A DNA stretch of 64,000 bases from Pomacea canaliculata. Its lineage: Eukaryota; Mollusca; Gastropoda; Architaenioglossa; Ampullariidae. The stretch spans positions 27,812,392-27,876,391 of the forward strand of contig NC_037596.1 in NCBI RefSeq assembly GCF_003073045.1, written 5' to 3'. Below are positions 1 through 64,000 of this stretch, piece after piece. A program made the translations under genes and the position numbers. Under the pieces are notes generated by a model. It searched no databases, was not told the origin of the DNA, and worked only from the letters and a program-made list of their open reading frames with translations. The number at the start of each line of letters is the position of its first letter. The stretch's first letter is position 1.

Positions 1-391
1 ACAGAACAGAGCAGCATAACGGATCTAGCAACAAGTATAGTGAATCATCAATGTGGACATAGGAAACTTAATTATCAAGAGCAAGTGACAACAGAAGGAA
101 AAAAAGGCACCTGTGTCATCATGGAGAAGCGACCCTCCTCCCACAGCTGCCCAGTCCCTTCCCATTCTCCACTCCCTATATTCTTCCAGATCCCCATCCG
201 TCACAATGCGAAGTCGCCTTTACATGCGACACTTTTTCCTTTTTTAAAATAAACATACCAAAAATGCCATGACACAAGATATTCTGGAGGTTAAAAAGTT
301 AAAAGCTTCGGAATGGCGCTATTCTACATAATAAAGATGAAGTAAATTTGAACAAAAATGTGTAAGAAAAATATCATTTTTCCTGTTTTAG

Positions 392-441
392 GTGCAAGCA
401 ACAAAGACGTTACAAGACCAAACACTGATGGACATATGTAA
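392..441 (+). pseudogene. Gene A, 3' remnant: terminal exon of the short (tail-2) cytoplasmic cassette
   Basis: This is the last coding exon of a receptor gene whose body lies upstream of the window. It begins after a polypyrimidine tract and AG at 390-391, in phase 1, and reads GASNKDVTRPNTDGHM then TAA. It is the counterpart of 33237-33286 in gene D and of 45663-45755 in gene E. The E copy continues past this point with VYGDGTL, whereas A and D share the same earlier stop, so the stop predates their duplication. In A the tyrosine of the SYxxV motif is replaced by asparagine, so this tail would lack that phosphorylation site. The homologous non-coding remainder of the exon runs to a GT at 485. 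Whether gene A is otherwise intact cannot be judged here. Confidence 0.6.
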
Positions 442-484
442 TGAGAAGTTATTCTTAAAGATCAGAATGCCTCGCAAACTACAG

Positions 485-2960
485 GTATGTCAAAAATACA
501 ATTTAATATACCGTGTACTACAATAAGTGTGTTTCACAAGTTTCAAATATTTCTAAAGTTTTCTAACATAAATACGGTCTTTCCCGATAAACCGGGTACT
601 AGTCGAGAAATGAACACTATAAAAGTGTCTTTTACAACAAACTATGGAATACTTTGCTTAAAAGAACATTTTGTAACAGCGAACAGTTAAGGGTGATTTA
701 TAAATCACATGTTTATGTTAGGACGATGGTAGCATATGGTAATCTGTATAGTTTAACTTTTTAAACATATAATTTTTTTCCACTTCCCTAGGTGCAGTCT
801 TTGTTATACCAAGGACATCAAGGACTGCTCGCATTTCCTAAAAAGACTTGTTAAAACCTACAGAAAAGAGAGAAACAAGAACAAAAAGATAAGCTGATGT
901 TTAAGGTTCACATTCCACAAGAACAGGTGTGTTGTTTAGCATCTCGCCAGACCACAGCCCACCTTCTTCTTTCACGCTTGCTGTGATCATCTATTAACAA
1001 TAAAACACAACTAAAACAGTTAAAAACTCAGTTATGTGTATTCCTTCGAGTCGTAGCACGGCACAATATCTTATTGTAGAGGGCTTAATCATAGAAACAA
1101 GCAAATTCTTATTTCATTTAAAATTTAAAAGCATAAAACCACAACTAGAAGGAAGCAAATACAAAACCTTTATCGATGGTCTCCACTGCTATGTGCTACA
1201 AAACTATCCGGTTTATCTCTATTTTTCGTCTTTCTTTTTTAATTTGTCTTTTATTTATAGCCGAACTGATTCTCTTTCTTGCAACTCCTAATTAAAATTT
1301 TCAAGTTGAATTCTAGCTCCTACTCCTCGAGTGAGCAAATATGCCTCGAGTTCTTTTTTATTTACATCTACCTCACACCCGCACTTAGCCGACCTGGGAG
1401 TCCCTAAAGTGTCCTGATTTTTTGGTTTTTTTTTTTGCTCTGTGCGTTGTTCGCTTCTCTTTCTCTCGTCATGTCGTTCATGTTGTGTGCCCCAGGTAGG
1501 ACTAGAGAACAGTCGAGTACTGGATGAGCATTTTACTTCCTTGTAGATGTCGACAACACTATGTCACCTGATCCTGTTATCAGCACACCTTTCGTCTCTC
1601 TTTCTTTCTCCTTATTTTAAATTTCTTCTTTTCCTCTTTTCCTCTCGTTGTCTTAGGGAGAAATTATTTCAACATTTATAGGTATATAAATAATGCTAGA
1701 CGATTGCATTCTGAAAACTGCCCTGGTGGACAAATACAGTTGTATTGTACGTATTTATTAAAAAAAAATATTTTTCGAAATAAAATAAATGATTAAGTAC
1801 CATTTTCTTTGTGAAATAAACTCTATAATAAATGTGTGCGTGTTTGTGTGTATGCTTGCGTTCTCCTACGTTGTGTGTGTGAGTGGGAGAGGCATGACTT
1901 ACGTTTAACGGTGTAAGAAGGGAGGAAGAAAGAAGTAAAAGAGAGGAAAGAGAGACTGAGAGGTTTCCTTCAGATAAACAGTTCAACTCACAGCAGACGA
2001 CGTGTACATGTGAAGTCAGACACAAGCAGGTGACACACTGTTTGTTCACTGGGCTGTCACACCTACACACTGGCGGAATGTCTAGACAGCAACAATGTCG
2101 AAACCTGGAACAGGATTTGAACCACTTGTTCGACATACCAAGCGACTTATGGGCTATTAATTTATTTAATCCTTTCTTTTTTTAATTGTCTCACTCCTTC
2201 TGTTTTCTTATCCATCTTTTATATTTCTTATCTTCTATTTACCATTGTAACCTATAAATGACATGTTGAATTTTAGCCGACGGATGAGAACTGAGAAATC
2301 ATTATTGTACAGCCTGCTGTCTGCTCACAAATAACAAGAAAGTTCACACAAAGGACAGACACTCCATCGGCTCTATAATTTCTTTAACGGCTTCACAAAT
2401 TAAAAAAATGTAAAGAAAGAAAAAGATATGAATGTGGTGCCTTATGACTTGAGTCCTAAAGAGAAATGCACTATAATTATCAACGCTACCCACCCAACAC
2501 AAGGCGATATCATAGACCAGTTGTGTGACCTACATGTCTTACAGGGTCGGGTGCGCCAGTGGCGGTTACTGTTTACGTCCTTGGAATTACATTACATGAA
2601 AGGCGTTAACATTACAAACATGGATTTAGTGCCGAGTTCTAGCAAGAATGTGAGCTGCAACCCTACAACCCATTCACTTGTAGTAAAAGGCATATAACCC
2701 ATGTGAATATATTTTTTTGTGTGTACCCATTAAATACACCACTTAACAAACTCTTTTTAGGTAATCACTTCCGCTCTCTTTAAACTTATTTTCTAGGATG
2801 TTATTTCACGTATGTGAACTTTAACCTCCCCGTTTAAATCCTGCACGGTTAGGCGGAATTCTGAGTGGCTGAACGCATTTGTTTTTCCTCTGTTTCAATT
2901 ATAACCGATATAAATCGACCCAAACCGGAATCACTTTGACATAAAAACAACATCAAGGAT
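485..2960. repeat. 3' flanking block of gene A, duplicated behind gene D
   Basis: No coding exon is seen here. The block matches 33329-36340 behind gene D nearly base for base over long stretches, apart from about 540 extra bases in the D copy near 35424-35966. The part from about 1375 to 2290 recurs a third time at 12917-13822, and a more diverged fourth time around 47519-47980. Open frames inside it, such as the minus-strand one at 1696-2136, are echoed in the other copies only because the DNA is duplicated; they have no start context or domain content. The stretch contains T-rich runs and a GTGTGTGT run near 1875. It looks like the ancestral 3' flank of the receptor unit. Confidence 0.75.
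999..1004 (+). promoter_or_regulatory. Poly(A) signal AATAAA of gene A
   Basis: AATAAA lies about 560 bases after the gene A stop codon. The identical sequence context recurs at 33844-33849 behind gene D, which supports it as a retained 3' end signal. Actual use is not shown. Confidence 0.4.
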
Positions 2961-3537
2961 GGAAGGAAAACAAAGCTAAGTCTCATGTTCTCATGGTCGT
3001 TGCAGCCAAAGCTCACAGACGATTCAACTCACATGGTTCTACACCTCAATCTTCTGCAGTCCTACTGTCTAGGAACCTTTTACCTTGTTTCTCTGTACTC
3101 AACTGAATAAAATCCAAATTCAAAGCTTGACATCTGAGGCATTTGTAGTTTGCTAATGACAAAAGGTTATTGGTCTATAAAGGGAAATGATGCAAAAAAT
3201 ACATTGGCAGTTCGATTCTGAGAAAAATTACAGATGCACTAAAAAGGTTTATTTCTCTGATAAGGCAATTTCCATCCACAGGGTGTTATTGTTTTGCTTT
3301 TTGGCTTAAAATGTAAGACGATTGAAGGGAGCTTTGAAATCATGCAGAGACAAGTCAATATGTGGATAATTATTTGACAAATAAAATGAGTTTTATTTCG
3401 TTAGTACATTTCACATTTCGTGTTTTACTAGTACGACAACATCGATGTGACATGAATTGTTCGTTTTGTGTTGGATATAAACCAATATTAGATTATCGTT
3501 CCTTTTTTAAGAAACTTAACATAATAATCCTAAAATG
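2961..3537. other. Gap upstream of gene B promoter block, no recognised feature
   Basis: About 580 A+T-rich bases with no supportable exon, repeat or RNA gene. The corresponding segment is missing between the flank of D and the promoter block of E: homology resumes there at 36421 with GACACTTTATTGACAAAAG. Confidence 0.5.
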
Positions 3538-4236
3538 AGATTTTTTCTCGCTATTAGCAAGAAATATAAAAATAATGCATTTCATGACCATTATGCATAT
3601 ATGTGAATGAATGTGTTTCTGTTTTTCCTCTCGTAGAAGAAAGAAAACTCTTACTTGCTCAGACACTTTATTGACAAAAGTTAACCCCCTTGAATAAGAA
3701 CATGTATTCCTAATAATTTTTTTTTATAAAAGCTGCATGTTTTAGTGTAGTCTTAAATAGAGATACTCACAGGCAGAGGGCGTTAAGACATTTTTACTAT
3801 TCTTCCGCGCGTTTAACTCTTTGTTCACTAGCATGGCAAGTGAACAGTCACAACTTTTGGCAGGTTGGAAATGTGACAGAAAAAAACACGCAAGGATTTT
3901 GAGGGGAACCTTAGTGCTCATATTTGTGTTCGATGCTTACTTCTCTTAACACAATGACATGATAAAAACACGCACTATTTTCAGTAGCGTAGGAGTTTCT
4001 TGCACCGTGTGTGTCTACCTGTACATGCCGACCTCAGGCGGACGTGGTTGAGCACAGGGAAGTGAATACCTGTCGTGTGTCACACGATGTCGGTGCGACT
4101 GGAGGTTGTTTGACTACGAGAGTACAGTATTCACAGTCCACTGCGAGGGATGTGGCTTCATGAGGAGCAGTACTTAGATCGTTGTTGTGTACAGAGTTGT
4201 TCTAAACTCTGAAATCAGCAGATGGAAAAATAAGTG
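3538..4236 (+). promoter_or_regulatory. Conserved 5' flank / presumed promoter of gene B
   Basis: About 700 bases directly before the gene B start are shared with the 5' flanks of gene D (25672-26384, and a second copy at 25129-25670) and gene E (36421-37011). Landmarks kept in all are TTATTGACAAAAG, a block around GCACTATTTTCAGTAGCG (3974-3991), and a GTGTGTCTACCTGTA stretch. A TATAAAAG sequence sits at 3725-3732. No transcription start can be set from sequence, so the promoter role is inferred from position and conservation. Confidence 0.55.
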
Positions 4237-5604
4237 ATGGGGCCGAAGTTTTTGTTATTTTACAGTCTTATACTCCTTCCGCAAAAAGCTTATTCAGGCA
4301 AGTAAGACTTTATACAATGCATTTATGAAGTTAAGGTCTTGTATCATTGCTTTATACATTATTTTTACTCTAGGACTTAAGGTTGTTGATACTGACTTTC
4401 AGACAAAGTTGTCATGTACAGTATATAACAATGTCTGGTCCTTAATATCACTAATAGGAAGGTATATTGACTATCTTTCTTTGTTTTTCTAATCACAGTT
4501 ATTCTGTCTTGGACGCTTTATCTTGATCTTCTTTATGTTCTTCATATTATATATATGTTCGCTAGCAAAGTCAGTAACTAAACTGGTTTACAATCGAAAT
4601 ACAGTTTTACACTTTATCTACTTATATGTATAAACAGATGACATAATTTGATGCTAACGCCCTCTGTATCTACCCTTAGTGAGAGCTATAAGACGAATAT
4701 AATAAAGAGACACAAATTATTTGTGCACTCTTATTTTACGTAAAAATGAGACTGTCATTAAATGTCATTGTCTGATTTTTTTTAGCACTCACGATCGATG
4801 ACTGTCCAGATGGAATGAAAAATGTAGCAGAGGACAGTCAGATCAGCCTTACGTGTGATCGGTATCGCAGCAAGATAGAGTGGTATTATTCTAGCGACAA
4901 CAGGTTGGGGGACAAAATCGGTGACTGCGATGGAACATCTTGCGACCTCACAGAGAGAAATCAGTTCAGATTAGATGCCGAGGAGACTTGGTGGTTGTAC
5001 AAGAGCACTCTAAACATCACGAGAGTTACAAGGGACGAAGCTCGTTTTTTCCGTTGTAAAGAATATTACAGCGATGACATAGACTCGTGTAGACTTCGGG
5101 TAACAGGTGGGTAGTATACTTTTCATTATTATTAGCCGTTAGGAAGATACAAGATTTTAATTACCTTACAGGCCAATAACACCAGTAGACCTATGTCCCT
5201 ACTGCAAGTATACATAAGTATAAGAATCAAACAGATCATCGAATGTACCTTAAATGTATGATTATTTCAGTTTTTCTTCTTGATTTTGTCCAACAAGTTG
5301 TTTTTATCTTTAGCCTGACCTGATTTGAATGTCTGTCTGTACTGTTTGAAATTCAGGTCTAAGATATTTGATGCTGCTTACTTTGTCCTTCCTTCAACTT
5401 GTCTGTATGAGTGCTAACAGTGAGATTCCCTCTCTTGGGCTTTCCTGGATCAGCTGGAGGAGATAAGATTAGTTCGTTGCACTTACTCTCGATGTGTCGG
5501 ATTTCCGATTACGAGACTTTACACACGACTTATACGAGAGTTACTGTACACGAACGAACACTTAAACCGTCCCTAGGGACTTTACGTCTCTCTCTCTCTG
5601 TATG

Positions 5605-5641
<37 letters not shown>

Positions 5642-7764
5642 AATACTGTATACTTAAAAATTTAAAGGTTCCTGCAATAATAATCTACAGGTCTTGAATT
5701 TTCTCTTGATACCAGAACGGTCTTTATAGTTCAAAATATTTTGTTTTGCATTATTCTTGCCTTAGACTTGTTTTGTCGTTGTCTGCACCTGACTGTTTCA
5801 TCTCCACATCCCATCGACTGCCAGCCTCCTTTATCTTGCCATAACGGTTTCTTTAGGCAGCTTGCTGGAGAAAGAGATGATAGTCTATTTAGTATTTTTA
5901 TCCTTTCTGCTCTATGATCATGTAGGTCCAAACAATGTACGATGATTTGATGTCTGCACAAGAACTATTTCCGACTATCTTCTTTTGTCACATATTATTA
6001 ATGACAGTAGAATGGAACTACTAATTATATAACTGTCACTAAAATCTATCGTCATCTTTGACTTGTGGTAAGGTCTTACATTTGACATGTTTGATACTAT
6101 TATTTTTAAGCAGATTTGGTGCAATTGCATGAATGAAGTAGACATCTATATTCCTTGATATCATTTTCTCCAGCAGATATTTGTCATGTTTCGACCATTT
6201 AGAGAACACCAGACTAAGAGGATAAATTAATGTGCTTAAATTTGTGACTCGTAAAGGATGACGAACACCGTCTAGCAAGTGATATTATCTCATGATTTGT
6301 ATTGTAATAAAAGTCAGTGCTGCCACCAATCATTTTTAACAGCACCTGCTGAAGTTGTTCCTGAAAACTGCAGTGTGTGGATATCAGACTGGCAAGTGCA
6401 AGGAGAATGTCAGGTAGAAAAGATGTACTCGTCAGATGATGTCTACACATGCACGTGGAGCGTTAACAATACTGAGGTAAACAAGATAGAAAATGAGTAC
6501 ATGCAACATTTTACAAACTTAATATTTAAATGCACTCTTCACAAAATTTATTTGCCTACTTTAAAAAAATGTAGAATGTGAAGGAATCTTTGTTGATATT
6601 CTGAGCTATCAAAAGAAATCTTTCAGCGATGAAATTGAGAAACTAGATTGTATAAAATTTGGGAAATTATGCAAAGTTAACTAAAAGTAAAGTTACTTAT
6701 AAAACCCATTTTTGAAATTTCTTTTAGATATTGCAAAACTAATATTTAGAATATGTCATTCTTTCTGTAAAATGGGTTAATAAATTACTTAACTGCAATT
6801 TAGCCGTTAGAAGGGCATTGAGAGTAACAATTATTTATGGATATATTTTATTAGCACACTTGAGTTAAGAAAGAATCAAATTGACCAAATTTAGCTGCGC
6901 CATTTTAGCATCAATGTTTGTTCTTGGTTAATCGTGCAATATTTGCGAAGTAGTTCTGTAATTAGTTTTCTCTGTGAATGTTAGCATATTTATTTGGCTC
7001 GTTATTTTTTTCATTGTAGGTGACAGGTGTATCTGAAAGCCCACTGACTACATACCGGAACAACTCAAGAACCTACATGAGAGGAGTTTGTTCCTTCAGG
7101 CAGGAAATACCGTTTAATGGATACAACTTCACCCACAGTATCAGTTACACCTACAAAATCAGTATAGACCCAGGTCCTCAAGACAGCCTTGTAACGACGA
7201 TAAACATTGGTAATCTTTGACTTAAACAATACTTAAAATAATTGCAGTTATGTGTTTTATATTGATTAAAAATAGTTCTTTACATCAAGTCAGTTTTTTT
7301 TTTAAATTTAAAGAGGCAAACAGAATCTAAAATGCAGTCAACAGTGTAGAAACATATATATATATATATTTAAGAAAACCCATCCCAGTGGATCAAATGA
7401 TCCAACTAAATATCATTACAATAACTTTAAATCATTGGGTGCAATAATGTGGTGATTGATATAGTTTGTTTTGTACCCAAGGCTGTAATTTCTTGTCCAT
7501 TGTCCAGAGCCTCCTGAGAAGCCTGAGATCAATTGTTCAGAAACTGTTCTTGAGGGATCGACTGTCAAATGTATGTGCACCTCTCAAAACAAGGGAAACC
7601 CGCCTGCAAAATTTGTGTGGGATGGACTAAACACTGATAGACTACTTCTTCAGAATGTCAGCCGCCAACAGAGCTTCACTAATTATACATGTCGACAGAC
7701 TTGGGGTCCTGACGAGGTTATCAACACTACCGTTAATTACACCTTAAAAGTAGCATGTAAGTAA
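4237..7764 (+). CDS. Gene B: truncated Ig-superfamily receptor with signal peptide and three Ig-like domains, no membrane span
   Basis: Exons are 4237-4297 (signal peptide starting MGPKFLLFYS), 4786-5106 (domain 1), 6343-6476 and 7020-7209 (domain 2, split by a phase-0 intron), and 7508-7756 (domain 3). Domain 1 has the Ig pattern SLTC then IEWYY, and ends RCKEYY with a further cysteine near CRLRVTG. Domain 2 shows C-x13-CTW and then RGVCSF. Domain 3 shows KCMC, FVWDG and YTCRQTW. The gene is closest to gene E. Exon 1 uses a GC donor (AG followed by GCAAGT at 4298); the nearby GT four bases later would put a stop just after the next exon begins. After the domain 3 donor the frame reads Cys-Lys-stop, ending at 7764. 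Domain 4, membrane and tail exons are absent because unrelated DNA starts near 8164. Spliced and read through to that stop it would give a secreted protein of about 320 residues; it may equally be a pseudogene. Confidence 0.75.
5587..5641. repeat. (TC)n/(AC)n microsatellite in gene B intron 2
   Basis: A run of CT dinucleotides passes directly into a run of AC dinucleotides. It lies in the intron between domain 1 and domain 2 of gene B. The open frame across it is a repeat translation only. Confidence 0.9.
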
Positions 7765-8672
7765 GCTTTTTACATTTTTACTTTGCCATTTCATTTGTAA
7801 AAATGGATAATTTGTGTCTAATGGAAATATTTGACTACCTAATAGAGAATATATATTAAGCTGGTAAATTATAGTTAGTAAAGTGTCCTACATTAAAAAA
7901 AAATATTCGCGTAGAATGAATGCACACACGTTTGACAACACCCACCCTACTGCTCCCCACACACACACACACACGCATGTGCTCACATATACACCCACTC
8001 TACAACATTTATAGACATAAATATTTACGACGAAAACAACTCAGATTTCAGTTCTTATTGTATCAAAAGGAAAATCCGCAATGTGTTTGTGAGTGTGTGT
8101 GTGTGATTATCCTTTTTTTGCAACAGTAAGCAAAACACATTCTTTAATCTAACTGAAACACTCCCAGTCTGCATGAGCTTTGGGATTTTGAAGGGCCCCC
8201 AACATGAGGACGGGGGAAAGTAAGGGCTACGGGCTATCCCGCTCCTAAATGACCGAACGCCCATAGGGCGTAGCCGTTACGCGCTGACAGTGACCCGTAT
8301 GTCGGACTTTTCACTCCGACCTCTGACCTCGCGCCTGCATTTGCTGACCGGCTGTCAGACTCCACACTCGCCGCCCGATGGGCTTCTACCTGCAACAACC
8401 GCTTTGGTCATCGCACTCTCGGTGAGTTTGTGAATTAGGTGAGGAGTGGGCCCTTAAATTCTGTACAATATTATAACATGAATTATTCATACCAGTTGAA
8501 ACTGTCTGTACAATATCGTTATTTCTGGTATTAGTTTAATTTAATTTGTATAGTTCAGCCCGAACCGTCGATTTGTCGCGTGCTACTTCCGCTTTGTACC
8601 ATGTGCTCGCTGTAGGAAGATGCCGCATGGGTAACATAAAGTAATGTATGCATAAATTCTCGACTCAAAATA

Positions 8673-9035
8673 TTAGTGTTTCAAATAATCCTGATAATTA
8701 ATTGACCCTATAATAGTTCTCAGCAATTTACCTTCTATTGAAATTTGAACGCTCGATCGTGTATTATAAGATAGATTATTGTAATCGTTTTTTTTAAATG
8801 CAGAGACTTTGGTTAATTCACTTTCTAGGAAATGCTGAAGATTGAGGATCGTGCTTAGTGTAAGCATTGTAATAATGCCGACTACAAAACAGTCAACAGA
8901 TGACTCCACAGTGTGCTGAAGATATGCCAAGCTGAATGTAGTGTGCGTACAAACTGTTCCATGTTGTAAAATAAAGCTACACATTTCTTCATCATTGAGA
9001 ACAGCAAACAGTTTTCCTGACAGAGTGAAATACAT
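8673..9035 (-). CDS. Unrecognised open frame, possible exon or gene fragment
   Basis: A 120-codon open frame on the minus strand inside the block that interrupts gene B. It is cysteine- and leucine-containing (MCSFILQHGTVCTHTT, FLESELTKVSAF) and lies next to a second minus-strand frame at 9272-9463 with a similar composition (FSNIYPTLPKDYLKL). Together they could be exons of one fragment. I recognise no family. An open frame of this length is longer than most chance frames in DNA this A+T-rich, but it lacks a visible promoter or clear splice sites, so it may still be spurious. Confidence 0.2.
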   Translation of the reverse strand: MYFTLSGKLFAVLNDEEMCSFILQHGTVCTHTTFSLAYLQHTVESSVDCFVVGIITMLTLSTILNLQHFLESELTKVSAFKKNDYNNLSYNTRSSVQISIEGKLLRTIIGSINYQDYLKH

Positions 9036-9271
9036 TAGTGTTTGGTAAAATGTGTTCTATATATTTTTTTTCATATAAACTAGTATAGTTTTATAACATT
9101 TGCATACTTTTACAAAAAATGTTTAAAGTGTGTTCTATTTTGCTTGCATTCTGCAATTATAAAATATAAAATAACATTGTTGTAAAGTTGTTAAACATTT
9201 TTGCAAACATTAAGACTGACCACAGTTGCAGTTAAGTTAAACACAATGTAAACACAACCAAACCAAGCTCA

Positions 9272-9463
9272 TTAGCTTAAAGTTTCATCTATTTCAAACT
9301 TTAGTGATAACTTCAAGTAATCTTTGGGCAATGTAGGATATATATTAGAAAAAGAGACAACACAGGCTGCAAATTGTTTCTCCATAAATGCACACACACG
9401 TGATAAGATAACAGTAATTAGTGGTTTTTCATGAAGAGTTGTGACAATGCCATAAATGAACAT
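9272..9463 (-). CDS. Unrecognised open frame upstream (minus strand) of 8673-9035
   Basis: A 63-codon minus-strand open frame. It is reported only because it is co-oriented with, and 240 bases from, the longer frame at 8673-9035. No motif is recognised and it may be chance. Confidence 0.12.
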   Translation of the reverse strand: MFIYGIVTTLHEKPLITVILSRVCAFMEKQFAACVVSFSNIYPTLPKDYLKLSLKFEIDETLS

Positions 9464-9503
9464 GTTCTGTAGGATATGTAGAATGCTTTACTTTATTTTT
9501 GAA

Positions 9504-9669
9504 GGATATTCAAAATCCTGGAAGGGTTGTAAGAAAATCAACTGACATGGTATATGACAAGACTGGTTATTCCCAATCTGGAATGAGTGGAATTATAAAT
9601 TGCCCGCAAGTGAAAGAAGAACTAAAATATTCCATCACTCTACCTATCAAACAGGATTATTGCTGTACC
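9504..9669 (+). other. Exon-like segment within the inserted block
   Basis: Open frame reading KDIQNPGRVVRKSTDMVYDK onward, ending at ACCAG followed by TAAGTG, a donor-like sequence. Similar exon-like segments on the same strand are 10295-10402, which reads QPPGDIISEGEINATAYKQF and stops with TGA, and 12315-12390, which reads DGEILFESRLFKDFIQYKYL between TTTCAG and GTATGA. They may be parts of a displaced host gene. None is recognised, and each is short enough to be chance. Confidence 0.2.
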
Positions 9670-11047
9670 AGTAAGTGTTTTGAAGTGGCTTCTTAAATTG
9701 CTACTTTTTTATTTTGTGAGCTTAAGTACTTTATTTTGCAAGGAGAGAGATTCTCGCAGTGAGTCTGACTGGGTTTAGCTATAAGTCAGTCTCACAAGAT
9801 AAATGCTCCACTTTCATTTAAGTGTCCTGTCACTTGATAGCTTTTCCAAATTTTAACTTTTCCATTTTTTCCATTTTTAATGCTCCTGTTCAAGTAAATT
9901 GAAGACTTTACATATAGATATGTAAGAGAGAGAGATATATAGCATATCTAACCATACACTGAAAACTACTGACATTTCATCAATACATGAAAGATGTTGC
10001 TGCTCATAACAAGACAATTGTTACCACAGAGCAGGCTCTTTTATTCGAAATGCTTCTTTGAAGGAATAGTGTGTGCAGGCAGGTAGAAATTGTCGTGCTA
10101 GTTATGTAGGGCAAAGGATGGGATACTGAGAGCATACTTGATTAATTTTTGTTTTCTTTTTTGCAATTCAATGGGCTTTCCTGTTTGGTTTGCATAAGAC
10201 CCTGAAGTAGACTGTGGTTTCATGTACAAATGTATTACAATGAAACATTTGTATTTGACTTCTAACCATCACAGTTTCCCTTTGTGCACAGCAGCCACCT
10301 GGGGATATTATATCTGAAGGGGAGATTAATGCCACTGCTTACAAACAGTTCGGAAGTAACAGGCAAGAATGGAGGAACAAGTCAAAGGACAAAGCCATCT
10401 GAGGGTCAGGGAAATTAGAAATCAAAGAAAATAATCGTGCATGTGTTTAATTTATCAATGTAAGCATGGCTTTGTCATTCATGATGTGTTTATGAAGAAA
10501 GTTAACCCTGCCTATTACCCTGTTCTGGGTAATCTCTGCATGTTGTACAACTGCTTTGATGTGATATGGTTCTAGTATTTCTACGTCTTATAATTTTCCT
10601 TTCTAATCCACAAAAGGTAATCAACACTAGAAGCAAGCCTACATGAATCTATTTACATAAATGGTGTTGACCATCAACTTCCTGTTGCCTCCTAGCTGCT
10701 TTAAAGCTCACAAATAGTAAAAAGCGGAAAAACGTGTACTTCATCTGAATGGTACATGGGTAAGAAGTGAATAAATTGAAATGCCTTGTTTTTGCTTATC
10801 ATTCAAGGACTAATATTTTGATTGCAGATGGATCATGCTGTTGAGTAGGACAGAGAAATGTTTTGAAGCTTGCTCCACCAATGAATCAAGTTATCAAATG
10901 TAGGTGATCAAGGAATGACTCCAGCAGCAATCCCATGTTTCAAGTGAGAAATTTGATAGGCTGGAAGAGGATTCTGTGTGTAGAGAATTTAGGGGGAAAA
11001 GTGGCTGTTGTGAAATCTAATGAAAGTTTTTTATTGAGACAACTAGC

Positions 11048-11345
11048 CTGAAGACTTTGAAGACTCAGATTCTTTGTTGTAAATAAATGTTAAAACCATA
11101 TGTTTAGTTTTGGCTTGTATATAATAAAATGTTTTGAAGATTGTAATGACTTTTTTTTATCAGGTATTCGCGATCACTGCCTGAAGTCTTTGAAGACTCA
11201 AATTCTTTGTTGTAAATAAATACTAAAACCCTTTTTTTGCTTGTATATGTATATGATAAATTGCAATGAATATTCTTTGTTGTAAAGAAATATTAAAACC
11301 ATGTACATTTATATCTGCTTGTATATAATAAATTGTTGAATCATG
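11048..11345. repeat. Three-copy tandem repeat with AATAAA-like hexamers
   Basis: Three diverged copies start near 11048, 11178 and 11271. Each carries ATTCTTTGTTGTAAA followed by AAATA/TAAAACC, and then TGTATAT(AT)AATAAA-like sequence. The first two copies also share CCTGAAGNCTTTGAAGACTCA. The unit shrinks from about 130 to 75 bases. Confidence 0.7.
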
Positions 11346-11380
11346 TCTATTTTTTTGTCTCCTGGTATTTACTAAAGGCT

Positions 11381-11475
11381 GAGAGGTGGTTTTAGGGTGG
11401 GGCTTTGGATGGCTGAGGGACTATAAAGGGTTGAGAGGTGTTTTCAGGGTGGGGCTTTGAAGGGATGAGGGAGTT
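11381..11475. repeat. Two-copy 52-base tandem repeat, G-rich
   Basis: GAGAGGTGGTTTTAGGGTGG at 11381 is repeated with few changes 52 bases later at 11433. Both copies continue GGGCTTTG(G/A)A and then ATG/CTGAGGGA. Confidence 0.75.
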
Positions 11476-11529
11476 ATTTCTCCCAAAACCCGCAAGGGGC
11501 CGATGCATTTTAAGCTTCCATAATACGGC

Positions 11530-11960
11530 TGTGTTTGTTTCTATTTATGTATATTGCGTATGTATTACACATACATGTATATGCATTTGTGTAGATAGAT
11601 ATGTGAGTGTGGATGTATATGTATTTAATCATTTGCTTTTATATAGATATATGTGATTTATTTGCATATGTATATGTATATGAATATATGAAGGGATAGG
11701 TATATATATTTATGTATATGTATATGAATATCTGTAGGGATAGGTATATATGTGTGTATTTATATGTGTATGTATATGCATGTGTGTACCTATATATGTG
11801 TCTATATATACATTTGTTTATGTATATAAATGTCTGATGTATAGACATATGTGTATGTATATGAATATCTGTATGTATATACATATATGTATATGTTTAT
11901 TTATTTTTTATGCATATGTGTTTGTGTATTTATATATATGTATAATATGCACCAGTATAA
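11530..11960. repeat. TATGTA-rich low-complexity tract
   Basis: About 430 bases dominated by variants of TATGTATATG, with no stable unit. It produces long spurious open frames on both strands (for example around 11639-12042) that are repetitive and not genes. Confidence 0.85.
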
Positions 11961-12916
11961 TTATTTGTACCTCTTTTTGTTTATTCATTGTTGTATACTA
12001 TATTTAGGTAATAAACATATATTTTATTATTTTATTGTATAGAACATATTTGTGTAATTATTATATTGTGCTAAATTGTTAAAATTTATAGAATGTGCAC
12101 TTTATTGTAAATAAAAACATAGATTTTTCATATTTCTCTTAAAATGATATTTATAAGTTGAAATCAATTTCATTTAGCTTAATTTTAGTCTGTGACCTTT
12201 AACTGCTTGTACTGGAGTTTGATTTTTGACTCCACGGTTTGCAGGTTGAATACATGGTTATTCTAAGTAACTCATAGTCTTGGTTTAACTTTGATTGGTT
12301 TTACTATATTTCAGTGATGGCGAGATATTATTCGAGAGTCGACTCTTCAAGGATTTCATACAATACAAGTATCTAAAGGTTTACGATGAGGTATGATTTT
12401 ATTTATTACTTCTGAAGTATATGTTTCCTTTTTTTTTGAGCGTTTTTTATAGAAATTTGGCACTTAAGGCAGATTTAGGGTCTTGTTTATCCCTCTAGGT
12501 ATTTATGCCTTAAACCCTTTAAAAGTACCTTTATTGAATATAGGTGTATTGTTTGCATCATCGAGAGTTACTGTTACTTACGCACATTATCCGTTAATGG
12601 AGAGGTATTTGAAAAAAAGCTTTACAGGGTTTGTTAGTTACAGTGATTTTAGGTGTCTATTTTACTTTTAGAAAGTTGGTGAATATTATGAAGCTTCGTA
12701 TTTTTATTGATGACCTTGTTAATGGTTCAACATTTTTTGTTGCTATTGGATTTCATGGTATTCAGGTGATAATTGGTTTGTCATTTTTATTGTTATGTTC
12801 AGTACGGATTTTGGTTACAGCATTTTTCTGTCGGACATCATTTCGGATTTGAAGCAGCTGCTTGTTATTGGCGTTTTGTTGATGTTGTTTGATTGTTTTA
12901 TACTTATCTATACTTA

Positions 12917-13822
12917 GTACACCCGCATCTAGCCAACCTTGGATTCCCCAAAGTGTCCTGGTTATTTGTTTTGCTAGTTGCATTGCTCGCTTCTCCGTCT
13001 CTCGTCATGTCGTTCATGTTGTGTCCCAGGTAGGACTAAGAAAACAGTCGAGTACTGGATGAGCGTTTTACTTCCTTGTATATGTTGACAACACTATGTC
13101 ACCTGATCCTGTTATCAGCACACCTTTCTTCTCTCTTTCTCTCTCTTTATTTTAAATTTCCTCTTTTCCTGTCATTGTCTTAAGGAGAAACTATTTCAAC
13201 ATTTATAGGTATATAAGTAATGCTAGACGATTGCAATCTGAAAACTGACCTGGTGGACAAATACAGTTGTATTGTAACTATTAAAAAAATTATATTTTTC
13301 AAAATAAAATAAATGATTCATTACCATTTTCTGTGTGAAATAAACTCTATAATAAATGTGTGCGTGTTTGAGTGTATGCTTGCATTCTCATACGTTTTGT
13401 GTGTGTGGGTGTGGGTGAGGCATGCCTTACGTTTAACGGTGTAAGAAGGGAGGAAGAAAGAAGAAAGAGAGAAGAATGAGAGACTGAGACGTTTCCTTCA
13501 GATAAGCAGTTCAACTCACAGCAGACGACGTGTACAGGTGAAGTCAGACACAAGCAGGTGACACACTGTTTGTTCACTGGGCTGTCACACCTACACACTG
13601 GCGGAATGACTAGACAGAAACAATGTCAACACCTGGAACAAGATTTTAACCAGTTGTTCGACATACCAACGGAGTTATGGGCTATTATTTTATTTAACCT
13701 TTTTTGTTGTTTTTTTAATTTTCTCACTCCTTCTCTTTTCTTATCCCTTTTTTATATTTCTTATCTTCTATTTACCATGGTAACCTATAAATGACATGTT
13801 GAATTTTAGCCGACGGATGAGA
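12917..13822. repeat. Third copy of the receptor 3' flank, behind gene B
   Basis: This matches about 1375-2290 (gene A flank) and about 34215-35115 (gene D flank), including the GTCACCTGATCCTGTTATCA block and the GCCGACGGATGA end. It diverges from both after 13822. Its presence suggests that gene B once had the same 3' structure as its neighbours before its downstream exons were replaced. Confidence 0.7.
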
Positions 13823-15429
13823 ACATGTAGAAACACGCTCGCCGCACTCTTCCTCTTTGTTCATAAAAAAAAGACCGACCAACGGTTAACACATTTAATT
13901 CTTTAAAAGGAAAAAAATGGTGATTTAAAAAGAAATATAGTGATTGTAATATGAAAGAAAAAGATGAAATAGATCTATCGCCTACACTCCCCCTTTCAGG
14001 TAATCTGATGTCACAGTCAGATGATTCAATGTCCACACACACACACTGTCGGTACAGAAGTCCGCCGAACAGACGATCGTTATGTCCATATCGGGGAATT
14101 GTCGTCACGGCTGTCGCAGATGTTCCTTCAAACTGTTGACTGACGAATTATATCTCTTCAGTCTGAAGAGATGAGGGTGCTGACATCCATTATCAGCCAT
14201 CACTTTGTTGAATGTGCTCTCCCTTTCGAACAAACAAGACGAGTTCTCTGCTCTCAATCTAAATAATTAATGAAATGCAGGGATTTCTCTCAACAGGCAT
14301 GAGATGACATAAGAGACAAATTTATACATGTTGTTTGCCTACAGGTGATGAACAGATAATAAGTATCAACTGACAAAGTACTAGGAGGATGACGAAAATG
14401 CAGTTCAGACACATTTCGTTGCAGTCTGGCAATGCACAACTGCATTTTTAAAGTATATAATAAGAAATATAAGGTATCTTGAAAGAGTTCATTGACCATT
14501 TTGACCGGAGATCCAACAAACAATGTGGTGTATCTTTACTCCTAACTGTGTGTGTAAAAGGGTCTGTGTGAGTATGTATTGCCTGCCCTTGTGAGCAAAA
14601 GAAAAATTTCTATCCTCGGTCTCCTCGACAGACAATAAAGTTGAATTTGGATTTGATTTGATTTTGATTAAACTATAACAGCAATTAGGTAAGAGGCAAA
14701 AACTCTTACTTAGCTTTAGCATTATTTCACAGTAAGTTTTCCTCTCCTTGATCTAGAGCCCTTCACGCAATAATCTCTTACATGGCCGTAGTGATATGAA
14801 ATAAATAGTTATTGAAAGCGACAGAAGCCAGCTATTCGTATAGACTGTAAAACTCTTCTTAAACCTACATTTTTTTTTTGCAATATAGCGGTATTAAAGG
14901 GGACTAAAACATATAAAAGAAAAAAACAACAAAACATTACTTGAATGCGAGAAGTGTCGCCGTCTAAAAGCATTGCTAAATTACCACCAGCTCCATCTTT
15001 ACTCCCAGTCGCGAGGCGAACACCTGGCTACAAGTGTGTTCTAACGATGTTGTGTGTGATTTGTTTGGCAACCGTCTGTTGCCAGTATTTTTTTGTTGAT
15101 TAACACGCGATGAACATAATAATGTTCTCTTCGAATTTTGTCAACTATCAACAGTTTATTTTTCAAAAAGGCCGTACTATCCCGTACCTGTTGAACAACC
15201 AGACACAGTGGTTTCACAGTGTTTCCAACAGGATGTAAATACCGAGTAACAGTGGTTTGATCACACAGGATGTGTTTTACAAGTGTACGACCGCGTTTCA
15301 AGACAGACGTTTAAAATGGAGACCTCAGTTTGTTTATGTGTACACCTGGTTTGAGTTTCTAATAAAACCATGATAAAGATAGCGGAGTAGCAGTGAACCT
15401 CGAAGATTTAAAAGTTATGAAATAAAACG
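13823..15429. other. 5' flank of gene C, no recognised gene
   Basis: About 1.6 kb before gene C. Part of it (about 13835-13925) resembles 63630-63710 at the other end of the window, sharing CGTTAACA(A/C)ATTTAATT and a following AAAAAAATGG. The 5' flank of C is not similar to those of B, D and E. No supportable exon was found. Confidence 0.4.
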
Positions 15430-18400
15430 ATGGATCAGAAGCTGTTTGTGTTGATGTGCAGTGTTTTTTTCATCGCTGGAGGTAGCTACATTCAGGAGTC
15501 ACATTGTATAAAAAATAAGCTATAGAAAAACGTGTTTTGTAAGAATAATTCCATTTATATATGATAAAATACGACTTGACTAAACAAGTTTCAGACAGAG
15601 ACTTGAGACCAAATAACTATTTGAAAATAAATTTGTTCTTGTGTTAAGTGCAGATGTTTTATATAGTCATTACCCACAGCTTTGATTTGTTAACTTTATT
15701 AAAAACGAAACCTAAAACTGCTGTCAGGCGTGGAGATCAGGCTAGCTACTAATCTATAGTAAAGGATCATTATTGCAGACATGATACAGAACATAAAGCT
15801 TCTTTTATAATGTCTGATTAAAGAGTGAATTTTCTTGATGTTAACACAGTGTACAGCAGGTAGGTCGTTCAGCCCAGCATGTATCTTGCTTACAGGTCTG
15901 GTAAGAATAGTCGCAACAAGATAGCTTTGGTTTTTATTGGTTGAGTCAGTCACTCTGCATCAGTTAAAAATTACCTGGTGGTGTAAGAGGCAGAACGAAA
16001 AGAAGACATAACAAGCCTATATTAATGGTTTCCAGTTTGCCTACAAGCCACTTAAAGGGGTGTTTTGCAATATTTCCTTCTAACTTTGACGCCTATGTTC
16101 AAATCCTGTTCATGAAAATATCCAGCCACACCTTCTTGTAAAGTGCCTACTAGACTAGTGTAATTTTATCATTTCGGAGAGTTTAACCACAGAGGGTGTG
16201 ATTCTGAGTTCCACCAAGTACTGTAGCGTCCGGACGTCTCAAACGATACATTTCTCAATTAATATAATGATTCTGTTACACAAGCATATACTCAACACGG
16301 GTTACCCTCGGGGGTGTGTGCTTTGCCCTATCCTGGGGTTAGTCTATTAAAATGAGATTCCTAATAATAACGCTATTCTCAAACTTGTAAAGTACAAGGC
16401 TGGTCAGAGTCAAATACATCAGGCAGATACAATTTTTAATACTTGACATCGGATTCTTTCGAATTTATACCTTTATTCAGTCAGAAAGATGACATATAAC
16501 ATCATTTCACACAAAAAACACCCTCTCCATCCCAACTTTAAGCTGTTGCCCTCGTCAGGTGCTACAAAGTGCTACGTTTGCGATAACCTGTCTACTATAG
16601 GTCCTTCGTGCCCGAGGCCATCACCATCCGTGCTTCCATGACACATCGCGTTACCGCAGTTCAGACGTTAATGGGGGTTAAAAACTAGTTAAGCATATAT
16701 GTTGTTTTGCAAATGTATTGGCAATATGACTTCTTTAATTATTTAAAACTCCATTCTTTGGTTTTCAGACCCGGTCATCAACGAGTGCCCGTATAAAGGA
16801 AAATATGTATACGAGGACAGTACTGACACCTTCAGTTGCAGCAATTACGGAACAAAAATGTCGTGGCTTTTATATAATGGCACAAATAGAATGACAATCG
16901 GTATCTGTGATCAGCAAAGTTGCATATCTGCAGATAAAAACCGTTTCAACTTAGAAGCAACAAAAATTCAAAATTGGAATTACAAAAGTCAACTAGAAAT
17001 AAAGAATGTTACAAGGGAGCATGCTCGTTTTCTCATTTGCTTCGACAGTTCAGCAGAACAAGACTACTGTGAGCTTCATGTTATAGGTAGGCGGAACAGA
17101 CCTAACTTTTCCTTTGTCTGCGGTTAATGATTTTTTTTTAAATTTTTAGTTCTCTATAATAAATAAAACCATTTGCTTTGTGTTTTGTGTTGGAGCCTGT
17201 GTACCAAAAAAACAAAAAACAACAACAACAACAAAAAACACAAAGCTGTTAAAACAGAAACATGGAAGAACCACAGTAATTCTTCAAAAAACTATTACAA
17301 TGATATGGTTACTAGGTAAGACACATGTTTTCTTAAATGTTAGGCTGTATTGACCAAGACGCTTGACAGCAGTAGAGCTGATTCTCAAGTCTTGAATATA
17401 AGATAGTTATTCAGAAAATTAAAAATATATAAATCCGTATTTATCAATAATATTTTTACTTTCAGTCCACAAAGAAATGAACTTAAAGAACTTAACAGTT
17501 AGCCAATTATAATAATGATAAGTATATTGAACTAGCCCCAAATCCAGAAAATGGTCGTGTAAAGTCCTATAGTACGTAAACATATGTACGTACATCTCAT
17601 GTACCTAATCATTTGATGCGGATGCTTGGAATCTTTCTGTGTTGTTGGTAACAAATGTCTGCGATTAACTTTTCATTTTCACACAGCGCCTGCACGTGTC
17701 CCTTCTAATAACTGCAGTGTGAGCATCTCTAACTGGCAAGTGAACGGGACGTGCTTAGTGTTTAGAATGTACACGTCAGACAACAACTACTGGTGTGCTT
17801 GGTACGAGAACAACAACAACAACAAGGTACTAGAATATTATCGAACTGTGTTAGTTCTATAGACAGGTATCATGTGATTTGAATGCAAAATAATTGTCAA
17901 GCACACGTTGTTTAGATATTTGACATACCTCACCACTACTGTTATCTCTAAGCTTAAATTCTTTCTGTGATTTTTGATCACTGTTGTCCCACGCATTATG
18001 GTTTGCTATGCCTAGATTATTCATGTGATTAATCACATTAATTTTCTATTTAAGACTGGTTGGGGAGCAAAACATCATAAAGAAGAGCAGACATTTAGCC
18101 ATAAAGTGTTTCTTTAAAATGTTTCCTGATTAGTTGCCACCTAATAACCATGTTTACCTTAGTTTGAGTGAAATATCGGCAAAATAATATTAAAAATATA
18201 AATGACAAATATTCCTCAGCATAAAGATGAGAGATGCTGATATAACATTTGAATTACCTTTAATTAAGCTTCGTCCCTATTCCATTTCATTTCTTTGCAG
18301 AGCTTCGGGTATATGGGATTTGGTAGCACACTCAAGAACTATACTTATAACTCAAGGAATTATACAAGAGGAAAATGTTCATTTACAAAAGAAATGTCTC

Positions 18401-21400
18401 TTGTGGAAGGCCATTACACATACAGTCTGAGGGTATTCCCAGGTTCTGGTGTTTACTACAACAACACAATCACTATAGGTACGAGACATTTTTAAAAAAA
18501 CAGGTTTTTCATTTGTAGCATGTGTAGCTTGATTACAATCAACGATATTCAAGTAATTTTTTTAAACCGAAAATACAGATTAGTTTAAAGACAAGCAGTG
18601 TTATATAAATACATGGAAAGCTACCAAGATTTCAGTACATAATCTTTAACAAAGAATGTTCATTATTTTATTTAACAAATTACATGAAAGCTGTTACTAA
18701 ATGCATTTATCACTTGAGTATTTACTGTTATTTATCGTATTTCTTGCATACTATATTTTAATGAAAATTAATACTTCGCAAGAATTAAATAAAATGCTCT
18801 CTGAGAACAAAGCCGACAAGTTTAGGATTAGTAAATTCATGTTTTCTTAACATTGTTTTTCTGCGTGTTCAAAAACATGAAGCTTATCCTGACGAACCCA
18901 CTCACGACTGCCCACAACACGTTTTTGAGGGATCGGATTTTCATTGCACTTGCAAATCAAATACAACTGGTAGTCCACCTGCAAAAGTTGCTTGGGATGA
19001 ATTAGTCACTGAAGTGCTACAAGTGAACAATGCAAGTCGACATTTAAACGGAGAACTACACACATGTCGACTAGTGTGGGGGCCACAGGGCTACATCAAC
19101 AGAAAAACTTCCTTCATCATTGGTGTAGCGTGTAAGTACCATTTTTTTTCTGTGTTTTTTTTTTAAATAATGGACTATTGCTTTTATAACATCATCCTTT
19201 CGTTTGCTAAACACTTCAAATTAACTTGTAATTCTTCCTCTTTGATTTTTATTGTCAAAAATGCAATTTAGTTATCTTAGTGAAGTTAAAAATATTTATA
19301 TTCCTGTTAGATATTGCAGCGCAATAAATGTGTGAGAGAGAGAAAGAAAAACAGAGAAACATAGAGCAAGAAATAGATTCTGTGTGTGTGAAAGATACAA
19401 AGAAACAAAGGTTAGGTTAGTGACAACATATTTAAATATATAATATATATTCTGCGATTGTCTGCAGACGGACCTTCTGCGGTTCTTCTGAACAGCACCC
19501 AAAAAGACGCAGAAAATGGATCTTACATAATAAGTGTTACCTGCACAGCAGTCGATGTTTACCCGTCTGCTGTGTTCACTTGGAACATCACGTGTCTTAG
19601 GCAGACAACACACACCAACATTCAGCACTGCATTGTGAAGTTAACTGAACATGAAGAACTGTCAGTAACGTGCACAGCCAGCAATGCCTACTACAAACAT
19701 GTGTTTCTTTCACAAACCATCCTCCTACCTATTTCAGGTTAGTACAGTCAAATCTTTATTTACAAATTTTCCATGTAGAGAGACAAGCTTGTGCTCAGAC
19801 CAAAAAGTACTCGACAATCATAACATAGATTAAGGAGTAGATGGTTAAGGTTGGTGTTGACTATGATATGAAGGACAATTTTAGGACCAGCAGCGCCAAC
19901 AGAAAATACAATACTCTCATTACTTACAATAAAAAATGAATTATATATTATCGTTCAGTATCTTGATTATGTGTTTAAGCTGAGTTGTTTTTTGCTTACT
20001 TTTTTTTCTTTGAATTCTAGCAGACGAGGCTTCAGCCACCGCTGCGGGGACCGGAAGTCTAAATGGTGGACTAATAGGTGGAGTCACTGCAGCTGCTGTG
20101 GTTGTGTTGGTCATCATAGCAGTTGTTGTTGTATACATCATAAAACGCCGAAAAGGTTAGACTTCTTGTGGTCTGAAGTTTATGTGCAGCGTGAAAGAAA
20201 CTTCGCATTTTTCGTTTTGTATTGTGTCAGTCCCTGAGCTTTAAATCATACACACAGCACCGATATGTTTTTGTATTAAAACTCTTTTTTAAAGAGTGTA
20301 AAATAAATGTGCTATATAATTTGAATCGCACAATGTGAAGTTCTTATTGTTTTGTAATTCATTTAATTTCACATAAGTAACTTTTCGCATTACTTTCAAG
20401 AGACAATTCTGCCTAACCATTGAAGTTCTAGCTGGGTTTTATTGCTTTTTCTCTCCTTTTCGCTTTCTCATTTTAGGGTTAGGGTTCTCAGTGAGGTGAG
20501 GTTAGGAATATGCGTTTCATATGATTTTAGTTTTCTCCTTTTAGTACACATTTTCCCATTGAACAAAAGAAGTTTGAATGAATTCCATTTACCTTTTCGT
20601 AAATGAAGACGTCCTGGCATTTTTGTTATACTTTCCTCATCTTGTTTAACACCTGCGCTTAGCAAGACACACCAACAGGAGAACCCACAGGCCAGGCGAG
20701 TTTTCTTACGTATATACTACTCCAATGTATAAAAAGATTATTTAACAGACTTGCTAGAGCTAGGTATAATTCGACAAATCTAATCTGCTTTCCTTTCCGT
20801 CACCATTTGAGAGACAAAATAGAAAGTAGAGTCTTTTTGTTACCGCGTTTCTTCATACTTTTACATTTTTTGTAGTTTTTCTTTTAAATTGAACACTTCT
20901 TTTTTTATTTAAAAATATTCTTTAAGTTATATTTTTAAAAATTGCAACATTATCAATTTGTTTGTACTTTTGACATCTGTGCTTTGAGAAAACTATGATA
21001 GCAATATATGTTATACCTAAAATCTCACTCTGCTCAAATGTTGTTCTACTGAGTCATAACAAATTATTTTACAAGAGAAATAATTGTAAGAAAAAAATTA
21101 TTGATGCAGGGATGGCAAAACAGGAAGGATGTACATCAGGATCTTCATCTGACTTTGGGAACTTTTTGAAACATAACAACCCGCTGTCGAAGCTCTACGC
21201 AGTCGTAAAGAAGCCGAAGCCACAAACTCCCATTGAACGCCACTCAGCTCCCTCAGGTGACCTGTACACCATCCCTACTTCAGGGACAATCCAGCAGGGC
21301 GAGAATGGGTATAATTCAGTGTACGAGACTGCTGACAGCACAGCATTTTATGAAGAGAATAATTTCGACCACCAAGCGGAAGAAGTCGCAAAAGAAACTA

Positions 21401-22476
21401 GTGAATGGACGGCAAAGGCCCAGTCAACAGTAACACCAGCAGTTGCTGTAAAGAAATTCCAAGATTTATCAGGTGAAACATTGCATCTCTTGTTACTAAC
21501 GTTGCCAAAGCTTAGAAATAAATAATAAATAAATAAATCTATGAAACATAAAGGAATGAGTTTGTCGTATACATCGTGGTATCATAAGCTTGACAATCCT
21601 GTTGATGGACATTTTAAAAAACCATAGGAATGCAGTTTAATGCATGAAACACATACAGATTGAGATTTATTACAAATAATATGGTGTGCGTTAGAAAGTT
21701 AAACTCTTACATCATTCTGTCTCCTTTTCTGCATCTGGTAAAAATTAATGAAGCATGTCTAGGGGTTTCCATGATTAAGAACTACGTCAAAGAAAGCGGG
21801 CTGGAAATTTCGATTTAAGCAAGACTGTCTGTTAGTTAAAAAATGAAAGGGACAATGGAAGCATGGTAAACAAGTTGTAGTAAAGGCATGCAGATAGGTG
21901 CTCACAGGCTACATTATGTTATCTTTAGTCATGTATAATAACGATTTTGTAATCTTATAATTTCCAGGTGGCTACATGAATGTCACTGAAGTTTTAACAG
22001 ACTCTGGTTTGGGCGTGTACCATGTAGTTCCCTGGGCTTCAAATTCTGGAACCATGAATCCTGTAAGGATTGTTTGTCACTGACGAGTATCTTGCAATGA
22101 TTACAAAAATTAAATGCTTCCTTTTTTAATCAAAGTTGCTAGTTTTGGAGTATTTTTTGCAATTATGCCTTTATTTATATGACATTTCTCTCGAGTTTTC
22201 TAAAAGCATATCAGAAACAGCTGATTGCTTTTTTAAAAAACACGGCTTGTAATATTGAATTAAAAACAATACAACTTGCAAAGTAACTTTACGTGTTCGT
22301 AACAGGAAAGTTCTACACAAGCCATCTCTGAAGACGAATACAATGCTCTACATTTCGAGAAAGATCGAACTGGACAAGAAGACCTGGATGTGGACTACAA
22401 TCACCTTCAGACCACAGAAGACAATTACTTCACTTTAGAGCCGACCTACTGAACATCTTTACGTTTAACGATTAAT
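15430..22476 (+). CDS. Gene C: complete four-Ig type I receptor with long tyrosine-rich tail (tail 1)
   Basis: Ten exons: 15430-15481, 16769-17086, 17687-17826, 18301-18478, 18883-19131, 19468-19737, 20021-20155, 21110-21472, 21968-22062 and 22306-22476. Phases are consistent throughout and give about 656 residues. Layout: signal peptide (1-17, MDQKLFVLMC); Ig domain 1 to about 123 (TFSCS, MSWLL, FLICF); domain 2 to 229 (C-x13-CAW); domain 3 to 312; domain 4 to 402 (VTCTA, FTWNITC, VTCTASN); membrane segment near 416-442, ending KRRKG; cytoplasmic part to 656. Tail tyrosines sit in LYAVV, GDLYTIP, YNSVYETA, GYMNVTEV (a pYxNx GRB2-type site), DEYNAL, VDYNHL (fits ITIM VxYxxL) and NYFTL. The domain 3 acceptor has a weak pyrimidine tract. 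Ligand and signalling are not known; a surface immune or self-recognition role is inferred. Confidence 0.85.
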
Positions 22477-22859
22477 TCATCAGGTTAGAAGTTTCTGGCA
22501 GATGAAATCCACAATAGGTTGAATGGTGTTACTGATCTGTGAAAGTATAAAGAAGAAAGCAAAGAAATGAAGGTTTCTTATCGTTTCTTCACGTTTCTGG
22601 AAAGAGTCTCTTTTAGATATGTGGACCTGTTGTAAAGCTAAATAGGAAATGTTAATACTAGTTATTGTTGTATGTATAAAAGATATTTTTAAGATCTGTG
22701 TGGATGTGTGATGTACAGATTTATTAAAAATGGATAAGCAAATGCACTGACAAATTAAGGAGACAAGCAATACATGTAAAGATTGATTTATAAAGTATCC
22801 ATACCGGTATCACTGCACATATGCTATGCTATGTGTATGGGAATGAACATGAACGTGTG

Positions 22860-22865
22860 AATAAA
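22860..22865 (+). promoter_or_regulatory. Candidate poly(A) signal for the tail-1 form of gene C
   Basis: AATAAA about 380 bases after the tail-1 stop and upstream of the tail-2 exons. Its use would remove the tail-2 cassette from the transcript. Confidence 0.4.
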
Positions 22866-24099
22866 AAATGAATGGGCAAAAAACACAAAAGAAAGAGAGA
22901 GAGCTAACAGTATATTTTACCTTTCAGGTACATATGTATCAGTTGAATCTTATGCAAGTGTATGTCTTTTTGTGTTTTTTCTGTTTTTTAAATGCTCAAT
23001 ATTTTGTTGATAACTTAGCATATCTATCCAGTCTACCGAGTAAGAAATGTTTTCTAGTTCTTTTTTTTACAATTTGTTCTATATTGTTAAAATCATAATT
23101 ATAAAGTCTTCTTGGCATATTCTTTATCAGGATGTTTGTAAAGCATTATATTACGTATTAATAATACTCAAATAAATAGTCTACTATTTCTAACATCATT
23201 TGTTGTTGTTTTTAAAACATGCGAGGTATTCTTCAAATATCAGTAACTTCTTAAAAATATGATTCAATATGACCTAAATTGTTGGGTAAAGCGCACTTAA
23301 ACATATTTGGCAAAATTAAAACTCCTTTAATATTTAAGATTCTGGGTCCGTTGCAAATTCAGGCTAAAGGGAACACGGGGTTACTGCTAGCGTAATATTA
23401 AAATAACTATGGGAAAAAGACAGCCTGCAATTGTTTTTGTTCTCTATGTCTTTTTTCGTTTATTTTTTTCTTATACAATATATGCACTAAACATCTATCA
23501 CATAAAAAAATAAAAAACAACATAAAACACATCCTGGCAAACTTCACGGAATCTTTCATAAACCTTTCATCCTTCAAAATTTCTTTCCTCTTAATTATTA
23601 AAGTTATACCATAGAAAAGAAAGTAATACGACAGAAAAATAGAATTATTTTATTGAAGAACAACCGGGTGGTGTACGTAGAAAAAAAGTAAAAATTGCAG
23701 TTGAATATACAAGTAAGTGTACGTTCTTTGGATAAGGGAAAAATATTAGTTTTCAAGTGGATATTTATACCCTATTATACATATTTACTCTTAATGTGAG
23801 TAAATCTCAGCTTAAGCACATGATCAACACAATTAGGACACTTTGCAACATCAAATAATTAAAATACTTTCCAGATTTTTTTTAAGGTAAACACATCTAC
23901 ATAAAGCACACTTGACTTATTCAAGGTTAAAATATGCTACAATCTCAAGAATATCATTGTTGTAAAATTTCCAATATAATAATTATTAGATGTTAAGGCA
24001 AAGAGATGCACCATAAAGTTGTCAATACGCGGAACTTGGAATAAAATTGCAGCATAAAAAGCTCACATTCTTATATATATATATGTGTGTTCATCTCAG
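22866..24099. other. Intron/intergenic gap between tail 1 and tail 2 of gene C
   Basis: About 1.2 kb of A+T-rich sequence with no supportable exon. A short TA repeat sits at 24073-24084, just before the tail-2 acceptor. Confidence 0.5.
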
Positions 24100-24871
24100 A
24101 TCCCGTGTACGACACTGCTAGAAGACCTGCCAACAACGAACACAATTACGTGGATCTCGCCCAGAACAGATGTAAAGAAGGTCAGCCAACAGGTATTTGA
24201 ACTGCCACGAGCAATTCTTATAAATTTTTATTCTTGTAGTCAATAGTCGTAGATGTTTTTTAAAGGAATATTCTCATAAGTATATGCTGAGTTTGATATG
24301 TGCATACACAAATCTTATTTTGATACCTAGCTGCTTCCTATGACATGGTCACAAGGCAGGATGGTGATGAACATGGCTACGTGGGCTTGACTCACACAGG
24401 TCACAATGCGTCTGAATCTGCAGGTATGGAACAGGAGATTGATATCAATTGTATATAGGAAAAAAATAAAAAGACAACAAGTGTAAATTTCCAATATGAA
24501 CTGTTGTATAAAGCATAGTAAGTAAAACATATATATATATAAAATACAGTTTGAAAAAAACACATATTTTTCGTTTACTTATACACATATGTTATCTCAC
24601 AAATAGCCTGGTTAAACGTTTAATGAAATATGTATTATGATTTAGTATTAAAAATAATAAACAAGTTTATATAACAAACTTTTAATACTCGATACATTAA
24701 AATTTATAAAACATCTAACGTCATATAAACATCGTATCGCAATAAATTATATCTAGCCATTTTCTATAATTTTATATTAATATATTTATATTTATGTTAA
24801 TTTTTGTTTTATTATTGCTGTTTTTTTCAGATGCAATATTTATTGTAGGAAAAATGCCTACAGCTCCCTAA
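24100..24871 (+). CDS. Gene C alternative 3' exons: short tail cassette (tail 2)
   Basis: Three exons: 24100-24192, 24331-24423 and 24831-24871, each after a clear AG and all compatible with the phase-1 end of the membrane exon at 20155. They read DPVYDTARRPANNEHNYVDL, then AASYDMVTRQDGDEHGYVGL, then DAIFIVGKMPTAP and a stop. Motifs are YDTA, NYVDL, SYDMV and GYVGL. The same cassette lies after tail 1 in genes E and F, and it is the only tail in D. It can replace tail 1, or be spliced after tail-1 exon 21110-21472, which also ends in phase 1. Exon size and codons are well kept, but use is inferred. Confidence 0.75.
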
Positions 24872-24968
24872 AGTGGTTTAGCTAAGCATCATGTGCTCTG
24901 ATTAATGTAACTGTTTCCGAGTTTTGTATGTTGTATTAATGTTAGTGATACTGAGTCAATTTTAAATC

Positions 24969-24974
24969 AATAAA
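24969..24974 (+). promoter_or_regulatory. Poly(A) signal for the tail-2 form of gene C
   Basis: AATAAA about 100 bases after the tail-2 stop, a normal distance for a 3' end. Confidence 0.5.
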
Positions 24975-25128
24975 CATGATTTGCTAAGTATTAAATATTT
25001 GCCGTGCGCTTTTTATAAAATGCATTAATAATAAACCTTATAAGGCTTTTATAGTAACTGCTGTAGAAAGTCGTCCTGCTGTATAGCTCAAAAACGTAGA
25101 AGTGTAAAAGTAAAAAAAATATAAAACT

Positions 25129-26384
25129 AAAACATTTCATGACCATTATGCATGTATGTGAATAAATGTGTTTATACCTCTTTGTGTTTCTGTGTTTTCC
25201 CATTTGTGGAAGAAAGAAAACTCTTATTTGCTTAGATACTTTATTGACACAAGTTAACTCCCCTTTAAAACAATTCCTAATAACAATTTTTAAGATCCTC
25301 ATATTTTTAGTCTAGTCGCTAAGAGAAATACTCCCAACCAAAAAGCGTTAGGATAAGTTTTTATATTCTTCCGCGTGAATCACTTGCTTTACTGGGATGA
25401 CAAGTAAACAGTCACAACTGTTGGAAGGTTGGACATTTGAAGTAGATAAAAAAAGCAAGGATTATGGGAGGAACGTATCTGCTCATGTTTGTGTTCGATG
25501 CTTACTTCTAGTAACACAATGACAAGATAAAATCTTGGACTATTTTCACTAGCGTAGGAGTTTCTTGAACAGTGTGTGTCTACCTGTACACACATGCCGA
25601 CCTCACGGAGCACGGGTGTGAGCACAAGGAAGGAAATACCCGTGTTTATCGCATGATTTCGTTGCGACCGGATGTGGAATTTTTATCTCTTTTAACAAGA
25701 AATGTAAAATAAAACATGTCATGTCCATTATGCATGTATGGGATTTCATGAGTCGATGCCTCTTTCTGCTTCTACATTTTCCCATTCGTGGAAGAAACAA
25801 AACTATTACTGCTTAGACACTTTGTTGACAAAAGGTAACCCCCTGAATAAGAACATCTTTTTCTAAAAACAATATTTATAAGATCTGCATGTTTTTAGTG
25901 TAGTCGTAAAGATTGACACTTCCAAGTCAAACAGCGTAGAACATGTTTTAATTTTTTTGGCTTTAATTGCTTTGTTTACCGGGAAGACAAGTAAACATTC
26001 ACAACTTTTGGCAGGTTGCACATTTGACAGAAAAAAATCGTCAGGGAAGAAACCTATGTGTTCATGTTTGTGTTCAATGCTTACTTCTAACACCATAACA
26101 TGATAAAATCACGCACTATCTTGAATAGCGCAGGGGCTTTTTCACCTCGTGTACCTTCCTATTGACACGTGCCGACCTGAAGGTAATGGGATCATAGAAG
26201 AAGGAAGTCAATACCTGTCGTGTGTCGAAAAATATCAGTGAGACTAACGTTTGTTTGATTACGAGATTACAGTATTCAGCTCAGTCCACAGCAAGTGATC
26301 TGGTCTAGTGAGGAGTACCACACACTGGTTGTTGTTTGTAAAGTTATTCTAAACCTCGGAGATAAGCAGCTAACCATTTATGTG
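25129..26384 (+). promoter_or_regulatory. Duplicated 5' flank / presumed promoter of gene D
   Basis: Two tandem copies of the block that precedes genes B and E. Copy 1 is about 25129-25670 and ends at GTTGCGACCGG without the last 150 bases or so. Copy 2 is about 25672-26384 and runs directly into the gene D start codon. Both keep the TTTATGACCATTATGCAT-like start, the AAGAAA...TTTATTGACA stretch and the GTGTGTCTACCTGTACA or related segment. Only copy 2 is joined to an exon. Confidence 0.6.
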
Positions 26385-29300
26385 ATGGAGGCGAAGTTTT
26401 TGATATTTTACAGTCTTATTCTTCTCGAGCGAAAAGTATTTTCAGGTAAGTACAACTTTATGCAAAGCATTTTGTGTAATCACGGTCTTATATCATTGGT
26501 TTAGTAATTATAAAAGTATAAAACGTCGACACAAATATTTTAGCACCTTTTTGAGTGAAAAATATTAAAACTTTATTCGATTTTTATTGCTTGCCTTTGT
26601 TTAGCAATCAACATTGAAGAATGTCCAACTGGCATGATAAATGTAACGGAGGACGATGAGCTCAGCCTTACGTGTGGTCCATCTTACAGTGAGATAGAGT
26701 GGTTTTATTCTAGAAACAGCTCCTTGGGGGACTACATCGGCTACTGCAGTGGAACATATTGCTATTCCACACAGACAAATAAGTTCAGAATACACGCCAA
26801 CTGGGCTTCGTGGCCTTCACGGTTGTACAAAAGCACTTTAGACATCACTAATGTCACGAGGGAGGAAGCTCGTTTTTTCCATTGTAAAGATTCTGAATCG
26901 ATGTATACGTGTAGACTTCGAGTAACAGGTGGGTAGTATGCTTTTCATTATTCTTAGCAGTTCGGGGCATTCGAGACTGTAACTTGCTTACATGCCTATC
27001 TTGACTGCCATCTATGTGCATTTTAGTAACATGTAACACTGTTAGCAGGCAAGGCGGAAAGAGCATGGTGGTGCCTCCTGTACTTAATGTTCCTGCTTTC
27101 ACCTGGATATCCCACTTTCTTATCTCTCTTTTCTCTCTAATAATGTTTTCATTTAGGTAAAAGAAACAAACGAATCGTAGATGATATTTTAAAGCTGAGA
27201 ATTTATAGACGTTTTACATTATTTTTTTTCAGTTATAATTCCTGATTTTTAAAATTTTTTTTTGTTTTTTTGTTGTTGTTTTTTTTTTGTTTTTATCCTC
27301 GGCCTCACAATTTGAATTTCTGCCTGTACTGTTTTGAAATCATGTCTTTCAGCAAGTTGACAGTGCTGACTTCATCAAGTCCTCCACTCATTTGTGTCAC
27401 TATTGAACAGTGAGATTGTCTTTGTGACTTTCCAGGATGAACTGGAGGAAATAAGTCGCAGCTGTCACGTGTCCCGATCTATAAATGCCATTAAATTTGC
27501 GATTTACAAAATATTGAAAGCAGTATTTCGATGGATTTCTAATGTTTACTTTTCTATGGCTTTTCAACTCATAATGGATTTTTAAAGGCGTGCAATTCAG
27601 CGAGCAGCTAAAATAAATAAATTAAAAAAAAATTCTATTAGATAAATTGTATGACTGGAACTGCGGTATGTGAAAAAGCATTTGCAGCCTTTATTACTGG
27701 TTTTCGATAACTTTCGCAAGCTGGGAGCAGCTTTGACATAATGTTTTAAGGTATACAATAAATATGCATGTTATGTTGTGTGCGTACATGTGTCTGTGTG
27801 TTGCACCTTTAGCGTACCCATAAACCGGGATTACATCATCTTTGACTTTATTAATATTGCTTACCAAGAAAGTAGAACTATGTCGTTACCTTAGAAAAAG
27901 CAGATCTTATACACATAATGTTTTACCAGTACCTGCTAATCTGGTTTCCGAAAACTGCAATTTGGAGATATCAAACTGGAAAGTGCAAGGAACATGCCAC
28001 GTTGCAAGGATGTACTCGTCAGATTCCATCTACAAATGCACGTGGAGAGTAAATGATGCCGAGGTAACAATAAGAAGAAACAATGACCAGATATAACATG
28101 ATTTGTAATAAATAATGATAAACTACTTTGTTCAATAGTACATCTATGCTGCAGTAAAAATCCTTTTCACAATGTAAAAACAATGTACAGTCCATCACCA
28201 TTTTAATATTCTAAGGGACTAAATGAACAATAGATATGCATATATAAGAAAGTAAGGCAGCATGAGTTCAGAGCAAACTATGTACTTGACAAAAAGCAAA
28301 ATTACTTTTAAAGCTCTCTAACCAAACACACTTTCAGACACTTCAAATTAACATCTTTCTGCATGCTAGCTTTATGTGATAAAGTGATTAAAATTTATCC
28401 CAGTTTCGTCAAATACATTAGAAATGCCATACGACTTTTAAATTTCACTACTTTTAATATCAATTTCCTACCTTGCTAATATGTGAGCATAAATACCTAT
28501 TGTTGTCTATTCGATCATCAATTAAAAAATAAGCCATTCACTATTTTTGTGTGTTTTTTCGTAAATTTCTCTGAGACTTCAAACCTGAAATAACAAAATA
28601 TCACTTTCACTCCTGTAATTAAGAAATATTAGGAGTAACAATCGGTAAAAGCTATTTAATAGATATTTATATTTATCAACGCAATCAAATCAATACTGGT
28701 TCAGACACGAGAACTGTCGTGCTTTTTTATAATATTTATTTTTGTTATATATAGAAAGTGTTTGTAATAATGCTAGTTTTTACGGTGATTTTTAGAATGT
28801 TTGTAATCAGCTATGAATTATTTGATTGCAGCTACCCTCTGGTTTTGAAGAACCCCTTACTAATTGGACTGACAGGTATACAAGCTATTTGAATAGAACC
28901 TACATGAGGGGAAATTGCTCTTTTAAACAGGAAATGCCTTCTGTAAGGTACAGCTACACCTATAAAATCAGTATTGATCCTGGTCTTCAAATCTTCATTG
29001 TAAAGACGATTAACATAGGTAATCTTGAACTAATTAATATTAAATATTACAATTTGTAATGTTGCTTGTACCTTTCTAACGATTTAAATTAATCACATGT
29101 AATTTTATATTTTATCTTAATTTACATGTTAAGGTTTAGTAGCGTTATCGGAAATATAACTATTACATTTTAATTAAAGCTTTGGGTAGAAAATAAACAG
29201 AATACAGGCACTAACTAGATAAGAGTTAAATATATGTTATACATATAACTATTATAAGCCCTTGCACGTGTTAAATACGAAGTAGTTTAACCTTATTAGT

Positions 29301-32300
29301 CTGCAATAGCAATTACAAACACTATTTAATGTAACCTATACAGTCAAATCTCCCTACTATGCCACCTCTCTACTATGCCACTCTCGGTATTATGCCACTT
29401 TTGCTCGGTCCCGACTATAAATTCAATGTAAAAAAAAATTTACTATGCCACCCCTACTCTCGCTACTATGCCACTTTTTTGTGACTGTTACAAGACACAA
29501 GTTGTAAAATTCCGCTCAGTGCTCGATTATTATACTGTATGGTAGTGTGGGACATCGCAGTTAGGTGGATGGAACCTAGCACGCACACAGTGAGGGTGGA
29601 GGCTGGCAATGTGGGAGTGGGGGTGGTCGCTAGCCGGGTGACAGTCACGTGACAGAGGGAAGGTGTGAGGGAGTCGACTAGCGACAGGATTCAGGTGCGC
29701 GGATGTGGTATGGAGGGGTGGAGGATGAAGAGGTGAGGGGGAGAATGAGAGGAGACAGCTAGCGAAGCCGACGATTCTTGAGAGCTTTGGACCAGACCTG
29801 GGCAAAGGCCTCCTGTCTCTGACCGGCCCGCCCGCCAGTATTATATACTATATACAGTATTGGGTAAAACTGAGTTAACTATATTAGTCCGGCCTCTAAA
29901 ACTATCCCAATGTCTCATGCGGTCCTTGGAAAATTAATTGCCCACCCTGCTTGGACTGACTGGTAACTTGAGCAAATAAAGCCGTTTTTACGAACACTCT
30001 CTACTATGCCACTCTCCCTACTATGCCACTTTTGCTCGGTCCCGGTAGGTGGCATAGTAGGGAGATTTGACTGTATAAGCAATTTAAAGCTCAGTGCCCA
30101 CATATACACATTAAATGTATCTGTATATTCATCAAATTATCTTTTACAACGACAACAATTTCTGTACACAGACAACAGCAACAACAGTAGGTCACATCAG
30201 GATCCCACACTCATTACGGCCATGAGAATAGTTTCGGTGCATGACACTTTAAATTAATGAGTTACGATATTACTTTCTTTTTTTACACACAGGCATACGA
30301 AAATAGAAAAGTCCGCTAAGCGTCAGTTTATTATATTTCTTAAAGGCAAAAAGAATGAAAGAAAGTACTCACCATTTATATATAAAATGTTCAATTTTTC
30401 TCTTTTATGTACATATATTAATATCTTAATGTAGATGACATATTCCTCCACTGAAAGCTACAATATTTTATAATAATGTCCATTGTGCAGAGCCTCCTAA
30501 GAAGCCTGAGATCAACTGTTCAGAAACCGTTCTTGAAGGATCGACTGTCGTCTGTATGTGCACCTCTCAAAACAGAGGAAACCCGCCTGCAAAATTTGCT
30601 TGGGATGGAATAGATACTGATATACTACTTCTTCGCAATGTCACCCGACAACAAAACTGCACTAAATATGCATGCCGACAGACTTGGGGTCCTTACGGAT
30701 TTATCAACACTACAGTTAACTACACCTTAACAGTAGCATGTAAGTATGTTTATACTGTTCACAAATCTAGTTTTTTCACAGTTGGAAAATTGATTCATGA
30801 TGCATACTTGTGATTGCTAAAATAACCAAATTTTTTAGGCTGTAAGAATATATAAACATAAAAATACTTTTCAGTCAATATGCGCATGGGGTAGAATGAA
30901 CACACGCCCGACACCCTTCACACGCATGCACACACACACCCATGGGCACACAGACACACTGAATGAATATGTTGTGCACAGACCGGCCATTGGATGTCAA
31001 CGTTTCCATTGGGATATTAGAAAATGGAAGAAAGACGGAAAATTGGACAAATACGGGAACACATCCTTTGCCGTTCATATTGTTCCCGTCAGCCATGTTT
31101 CGGTGGAACATCTCCTGTGACCAAACGACTGTTACCATGACTACCAGCACGTGCACCAGCTGCCCGCACGTGATACAGATGGCGACATTGCATGCAGTGC
31201 ACAGCCTATAACACAGTTTTTAATAATTCGTCTGTTGGGACAAACCTTTTCGTGAACATTACATATACAAAAAGTAAAATATCTTCATGAGGTACACTCA
31301 GTAAAGCAATGCCAATGAGAAGCAATTGCTATGACAATAATTTTTTCAATGTTATACTAGGTTTCATAAACATTTTATATGTATTAGGTTTTTACATATT
31401 TTTTTCAATTTTTTAATAATTGTTAAATAGCAATCTGTAGTTAACAATTATTGCTTACATGGGAACCTAGGTATGTACCTTGTGACAAGTACAGAAGAGA
31501 GCATCACGCAGGCAGATGAAAAGAGCACAAAAGAAAAGGACACGTCATCGTCGGGCAGCATTAACGGAGGACTAATTGGTGGCATTGTTGCAGCTGTAGT
31601 TTTTGCAATTATAGTCGGAGCTGTCATTGTTATCTTCATAGTCAAGCGGCGGAAAGGTGTGTATATCCTACTTTATATTCATTTAACGTTTATTAAAGGA
31701 ATCTAAGTCAATTCCGAGTTGTCGTCTCTCTTTGATATCCCGTATCAACTTTCTTACACACAAGCTAAAATTGTTAATGATGCCTTGATCGAGAACTTGA
31801 AGCTTTGGTGTCGTGTTCAACAGAAACTCATGATTGACACGCACACTTTACTTCTTTTTTCACCTTTAGCATTTTTTATTTTGTCAGGAGTGCATTTAAA
31901 GAAAAAAATTGTTTCGTCTGCATTGAAGACTTCATGAAAACTTTAATCTTAAAAAAAAAATCTGGCAGTGTCTGTATCCAGTAGCTGCAAAATCTTTTAT
32001 GAATTGTGAGCATTTTTATCGCCTAGCCTGATAAACACAATTCCTTGTCTTTTTTCTTGGTTTTTATTTACTGTTTTTATTTTATGCCTCTCTCGTTTTA
32101 ACTGTACTTCTTCTATTTTTTATTGACAAAGATTTTCACTTACTAATAAATTTTATTCTCGCATACACATATTATTATAAAAATTTCTTTTATATTTGAC
32201 GTCTACAGAAAGGTCCTTCTGGGCATCCTTTTCACTAATGACGACGATAATATATCCACATTTGTTTCCAAATCTCAGATCCAATGTACGAGACAGCTAG

Positions 32301-33286
32301 AAAACCAGATAACAACGAACATAATTATGAAGACCTTACTCAGAACAGGTGTGAAGTTCGCCAGCCAACAGGTAAAAATATAGGGCACTGGATCTTTGGT
32401 ATGTTAATATACTTTTAGGTTCAATTCTGTTCACTTAATGTTTTAATTCCGTAAATTAAAAGTCGAATATTTACTAAAATGTTTGGATTTTCCTGCTTGG
32501 TATTAGTAGGCAAGAACAGTAAGCTGAAGCACAACCTTTTCAAAATGTAAATTAAAGTTCAGAAAGTTTATACAGTAGCTTTACAGAGGACCAGTGGACC
32601 ACAACTCAAATGATTTTTTACACTGTTTGAGGTGTGAAAACGCCAATAAGAACAGCTCTAGTGCTAACAGGGCTTCGTCCCTTTATTCCCGCATTCCTTC
32701 CCTCACTGGACCTGGTCGAGTAAATATAAACCTCTTGACGGTTTGTGTAAGGCCTGAGATTCATTTTAGGTTTAGTTGGCGTAAATCAGACACACAAGGA
32801 AAAGCCAGTAGTAGAACTAATATGGTGCTTAAAACGAAACGGATGAACAGAACAGAGCAGATTAACGGATCTAGCAACAATTATAGTGAATCCTCACTGT
32901 GGACATAGGAAACTTAATTATCAAGAGCAATTGACAACAGAAGGAATAAAAGGCACCTGTGTCATCGCTTCTCCGACCCTCCTCCCACAGCTCTCCAATC
33001 CCTTCCCATTCTCCACTCCCTATATTCTTCCAGATCCCCATCCATCACAATGCGAAGTCGCCTTTACATGGGACACTTTTCCTTTTTTAAAATAAACATA
33101 CCAAAAATGCCATGACACAACATGTTCTGGAGGTTAAAAAGTTAAAAGCCTCGGGAAGGCGCTATTCTACATAATAAAGATGAAGTAAATTTTGAACAGA
33201 AATGTGTAAGGAAAATATCATTTTTTCCTGTTTTAGGTGCAAGCTACAAAGAGGTTACAAGACCAAACACTGATGGACATATGTAA
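26385..33286 (+). CDS. Gene D: three-Ig type I receptor with short tail (tail 2); fourth Ig exon decayed
   Basis: Supported exons: 26385-26445 (signal peptide MEAKFLIFYS), 26605-26928 (domain 1), 27930-28063 plus 28832-29018 (domain 2), 30491-30739 (domain 3), 31471-31656 (membrane), 32279-32371 and 33237-33286 (tail 2). This set stays in frame and gives about 427 residues. The domain 4 exon (30982-31291) has lost its frame and its first core cysteine, but joining domain 3 straight to the membrane exon keeps phase 1. The membrane exon acceptor is shifted: the site used in E reads ACAAG here and is out of frame, while AACCTAG at 31464-31470 gives an in-frame exon. No tail-1 exons lie between 31656 and 32279. 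The tail reads DPMYETARKPDNNEHNYEDL, then SYKEVTRP. Exon 1 uses an ordinary GTAAGT donor, unlike B and E. Confidence 0.7.
29341..30073. mobile_element. Non-autonomous pogo/Tigger-like DNA transposon in intron 4 of gene D
   Basis: A 733-base element with terminal inverted repeats CAGTCAAATCTCCCTACTAT at both ends (inverted at 30045-30073), flanked by TA at 29339-29340 and 30074-30075. The subterminal regions carry several direct copies of CTACTATGCCACTCTC and TTTTGCTCGGTCCCG. Inverted repeats beginning CAGT and a TA target duplication are typical of the Tc1/mariner superfamily, pogo branch. No transposase frame is seen inside, so it depends on another copy. It is more G+C-rich than its surroundings. 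Confidence 0.85.
30982..31291 (+). pseudogene. Decayed fourth Ig exon of gene D
   Basis: It aligns with the gene E domain 4 exon (41657-41944). It keeps PSAMFRWNISC and TMTTSTCT in one frame and, from the CTGCCC point onward, the rest of the domain in another, because two extra bases precede that point. The region that should hold the first core cysteine (SFMCTAKD in E) is altered by indels, and the in-frame reading stops after about 76 codons. A CA-repeat tract lies just upstream, near 30920-30960. Skipping this exon is frame-neutral. Confidence 0.75.
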
Positions 33287-36200
33287 GGAGAAGTTATTCT
33301 TAAAGATCGGAATGCCTCGCAAACTACAGGTATGTCAAAAATACAATTTAATATACAGCGTACTACAAGAAGTGTGTTTCACAAGTTTCAAATATTTCTA
33401 AAATTTTCTAACATAAATACGGTCTTTCCCGATAAACAGGGTACTAGTCGAGAAATGAACACTATAAAAGTATCTTTTACAACAAACTATGGAATACTCT
33501 GCTTAAATGAAAATGTTTGTAACCGCGAACAGTGAAGGGTGATTTATAAATCACATGTTTATGTTAGGACGATGGTAGCATATAGTAATCTGTATAGTTT
33601 AACTTTTTTTACATATAATTTTTTTCCACTTCCCTAGATGCAGTCTTTCTTATACCAAGGACACCAAGGACTGCTCGCATTTCCTAAAAAGACTTGTTAA
33701 AACCTACAGAAATGAGAGAAACAAGAACAAAAAGATAAGCTGATGTTTAAGGTTCACATTCCACAAGAAAAGGTGTGTTGTTAGCATCTCGCCAGACCTC
33801 AGCCCACCTTCTTCTTTCACGCTTGCTGTGATCATCTATTAACAATAAAACACAACTAAAACAGTTAAAAACTCAGTTATGTGTATTCATTCGAGTCGTA
33901 GCAAGTTACAATATGTTATTGTAGAGGGCTTAATCATAGAAACAAGCAAATTCTTCTTATTATCTTACTTAAGCCCCCAGCAAGCATAAAACCACAACTA
34001 GAAGCAAGTATATATAAAACCTTTATCGATGGTCTCCACTGCTATGTGCTACAAACCTATTATCTCTATTCTTCGTCTTTTCTTTTTAATTTGTCTTTTA
34101 TTTATAGCCGAACTGATTCTCTTTCTTGCAACTCCTAATTAAAATTTTCAACTTCAATTCTAGCTCCTACTCCTCGAGTGAGCAAATATGCCTCGAGTTC
34201 TTTTTTATTTACATCTACCTCACACCTGCACTTAGCCGACCTGGGAGTCCCTAAAGTGTCCTGATTTTTTTTTTTTTTTTTTGCTCGGTGCGTTGTTCGC
34301 TTCTCTTTCTCTCGTCATGTCGTTCATGTTGTGTCCCAGGTAGGACTAGAAAAACAGTCGAGTACTGGATGAGAATTTTACTTCCTTGTAGATGTCGACA
34401 ACACTGTCACCTGATCCTGTTATCAGCACACCTTTCGTCTCTCTTTCTCTCTCTTTATTTTAAATATCCTCTTTTCCTCTTTTCCTCTCGTTGTCTTAGG
34501 GAGAAACTATTTCAACATTTATATAAAATATAAGTAATGCTAGACGATTGCAATCTGAAAACTGACCTGGTGGACAAATACAGTTGTATTGTAACTATTT
34601 AAAAAATATATATTTTTCGAAATAAAATAAATGATTAATTACCATGTTCTATATGAAATAAGCTCTATAATAAATGCGTGCGTGTTTCTTTGTATGCTTG
34701 CGTTCTCATACGTTTTGTGTGTGAGGGTGACGCATGGCTTACGTTTAACGGTGTAAGAAGGGAGGAAGAAAGAGAGAAGAATGAGAGACTGAGAGGTTTC
34801 CTTCAGATAAGCAGTTCAACTCACAGCACACGATGTGCACAGGTGAAGTCAGACACAAGCAGGTGACACACTGTTTGTTCACTGGGCTGTCACACCAACA
34901 CACTGGCAGAATGACTAGGCAGCAACAATGTCAACACCTGGAACAGAATTTGAGACCAGTTGTCCTACATACCAAGGGACTTATGGGCTATTATTTTATT
35001 TAATCTTTTCTACTTTTTAATTTTCTCACTCCTTCTCTTTTCTTATCCCTCTTTTCTATCTTCTATTTACCATGGTAACCTATAAATAACATGTTGAATT
35101 TTAGCCGACGGATGATAACTTAGAAATCCTTATTGTGCAGCCTTCTGTCTGCTCACAAATAACAAATAAGGCCACACAAATGACAGACACTCCATCGGCT
35201 CTATAATTTCTTTAACGGCTTCACAAATTTAAAAACTAAAAATGCAAAGAAAGAAAAAGATATAAATGTGTGCCTTATGACTTGAGTCCTAAAGAGGAAT
35301 GCACTGTAATTATCAACCCTACCGACACAAGGCGATATCATAGACCAGTTGTGTGACCTACATGTCTTACAGGGTCGGGTGCGCCAGTGACGGTTACTGT
35401 GTACGTCCTTCGAATTACATTACGAGTTTTTCTCCAGCGAGTGAGAAACCTGTCGCTAGCTCCCTCACACACTCAGTTACGCAAAATTAATCATTTGGGG
35501 TAAGAGAATTAAAGACAGTAGACAGTAGTCCACACACACCAGCTATGACAGTGACACAATAGAAGACAACAATAAATATCACTACATTTCTTTCTCACGC
35601 CCTGTACACAATACAAAAAAAGCAATAAAACAAATTCTTCTTATTTCTTTGGTTCAACTATAAACACATTTTAGACGGTTCTTTCCCCCAAAGAGTTTAT
35701 AGAGGCTCCTATGTAGAAAATTATTCATAACATGAAAATGAAAAAAGACTGCTGCACATTTATAGACACATACTACATTGTTTTAAGGACATGACACTTT
35801 CCTACATTAAAATGTCGATTTTAAAACACTTCAATTTGTATTTGTCTTTTAAAAAAGATTAAACGCTTGCAAAAACAATTCGATTGAAAACTCTAAATCT
35901 GTCCTGAACATAAACATTAGATACTTGGGAAGTACTATATTTTAATTCTAGAACTTTTTACGTTAAATGAGGCGTTAACACTAAAAAGATGGATTTAGCG
36001 CTGAGTTCTAGCAAGAACGTAATGTGTTTCCTGACTACAACCCATTCCCTTGTAGTAAAAGGCATGAAACCCATGTGAATATATTTTAGTTTTATGCAGA
36101 GATTAAATATCCACGTAACCAACTCTTATTTAGGTAATCACTTCCATTACCTTTTCCGCTCTCTCTCTCAAACGTATTTTCTAGGATGTTCTATTTCGTA

Positions 36201-36340
36201 TGTGAACTTTAACCTTCCCGTTTAAATTCTGCACGGTTAGGCGGAATTCTGATTGGCTGAAAACATTTGTTTTTTCCTCTGTCTTAATTATAACCGGACT
36301 CAATCGACCCAAACCGGAATCACTTTGACAGCAGAAAAAT
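32846..36340. repeat. Second copy of the A-type 3' region, behind and within the end of gene D
   Basis: It matches window positions 1-2960, so the last intron, last exon and 3' flank of A and D are one duplicated block. It differs by about 540 extra bases at 35424-35966, either an insertion here or a deletion in the A copy, in which I see no coding frame or terminal repeats. Homology with the A flank ends near 36340; homology with the B promoter block starts at 36421. Confidence 0.75.
33844..33849 (+). promoter_or_regulatory. Poly(A) signal AATAAA of gene D
   Basis: AATAAA about 560 bases after the gene D stop, in the same context as 999-1004 behind gene A. Confidence 0.4.
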
Positions 36341-36420
36341 CAAGGATAGAAGGAAGATGAAGGTCATTCTCATGGTTGAGCTAGCAAAGCTGACAGACTC
36401 AGCACTCAACTCTTACTACC

Positions 36421-37011
36421 TCCGACACTTTATTGACAAAAGCTAACCCCCTTGAATAAGAACATTTATTCCTAATATCATTTTTTTTTATAAGAGCTGC
36501 ATATTTTTTAGTGTAGTCGTAAAAAGAGATACTCTCAGGCAAAGAGCATTAAGACATGGTTTTGTATTCTTCCTCGTTGATCGCTTTGTTTACTGGGAAG
36601 ACAATTAAATAAATAGTTAAAACTTTAGGCAGGTTGGACCACTGACAGAAAAAAAAAACACGCAAAGATTTTTGGGGTAACATAAGTGCTTATGTCTGTG
36701 TTCAATGCTTACTTCTCGTAACACGATGACATAATAAAAACAAGCACTATTTTCAGTAGCGTAGGAGTTTTTGCGTGTGTGTCTACCTGTATACACATGC
36801 CGACCTCACGCGGACGGTGTTGAGCACAGGGAAGTAAATACCTGTCGTGTGTCACACAATGTCGGTGCGACTGGAGTTTGTTTGACTACGACAGTACAGT
36901 ATTCAGCCCCGTACACAGCAAGTGATTAAGCCTAATGAAGAGCACTACTGAGATAGTTTTTGTCTACAGTGTAGGGTCTAAAACTGAAATTGACAGATGA
37001 AGAGTGAAGTA
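36421..37011 (+). promoter_or_regulatory. Conserved 5' flank / presumed promoter of gene E
   Basis: About 590 bases matching 3655-4236 before gene B and 25780-26384 before gene D, starting with GACACTTTATTGACAAAAG and ending at the ATG. The context at the start codon (GTAATGGGGCCGAAG) is nearly that of gene B. Confidence 0.55.
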
Positions 37012-40000
37012 ATGGGGCCGAAGTTTTTGATATTTTACAGTCTTATACTCCTTGTGCAAAAAACATATTCAGGCAAGTAAATCTTTATGCAAAGCATTTG
37101 TGAAGTCACGGTCTTATGTCATCGCTTCAGAAATTATTTGTACTCTACAACCTGATGTTGTTAATACTGACTTTCATACAACCTTGTCATGTACAGTAAA
37201 TAACAAATTTTGATCCTTAATATCACTAATCGGAAGGTATATTAACTCTCTTTCTCTCCTTGATTTTCTAATCACAGCCATGCTGTGCTGGACGCTTTAT
37301 CTCGATGTTCCTAGCATTCTTTATATTTATTTAGATATATTATTGTTCGTTACCATGGTAAAAAACTAGATGCCCTTAAAATCGAAAAAGTGTTTTACAC
37401 ATTTTCTGCTGCTGTTTAAACAGATGACATAATTTCAGGTTAATATCGTCTGTATCCAACTGCAGTCAGAGCTATAAGAAGAATAAAAGTAGACACAAAT
37501 TGTATGTGCACTATTTGTTTACGTGAGAAAAAGAAGAACTTTTCTCTGAATGTCATTGTCTGCTTTTGTTTAGCACTCACGATCAAAGAATGTCCAGATG
37601 AAATGAGAAATGTACCAGAGGACAGTAAGATCAGGCTTACTTGTGGTCAGTATCTCACCAAGATAGAGTGGTATCATTCTTACGACAGAATGTTGAGGGG
37701 CTACATCGGCAACTGCATTAAAAGATCGTGCGACCCCACACAGAGAAATCAGCTCAGATTAGATGCCGAGTGGGCTTCGTGGGCTTATGATTCGTCGTCG
37801 TACAAGAGCACTCTAGACATCACGACAGTTACAAGGGATGAAGCTGGTTTTTTCCATTGTAGAAATTATTACACCGACGACAGAGCATCGTGTAGACTTC
37901 GGGTAACAGGTGGGTAGTATACTTTTCGTTATTTTTAGCAGTTCGGAGCTTGCGAGGCTGTAACTTTCTTACAGGCCTATAACAACAGTAGACCTCTGTC
38001 CTTACTGCAAGTCGTGTGCATGTTAATAAAAACCAACAATAATTGTACATAATCTTCCGTATCCACAAGCTTTGTGGCACCCAGGATGGAGATGGTCAAG
38101 TTGTGCCTTCTGTACTTAAGATTTTAAAGATGTATGTAATGATAATCTACAGGTCGTGATCTTGTGTTTTGCATTATCCTGGTATGAGACTTGTTTTGTC
38201 GTTGTACGCACGTGACTGTTTTACCTCCACATCACATCGTCTGCCAGCCTCCTTTACAACAAATTATTTATGACAATAAAACTAAACTGCTAGTTATATA
38301 ACTGTCACTAAAACTATCGTAATCTGGGACTAACTCGAAGCTTCCACATTTGACATGTTTGATTACTATTATTGTTTAACAGATTTGGTGCACTTAAAGA
38401 AATGCAGTAAGCATCTATATTCCGTGATATAATTATCTGCATCAGATTATCTTATTGTTTAGACCAGGGATGCCCAACCTACGGCCCGCGGGCCATATCC
38501 GGCCCGCGACGCGGTGCCATCCGGCCCGCGAAACTTCTGCCCACAGTGCAGGAAATCAGCTTGTTAGTAATTAAAAAGAAAAAAAAAAACGAAAAAAAAA
38601 CCGAAAAAAGGGAAGAAGAAGTATTTATCCCCCTATTTACGTACGGGCGTTTCCCAATCTTTTTTTTTCGATGGACAAACATTTCGATTCAGTGCTCTGA
38701 CTTGGTGTCTCTACTATGAGGCCGGACATTCAGAAGTTGGTTTCGGTAAAACAACTTCAAATATCCCACTAATTACTACATAATTAATGGTAAGTACAAC
38801 TTATTTCAAATAAAAAAAATGGTATCTGCTCTATTTTTTTTTTCTTTTTTGTATTTTTGCGGTGAAGTGGCCCGCGACACGGCTGTCCGAAATGGATATG
38901 GCCCGCAGGCCGAAAAAGGTTGGGCATCACTGGTTTAGACCATCTATAGAACATAATAAACAATAAATGCGCTTTAATTTGCAATTTGCAAAATATTGAA
39001 AGTATTATGTCGTTGAATTAGCATTAAGGCTTTTAAACTCATCGACTTTTTTTTTACTTTGCATCAAATCCAGGAAGAAGCGTACATGCGTCTGTGTGTT
39101 GCGCTCTTAGCGTACCCATGAACCGGGAGTATCTCAGCCTCGACTTCAATAACATTGTATATAAATTGGCTCATGTATTATTTTATCCTTTAAAACTTCA
39201 TTTGCTGATGTAATCACATAGCGGACAGCTTCACAAATTTAAGCCACGTTTGCTTAGAAGTATTATGGTTTATAGTTTACTCATGATTAGTATTGTAAGA
39301 AAAGTCAGTGCTGCCCCCAATATTATTTTACAGCATCCGCTGAAGTCGTTTTTAAAAACTGCAGTGTGGGGATATCAGACTGGCAAGTGAAAGGAGAATG
39401 TCTGGTAGAAAAGATGTACGCGTCTGATGATGTCTACACATGCACGTGGAGCGTAAAAAATATTCAGGTATACAATATAGAAAATTAATGATCACATACA
39501 TTATTTCATACGGGATATTAAAATGCATTGTTCACATAATAAATATGCATAGCTTCAAAAAGTAGACTATGAAGGAATCCTTGAAAAGAAATCTTTTATC
39601 AGAGATTTATTTTGAGAAACTAGATTGCATAAGTTGGGAGAAATATACAATGTTCACGGAAAGTAAAGTTAATTTTGAAACCTAGTTGTAAGATTTCTTT
39701 CAGACATTCTAAAACCAACAACTACCATACGTACTTTTTCTGTAAGAGAGCTAATTAAATTCCTTTGAGACTAGCAAGTCGCTGCATCTTATTAATTAAT
39801 TCATTCTATTTGCACACGAGTTATAAAGGATTACATTTAACAAATGTAGCTGCGCTTTTTTAGCAATGGTTTTTTTTTCTCAATTATACTTGCAATGTTT
39901 GCACAATAGTTCTGTAGTCAGTTTTTTTTCTGTGAATGCTAATATGTTTATTTGGCTGCCTACTTTTTATTGCAGGTACCAGGTGTATTTCAAAGACCGC

Positions 40001-41321
40001 TGAGTTCTTACCAGTCTCGCGGTAGAACCTACATGAGAGGAGTTTGTTCTTTCATCCAGCAAATACCTTTTAATGGATACAGCTTCACCAGCAGTATCAG
40101 TTACACCTACAAAATCAGTATAGACCCAGGTCCTCAAGACAGCCTTGTAACGACGATAAAGATTGGTAATCTTCGACTTAAGTAATATTTAACATAAATT
40201 TCCTTGTTATTTAGTAGTTATTTAAAACAATGACAGACACATTTAATATTACTTTGTACATTGTTAAAGCGAAGTACTATTACAGGTACTACTATGAAGG
40301 TCATTCTAATCCAAAAGTTTAGCAGACAATAAAGAAAAGATGTAGGGATAACAAAAGAAAAGTTAAGTATTGCTGCTTGGTGTAAACTATATACAGTATC
40401 ATATATTTCTTTCTATATATATATTTGTTTCTGCGGAAATTCTCAAATGTATATAATTTTTTATTTGATACATAAAGGCAGACAGAAATAAGGAGACGAA
40501 CCTCATTTTTTTCTTTACATTATGTCAAGTTTGTTAACTTCCAAGATGCAACAAGAATCTAAAAAGCAATGAAAAGTATAAAACCACTCGCGCGAGTATA
40601 TATATATAAATACACATCACAGTGACTCAAATAATCCAACCTAAAAACGTTTCATTATCTTTCAATGACTGGGTACATTATGTTGTAATTTGGATTGTTT
40701 TGTATCCAAAGGTGCAATTCCTTGAAATAATGTCCATTGTGCAGAGCCTCCTAAGAAGCCTGAGATCAACTGTTCAGAAATTGTTCATGAGGGATCGACT
40801 GTCATCTGCAATTGCACCTCTCAAAACAAAGGAAACCCGCCTGCAAAATTTGTTTGGGATGGAATAAACACCGATAGACTACTTCTTCAGAATGTCAGCC
40901 GCCAACAGAGCTTCACTAATTATACATGCCGACAGACTTGGGATCCCATTGGGGTTATCAACACTACAGTTCATTACACCTTCAAAGTAGCATGTAAGTA
41001 CATTTTTTTACTTTTTTATGACTATTTTATTTTCGGAAATGGATATTTTTTTTCTAATGGAAATTTTGACTACTGAATGAAGCAAATATATTACGCTGAT
41101 GATTATATTTTGTAAAGTTCCCTACATTTAAAAAAATATTCGCATCGACGTGCTTGACACCACCCACCCTACTACCTCACACACGTACACACTCACCAAT
41201 ATGCACACAGATACACAATCTCTATACCTTTTTAGGCAAATGAGTATATACGACATAAACATATCTGGAAACACTTGCTTTTGATTTCTTAATTTTAATC
41301 CAGAAGAAAAATCCCTAACGG

Positions 41322-41370
<49 letters not shown>

Positions 41371-44295
41371 ATTATGACTTTATTTATGCAACAATAAGAA
41401 AAACATTCTTTCATATGATTGAAACACTACTTTGGTCAAAAACTTTACATTAATGTTTTTTTTATTAATAAACAGAAAGTATGATGTTAAAACACTATAA
41501 TTTATTCGTTATTTTGTATTTATCATAGTTTGATGCAGTATAAATAATCAGAAAACAGACATTTATTAAACTAAAGGCTACTCTCGGTTGCTATCATTAT
41601 TTTACAGTTGCATCCAGCTTAAAACAAATTGTGCTAAATCATGTTGTTGTGGACAGACGGACCATCGGCCGTTGACATTTCCATTGTGATATCAGAAAAT
41701 GGAGCAAAGAGCTTTATGTGTACGGCGAAGGATGTGTTCCCCTCAGCCATCTTTCGCTGGAACATCACCTGTGACAAAAAGAATAACACCATGACTACCA
41801 GCACGTGCACGCTGCCCAGACGTGGTACAGATGACGACATTGTAGTGCAGTGCACAGCCAGTAACACAGCTTTTCCTGATTTGTCTGTTACAAAAATCTT
41901 TGTTGGAGACTATACTAGTACAAAAACTGAAATATCTTCATCAGGTAAATTCAACAAACTTACATACGTAATATATACATATATATCATATTTTTAATTA
42001 TTGCTTAAAATAAAAATGTATAGTAAATACTTATTGTTTGTATACGGAACTTTGTTTTTTTTTGTGACAGGTACAGAACAGGCAAATGAACAGTCAAAGT
42101 ACTCGTCATCATCGGACACCAATAACGGAGGACTAATTGGCGGTGTTGTTGCAGCTGTCATTTTCGCAATTATCGTTGGAGCTGTCATCGCTGTAATCAT
42201 AGTCAAGCGGCGAAAAGGTGTGTATATCATTTTTTAAATTATTTTGAGTAAAGTAACTAAAATGTGTAACAAAATTGGCTGAACAGCAAAGAATTGCTTA
42301 CTAAAATTCGCAAAGACAAAAAACATCCTCTTTTAAGTAGGTAGTTATTGACATCTTTTTCTCTTACCTTGATTAAAGTTAATATCAGTATTTATGTCAC
42401 CAGGCCCTTTTATTATTTAAATATGCTACCTTTCCATGGTTTGACAGCGAAGATACACGTCTTAAAGAGAAAACGTTTCATTTTTTGCAGAATATTTCAG
42501 CATGTTATTTGCTCTTTAGTGGTTTCGTACTTTAATTTCAGTTTGAGTTTCACATTTGAAATCCATGGATCCAATACACACATTTGTAATGATAAGTGCG
42601 TGCGTTGGTGTTCTGCTAGCTGATAACAAGCTGTAAGGCAGCGGTTCTCAACCTGGAGGGGCGCGACGTGCTTCTAAGGGGGGCGCGAAGGTGGTCATTT
42701 TTTTAAAGTTTCTTATACCGGTATTAGGGAAATTAGCTGACATTGCTGGCTAAGGGGGGCGCGCGGACGTACCTTTGTTCTTCAGGGGGGCGTCACAAGT
42801 AAAAGGTTGAGAACCGCTGCTGTAAGGTATCGAAACATTCCTTTTCTTTGACATTTTTTTAACATCATAAGTAATCCAGTACCCTGTTTACATGTTTCTT
42901 AGAAAATTATACTTATGGTTAGATGTTTTTAAAAAAAAATCGACTTTTTAACGGACACACACAATTAGACACAAACATCTCAAACAACAAAAAAAATCTT
43001 TCCAGAAAAAAATGGCTTCTATGATCGTCGTGTTCTCTATGAAGGGCAACTGATGCTTTTTTCTTTCTTTTTTGTATTAATTTTTTTTTAAATATCTTTA
43101 AACATAACAATTTGCATTTAAAACTTGTAATATTAATTTTCAGAAGAATTTAGCAGCGAAAGGTTTTCAATGAAGCTCTGGCCTTGTGCGTTTAAATTCT
43201 TCCATAAAAAGTCTCCATTGCCCACACCCTATGCAACCGTCAACAAGCCCACGTCCGCCACTCCCATCACACGTCTCGCGGCCCCGTCAGGTGACCTCTA
43301 CACCAGACCTGCCAGCACCATTTCTATCGACTACAACGGTGAATATGTCACAGTTAGTGATACCGTTGACAACACAGTGGATGGAATAAATAAAGACGTC
43401 AGTCTCATGACCAACCAGTCTAAACATGAAATGACTGACCTCAAGGAAACGGCGAAGCGGACGAATAATCCAAAGCCAACATCGGCAGCAACAAATAATT
43501 TTCAAGATACTATAGGTATTATATCACGTGATGCACCATTAAAATGTATCTTCTTAGTACCCATGCGTGTGTAAGAAAAATCATAGAGGGTAAAAATTTT
43601 AAAATGTGTTTTTTTTTTTTAGTTGAGGCTGATGCTAGAGGATACGATATAATAACTGAAATATATCCTAAAATAACTTTAATTTAAAACGATTAAAAAA
43701 ATTGTAAACATTTCTTGAAGTTGATATATGAAGCAAGTTATTAAATTACAGATGGTTTTAATAATCTTACTTGAATAAAATGAAAGTAACAAATCAGTAA
43801 ATAATTTTTAAACATTAGTGAGAAAGATGTGCGCATGTTTTAAAGAAAAAATTATTCTTATTCACAAGCTCTAAAATGTAAACATAGAACACACCGATTA
43901 GACTGTTTACTCATTTGTGTAAACATCCGTTTTTGACTGGCAGGAAGTGTCTACATGAATGTCACTGAAGTGCCGACTGATTCAGGGTTGGGTGTGTATC
44001 ATATAGTTCCGTGGAGAACTATGTCTACTCAAGAGACTGACACAAGGGTAAGTTTTTTTAATTAACTTTTTTTTAAAAACACATTGTTTTTTGTCAACTA
44101 TGAACTATTTTTAAAAGCAGAAGAAGACATATTGTATAATACGTTTTAATATAAAGTGTAGCTTTTATGTCTACACAGAACGATGGGGCAGCAGCAGCAG
44201 TTTCAGAAGACGAATACAATGCCCTCAACTTTGAAGAGGATCGCTCTGGACAAGAGGATCAAGCAGCCACCTATCACCACCTGGAACATGAATAA
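37012..44295 (+). CDS. Gene E: complete four-Ig type I receptor with long tyrosine-rich tail (tail 1)
   Basis: Ten exons: 37012-37072, 37574-37909, 39334-39467, 39976-40165, 40745-40993, 41657-41944, 42071-42217, 43144-43515, 43944-44047 and 44179-44295. Their sum is 1998 bases, about 665 residues. Layout: signal peptide (1-20); domain 1 to about 132 (RLTCGQ, IEWYH, FFHCRNYY); domain 2 to 240 (C-x13-CTW, RGVCSF); domain 3 to 323; domain 4 to 419 (FMCTA, FRWNITC, VQCTASN); membrane segment near 436-463, ending VKRRKG; tail to 665. Tail motifs: TPYATV (fits ITSM TxYxxV), GDLYTRP, GEYVTV, VYMNVTEV (GRB2-type pYxNx), DEYNAL and TYHHL at the C-terminus. Exon 1 has a GC donor (GCAAGT at 37073). Two hAT insertions lie in introns (38465-38932 and 42639-42819). 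It is the best-preserved gene of the B/D/E subgroup. Confidence 0.88.
38465..38932. mobile_element. Non-autonomous hAT element in intron 2 of gene E
   Basis: 468 bases with terminal inverted repeats: CAGGGATGCCCAACCT on the left, and CAGTGATGCCCAACCT as reverse complement of the right end. It is flanked by a perfect 8-base target duplication, GTTTAGAC, at 38457-38464 and 38933-38940. Subterminal GGCCCGCGGGCC-type sequence and an 8-base duplication fit the hAT superfamily (Charlie-like ends). No transposase frame is seen. The perfect duplication suggests a fairly recent insertion; the matching place in gene B is empty. Confidence 0.92.
41323..41367. repeat. (TG)n microsatellite before the domain 4 exon of gene E
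   Basis: About 22 uninterrupted TG units in the intron between domain 3 and domain 4. Genes B (about 7959-8105) and D (about 30915-30960) have CA/GT-rich tracts in the same intron. Confidence 0.9.
42639..42819. mobile_element. Short hAT MITE in intron 7 of gene E
   Basis: 181 bases with perfect 16-base inverted ends CAGCGGTTCTCAACCT, flanked by the 8-base target duplication CTGTAAGG at 42631-42638 and 42820-42827. The ends resemble MER5/Charlie-type hAT elements. It carries GGGGGGCGCG-rich internal repeats and no coding capacity. Confidence 0.93.
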
Positions 44296-44827
44296 AGCCA
44301 GTCCCTCGTGTGCTTTGAGAATTACATTGAACGCAATGGCATTATTAACATCTTTCACAGATTCACTAAATCTTGGATGTGCTGCACTAACAAAAGACAC
44401 TAACACTTTAATGAAATCTTTGTATCCGAATTATTTTGTGTAGTGACTGAAGAGGATAAATAAGGGATTGCAGTTGAAAATGGTTACAATAGTTCTGTTT
44501 ACATAATGAGGTTTATTTTTTTTTACTGAAACAACCACTTGCATTTTTACTGTATAGATATTTCAAGTTTCAATGTGCATTAAATCAAGGATAACTATAA
44601 ATCTCTATTACCATGTTTGTTAATTGTAAATACGTGTAATATTGTAAGACATTTCTTTTTTTAACTTTTATCAATTGTTTAATTCTTAACTTATCCAAAA
44701 AGTTCTTGAAAGCGAGATAACGAGAATTGATATAAATCTGATTTTATCATGTTTGTCCATTCACTTTATCGATATCGTTTGTTTATAACACACTATACCG
44801 CTAACATTGTGATATTTCTTTGGTACA

Positions 44828-44833
44828 AATAAA
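44828..44833 (+). promoter_or_regulatory. Poly(A) signal for the tail-1 form of gene E
   Basis: AATAAA about 530 bases after the tail-1 stop and before the tail-2 exons at 45211. Confidence 0.45.
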
Positions 44834-45210
44834 ATCTATTTACAATATCTTTCTAGTATTTTTTTCGCTTGAAATTGATTGAATCTCGGATGCGATTCCT
44901 TTTATTTACTGGCTTATATGATGTCGTTGACCACTTAAATATATTCACAGGCATTGAGTTTGACAATAACATCATTGCATCATGCAAAACCCTTAGGTTA
45001 AATTATTAGTTTAGTGTTTTCATTTCCTACCTTTCTCGTTATAACTTTATTCCTTCTTCTTTTTTATTACAAAGATTATCCACATGAATTTTGTTCTTGC
45101 ATACACACATTATTATGTATTTTTTGACATTCAACATCTACAAAAAAGTCCTTCTTGGCGGCATTTTCACTAATGACGACGATGTATACACAATTGTTTT
45201 TAAATATCAG

Positions 45211-46073
45211 ATCCAGTATACAACACGGCTAGAAGACCTGCTAACAAGGAACATAATTATGAAGACCTTACTCAGAACAGGTGTGAAGTTCGCCAGCCAA
45301 CAGGTAAATACAGGGCACTGGATCTCCAGTATGTCAATAAACATTTGAGTTCAATTATGTTTATGTTTTAATTTAGAGCAAATGATAAGAGAAGAAAAAT
45401 AAGGACACATTTGGCATCATGGAGAAGCGATCCTCTACCCACAGCTTCCCAAACCCTTCCTATTCTACACTCCCTATATTCTCACATCCGTCACAGTACG
45501 AAATCGCTTTTCCGTTTTTTTCGTCATAAAAGAAACAACCCGTGAGGCAACAAGTCTTGGGTGGTAAAATATTCAAAGTCTCGGGTAACACTATCCTATC
45601 TCATAACAGAAAAGTGAAGAAAAAGTAATAAACAAATATCACAATTGTTTGTCTTGTCTAAGGTGTAAGCTACGAAGTGGTTACAAGACAAAGTTCTGAC
45701 GAACATGTATATGGGGATGGTACTCTTAAAGGTCAGAGTGCTTCAAAAACTGAAGGTACGAAAAAAATACAACATAACATAAAGTTCAATACAAAACGTG
45801 TGTTTTGTACGTTTTGAAATATTTCTAATTTTTTCTAAACCATAAAATAAGGCTTAATCTATAAACCTAATACTAGTAGAGAAATAAACACTATAAAGGC
45901 AAACATTTTTAGATAATAACATTAATGTAACAACCAACAATTAAATGTAACTGATACATCATGCGTTTGTGTTGGGACGATGCTAACCTATGTTAGTCTG
46001 TATAGTGTAAGTTGTTGACAGGTAAAATCTGTTTACTTCCTCAGGTGTAATCTTTGTTCTACCAACGACTTGA
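45211..46073 (+). CDS. Gene E alternative 3' exons: short tail cassette (tail 2)
   Basis: Exons 45211-45303, 45663-45755 and 46045-46073 fit the phase-1 end of the membrane exon at 42217. They read DPVYNTARRPANKEHNYEDL, then GVSYEVVTRQSSDEHVYGDG, then GVIFVLPTT and a stop. VSYEVV fits the ITIM pattern VxYxxV, and NYEDL is a YxxL site. The first two exons have the same length (93 bases) as in gene C. In gene D the second exon stops early. Confidence 0.72.
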
Positions 46074-48896
46074 AGAAGAACTGCTCGGATTTTAAAGGTG
46101 CAGTCGATGTTGATGTGTTGAGTATCCTTTGGACGCTCACAAAAAAAGCTTTAATGATTTTGTTTTTGGTTGTGCAAGGTTTGAAAGAATGATCTTAAAT
46201 GATGGCTGTAAGAGATATTTTATGGTTTTTTTAATAACGCATTAAAACTTTCGCTTATTTGTGCAAAAAAAATTTCAAGAGAACTATTTACATTTAAATG
46301 TGTTTCGGTGCTAACATGGCATAATATCCTCATACTGTGGAACAAGATTCAGCTATAATAACTTTATCACATTTATGGCTATGTATTTTGTGAATAGAAG
46401 TATTTCTAAAAGTTTATTTTCAAAAAAGTTACTTTATAAAGCGCTGTGCAGTTCTAAATCTTCAGAATGTGGATATTTTGTTTGGAGACCGCGATTTTAG
46501 TTAGGGCTTATGTATTGTTAGTTGTGTACATTTGAGGTTAAATAATGTCCTCTTTTAGCTTTAAATACAAATTCCGCTGAATCTCGAGTTAAAGATGCTG
46601 AAGTCGCTTCGACTGCTGATCATCTGCTCCGTCCACTTTGCCATCGTTCAGAGAAGTGTCTTTTAAGGTCATTGTTCTACAACCACACACACAACTAGGG
46701 ATTCCATTGGTCACTCATTCGTCATGAAATAATCAAGTAGCCAGCGTCGACGAGAGAGAGAGAGAGAGACTATCCCCCTACTGCCCCCTTACCCTTGCTT
46801 TCAAGTGGTTGGTGGACAGTTGACTAACCCTACTCCCCGTCAACCTGGCGGACAGGTGTGGGAGCCCCCGGGGTGTCAGTCTGTCTCCAGGCTGTTGACC
46901 CGTCTACCAGCCGGCTGGTCTCGCTTGGCTAAACAAATTCCATAGGGTAACTTCCAAATTTTGCGTTGAAGGGTTCAGTACAACAACTCATTCCACCAAT
47001 ATACTTTAATACCTCACTACTAAAGCAAACATTTTTTTCGTTGTAAATGCTAGTCCTCAAAAGGTCCCCACGATGTGGAGTTGTGTGTCACAGTTAACAA
47101 TGAACAGTCTCAATATCTAAGCCCTCGAGCTCTGGTGTATTTTACTTCCTTGCTGAGGTGCGAACCTTAAGAGACCTGAATCAGTTCAGAGAGCCCCGTC
47201 TCATATTTCTCTGGTATTTGTTCCCATTTTCCTTTTCTCGCTGTTTTAAATTGGTGTAAATAATCCCTCACCCTTTCGCTGAGGAAGTAGTGAGCTCTTA
47301 CTCGATGTGTGAGTGTGCTTGTGTGTGAGAGAGAGTGTGTGTGTGTTTGCATGTGTGTGTTCTTGTGTGAGTGAGAGAGATAGAGAAAGGCTATGTTCTT
47401 TACTATTTGTCAAACTACCAAACTAAACCATACGACAATCTTAGAAAAGAGAGAAACAAAGACAAAAACATAAACTGATGTTCAAGTTGGAGTTGCTTTC
47501 TTTTATCTTTACACCGACTACACACCCGGACTTAGCCAACCTTCGGGTCCACAAAAGGCACTACTTTTTTTCTCCTTCACTCGTCATGTGTTCAATTGTG
47601 TTTCCCACGTAGGACTAGGAAAAAAAATGTAAGCTGTCAAGACCTGGGGCATTGTACTTCCCTGTAGAGGTCGAGAACCCTCTGTGACCTGATCCTGTTA
47701 ACCGCCCACCTTCCTTCTATCTTTATTTTTAGCTTCCTTCTTCGCTCTCTTTCTCTCTTCGTTTTAGAGATACATTAATTTATTTCAAGATTCAATGTGT
47801 GTATATATATATAATGCTAGTAAGAGTAATATCTGAAATTGCCCCGGTGGAGAAATAAAGCTGGATTGTTTTTGTATTGTACCTTTTTATGACAAGTATT
47901 CTTTATAAATAAAAAAATATATTACTTTTTTAAAGGTAAAATCAACTCTCCAATTTATTGTGTGCGTGTTTGTGTGAGTTTGCATTTGCAAACGTTGTGT
48001 GTGTGTTTTTGGGCAAGTAACATGTCGACAAATGCAATAAAATCAAACAGACGAACAAGAGAGAAAGAGAGTTCTAATCGTCGACACAAGTCCACACACG
48101 ATAAAACACTTTGCTCCTCACCCCGGCTGACCTCAGCTCTTTTCTTTTTTTTTTAACGCTTCCTGTTCCCATTGAGCTGTCATGAAGGCTGAACAACAAC
48201 CTCAGAGATAACAGATAACAACCGAGGAATGTTTTATCGCTCGCGTCGTAACACGACACCAGAAGGGAAGTATAAAACTGTTGATCGCACAGACAAGCCA
48301 ACGACTACCCTTTCGAAAATGTTTTAATGTTAGACGTGCAAATCCATCTGTGTAAACATGTATTTTTTTCTTTTTCTATATTCATTTGTGCAAATATTGC
48401 TTCTTTACACCACTCCTCTCTCTTTACCGTTTCTTTTTCTCTCGCTCTTTTTAAATCTTTTTCTTTCTTAATGAGAGTATTGGAGTTTGTTTATCTGTGT
48501 GTGTGGTGTGAGTAGCAGAGAGAAAGAAGCATACAAATAGAATATGGATCTTAGTAAGTGTTTCAGATGTTAAATATAAAATATTTTATTTAAGACTTGT
48601 GATGTAGAAAGTTCATGCTGTTTTGGCTTAAGAGGCGTGTGAATTTTTGTGAACTGATTGGAGAAGCCCTCGTCAGCCGATAACCGTTATAAATCAATTT
48701 ATAGCCTTTGATAACCCACAGCTCCTTAGGGGACATCTCAAACAGAACAAGAAAACGCTTCCGTCTCTTATCAAGGAATGACTGCCTACCATAGATAAAA
48801 ATCGTTGAAGGGGGAATTTCCAGTCTGTGTAACAAACAAGTAGATTTTATTGTGTAATCAATCCCGCGATCGGGGAAACATTTTATTCTTACTAAC
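46074..48896. other. 3' flank of gene E and 5' flank of gene F
   Basis: No supportable exon. The part from about 47519 to 47980 is a diverged copy of the common receptor 3' flank (ACACCCGGACTTAGCCAACC, GTGACCTGATCCTGTTAAC). A (GA)n tract lies at 46747-46768, followed by a locally G+C-rich stretch to about 46930. GT-rich runs occur at 47330-47370 and 47995-48008. A TATAAAA at 48271-48277 could belong to a gene F promoter, about 620 bases before the ATG. Confidence 0.5.
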
Positions 48897-51800
48897 ATGG
48901 CTGTGAGGACCCTGTGGATCTTATGTGTCGCTAATCTTCTTGCTATAGAGGTTCATGCTGGTAGGTAAAATGTTATAGTTACTTCAAAATATGAACATAT
49001 TTGAGTTGTGATTCCACTCTGTAGCAGTATTTTTCTTCTTTGTTTATTTGTTCTGCAGTACACGATATAGCTGAAGCGCATTTTAAAATGTTCGCATGTG
49101 TGATCACTAAAGTATGAACATAAGGTCTCACCACTGAAAGCAAGAACTTTCTCTCAGATGGTTAGCCAACGACAGTTTGCTCCTCATACTTCACCCTTTC
49201 TCAAATAATGCGAAGTATGACAATGCAAAAAACAAGCATGTTAAAATTTTGCGTAGGGTGATTAAAGATACTGCCTATTATTGTAAAACGGAAGAAACTG
49301 TGGCAATAATCATAAAGAAAAATATTTGCAATGCATATTTATGATTAGACTGCTAAGTTTAGTTTTGACGAATCAGAGTATATTTTATACACGGGTTTAG
49401 GACTGTTTGTGCTCTGTAGACGTTTTCTCAGGCTGTGTAAGATAAGACGATGACACTCTTAATAAAGAACTGATAAAAGTTAGTAATAAATCGAAAGTAG
49501 CACTGGGTCCACTATCAGTGTGGGGCAGCAAACCTTTCTTCCTCAACCCAGTTGTCGGCATTAAATAATTGTAAGACGAAAGGAAGCAAAGTAGAGATTG
49601 CCTAGAGAAAAGGCATTTTGTCTATCACTTCACCCCCCTACCCATCCGCCTTTAAAAAAAAACTAAAAAGTTAAGGACAGCCTTTGTATTTACCTTAAAC
49701 TTAGAATGACAGAGGTGAAAGAAAGAGACTACATGGGTTTTAAAAAAAAAATTACTGTCTCCCTTAGATGATTATAATGATGATAGCGCTTAACTTGACC
49801 TCTAGAAAATATTTTATTTAGATTCTAGGAATAATTTAATTGTATCACAATAGATAATACTGTTATTTACACCATCCAAATTTATTTACTCCGTGATTTT
49901 GATATTCAATCAAGAATCCTGTCATTCAAGAGTGATATCAAGGCAGTGTCGTCAAAAGTTTGGACTAGAAAAGCTCAACTGTCATTATTCTCGAAGCGAC
50001 TATGGAAAAAAACTGCTTAAGTTAGGAATATCACAAGTTATTGTTGTTCAGCTTAGATTAAAGTTCGTGTAAGCTAGTTACTAGGAAACATGACATTTTC
50101 CCCTGTAGCAGGTGATTGAAGTGGCCTAAGATAAATATGGGAGGGTCCAGGTAAATACTGTCGTGTTTGTATGTACTCCAGTGATCAGGTAAGGTGGAGT
50201 TTATGGTGAGGTTGTGACCTTTGCAGCGTGGGCAACAGATAAGAGCTTAAATAATAAATTCGGTTATGTGCTTCAATGGCAGGTGTCCATATTTTTTTCT
50301 TTACATTTCAGATTCTTAAATACTATAATAATAATTATAAACGCGCTGATACTTTTGTAATTTATTTTTAGGAAGTTTGCATTTTAAATAATGTTATCAG
50401 TTTAAGAAAGTATAATGAAACATGTTTATGTTGCAGGTTTGCATATCAGTGGTTGTGAAAATTCGATAATAGAGGGCACAGTCCCCTCATTTACATGTGG
50501 AACATTTGAAGAAGAAATGCTTCAGTGGACGGCTTATAACTACTTAGGTCAAACTGTCATACCTGGTTCGTGCAACAATCACACGTGTACATCTACCACT
50601 GACCACTTTAATTTAAGCATCGGTGGTACTCAGTCCACTGGCTACACATCAAGTCTAACAATAAAAGGGATCACAAGATCAGATAGTCAATTATTTTGTA
50701 ACACATCCAAAGCACACTCTGAATGCAATTTAAATGTGATCGGTAAGTCAAAAAATGAATATTTTGCTTGTAGCCATTTGTCATGTTTTTGATGTTATAT
50801 GTTTTCATTTTCTTTCATTTGTAAAACCTTTTTTTAGCTGTTAATATCGGTGGGAACACTTGTTGGTACTAATGTGTTTCTTTCATTTTCTTTCTAAAAA
50901 ATATTATGATTACTACTAATTAGTCACCCTAAAGCTTCTCTGTCGAATGCTAAGCGTATTTTGCTAATTTATTACAGTTCTGCAAGGCAGCAGGCCTACT
51001 TTCACTTCATTGAAAACACTCTAAATGAACTCGAACCATATCGAAACATTATTGACAGCTATTTGTAAATGGCGATTGTTTAATCTCTGCTTTGGCCTTA
51101 TTTTCTTAGCATTCATATTCATCTCTTAGGCTTAATAAAGTTTGAATTAACAAGGGATACCCACCCGATAAATTTTTTTCTTGGAATTGATATGTTATGC
51201 TCTGTTGTAAAAATAAGTCGCACATTTCTTGTTATTCGCTACTTTATCTAACAGCATATAATATTTTTCAAGGCTATGTATCTTTACTTGCTTGATGGAT
51301 TGGTCAGCTCTAAACATGACATACCTTACATTTATTATTTGATTTTAGCTTTAACGATACAAATAACATTACTTTTATATGTTACGTAAAGAAGTTTCTA
51401 TTTGAAGTTACGTTACAGTTTATAAATAATGTAAACCACGCTGATCCAACAAATTGTGGGAAGGTGCTGGGCATTGTCTTAAATTTGTTTAAAAGGGTGA
51501 AGTCCCAAGTAGTTGATAAAACTGTTTAAAAATGGTAGAATTTTAAAGTGGTAAGTACAAAGGATTCCAAGAAGAGAGACCATCATTTAAAAAATTCGCT
51601 GGTCAGTAGAGAATCGGCAAGGAATTTAAAAACGTTTTTCATGTATTTCCCATTAAAGTATATATATATATATCAGATGTATTTTTGTTTACTAGATACA
51701 TTTTATGTATTACACATCTACCACATACTTTTCTAGCACCTGGCTGCGTCGTTCCTGAAAACTGCAGCGTGCGGATACTAAGTTCGCAAATCCACGGGGC

Positions 51801-54800
51801 ATGCGCAGTTGAAAGGATGTTTATCTCAGGTGGCAATTATTCTTGCACGTGGCTAGTAAACAATGACAAGGTATTTTACCCAGGTGTTTATAACAAACGG
51901 TTAAGAAATTTTAAAATATATGGAAATTCGTCAAAATGTATTTTATAATTACATAAAATTCATTTCAAAAGTTTTTTTTTTTTTGAATAGTATTTCCAAA
52001 GGTATGCAGGTTGCTCACTTTTACTAGACGTCAGTAAAAATAGTTGGAAAATGTTTGTGTAAAGTAGGAATTTATCGAGAGAAGCAACTAAATCTGGTTT
52101 AAACTCTACAAGTCAAGTATCTTAGACGTCATTGTCGTATAAATTATAATAAAAGAGACCTTTTTACTGTTTTGGAATGTAGTAAATGCGAATAGAATTA
52201 ATAGACTGGTAGTTTTTGGCATAGCTTTAGAAAAATATGTAACAGATATCGTGTTGTCCATTAAGAGTGTTTTGGTATCTTTAAATATTCAATAATAATA
52301 AGTCAAAAAATATTTCAACCTTGCTGCAGATAAAAGGAACTTTCAGTCAGACGCTGACTGAGTATACTGTTGAAGCAACAAAATATTGGAAAGGAGTTTG
52401 CCATTTGAGTATGTTAATACCTGTTGACCAGCACTTCTTCATCGTCAACATAAGTATAGACCCTGGGCCACCAAACTATTACGTTGGGACTCTGAACATC
52501 ACACGTAAGATAACTTCTTTCTTGTTAGAGTTGCTAATTTGTGTTTGAGCATTAAATTCTTTATACCTACAATGGCACAAGAAAAGCTACCGTGTATGTT
52601 TGTAAAGCGAAAAGAAAAGTAACTATTTTCTTTACACAATATGTATTAAGAGACTAAACTATTTCTCTTATTCTTATTTGTATTTTGTCTCTCGCTGGGT
52701 ATTATATTAGCTGCCTAAGAGGGTATATTATAAAAGCCCGTTTGTTACCATAAAAATCAAGTGAAATAAAGGACAGCCAGTGTTTTATTGCAGTCTTTAC
52801 TTCATTCATTATTCTACAGATGGTCCATCATCAGTTCACATCTCAGGCAACACAAAAATATCAAAAAATGGGACTGAGACTGTGTTAGTGTGCACGGCGA
52901 TTGATGTTTATCCTTCAGCTGTGTTTGTCTGGAACATCACGTGTGACAACGAGACTCACAACGAGACCTCGAGCACGTGCATCCTATCAACAGCCCACGT
53001 GGACGACGAGATGACCATCGAGTGCAAGGCGAGCAACAGTGTCTTTGAGAACGTGTCTTCTTCTGAGGTTTATGCTTTAAGTACCAGAGGTAAGCACAAA
53101 GTACAAATATATTAATAGAATACCTAAAGTACTTAAAATTAATACTATTTGAAACTTGTGATTTTAAACTATCTTTGATGACAAAGACCGTCATCACCTC
53201 TCTACCTTAATACTGTCAAGGTAAGTACTGAAGTGGTCATATGCCTCCATATACATGTGTAGGATTTATTATGTCTACGTTACTTTGGATATAGTTATTA
53301 GATAAAATTACTCTGTCCAAAACGTTTACGAGTAGGATATGTGTTAAATACATAACAAAATAATGTTAACCTATGTTAGTGCGCATACCTGGTTTTTAAT
53401 ATAATGCGTTTGATTCTATCTTAAAGCACATTGACAAAAAATAAATATTTCTTTTGCTAAAGTGATCAGGTTTTTTTTCAGATGACATAAAGGCCCCTAG
53501 TGCTAGCTCAGCAGAAAGTAATTCAGGAGCAATAATTGGTGGTGTTATTGCTGCTGTGGTTATTATCGCCGTCGTAATAGGTGTTGTCATTGTATATATC
53601 AAGAAAAAACGAAAAGGCAAGTACAATTACATCTTATATGTTAAACATTATTTTTTTCTCTTGCAAATTAGATGGATTATACATGACGAAATCGTATAAA
53701 CCAGGGTTTCTGTAATTTTTATTAATTTGCGTTTATTTTGATTATATTATTCCTTTTTTTAAATCCTTGATTTGTAAACATAATTTATTGTCCAAATCAA
53801 CATACTTTCACACACACACACACACATGCACAAAAACACACCCATAGAACTCGCGATGTCTGTCAGTATGAAAAAATGGATAAAATAGATTGCTTTTGGT
53901 GAAAACATACCTGTTTGTGGTCTCACTGCTGAGAATACATTTTTATAAATTTTCCTACTCTACTAAACTTTAGGTCGCCTTTACACGTTTTGTTTTACCT
54001 TTGCTTGTTAAACACAACTTACTATACCGGGGTTTCGGTTATTTTGTTCGCTTCACGGCAGGTCTTTTATTTCACTATTTTTTTACAAGACATATCACAG
54101 ACTTGATCTTGGCTAAGGCGAGTATTTTTCTCTTTAATTACTTTAAAAATTTAATTGCTCGCTAAAATTGTGCTTTTTTGAACCCTAATCATCGCATGAA
54201 AAATTAGTTATCAGGAAAGTTAAACATTGCTTTTTATGAGTACATATGCTTTACTAAGTAAATATAGTACATAGTACATTATATTTTTATACTATATCTT
54301 ATTATAATACATTATATCAACCACAATTAACACCATTCTTCCTCACGATGACTCTCGTTGTCCTTCCAGCATTCAACAGCTTTGCACATATATTAAAGAC
54401 CTCAGCAAGACTAAATTAGACAACTAAAATCGAATGTAGTAAACATAATTCTACATTTATTTTAAAACTGTGATTAAGTGAGTATTTATTCTGTAGGTTC
54501 AGGAGAACCAGAAAGTAAGAGAAGCGTTCTTGGATCTTCTTCTAACACTGCTAACTTCTGTGAAGAAACTACTCGTTCTTCGAATCCTTATTCCGTGGCC
54601 AACAAGTCCAAGACAGGGACATCAGTGAAACAATATGAAACACCATCGGGGAATCTGTACACCGCTGGTACCCAATTGATAGTCAATCACAAAGAGCTTG
54701 AAAACACAGCTTTTGATGAAGCACCTGACTGTTATGTATATATAAGTGAAAGTAATGTGGACCTTCAAGACAGGCAAGACTCACAAGGAACACAGGAAAC

Positions 54801-55819
54801 AAAGACAGCAATAAATCGGGAAATAAAACAAAATAACCCACCAGCAAGCGAGGACATATCAGGTATGTCACATTGTCTTAAAATTGGTTGAAAATTATTA
54901 AGGAAACTATATAATTGAAATAAAAACAAGTAAAATAAATAAAGTGAGAGAAAAGTAACTTTCGAATTTTTGTTTGTTTATTGTAGATGTTAACGTAAAT
55001 GGTCATGGCTTTAAACTTATGATGACATTACTTAATATTTCATAATGGATCTGGATTTTTCCTTTCAGTATTGTATAAAATCAATTAAAACAGCATTAAT
55101 AGCATCCTTCAAACTTAAAACTGACGATTATACATAATTGTTGTTGTGCACACAGAATGGCGATGTGTGAGAGACTAGGTCACAATAACATAATCTAATA
55201 AGTGGTGGAACCTTTTAATTTAAATTTGCAAAACAAGTGTGAAAATGATAAAGTTTAAAAATGTGTGACATACGTAGAAGTCAATAGACAAGGAGGCACC
55301 TAAGTATAAAGAACATAACACTTTTAAAAACTTCCAGACACTGGCTACACGAGTGTCACAGAAGTGGCGACTGATTCCGAGTTGGGCATCTATCATGTTC
55401 CCTGGGAACCTATACCTATATCCATGGACCAAGATGCAAATGTAAGACAACTTTTAAATGCTGTAAATAAAACCAACTTTCAACAAGTTTCATGCAACAT
55501 TTATATCTGCATTTTGTCACAAAGTCCTTTTATAAAAATATCCTTAAACATTATAACTTAGAAAAGGTGACATCATACAGAAACTGTTTTTTACTACATT
55601 GTGTTAATAAACTTTATTATTTTTAGGAATCTGGGATCATTAGGCAAGGTATTTGCTAATGTTGGTTTTTTTGTGTTTCATTTCCTGTTACATATTTGTT
55701 CACAGGTCTACTCTATAGCAGGAGTAGCAGAGGACGAATATAAGGAGCTACACATTAAAGAAGAACATTCTCGGCAAGAAGTCCAAGCTTCTGACTACAA
55801 CCACCTTCAGTTCACATAG
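48897..55819 (+). CDS. Gene F: type I receptor with domains 1, 2 and 4 and long tail (tail 1); domain 3 absent
   Basis: Nine exons: 48897-48960, 50437-50742, 51737-51870, 52330-52504, 52820-53089, 53482-53616, 54497-54862, 55338-55441 and 55706-55819. They total 1668 bases, about 555 residues. Signal peptide MAVRTLWILC; domain 1 begins GLHISGCENS and has SFTCGT, LQWTA and LFCNT; domain 2 has C-x13-CTW and KGVCHL; the next Ig exon is domain 4 (LVCTA, FVWNITC, IECKASN). Only 315 bases separate domain 2 from domain 4, with no domain 3 exon between. The membrane exon ends KKKRKG at a GC donor (GCAAGT at 53617). Tail tyrosines: NPYSVA, GNLYTAG, YVYISE, TGYTSV (fits ITSM TxYxxV; the paralogues have YMNV here), DEYKEL and SDYNHL (fits ITIM SxYxxL). 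Domain 1 groups with G and H rather than with B to E. Confidence 0.85.
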
Positions 55820-56091
55820 AACCTGTCTTTGAGTGTTTAACCCTGACTCAACTCAGCAGTATTGCTGTTAAATTTGTTATGGACTCTGTTTACTATACAT
55901 ATTAGTCCTTAATTGCTTGAATCTCAAATCAAAAAAGAAAAACAAATCTTTAGAAAAAATGGATTTTGTTTACGTATTTTATGTTTTAATGTATGTATAG
56001 ACACAAAGCTATAAAACATTGATGTACATGAAATCAGATTTTCTATACTTATTTTGTCAAAGTTTTTCTAAATAATTTTTTGAAACTTATA

Positions 56092-56097
56092 AATAAA
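56092..56097 (+). promoter_or_regulatory. Poly(A) signal for the tail-1 form of gene F
   Basis: AATAAA about 270 bases after the tail-1 stop and upstream of the tail-2 exon at 56530. Confidence 0.45.
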
Positions 56098-56529
56098 ATA
56101 TTTCAAAATTAAATGCCAATATTGTTTTTTAAAATATGCACTTTATGTTTCTGATTGTTGACGGATTTTGTAATAAATTTTTTTAAAATATAATTAGCAC
56201 TTTGTTAACATTTAATGACCAATAAAACTGTGTTACTCTCGTGATTCTTTTTATTTATTTATTCATTCTTATCAGAATTTAGCATCAGCTAGTGACTTAG
56301 TCTGAATGAGCACATGGGAGGTAAAAAAGGAAATCCCACACATATGCACTTTCTGTTTTCTTCTCTTTTATACTCTTACAATTGCACAATAACACAGACA
56401 AAGGCAATAAATGCTAAAACACTATAAAGCAAACAACCAGAAAAATGATTGTTTTCTTTTTATAAATTTATTTACTGCCTCATATTCCCTACTACTTTAA
56501 ATAGACATATTTTCGTTTTAAAATTACAG

Positions 56530-56618
56530 CTCCAGCTTACGACACCGCCAGAAGACCTGCCAGCAATCAGCACATCTATGAGGACATTGATAAAAATTTC
56601 CAGCCTGCGGGCACCTGA
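56530..56618 (+). CDS. Gene F alternative 3' exon: short tail (tail 2)
   Basis: One exon after TTACAG, fitting a phase-1 donor such as the membrane exon end at 53616 or the tail-1 exon end at 54862. It reads APAYDTARRPASNQHIYEDI, then DKNFQPAGT and TGA. It corresponds to the first tail-2 exon of C and E but ends inside the exon, so the SYxxV exon is not used or is lost. Motifs are YDTA and YEDI. Confidence 0.7.
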
Positions 56619-59404
56619 GTCACGTGATCTTTGGTTTGGAATAGCTTCACATGCTTTAAGTTTTCTGCCCGTTTGTTTGTTGGTATATTATTCGCGCATA
56701 TAAATAATGAAGTGACTAAAGAATGTTTGCTCAAAGCTAAAAAAAGAAAAACTGAAGTGGTGCTACTAACTTTATTTCACGTAAAACAGCTTGCTTATTG
56801 TAAAGTGGTCATTAATGTAAAAAGAAGATAACATTATATGAGACTTTTTTTTTAATCTCAGAGGGCGATTAGATGCACATCAATGCAAAAATATTTTTTG
56901 ATGTTACTTTAAGTCAATATGTGTAAAACCTCATACATGTAACATTGTACAGGAGTTGGGTGGACAAGTGGGGGAGGGTATGGCGAACCTGTAATGGTTA
57001 AGGGCGGTTGGAAGGAAATATAACCCATGCGTGAAAAGCGAATGTCGTCAAGGCAGTTGTGAATAAGGAAAAGGTGAGAACTGAAGGGAGACGAACACCA
57101 CCACAGCGACAACACCTCGGGCGCACGTCGTCATTGTCTGTTCTTCACTCAAGCGTATCAAGACAAATCTTGCTTTTCCTTCACGACTTGTAGTATGCCA
57201 AATATTCTGATGTATTTTTTTTTAGTGGCTGCAGTAGAGTGATTATACTCTTGCATTTAAATGTTGTTCCTAAGGAGTTTTGTGTACAGTGTTTGATGAG
57301 AAATGAAAGAGTAAGTTTGCGTGCGACTTTAGATGTTTTGACGGACATTTAATAAACTGACCCTTGTCATAACACACACACACACACCCTGAATTCTGGG
57401 AAATTATTCTGTGTTAGAGGTCGTTGTGTTTAAGGTGTGTGTGTAGGTGTGTTGATGGGGAGGGGATGTGCATAGAAAGGGTGTGTACTAGCTTTGGATA
57501 GACATATTGAAACATACACACACACTGGAATACAAAGTGTTGTATAGAAAAAAACCTCACAAAAGGGCCGAATTGCGTGTGCTGTGTACTATTTTGCTCG
57601 GAGGGGTTTAGTCACGATCACCTGTATACTTTATATCTCTTATCGCCTCACCTTTAAAGCAATGTTGAATAAAGTTTTTAACAACTAGTCCCTGGCAGAG
57701 CAACACAATACACAGCTTTTGTGCCTCAGTTACCTTACAAGGAACAATATTGTGGACTGGCAAAGTTGAAAAGTCGACCTGACCTGAATCTGTTCAGGTA
57801 ATCACACAGCTCACATACCTCTCCTCCTACCTTTTCCCCTCTCTCTCTCTAGCAAAGGTGTACAGTGCACATTCCTCAACCTTTCGAGATAAAGCTTAGC
57901 CATTCAAAGCACGAGTGTGGTTTTATGTTTGTCCGCGGGCATTGCGTGTGTGTTTGTAAGTGTATGTGTGTGTGTGTGATATATTCTTATTCATATATAT
58001 ATATAGAGAGAGACAGGGTTAAATTAAATTCATAAACTCCCGTCTTATTAAAATTTTGTAATGTCAAAGCTAAACCGATTACAAACCGTAAAAATTAAAA
58101 CCATGTCAACAGCCACAGCATGCTCAGAAAGAGAAAAGAAATCAAGTAAACAAAGATATTACTCATGCTTGAGACCAACAAACCACACAACACATTGTTG
58201 TTCAGCCAGTACAAGCTATTTATAATAAAAAAAATCAGGAAGCTCAACAACGCAGGAATGACTCCATTACTCGCATCGTAACAAGAAACTTTATACAGAA
58301 ATGTCTATCTCACAAACAATCAAATGCATAAACTTTAAAAAATATGCTTCGTTATTAGTTTTCAGCAATCTGTGTTCCAAACGAAGCTTTTTCTTCAGTC
58401 TCTTTCATTTCTTTCAAAAGCTCCATTACACTACCATCGTTCCCCCTTTACTTGTTTTTTTTCACTATCAAGGTAGGAGTGTGTGGATTTCTTTTTCACT
58501 CTTTCTCTCTCACCCTTCTCTCTCTCTCTGTATATACGGGTGGTAAAGAGTCAGGTCAAGTGTTTGTAACCCCGGTATTCATTCTCAATGTGTGTCTGGC
58601 TTCTCATAAGGGCCACAGGGGCCATTGACGACTGTCAATGGGATTTAAAACTTGTCAAACCTGTTTCAAGCATTTACATTTTTAGACTCATCGAAGCAGA
58701 TCCTCGTAAAAATACGCTTTCAAGGACCTAAAGAACCCTCTGGCTAATATGTGTGTGTCACTGAGTCCTGCTCCTTTCACTATTTACACAAATTTTATCT
58801 GCCCGATATTGTATTTGTCACTACAGAAAATCAAACACCTTCACGTAAAAGTTATCTAATAATGAACACTATTCTCAAATTTATTTCTCTTTCTCTCTGT
58901 GCAAATGTTGAAGCCCGCGTGGGCATGTATACACATGGTTTTGTGGAAAAAAACCCAACAACAACCGAAGAACAATAGCAACATAAATAACTTTTGCCTT
59001 CGACTTTTTTGGAACACCAACTCAGGTCTTCAGGATGTATCTTTGGGATTGTGTGTCCATGTGTTAGAGAGCAAACGTGACATGACATTAGTGTGTACAA
59101 AATAAATGTGGTTTTACTTCGTGGAGGACGGTGTCCCACTTTACTGGAGAAAAACCTTGGTGAATATGACACACGTGTATAAAGGAGGACATTCACTGGT
59201 CTGACAAGTCGCACGGCGATGTTTTTATAGTGTTTGTCATTGCTCCGATAGCAAGCAAGAAAATTAATCTCGTCCTAACCTCAGCTCAAAGTAAGGAATT
59301 TTTTTCATCGAGATTTGAGTGTGAAAGGTTTTATGTCTCTGTTATTGTGAAGGTGTTAGCTGGACCATGAAGATTTCCCTCTCTGTATACAGGTGACAGA
59401 GGCA
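56619..59404. other. Intergenic region F-G with presumed gene G promoter
   Basis: No supportable exon over about 2.8 kb. There are small CA repeats (57374-57386, about 57518), GT runs near 57960-57980 and CT-rich runs near 57838-57850 and 58500-58528. TATAAA at 59178-59183, directly after an ACACGTG E-box-like sequence, lies 222 bases before the gene G start. A 5' UTR intron from GTAAGG at 59291 to ATACAG at 59387-59392 is possible. Confidence 0.4.
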
Positions 59405-60796
59405 ATGGCTGGCAGACGACTGTGGATAACATGTCTCGTATCACTGCTCACCATAGAGGGTCATTCAGGTACTGCAAGTTTATATTTATTTTTTGAGATA
59501 TGAAGTTTGTTAATCACCACTAATCTGTGTTCACCTAAGTTGTACAGGTCTGTATCGATTGATTGTTTAATGCTTTATCAATAATAAAAGAGTAGTTAAC
59601 TATTCGTTTGTAAACACTACAGTTATGTTTGGTGCAGGTTCGAATCTTGTCTCAACTGTTACATTTTTTTATTACAGGTTTGACCATTGGTGGCTGTGAA
59701 CAGGGCAGTGTCGTGGTTACTAACGGCACAGACCCTTCATTCACCTGCACCACATCTTTGTCGAACTGGTTGTGGTGGAAGATTTTCAGTGAGGAGGGAA
59801 CATATTTCGGCTACTGTAACAGATGGGGATGTACACCGTGGAATATCCAGTATACGGTAGATGTGAAAGGTTCTTCGTCCAGCGTCTACACATCCAGTCT
59901 GATGATAAAGAGGATCACGGGAAACTCAACCAGGACACTAGTTTGTAGCAGCCCTGGGGAACCTTTGGAGGCTTGGTGCAGTCTGACAATAACAAGTAAG
60001 CTGGAAATGTAAACGTGCACAAAATAGTTTGTCAGTGTATATATTTATATACATAAACTACAGGTTATTCTCAAGAACTAACCATAGAGTTGAGACTCCA
60101 TTTTTGATGAGTGCGAATGATAATATACTATCATCTGCTGGAAGATATTCACAATGACTGTACCGACTACCGATGAAGTGCAGATGAAATCGCGACCAGA
60201 CGGTATCAACATAAATCAGTTACATATTAAAGTATTTATTCGGAATAAATTTATGACACAATCTGAAGTAATATTTATTGTATTATCACTCATACAGATG
60301 AACAATTTACTAAAGAAAATGAGGACAAAGGAACTGGATCGTCTGTCGATGAGAAAGGAGCGATAATCGGTGGCGTTATTGGAGGTGTGGTTCTCCTCGC
60401 CATTGTTATCGCCATTATCGTTGTCTGCATCCTCAGACGAAAGAAAGGTTTGATTTCTTATTCATATTCAAATACGTTTTAAAAAATATGCTACACATGT
60501 CTTGAAACCACTTTTGTGGTTTTATTCATTCTGTTTAAGATTAAGATTTAAAGACTGCACACGAGAAACTGAACTACTTTCTCATGATTATATCTGAACA
60601 CATTGAGTACAACGATTGTCTTCTATTACCAACATAAAGCTTCAATCATAAGTTTATATTATATTTTATTCAAGTTGGAGTGATATTTGTGTTATTTTCT
60701 GCAGATAAAGACTTTGATGTTCAAAGGTCAGACACTACAAGTGATTCAGATCCGCCAGACTTTTCAATGGCTACCTACCAATGCACCAGATGTTAA
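59405..60796 (+). CDS. Gene G: short single-Ig type I membrane protein without signalling motifs
   Basis: Four exons: 59405-59468, 59678-59995, 60298-60447 and 60705-60796; about 207 residues. Signal peptide MAGRRLWITC; one Ig domain beginning GLTIGGCEQG, with SFTCTT, a WLWWK core and LVCSS; a membrane exon with an acidic stalk and a GAIIGGVIGGVVLL span, ending RRKK; then a 30-residue tail, DKDFDVQRSD onward, ending YQCTRC. The tail contains one tyrosine, in ATYQC, and no YxxL/V site. Domain 1 closely matches gene H, and the membrane exon matches the longer paralogues. All junctions are phase 1, so it equals a long receptor with domains 2 to 4 and both tail cassettes removed. It could act as a decoy, an adhesion form or an adaptor-dependent partner; no charged residue is seen within the membrane span. 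Confidence 0.85.
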
Positions 60797-62185
60797 ACAA
60801 GATATTTTAAAAAGTCATAAAACTTGAAACCATTCCACACACTACAGTGAGACTGACAGAAGTTTCAGCAAAATGTTTGGTCGTTAATTTCTTTTTTTTT
60901 CATTTTTACTGAGGTTTACAAACTTGTCACAGTGCGACCGTTGAAACAAGTGCTGTTACTCCTAGTAGAAGGGAGGGGACAAGATTGTTTGTGCCTTGTT
61001 TTATATTAATGGATAAATGTGTGAATACAGTACCTAGCTAGTATGTTGTTTAAAGCTCTTGAACAAAATGTGTATATTAACTTGCTGCATTAGCCTAATA
61101 TATGAAGGCTTAAAATATGTTTAAGCTCGATAAAAAAGCATTAAACCTACATTTTTCGGGTGTAAAGCTTATTATTCGCAGGGTAACAATACGTTGGTTA
61201 TTCATAGAATGATATTTTTGAAGTCAAGGATTGCTTTTTTAGTCTTTTTTATTCTCTTTTCCCTTTTAGGCTTCTTTGTGATTTTATCTGCCCACTTCTT
61301 TTCTTTATACTTTCTATACGACAGGAGCGGGAGTGTGTGTGTGTCGCTGTGCATGCGGGTGTGTGCTTGTGTATATATGTGGTATATATCTGTGTACCTG
61401 AGCGTTGTAGTGTGTGTGTGTTTTTAACGTGCACAAACGTATCCAGTGTTACTTTTTTTTTTTTTGAAAGTGGTGTCTCTGATGTCTTTCTTGTTTATTT
61501 TACATACATTATGTTAAATAGTTCGGGAAATGCTTATATGTTTTTTTTATTGAAAATATACCTTGGAAGTATTATCATTCATTGTTTGTGCTTGAATATA
61601 GATGTATGTGCGTGTGTGTCTGTGCTATTCATGTCACAATAAACAAACTTATTTTGCTATTAGGAATACAAACCGACACCCGAACCCTTTGGACCATAAG
61701 AGAGTAAGAAGAAAACAAGCGTACCTGAGTAAGATTAGTGCAAGACTACATTTGTCGTGTTTGAGGCAGGTCGATACATTGAACAAACATGTTTTGCACT
61801 GAGCCTTCCCTGACCTTAGCTGTCCCTTTCTTTCTCTCTTTCCTTTCGCTCTTTGCTCCCATAAGCAACACACCGCCAGGAAACGTAACTCGTACATGCT
61901 TGTATCTTTAGTTTGCGCAGGGTTGTCTGCCCAGAACAACGATTAAAAAGGGTTTAGAACAACTGTCAGGGAAGGAAGCAAGTAATCCGTACACGGATTT
62001 TTAAACTGACATATTCACTGAAGTTTCTGCAAAGCCAGAGTAGTAAATAAAAATTCGTGGTTTATTTTGAATTTCTGTATTTTTTTCTTCGGAATAAAAC
62101 ACTAACATGAAACGGTGCTGCGTGCAAGTTTCTAGGTGAATTGAAAACAAACTATTTTAGAAAGAACTTTGCCTTCCTTTGGAAA

Positions 62186-62248
<63 letters not shown>

Positions 62249-62603
62249 GTGTGTGTGTGTGTGGTGTGTGTGTGTTAGTGCATTTCATTACATCTCAGCT
62301 TGCAGGCTCGGAGATCTTCACAAACTGTACTTATATAATGACAGGAAACAAAACCCTGGCTAAACCACAAGCTGCTTAAAGAGAGAGATATCTTGATATA
62401 AAGTTTAAACAGAACAAGGAAGGAAACATCCCTTGCACCACACACTGTCTGCAGACTGTCTTTGGACGGAGAAGCAAACTGTGTTCTGTGTAGAGACTGG
62501 GCTTACAATGACTGTATATACTGTGAAAAGACATTTTATTATATCGTGGATTTGCTATTTGTGCTGTGAAGATTTATATTAAATACGACAGCCAAGTCAA
62601 GTG
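60797..62603. other. Intergenic region G-H
   Basis: About 1.8 kb with no supportable exon. AATAAA at 61638-61643 is a distant candidate 3' signal for gene G. It contains GT-rich runs around 61330-61425 and a long (GT)n tract (listed separately). Confidence 0.45.
62188..62275. repeat. (GT)n microsatellite upstream of gene H
   Basis: About 88 bases of nearly perfect GT repeat, with two interruptions near 62248 and 62263. The open frames of repeated Val-Cys across it are not genes. Confidence 0.95.
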
Positions 62604-63295
62604 ATGGATGTCTGGAGCCTGTGGATGTTGTGTGCTCTTCTCGCTGGAGAGGGTCATTCAGGTACTTCAACATTTTAGTCGACTTGAAACACGTTCATTG
62701 TATTATCTTTGATTATTTCTTAACTAAAGTCTTTTTATTTTAAAGTTTGTAAAGATCAAACTGTTTAAGGGTAATATTTCCTCCTTTTTCCCCAGATACC
62801 CCTTTCACCACCCTTGTCTTTCAGAGTTCGAGCATTCGGTAATGGTAACGCACTCTAGCAAACAAGCCAACCAACTAGCTGACTATTTCTCAGTAAAGCT
62901 CTTCCTTTACAAAATAAAAAAAAAGAAAACAAAACAGCAACATTGGTACTTAAATGCAATAACTTTTGCAGTTTCAGGTTTGACTATTGGTGGTTGTGAA
63001 CAAGGTAGCGTAGATGTTACTGAAGACACAGATCCCTCATTTACATGTCCTGCATCTTCTTCACATCAGATACAGTGGAAGGTTTATAGTGAGCAGGAGA
63101 AAGAACTCTATTCTGCATATTGCAAAAGCAGGACCTGTAAACCATTGAATAACCAGTTTAACTTATCCATAATAGGCTCTAAGTATGGAGACTACACATC
63201 AAGACTTATGATAAAGGGGATTACAAGAGAATCCGCTCAGAGACTGGTTTGCATTGTGTCCTCAGAACGAGCCGAGTGCACTTTGAGAGTCATTG
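62604..63295 (+). CDS. Gene H, 5' part: signal peptide and first Ig domain of a further receptor
   Basis: Exon 62604-62661 encodes a signal peptide (MDVWSLWMLC, ending GHS), and exon 62978-63295 encodes an Ig domain beginning GLTIGGCEQG, with SFTCPAS, IQWKVY and LVCIVSS, and a last cysteine in ECTLRVIG. Both junctions are phase 1 and the donor at 63296 is GTAGGT. The domain is very close to that of gene G. No further exon is found before the window ends at 64000, so membrane and tail exons, if present, lie outside. Confidence 0.8.
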
Positions 63296-64000
63296 GTAGG
63301 TTGAAAAGGATGAAAAATCCTAATGTGCTCGCACATGTCACATTCTGATTATTCATTTAAACTAACTGCTTAGTAAACTATTTCTTTTTACCGAACAGCT
63401 AAAGATGGTCTATTATCATTCCAATACCACCACTTTTAAATTTTCTTTTTTCATATTTAATAAAGATGTGAAGTGCAGATATAATCAGAATGCAGAGAAA
63501 CATCTCTCTCGTTAGGGCTGTTACTTTGACATTTTTAAAATTAAACTATAGGTATATTTTAATGTTTTGTGTGTGGCGTACTCGTTTGATTGCTTGCGAG
63601 GCGTCAGTGGACAATCGCACGTGACCACTCCACGCTGCACTCTTCTACCTTTTTCAGAAACAAAAAGGACTAATCGTTAACAAATTTAATTAGAAAAAAA
63701 TGGGAAATGAAAGGAACGTGAAATGCTCAAATGACGGATGGTATACGATGATGTGTTTTTGGACATTGTGCCGCGGTTAGTGATGTTGATTAAGAACACA
63801 GTACTGCCATACATCTATCTCAACATCCGTCGCACTCGAGGTCATTGCAGTCGAGAACTACGATGTATGGCTACGGCAAAAATAACACAAAAATCTAATA
63901 ATTGAGCAGAATTTCCGTAATCCCCAAGCAATCGCAGTAGAAGTCGTTGTTCCAATGCGACGTGTGGTGATGATGGCAATAACATGATAGTCCGATGATT
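63296..64000. other. Gene H intron or flank at the window end
   Basis: No exon supported. About 63630-63710 resembles 13835-13925 upstream of gene C. Whether this is intron of H or intergenic DNA cannot be decided without the following sequence. Confidence 0.4.

Follow-up and report, generated by a model that had tools for sequence, protein, structure and literature searches.

Clustered immunoglobulin-superfamily receptors and the snail locus

KIR/LILR clusters are made up of tandem Ig receptors with activating and inhibitory tails, together with soluble or short members, and evolve by birth and death; the two tail types are usually carried by separate genes. In Botryllus schlosseri, the FcoR receptors are described as clustered proteins with a V-type Ig domain, two C2-type Ig domains among further domains (including sushi), a TM segment, and a long tail bearing tyrosine motifs; every FcoR forms a pair with a fester gene, and some loci swap one signaling motif for another (ITIM/hemITAM) by alternative splicing (PMC12065747). 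The Hydractinia Alr complex is reported to hold clustered single-pass IgSF genes and pseudogenes that have diverged to low sequence identity (PMC11067881). Among gastropods, the Biomphalaria clusters PTC1 (GRC) and PTC2 consist of divergent single-pass TM genes whose paralogues are <50% similar; for PTC2 proteins, neither known domains nor homology beyond the gastropods is reported, and the PTC regions are described as hyperdiverse and tied to schistosome resistance (PMC7494358). Crassostrea gigas CgIgIT2 is described as a haemolymph IgSF receptor with five Ig domains, encoded by one gene, for which an ITAM was reported (PMC11999971).

Here, a 64,000-nt stretch of the Pomacea canaliculata genome (C7:27,812,392-27,876,391; NC_037596.1, GCF_003073045.1), referred to as the window, was analyzed, and eight paralogues (g0 to g7), all on the + strand, were read in it. 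Like FcoR, the snail array combines clustered V-type Ig-like domains, TM segments, and tyrosine tails with a tail motif switched by splicing in predicted models, but FcoR has a sushi domain, whereas the snail members match no sushi family and have a YxxL-x15-YxxL tail; no FcoR protein was among the matches of the protein searches, the likeness resting on the FcoR description. The array also resembles Hydractinia Alr in its clustered, divergent single-pass IgSF genes and pseudogenes, although for Alr1 and Alr2 a role as polymorphic allodeterminants is proven and the snail array is known from one assembly. It resembles Biomphalaria PTC as a gastropod cluster of divergent single-pass TM genes, although PTC2 is described without known domains and the snail array is Ig-like by profile. 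CgIgIT2 is likewise a molluscan IgSF receptor with a tyrosine activation motif; in contrast to the array, the cited description of it includes no tandem arrangement or tail switch. Unlike the usual KIR/LILR arrangement, one snail gene holds two tails.

Searches of 5.8 billion proteins, with a reach covering relatives that share exact 5-residue words, were run at E cut-offs of 1e-3, 0.01, and 10 and yielded no match from any species but P. canaliculata; neither KIR/LILR nor Alr homology was detected, and no Biomphalaria protein was among the matches. The cluster is not described in the titles or abstract openings of the literature matches listed, and six of 12 LOC names had no papers.

Apple snails are solitary animals that do not undergo fusion, so that a histocompatibility role for the array is unlikely, and a complex for allorecognition (self/non-self), as in Hydractinia Alr or Botryllus fuhc, is very improbable. 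Such a complex would nevertheless fit the clustering of single-pass IgSF genes that bear tyrosine motifs, and Botryllus FcoR loci do swap ITIM/hemITAM by splicing (PMC12065747).

Gene content and extent of the array

The first-pass annotation had proposed eight co-oriented paralogues, which the gene models bear out; joined exons are identical to RefSeq for g1, g4, and, from D1 onward, g2, and agreement with RefSeq within the window covers g1, g2, g4, and the end of g0. The features are as follows (window numbering).

392-441, + strand: g0, last exon of tail II (ASNKDVTRPNTDGHM, stop 439-441), by homology to g3/g4 TE3; identical to the end of RefSeq LOC112568218 X2
Left of the window, + strand: other g0 exons by exon search of the flank; signal -6431, D1 -6216, TM -1288, TE2 -553
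4237-7764, + strand: g1 (LOC112568219); signal exon 4237-4297 (GC-AG intron), D1 4786-5106, D2 6343-6476 and 7020-7209, D3 7508-7756
15430-15481, + strand: g2 signal exon, a degraded relic by exon comparison
16769-20155, + strand: g2 (LOC112568216) ectodomain and membrane exon; D1 16769-17086, D2 17687-17826 and 18301-18478, D3 18883-19131, D4 19468-19737, TM 20024-20155
21110-22452, + strand: g2 tail I; TE1 21110-21472, TI2 21968-22062, TI3 22306-22452 (YNAL-x15-YNHL-x6-YFTL, stop)
24100-24458, + strand: g2 tail II; TE2 24100-24192 (YDTA-x9-YVDL), TE3 24331-24458 (YDMV-x9-YVGL, stop)
26385-31291, + strand: g3 ectodomain; signal exon 26385-26445, D1 26605-26928, D2 27930-28063 and 28832-29018, D3 30491-30739, D4 remnant 30982-31291
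31471-33286, + strand: g3 membrane exon and tail, tail II only; TM 31471-31656, TE2 32279-32371, TE3 33237-33286
36997-42217, + strand: g4 (LOC112569091) ectodomain and membrane exon; signal exon 36997-37072 (GC-AG intron), D1 37574-37909, D2 39334-39467 and 39976-40165, D3 40745-40993, D4 41657-41944, TM 42071-42217
43147-44295, + strand: g4 tail I; TE1 43147-43515, TI2 43944-44047, TI3 44179-44295 (YNAL-x15-YHHL, stop)
45211-46073, + strand: g4 tail II; TE2 45211-45303 (YNTA-x9-YEDL), TE3 45663-45755 (VSYEVV, ITIM pattern), TE4 46045-46073 (stop)
48897-53616, + strand: g5 ectodomain and membrane exon; signal exon 48897-48960, D1 50437-50742, D2 51737-51870 and 52330-52504, D4 52820-53089, TM 53482-53616 (GC donor)
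54497-55819, + strand: g5 tail I; TE1 54497-54862, TI2 55338-55441, TI3 55706-55819 (YKEL-x15-YNHL, stop)
56530-56618, + strand: g5 tail II; TE2 (YDTA-x9-YEDI, stop)
59405-60796, + strand: g6; signal exon 59405-59468, single D1 59678-59995, TM 60298-60447, short tail 60705-60796 (one Tyr, stop)
62604-63295, + strand: g7; signal exon 62604-62661, single D1 62978-63295
Right of the window, + strand: further g7 exons by exon search of the flank; TM +64471, TE1 +65657, TI2 +66347, TI3 +66828

Only the last exon of g0 lies within the window, and g7 is cut by its right edge. The multi-domain genes g1 to g5 and the single-Ig genes g6 and g7 have ectodomains of three (g1, g3, g5), four (g2, g4), or one (g6, g7) domain, in agreement with the numbers first proposed. 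All 41 introns of the seven gene models fit a single phase scheme (phase 1, with phase 0 inside D2), with 38 GT and three GC donors, the latter at the signal exons of g1 and g4 and the membrane exon of g5. The proposed shared exon set held for the family as regards signal, Ig, membrane, and tail exons, but g1 lacks a membrane exon and D2 is not recognizable as Ig.

The first 318 residues of g1 are those of RefSeq LOC112568219 X2 (318 aa; P0006), and exon searches found no D4, TM, or tail exon match before g2; given the missing membrane exon, the g1 product is predicted to be a soluble three-domain protein. For g2, RefSeq isoforms take the signal exon of a gene 18 kb left of the window, and the window exons from D1 to the end are those of RefSeq LOC112568216 X2 (P0008). 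The D4 remnant of g3 contains a frameshift and a stop, its TM acceptor, if placed as in g4, reads AA rather than AG, and, among the RefSeq records retrieved, the models closest to it (P0004, which is g0, and P0005) both skip D4. No D3 exon was found among the g5 exon models, and either g5 tail is in open frame with the ectodomain. The short-tail end of g6 is readable too in its twin at C7:27.714 Mb.

The array proved far larger than the "at least eight" members first suggested. The D4 exon has 39 matches in the 440-Mb genome, all on C7, of which 21 form one 0.45-Mb same-strand cluster surrounding the window; all 37 tail-I exon matches likewise fall on C7, and 22 D1 exons lie within the 296 kb read around the window. 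Rfam and tRNA scans of the window gave no matches. Exon models, genome copies, and the D1 profile support the earlier view of an invertebrate birth-and-death tandem IgSF array with signaling and nonsignaling members mixed.

The D4 of g3 and the signal exon of g2 are broken, g1 is without TM, the array contains several remnants, and its segments share up to 92% DNA identity. These features are compatible with a mostly decaying, weakly expressed array whose cross-gene and alternative RefSeq isoforms reflect reads mis-mapped among paralogues, an explanation that is improbable given that models of 7-10 exons are open end to end and that both tails are open and in order in six genes of the window and its neighbors.

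Immunoglobulin-like domains, selection, and recombination

D1 (V-type), D3, and D4 look immunoglobulin-like by profile. The top rows for the D1 profile are CEACAMs, and V domains of antibodies (scFv, E 4e-4), TCR beta (E 0.017), and PD-1 (E 0.03) are matched over most of its length; six cysteines are invariant in 13 D1 sequences. D3 and D4 match Ig_2 or Ig_3 with reported scores under the Pfam cut-offs, and Ig_3 is reached at E 0.01 or better by 10 of the 15 RefSeq members, again with scores below Pfam's own cut-offs; a precomputed Ig_3 annotation accompanies a single record, P0002. On this sequence evidence the family belongs to the immunoglobulin superfamily, judged by an Ig domain with its core tryptophan and cysteine pair. 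The D2 profile has two PDB matches up to E 5, the IL-6 receptor alpha (E 0.31) and Fc (E 1); D2 is left unassigned, a cytokine-receptor-like FNIII identity being no more than a hint. No fibrinogen, lectin, or sushi family was among the 13 Pfam families matched at E 0.01 by the 15 members, placing the array, on these matches, outside the FREP/VIgL molluscan lectin class.

The best solved structures for the family profile are CD166 (E 1.4e-5), neurotrimin, opioid-binding cell adhesion molecule, and JAM1. Together with the CEACAM matches, this agrees with a tandem cell-adhesion or neuronal-type Ig family (IgLON- or JAM-like), or with gamete or egg-coat recognition proteins, expanded for reasons unrelated to defense. 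Tyrosine tails occur on adhesion molecules too, and gamete proteins typically evolve fast and duplicate locally, so these traits are also compatible with that explanation, which is nonetheless rather unlikely; the antibody, TCR beta, and PD-1 matches of D1 speak against it without being decisive.

D1 is the least constrained domain, being the least identical of D1-D3 in 50 of 66 member pairs (identity tables exclude P0002, an isoform, and P0011, a fusion; P0012 has no D1 and falls outside these pairs). Summed dN/dS over six pairs is 0.75 for D1, 0.60 for D2, 0.46 for D3+D4, and 0.30 for TM, with D4 omitted in pairs involving g0, g3, or the 27.719-Mb gene, where it has decayed. The first-pass annotation had suggested looking for diversifying sites in domain 1, but over these pairs D1 dN/dS is below 1 (p 0.045 for dN<dS), and no positive selection was found. 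An initial signal in g1-g4 (dN/dS 2.07, one-sided p 0.05) came from one of 21 D1 pairs and was dropped because more genes gave the summed ratio of 0.75. In the single-Ig pair of g6 and the 27.713-Mb gene, D1 is conserved, as dN is 0.00 against a dS of 0.22.

The D1 and D2-D3 trees conflict (AU p 0.02 in each direction), and a DNA breakpoint supports one mosaic gene in which D1 is joined to another D2-D3, indicating that D1 recombines, in one case, relative to the rest of the gene.

Two tail cassettes and a proposed recognition role

In RefSeq isoforms, tail I consists of TE1, TI2, and TI3, and tail II of TE2-TE4 placed directly after the membrane exon. The two cassettes lie in series in three window genes (g2, g4, g5) and three neighbors. 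Predicted isoforms of two loci use either tail (LOC112569091 X2/X3; LOC112568907 X3/X2), diverging exactly after the membrane exon; for LOC112569091 (g4), X2 (669 aa) equals the ectodomain plus tail I exons and X3 (544 aa) the ectodomain plus tail II exons, and the isoforms P0001 and P0002 are identical up to residue 473. The FcoR-type feature of one gene with two tails by alternative splicing is thus found at both loci as a RefSeq prediction.

The YxxL-x15-YxxL pattern occurs in seven of the 15 RefSeq members versus 11 of 20,000 shuffled tails. A canonical ITAM (YxxL/I-x6-12-YxxL/I), here YNHL-x6-YFTL, is present in tail I of three members (P0008, P0009, P0010), all of the g2 subfamily, against 320-521 per 20,000 shuffles of their tails; scans of the other 12 members and of the models of g3, g5, and g6 did not show it. 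The ITIM pattern ([SIVL]xYxx[ILV]) occurs in six of 15 (tail II of P0002, which is g4, and P0011; tail I of P0001, P0008, P0009, and P0010), but since 14-35% of shuffled tails contain it, its presence says little, and in g4 tail II it could be due to chance.

Between g2 and g4, dN<dS is significant for TI3 (p 7e-9), TE2 (p 1e-5), and TI2 (p 2e-5, by hand alignment), indicating that tail exons of diverged copies are under purifying selection. That it acts on copies whose dS exceeds 1 or is saturated is a further point against a mostly decaying array. Selection is weaker in tail II of the six close pairs (TE2+TE3 ratio 0.52, p 0.09) and not significant for TE2 of g3-g4 (p 0.51) or TI2 of g4-g5 (p 0.15).

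Paired immune receptors account better than an adhesion family for the two alternative tyrosine tails, the subfamily ITAM, the soluble and short decoy-like members, the remnants, and the loss of domains, although not decisively. The locus is probably, if far from certainly, a lineage-specific array, so far found in P. canaliculata only, of paired-type IgSF recognition receptors with two-output tails, perhaps on haemocytes; a KIR/LILR- or Botryllus FcoR-like way of working is the best reading by analogy. Since outer domains vary and reshuffle and signaling tails are conserved, an uncharacterized recognition system is suggested. On haemocytes or cells of that kind, D1 would bind a ligand that varies, be it a parasite, a microbe, or altered self. 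Tail I, with YMNV, YxxL-x15-YxxL, and, in the g2 subfamily, the canonical ITAM, would on phosphorylation recruit SH2 proteins and activate, and the output of tail II (YxTA-x9-YxDL, YxxV) would be of another kind, perhaps inhibitory. The tail would be selected by splicing of the TE1-TI2-TI3 block, so that one specificity could carry two outputs, and soluble and short forms may be decoys or need partners.

A bolder and doubtful extension is that diversity has two sources: recombination within the intron between D1 and D2 would put D1s on different bodies, and splicing would pick between opposite-acting tails and join exons of neighboring genes. RefSeq predictions do include cross-gene splicing, namely the g2 signal exon borrowed across 34.7 kb and a read-through fusion. 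If true, one cluster would yield far more receptor types than genes.

To our knowledge, most of the large arrays of paired-type Ig receptors described so far come from vertebrates, a tunicate, and a hydroid. If the recognition-receptor reading is correct, a comparable gastropod array without detected relatives would count as an independent protostome example, and repertoire building and control in an animal without adaptive immunity would become directly testable. P. canaliculata is an invasive snail that serves the rat lungworm Angiostrongylus cantonensis as intermediate host (PMC6187997), and the receptor cluster would therefore be a natural candidate locus for host-parasite compatibility.

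Exon plan and extent of the array

Gene models for the eight co-oriented paralogues (g0-g7) were built from homology searches and reading of splice sites. They share a plan of signal exon, extracellular domain exons D1, D2 (two exons), D3 and D4, membrane exon and tail exons; among 41 introns, those inside D2 are in phase 0 and all others in phase 1. The joined window exons reproduce Pomacea canaliculata RefSeq proteins: both isoforms of LOC112569091 (g4), LOC112568219 X2 in full (g1, 318 residues) and LOC112568216 X2 from D1 onward (g2), and the end of g0 matches that of LOC112568218 X2. Relative to the initial models, RefSeq places the g4 start codon further upstream and moves an acceptor by one codon, and shifts g2 by one codon. 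Three GC-AG introns (window 4297, 37072 and 53616) have strong donors, CAG|GCAAGT twice and AAG|GCAAGT once, whereas the signal-exon copy of g3 has a GT donor. The first core cysteine region of D4 is lost in g3 (window 30982-31291), which is additionally frameshifted, in g0 (C7:27.8106 Mb) and in the 27.719-Mb gene (C7:27.7239 Mb); the RefSeq models of the latter two skip this exon.

The window corresponds to C7:27,812,392-27,876,391 (C7 being NC_037596.1). Across the assembly (440 Mb, 24 contigs), 37 of 37 matches to tail-I exons and 39 of 39 matches, a minimum count, to the g4 D4 exon fall on C7, and each of the 15 RefSeq family records retrieved, from 12 loci, is assigned to a contig with C7's length of 30,920,076 bases.

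Groups of genomic matches to the g4 D4 exon
C7:27.56-28.00 Mb, all + strand, main cluster, at least 21 matches
C7:24.2-25.0 Mb, both orientations, second group, at least 14 matches
C7:20.97-21.11 Mb, third group, at least 4 matches

The groups beyond the main cluster are on the same contig in mixed orientation. An exon survey covering 296 kb of the main cluster, as two blocks flanking 27.74-27.79 Mb, identified 22 D1 exons, with all family exons over threshold on the + strand. Six of the 22 units (g2, g4, g5 and three beyond the window) have tail I and tail II together, arranged TE1-TI2-TI3-TE2(-TE3). Five have tail II exons alone, and three, including g1, have neither membrane nor tail exons; the remaining eight have tail I, TE1 only, the membrane exon only (g6) or remnants. 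The tandem array of at least eight receptors proposed in the first-pass annotation is real and larger than first noted. Some of its blocks are recent duplicates: window 1-2595 and 32847-35423 are 91.9% identical across 2618 aligned columns. Four intergenic gaps, 3′ of g0, g1, g3 and g4 (window 1375-2291, 12919-13824, 34222-35119 and 47570-48006), hold copies of one spacer element, at most 0.9 kb long and sharing 67-92% pairwise identity.

Two alternative tails

Rather than a single tail joining TE1 to TE2, RefSeq isoforms show two: tail I (TE1-TI2-TI3) and tail II (TE2-TE3(-TE4)), the latter spliced directly to the membrane exon. Isoform pairs at two loci diverge exactly behind that exon, P0001/P0002 (g4) past residue 473 and P0010/P0011 (LOC112568907) past residue 450. 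ITAM, ITIM and the features of KIR/LILR are understood here in their usual definitions. In tail I, YxxL-x15-YxxL occurs in seven of 15 RefSeq members, versus 11 of 20,000 shuffled tails with the spacing fixed at 15; among 11 genomic TI3 matches, nine contain both YxxL, all with this spacing. In the g2 subfamily (3/15 members), tail I continues into YNHL-x6-YFTL, a canonical ITAM, a pattern reached by 320-521 per 20,000 shuffles of those three tails. Tail II starts with YxTA/R-x9-YxDL/I in five of 15 members, twice in P0011. The VSYEVV of g4 matches the ITIM pattern, as do 2784 of 20,000 shuffles of the same tail, and these counts weaken the case for a putative ITIM. With the ITAM of the g2 subfamily weighing the other way, the overall reading keeps its likelihood.

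Between g2 and g4, the nonsynonymous and synonymous sites changed were 22.0/87.8 and 21.0/23.2 in TI3 (p 7e-9), 7.5/71 and 12.5/19 in TE2 (p 1e-5), and 2.5/41.7 and 8.5/12.3 in TI2 (p 2e-5), so selection has retained exons of both tails across long divergence. Some pairs were non-significant (TE2 g3-g4, p 0.51; TI2 g4-g5, p 0.15), and TE2+TE3 pooled over close pairs gave a ratio of 0.52 (p 0.09). Tail I may be activating and tail II modulating or inhibitory.

Extracellular domains and evolution of D1

Six cysteines are invariant in D1 (13 sequences). Over most of its length, the D1 profile matches V domains of an scFv (E 4e-4), TCR beta (0.017) and PD-1 (0.03); its top rows are CEACAMs, through summed weak matches. 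D3 and D4 match Ig_2 and Ig_3 with printed scores below the Pfam cut-off; Ig_3 reaches E<=0.01 in 10 of 15 members and is precomputed on one record, and the family profile matches CD166 at E 1.4e-5. D2 has four invariant cysteines and a C-x-W motif (10 sequences), and its profile search gave no significant match, the best being IL-6 receptor alpha (E 0.31). The split exon and C-x-W motif (window 6343-7209 and other D2 exons) recall class I cytokine receptor FNIII domains.

Identity is lowest in D1 among D1-D3 in 50 of 66 pairs, and dN/dS summed over six non-overlapping close pairs was 0.75 for D1, 0.60 for D2, 0.46 for D3+D4 and 0.30 for the membrane exon. D1 thus evolves faster or under relaxed constraint, which is no proof of positive selection. 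A g1-g4 D1 ratio of 2.07 did not generalise to other pairs. D1 is conserved between single-Ig g6 and its counterpart at 27.713 Mb. Variation within D1 peaks in the C''-D segment in two subfamilies and, in one of them, also in the FG-like segment, with segment borders drawn by eye.

D1 also recombines. The D1 tree places P0007 (LOC112568922) with P0003, P0004, P0005 and g3 (support 96/94), and the D2-D3 tree with g1 and g4 (99/98); the alternative placement was rejected for each tree (AU p 0.02), with groups named after the identity tables had been seen and with a long P0007 D1 branch. The switch is seen in the P0007 DNA: the stretch from the upstream region through the signal exon to D1 is closer to the 27.719-Mb gene (76-80% identity) than to g1 (69-72%), and D2-D3 including introns are 87-88% identical to g1, the D3 exon by itself being similar to both.

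Predicted cross-gene transcripts and distribution

The signal exon of g2 itself is degraded. LOC112568216 X2 and X4 have a common signal exon located outside the window at -18,003 (donor CAG|GTAAGT), ahead of the X4-encoding gene; X2 therefore splices it to g2 D1 over 34.7 kb, a predicted join that passes over that exon's own gene body, g0 and g1. In P0011 (LOC112568907 X2, 767 aa), a four-domain receptor and its tail II run on into the adjoining single-Ig gene; this read-through fusion, at C7:27.699-27.717 Mb (L024-L026), takes in the single-Ig gene's signal peptide. RefSeq predicts both transcripts, and either may be an artefact of mapping.

Three protein searches of annotated species, scoring 6912, 7998 and 7998 candidates, found 5, 7 and 9 proteins, all from P. 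canaliculata, the last at up to E 10. Since members of just 30% identity scored E 1e-53, relatives as close as that in other annotated species should have come up, provided that they share exact 5-residue words. Among the immune expansions that passages of PMC13336756 and PMC10875847 mention for Ampullariidae and Biomphalaria, this family does not appear. Sources for comparison cover PTC2 (PMC7494358), Botryllus FcoR (PMC12065747), Alr (PMC11067881), apple snail immunity (PMC9178244) and CgIgIT2 (PMC11999971).

The array is built like a paired-receptor complex, and, as an inference rather than a result, the role that best fits it is an immune one.
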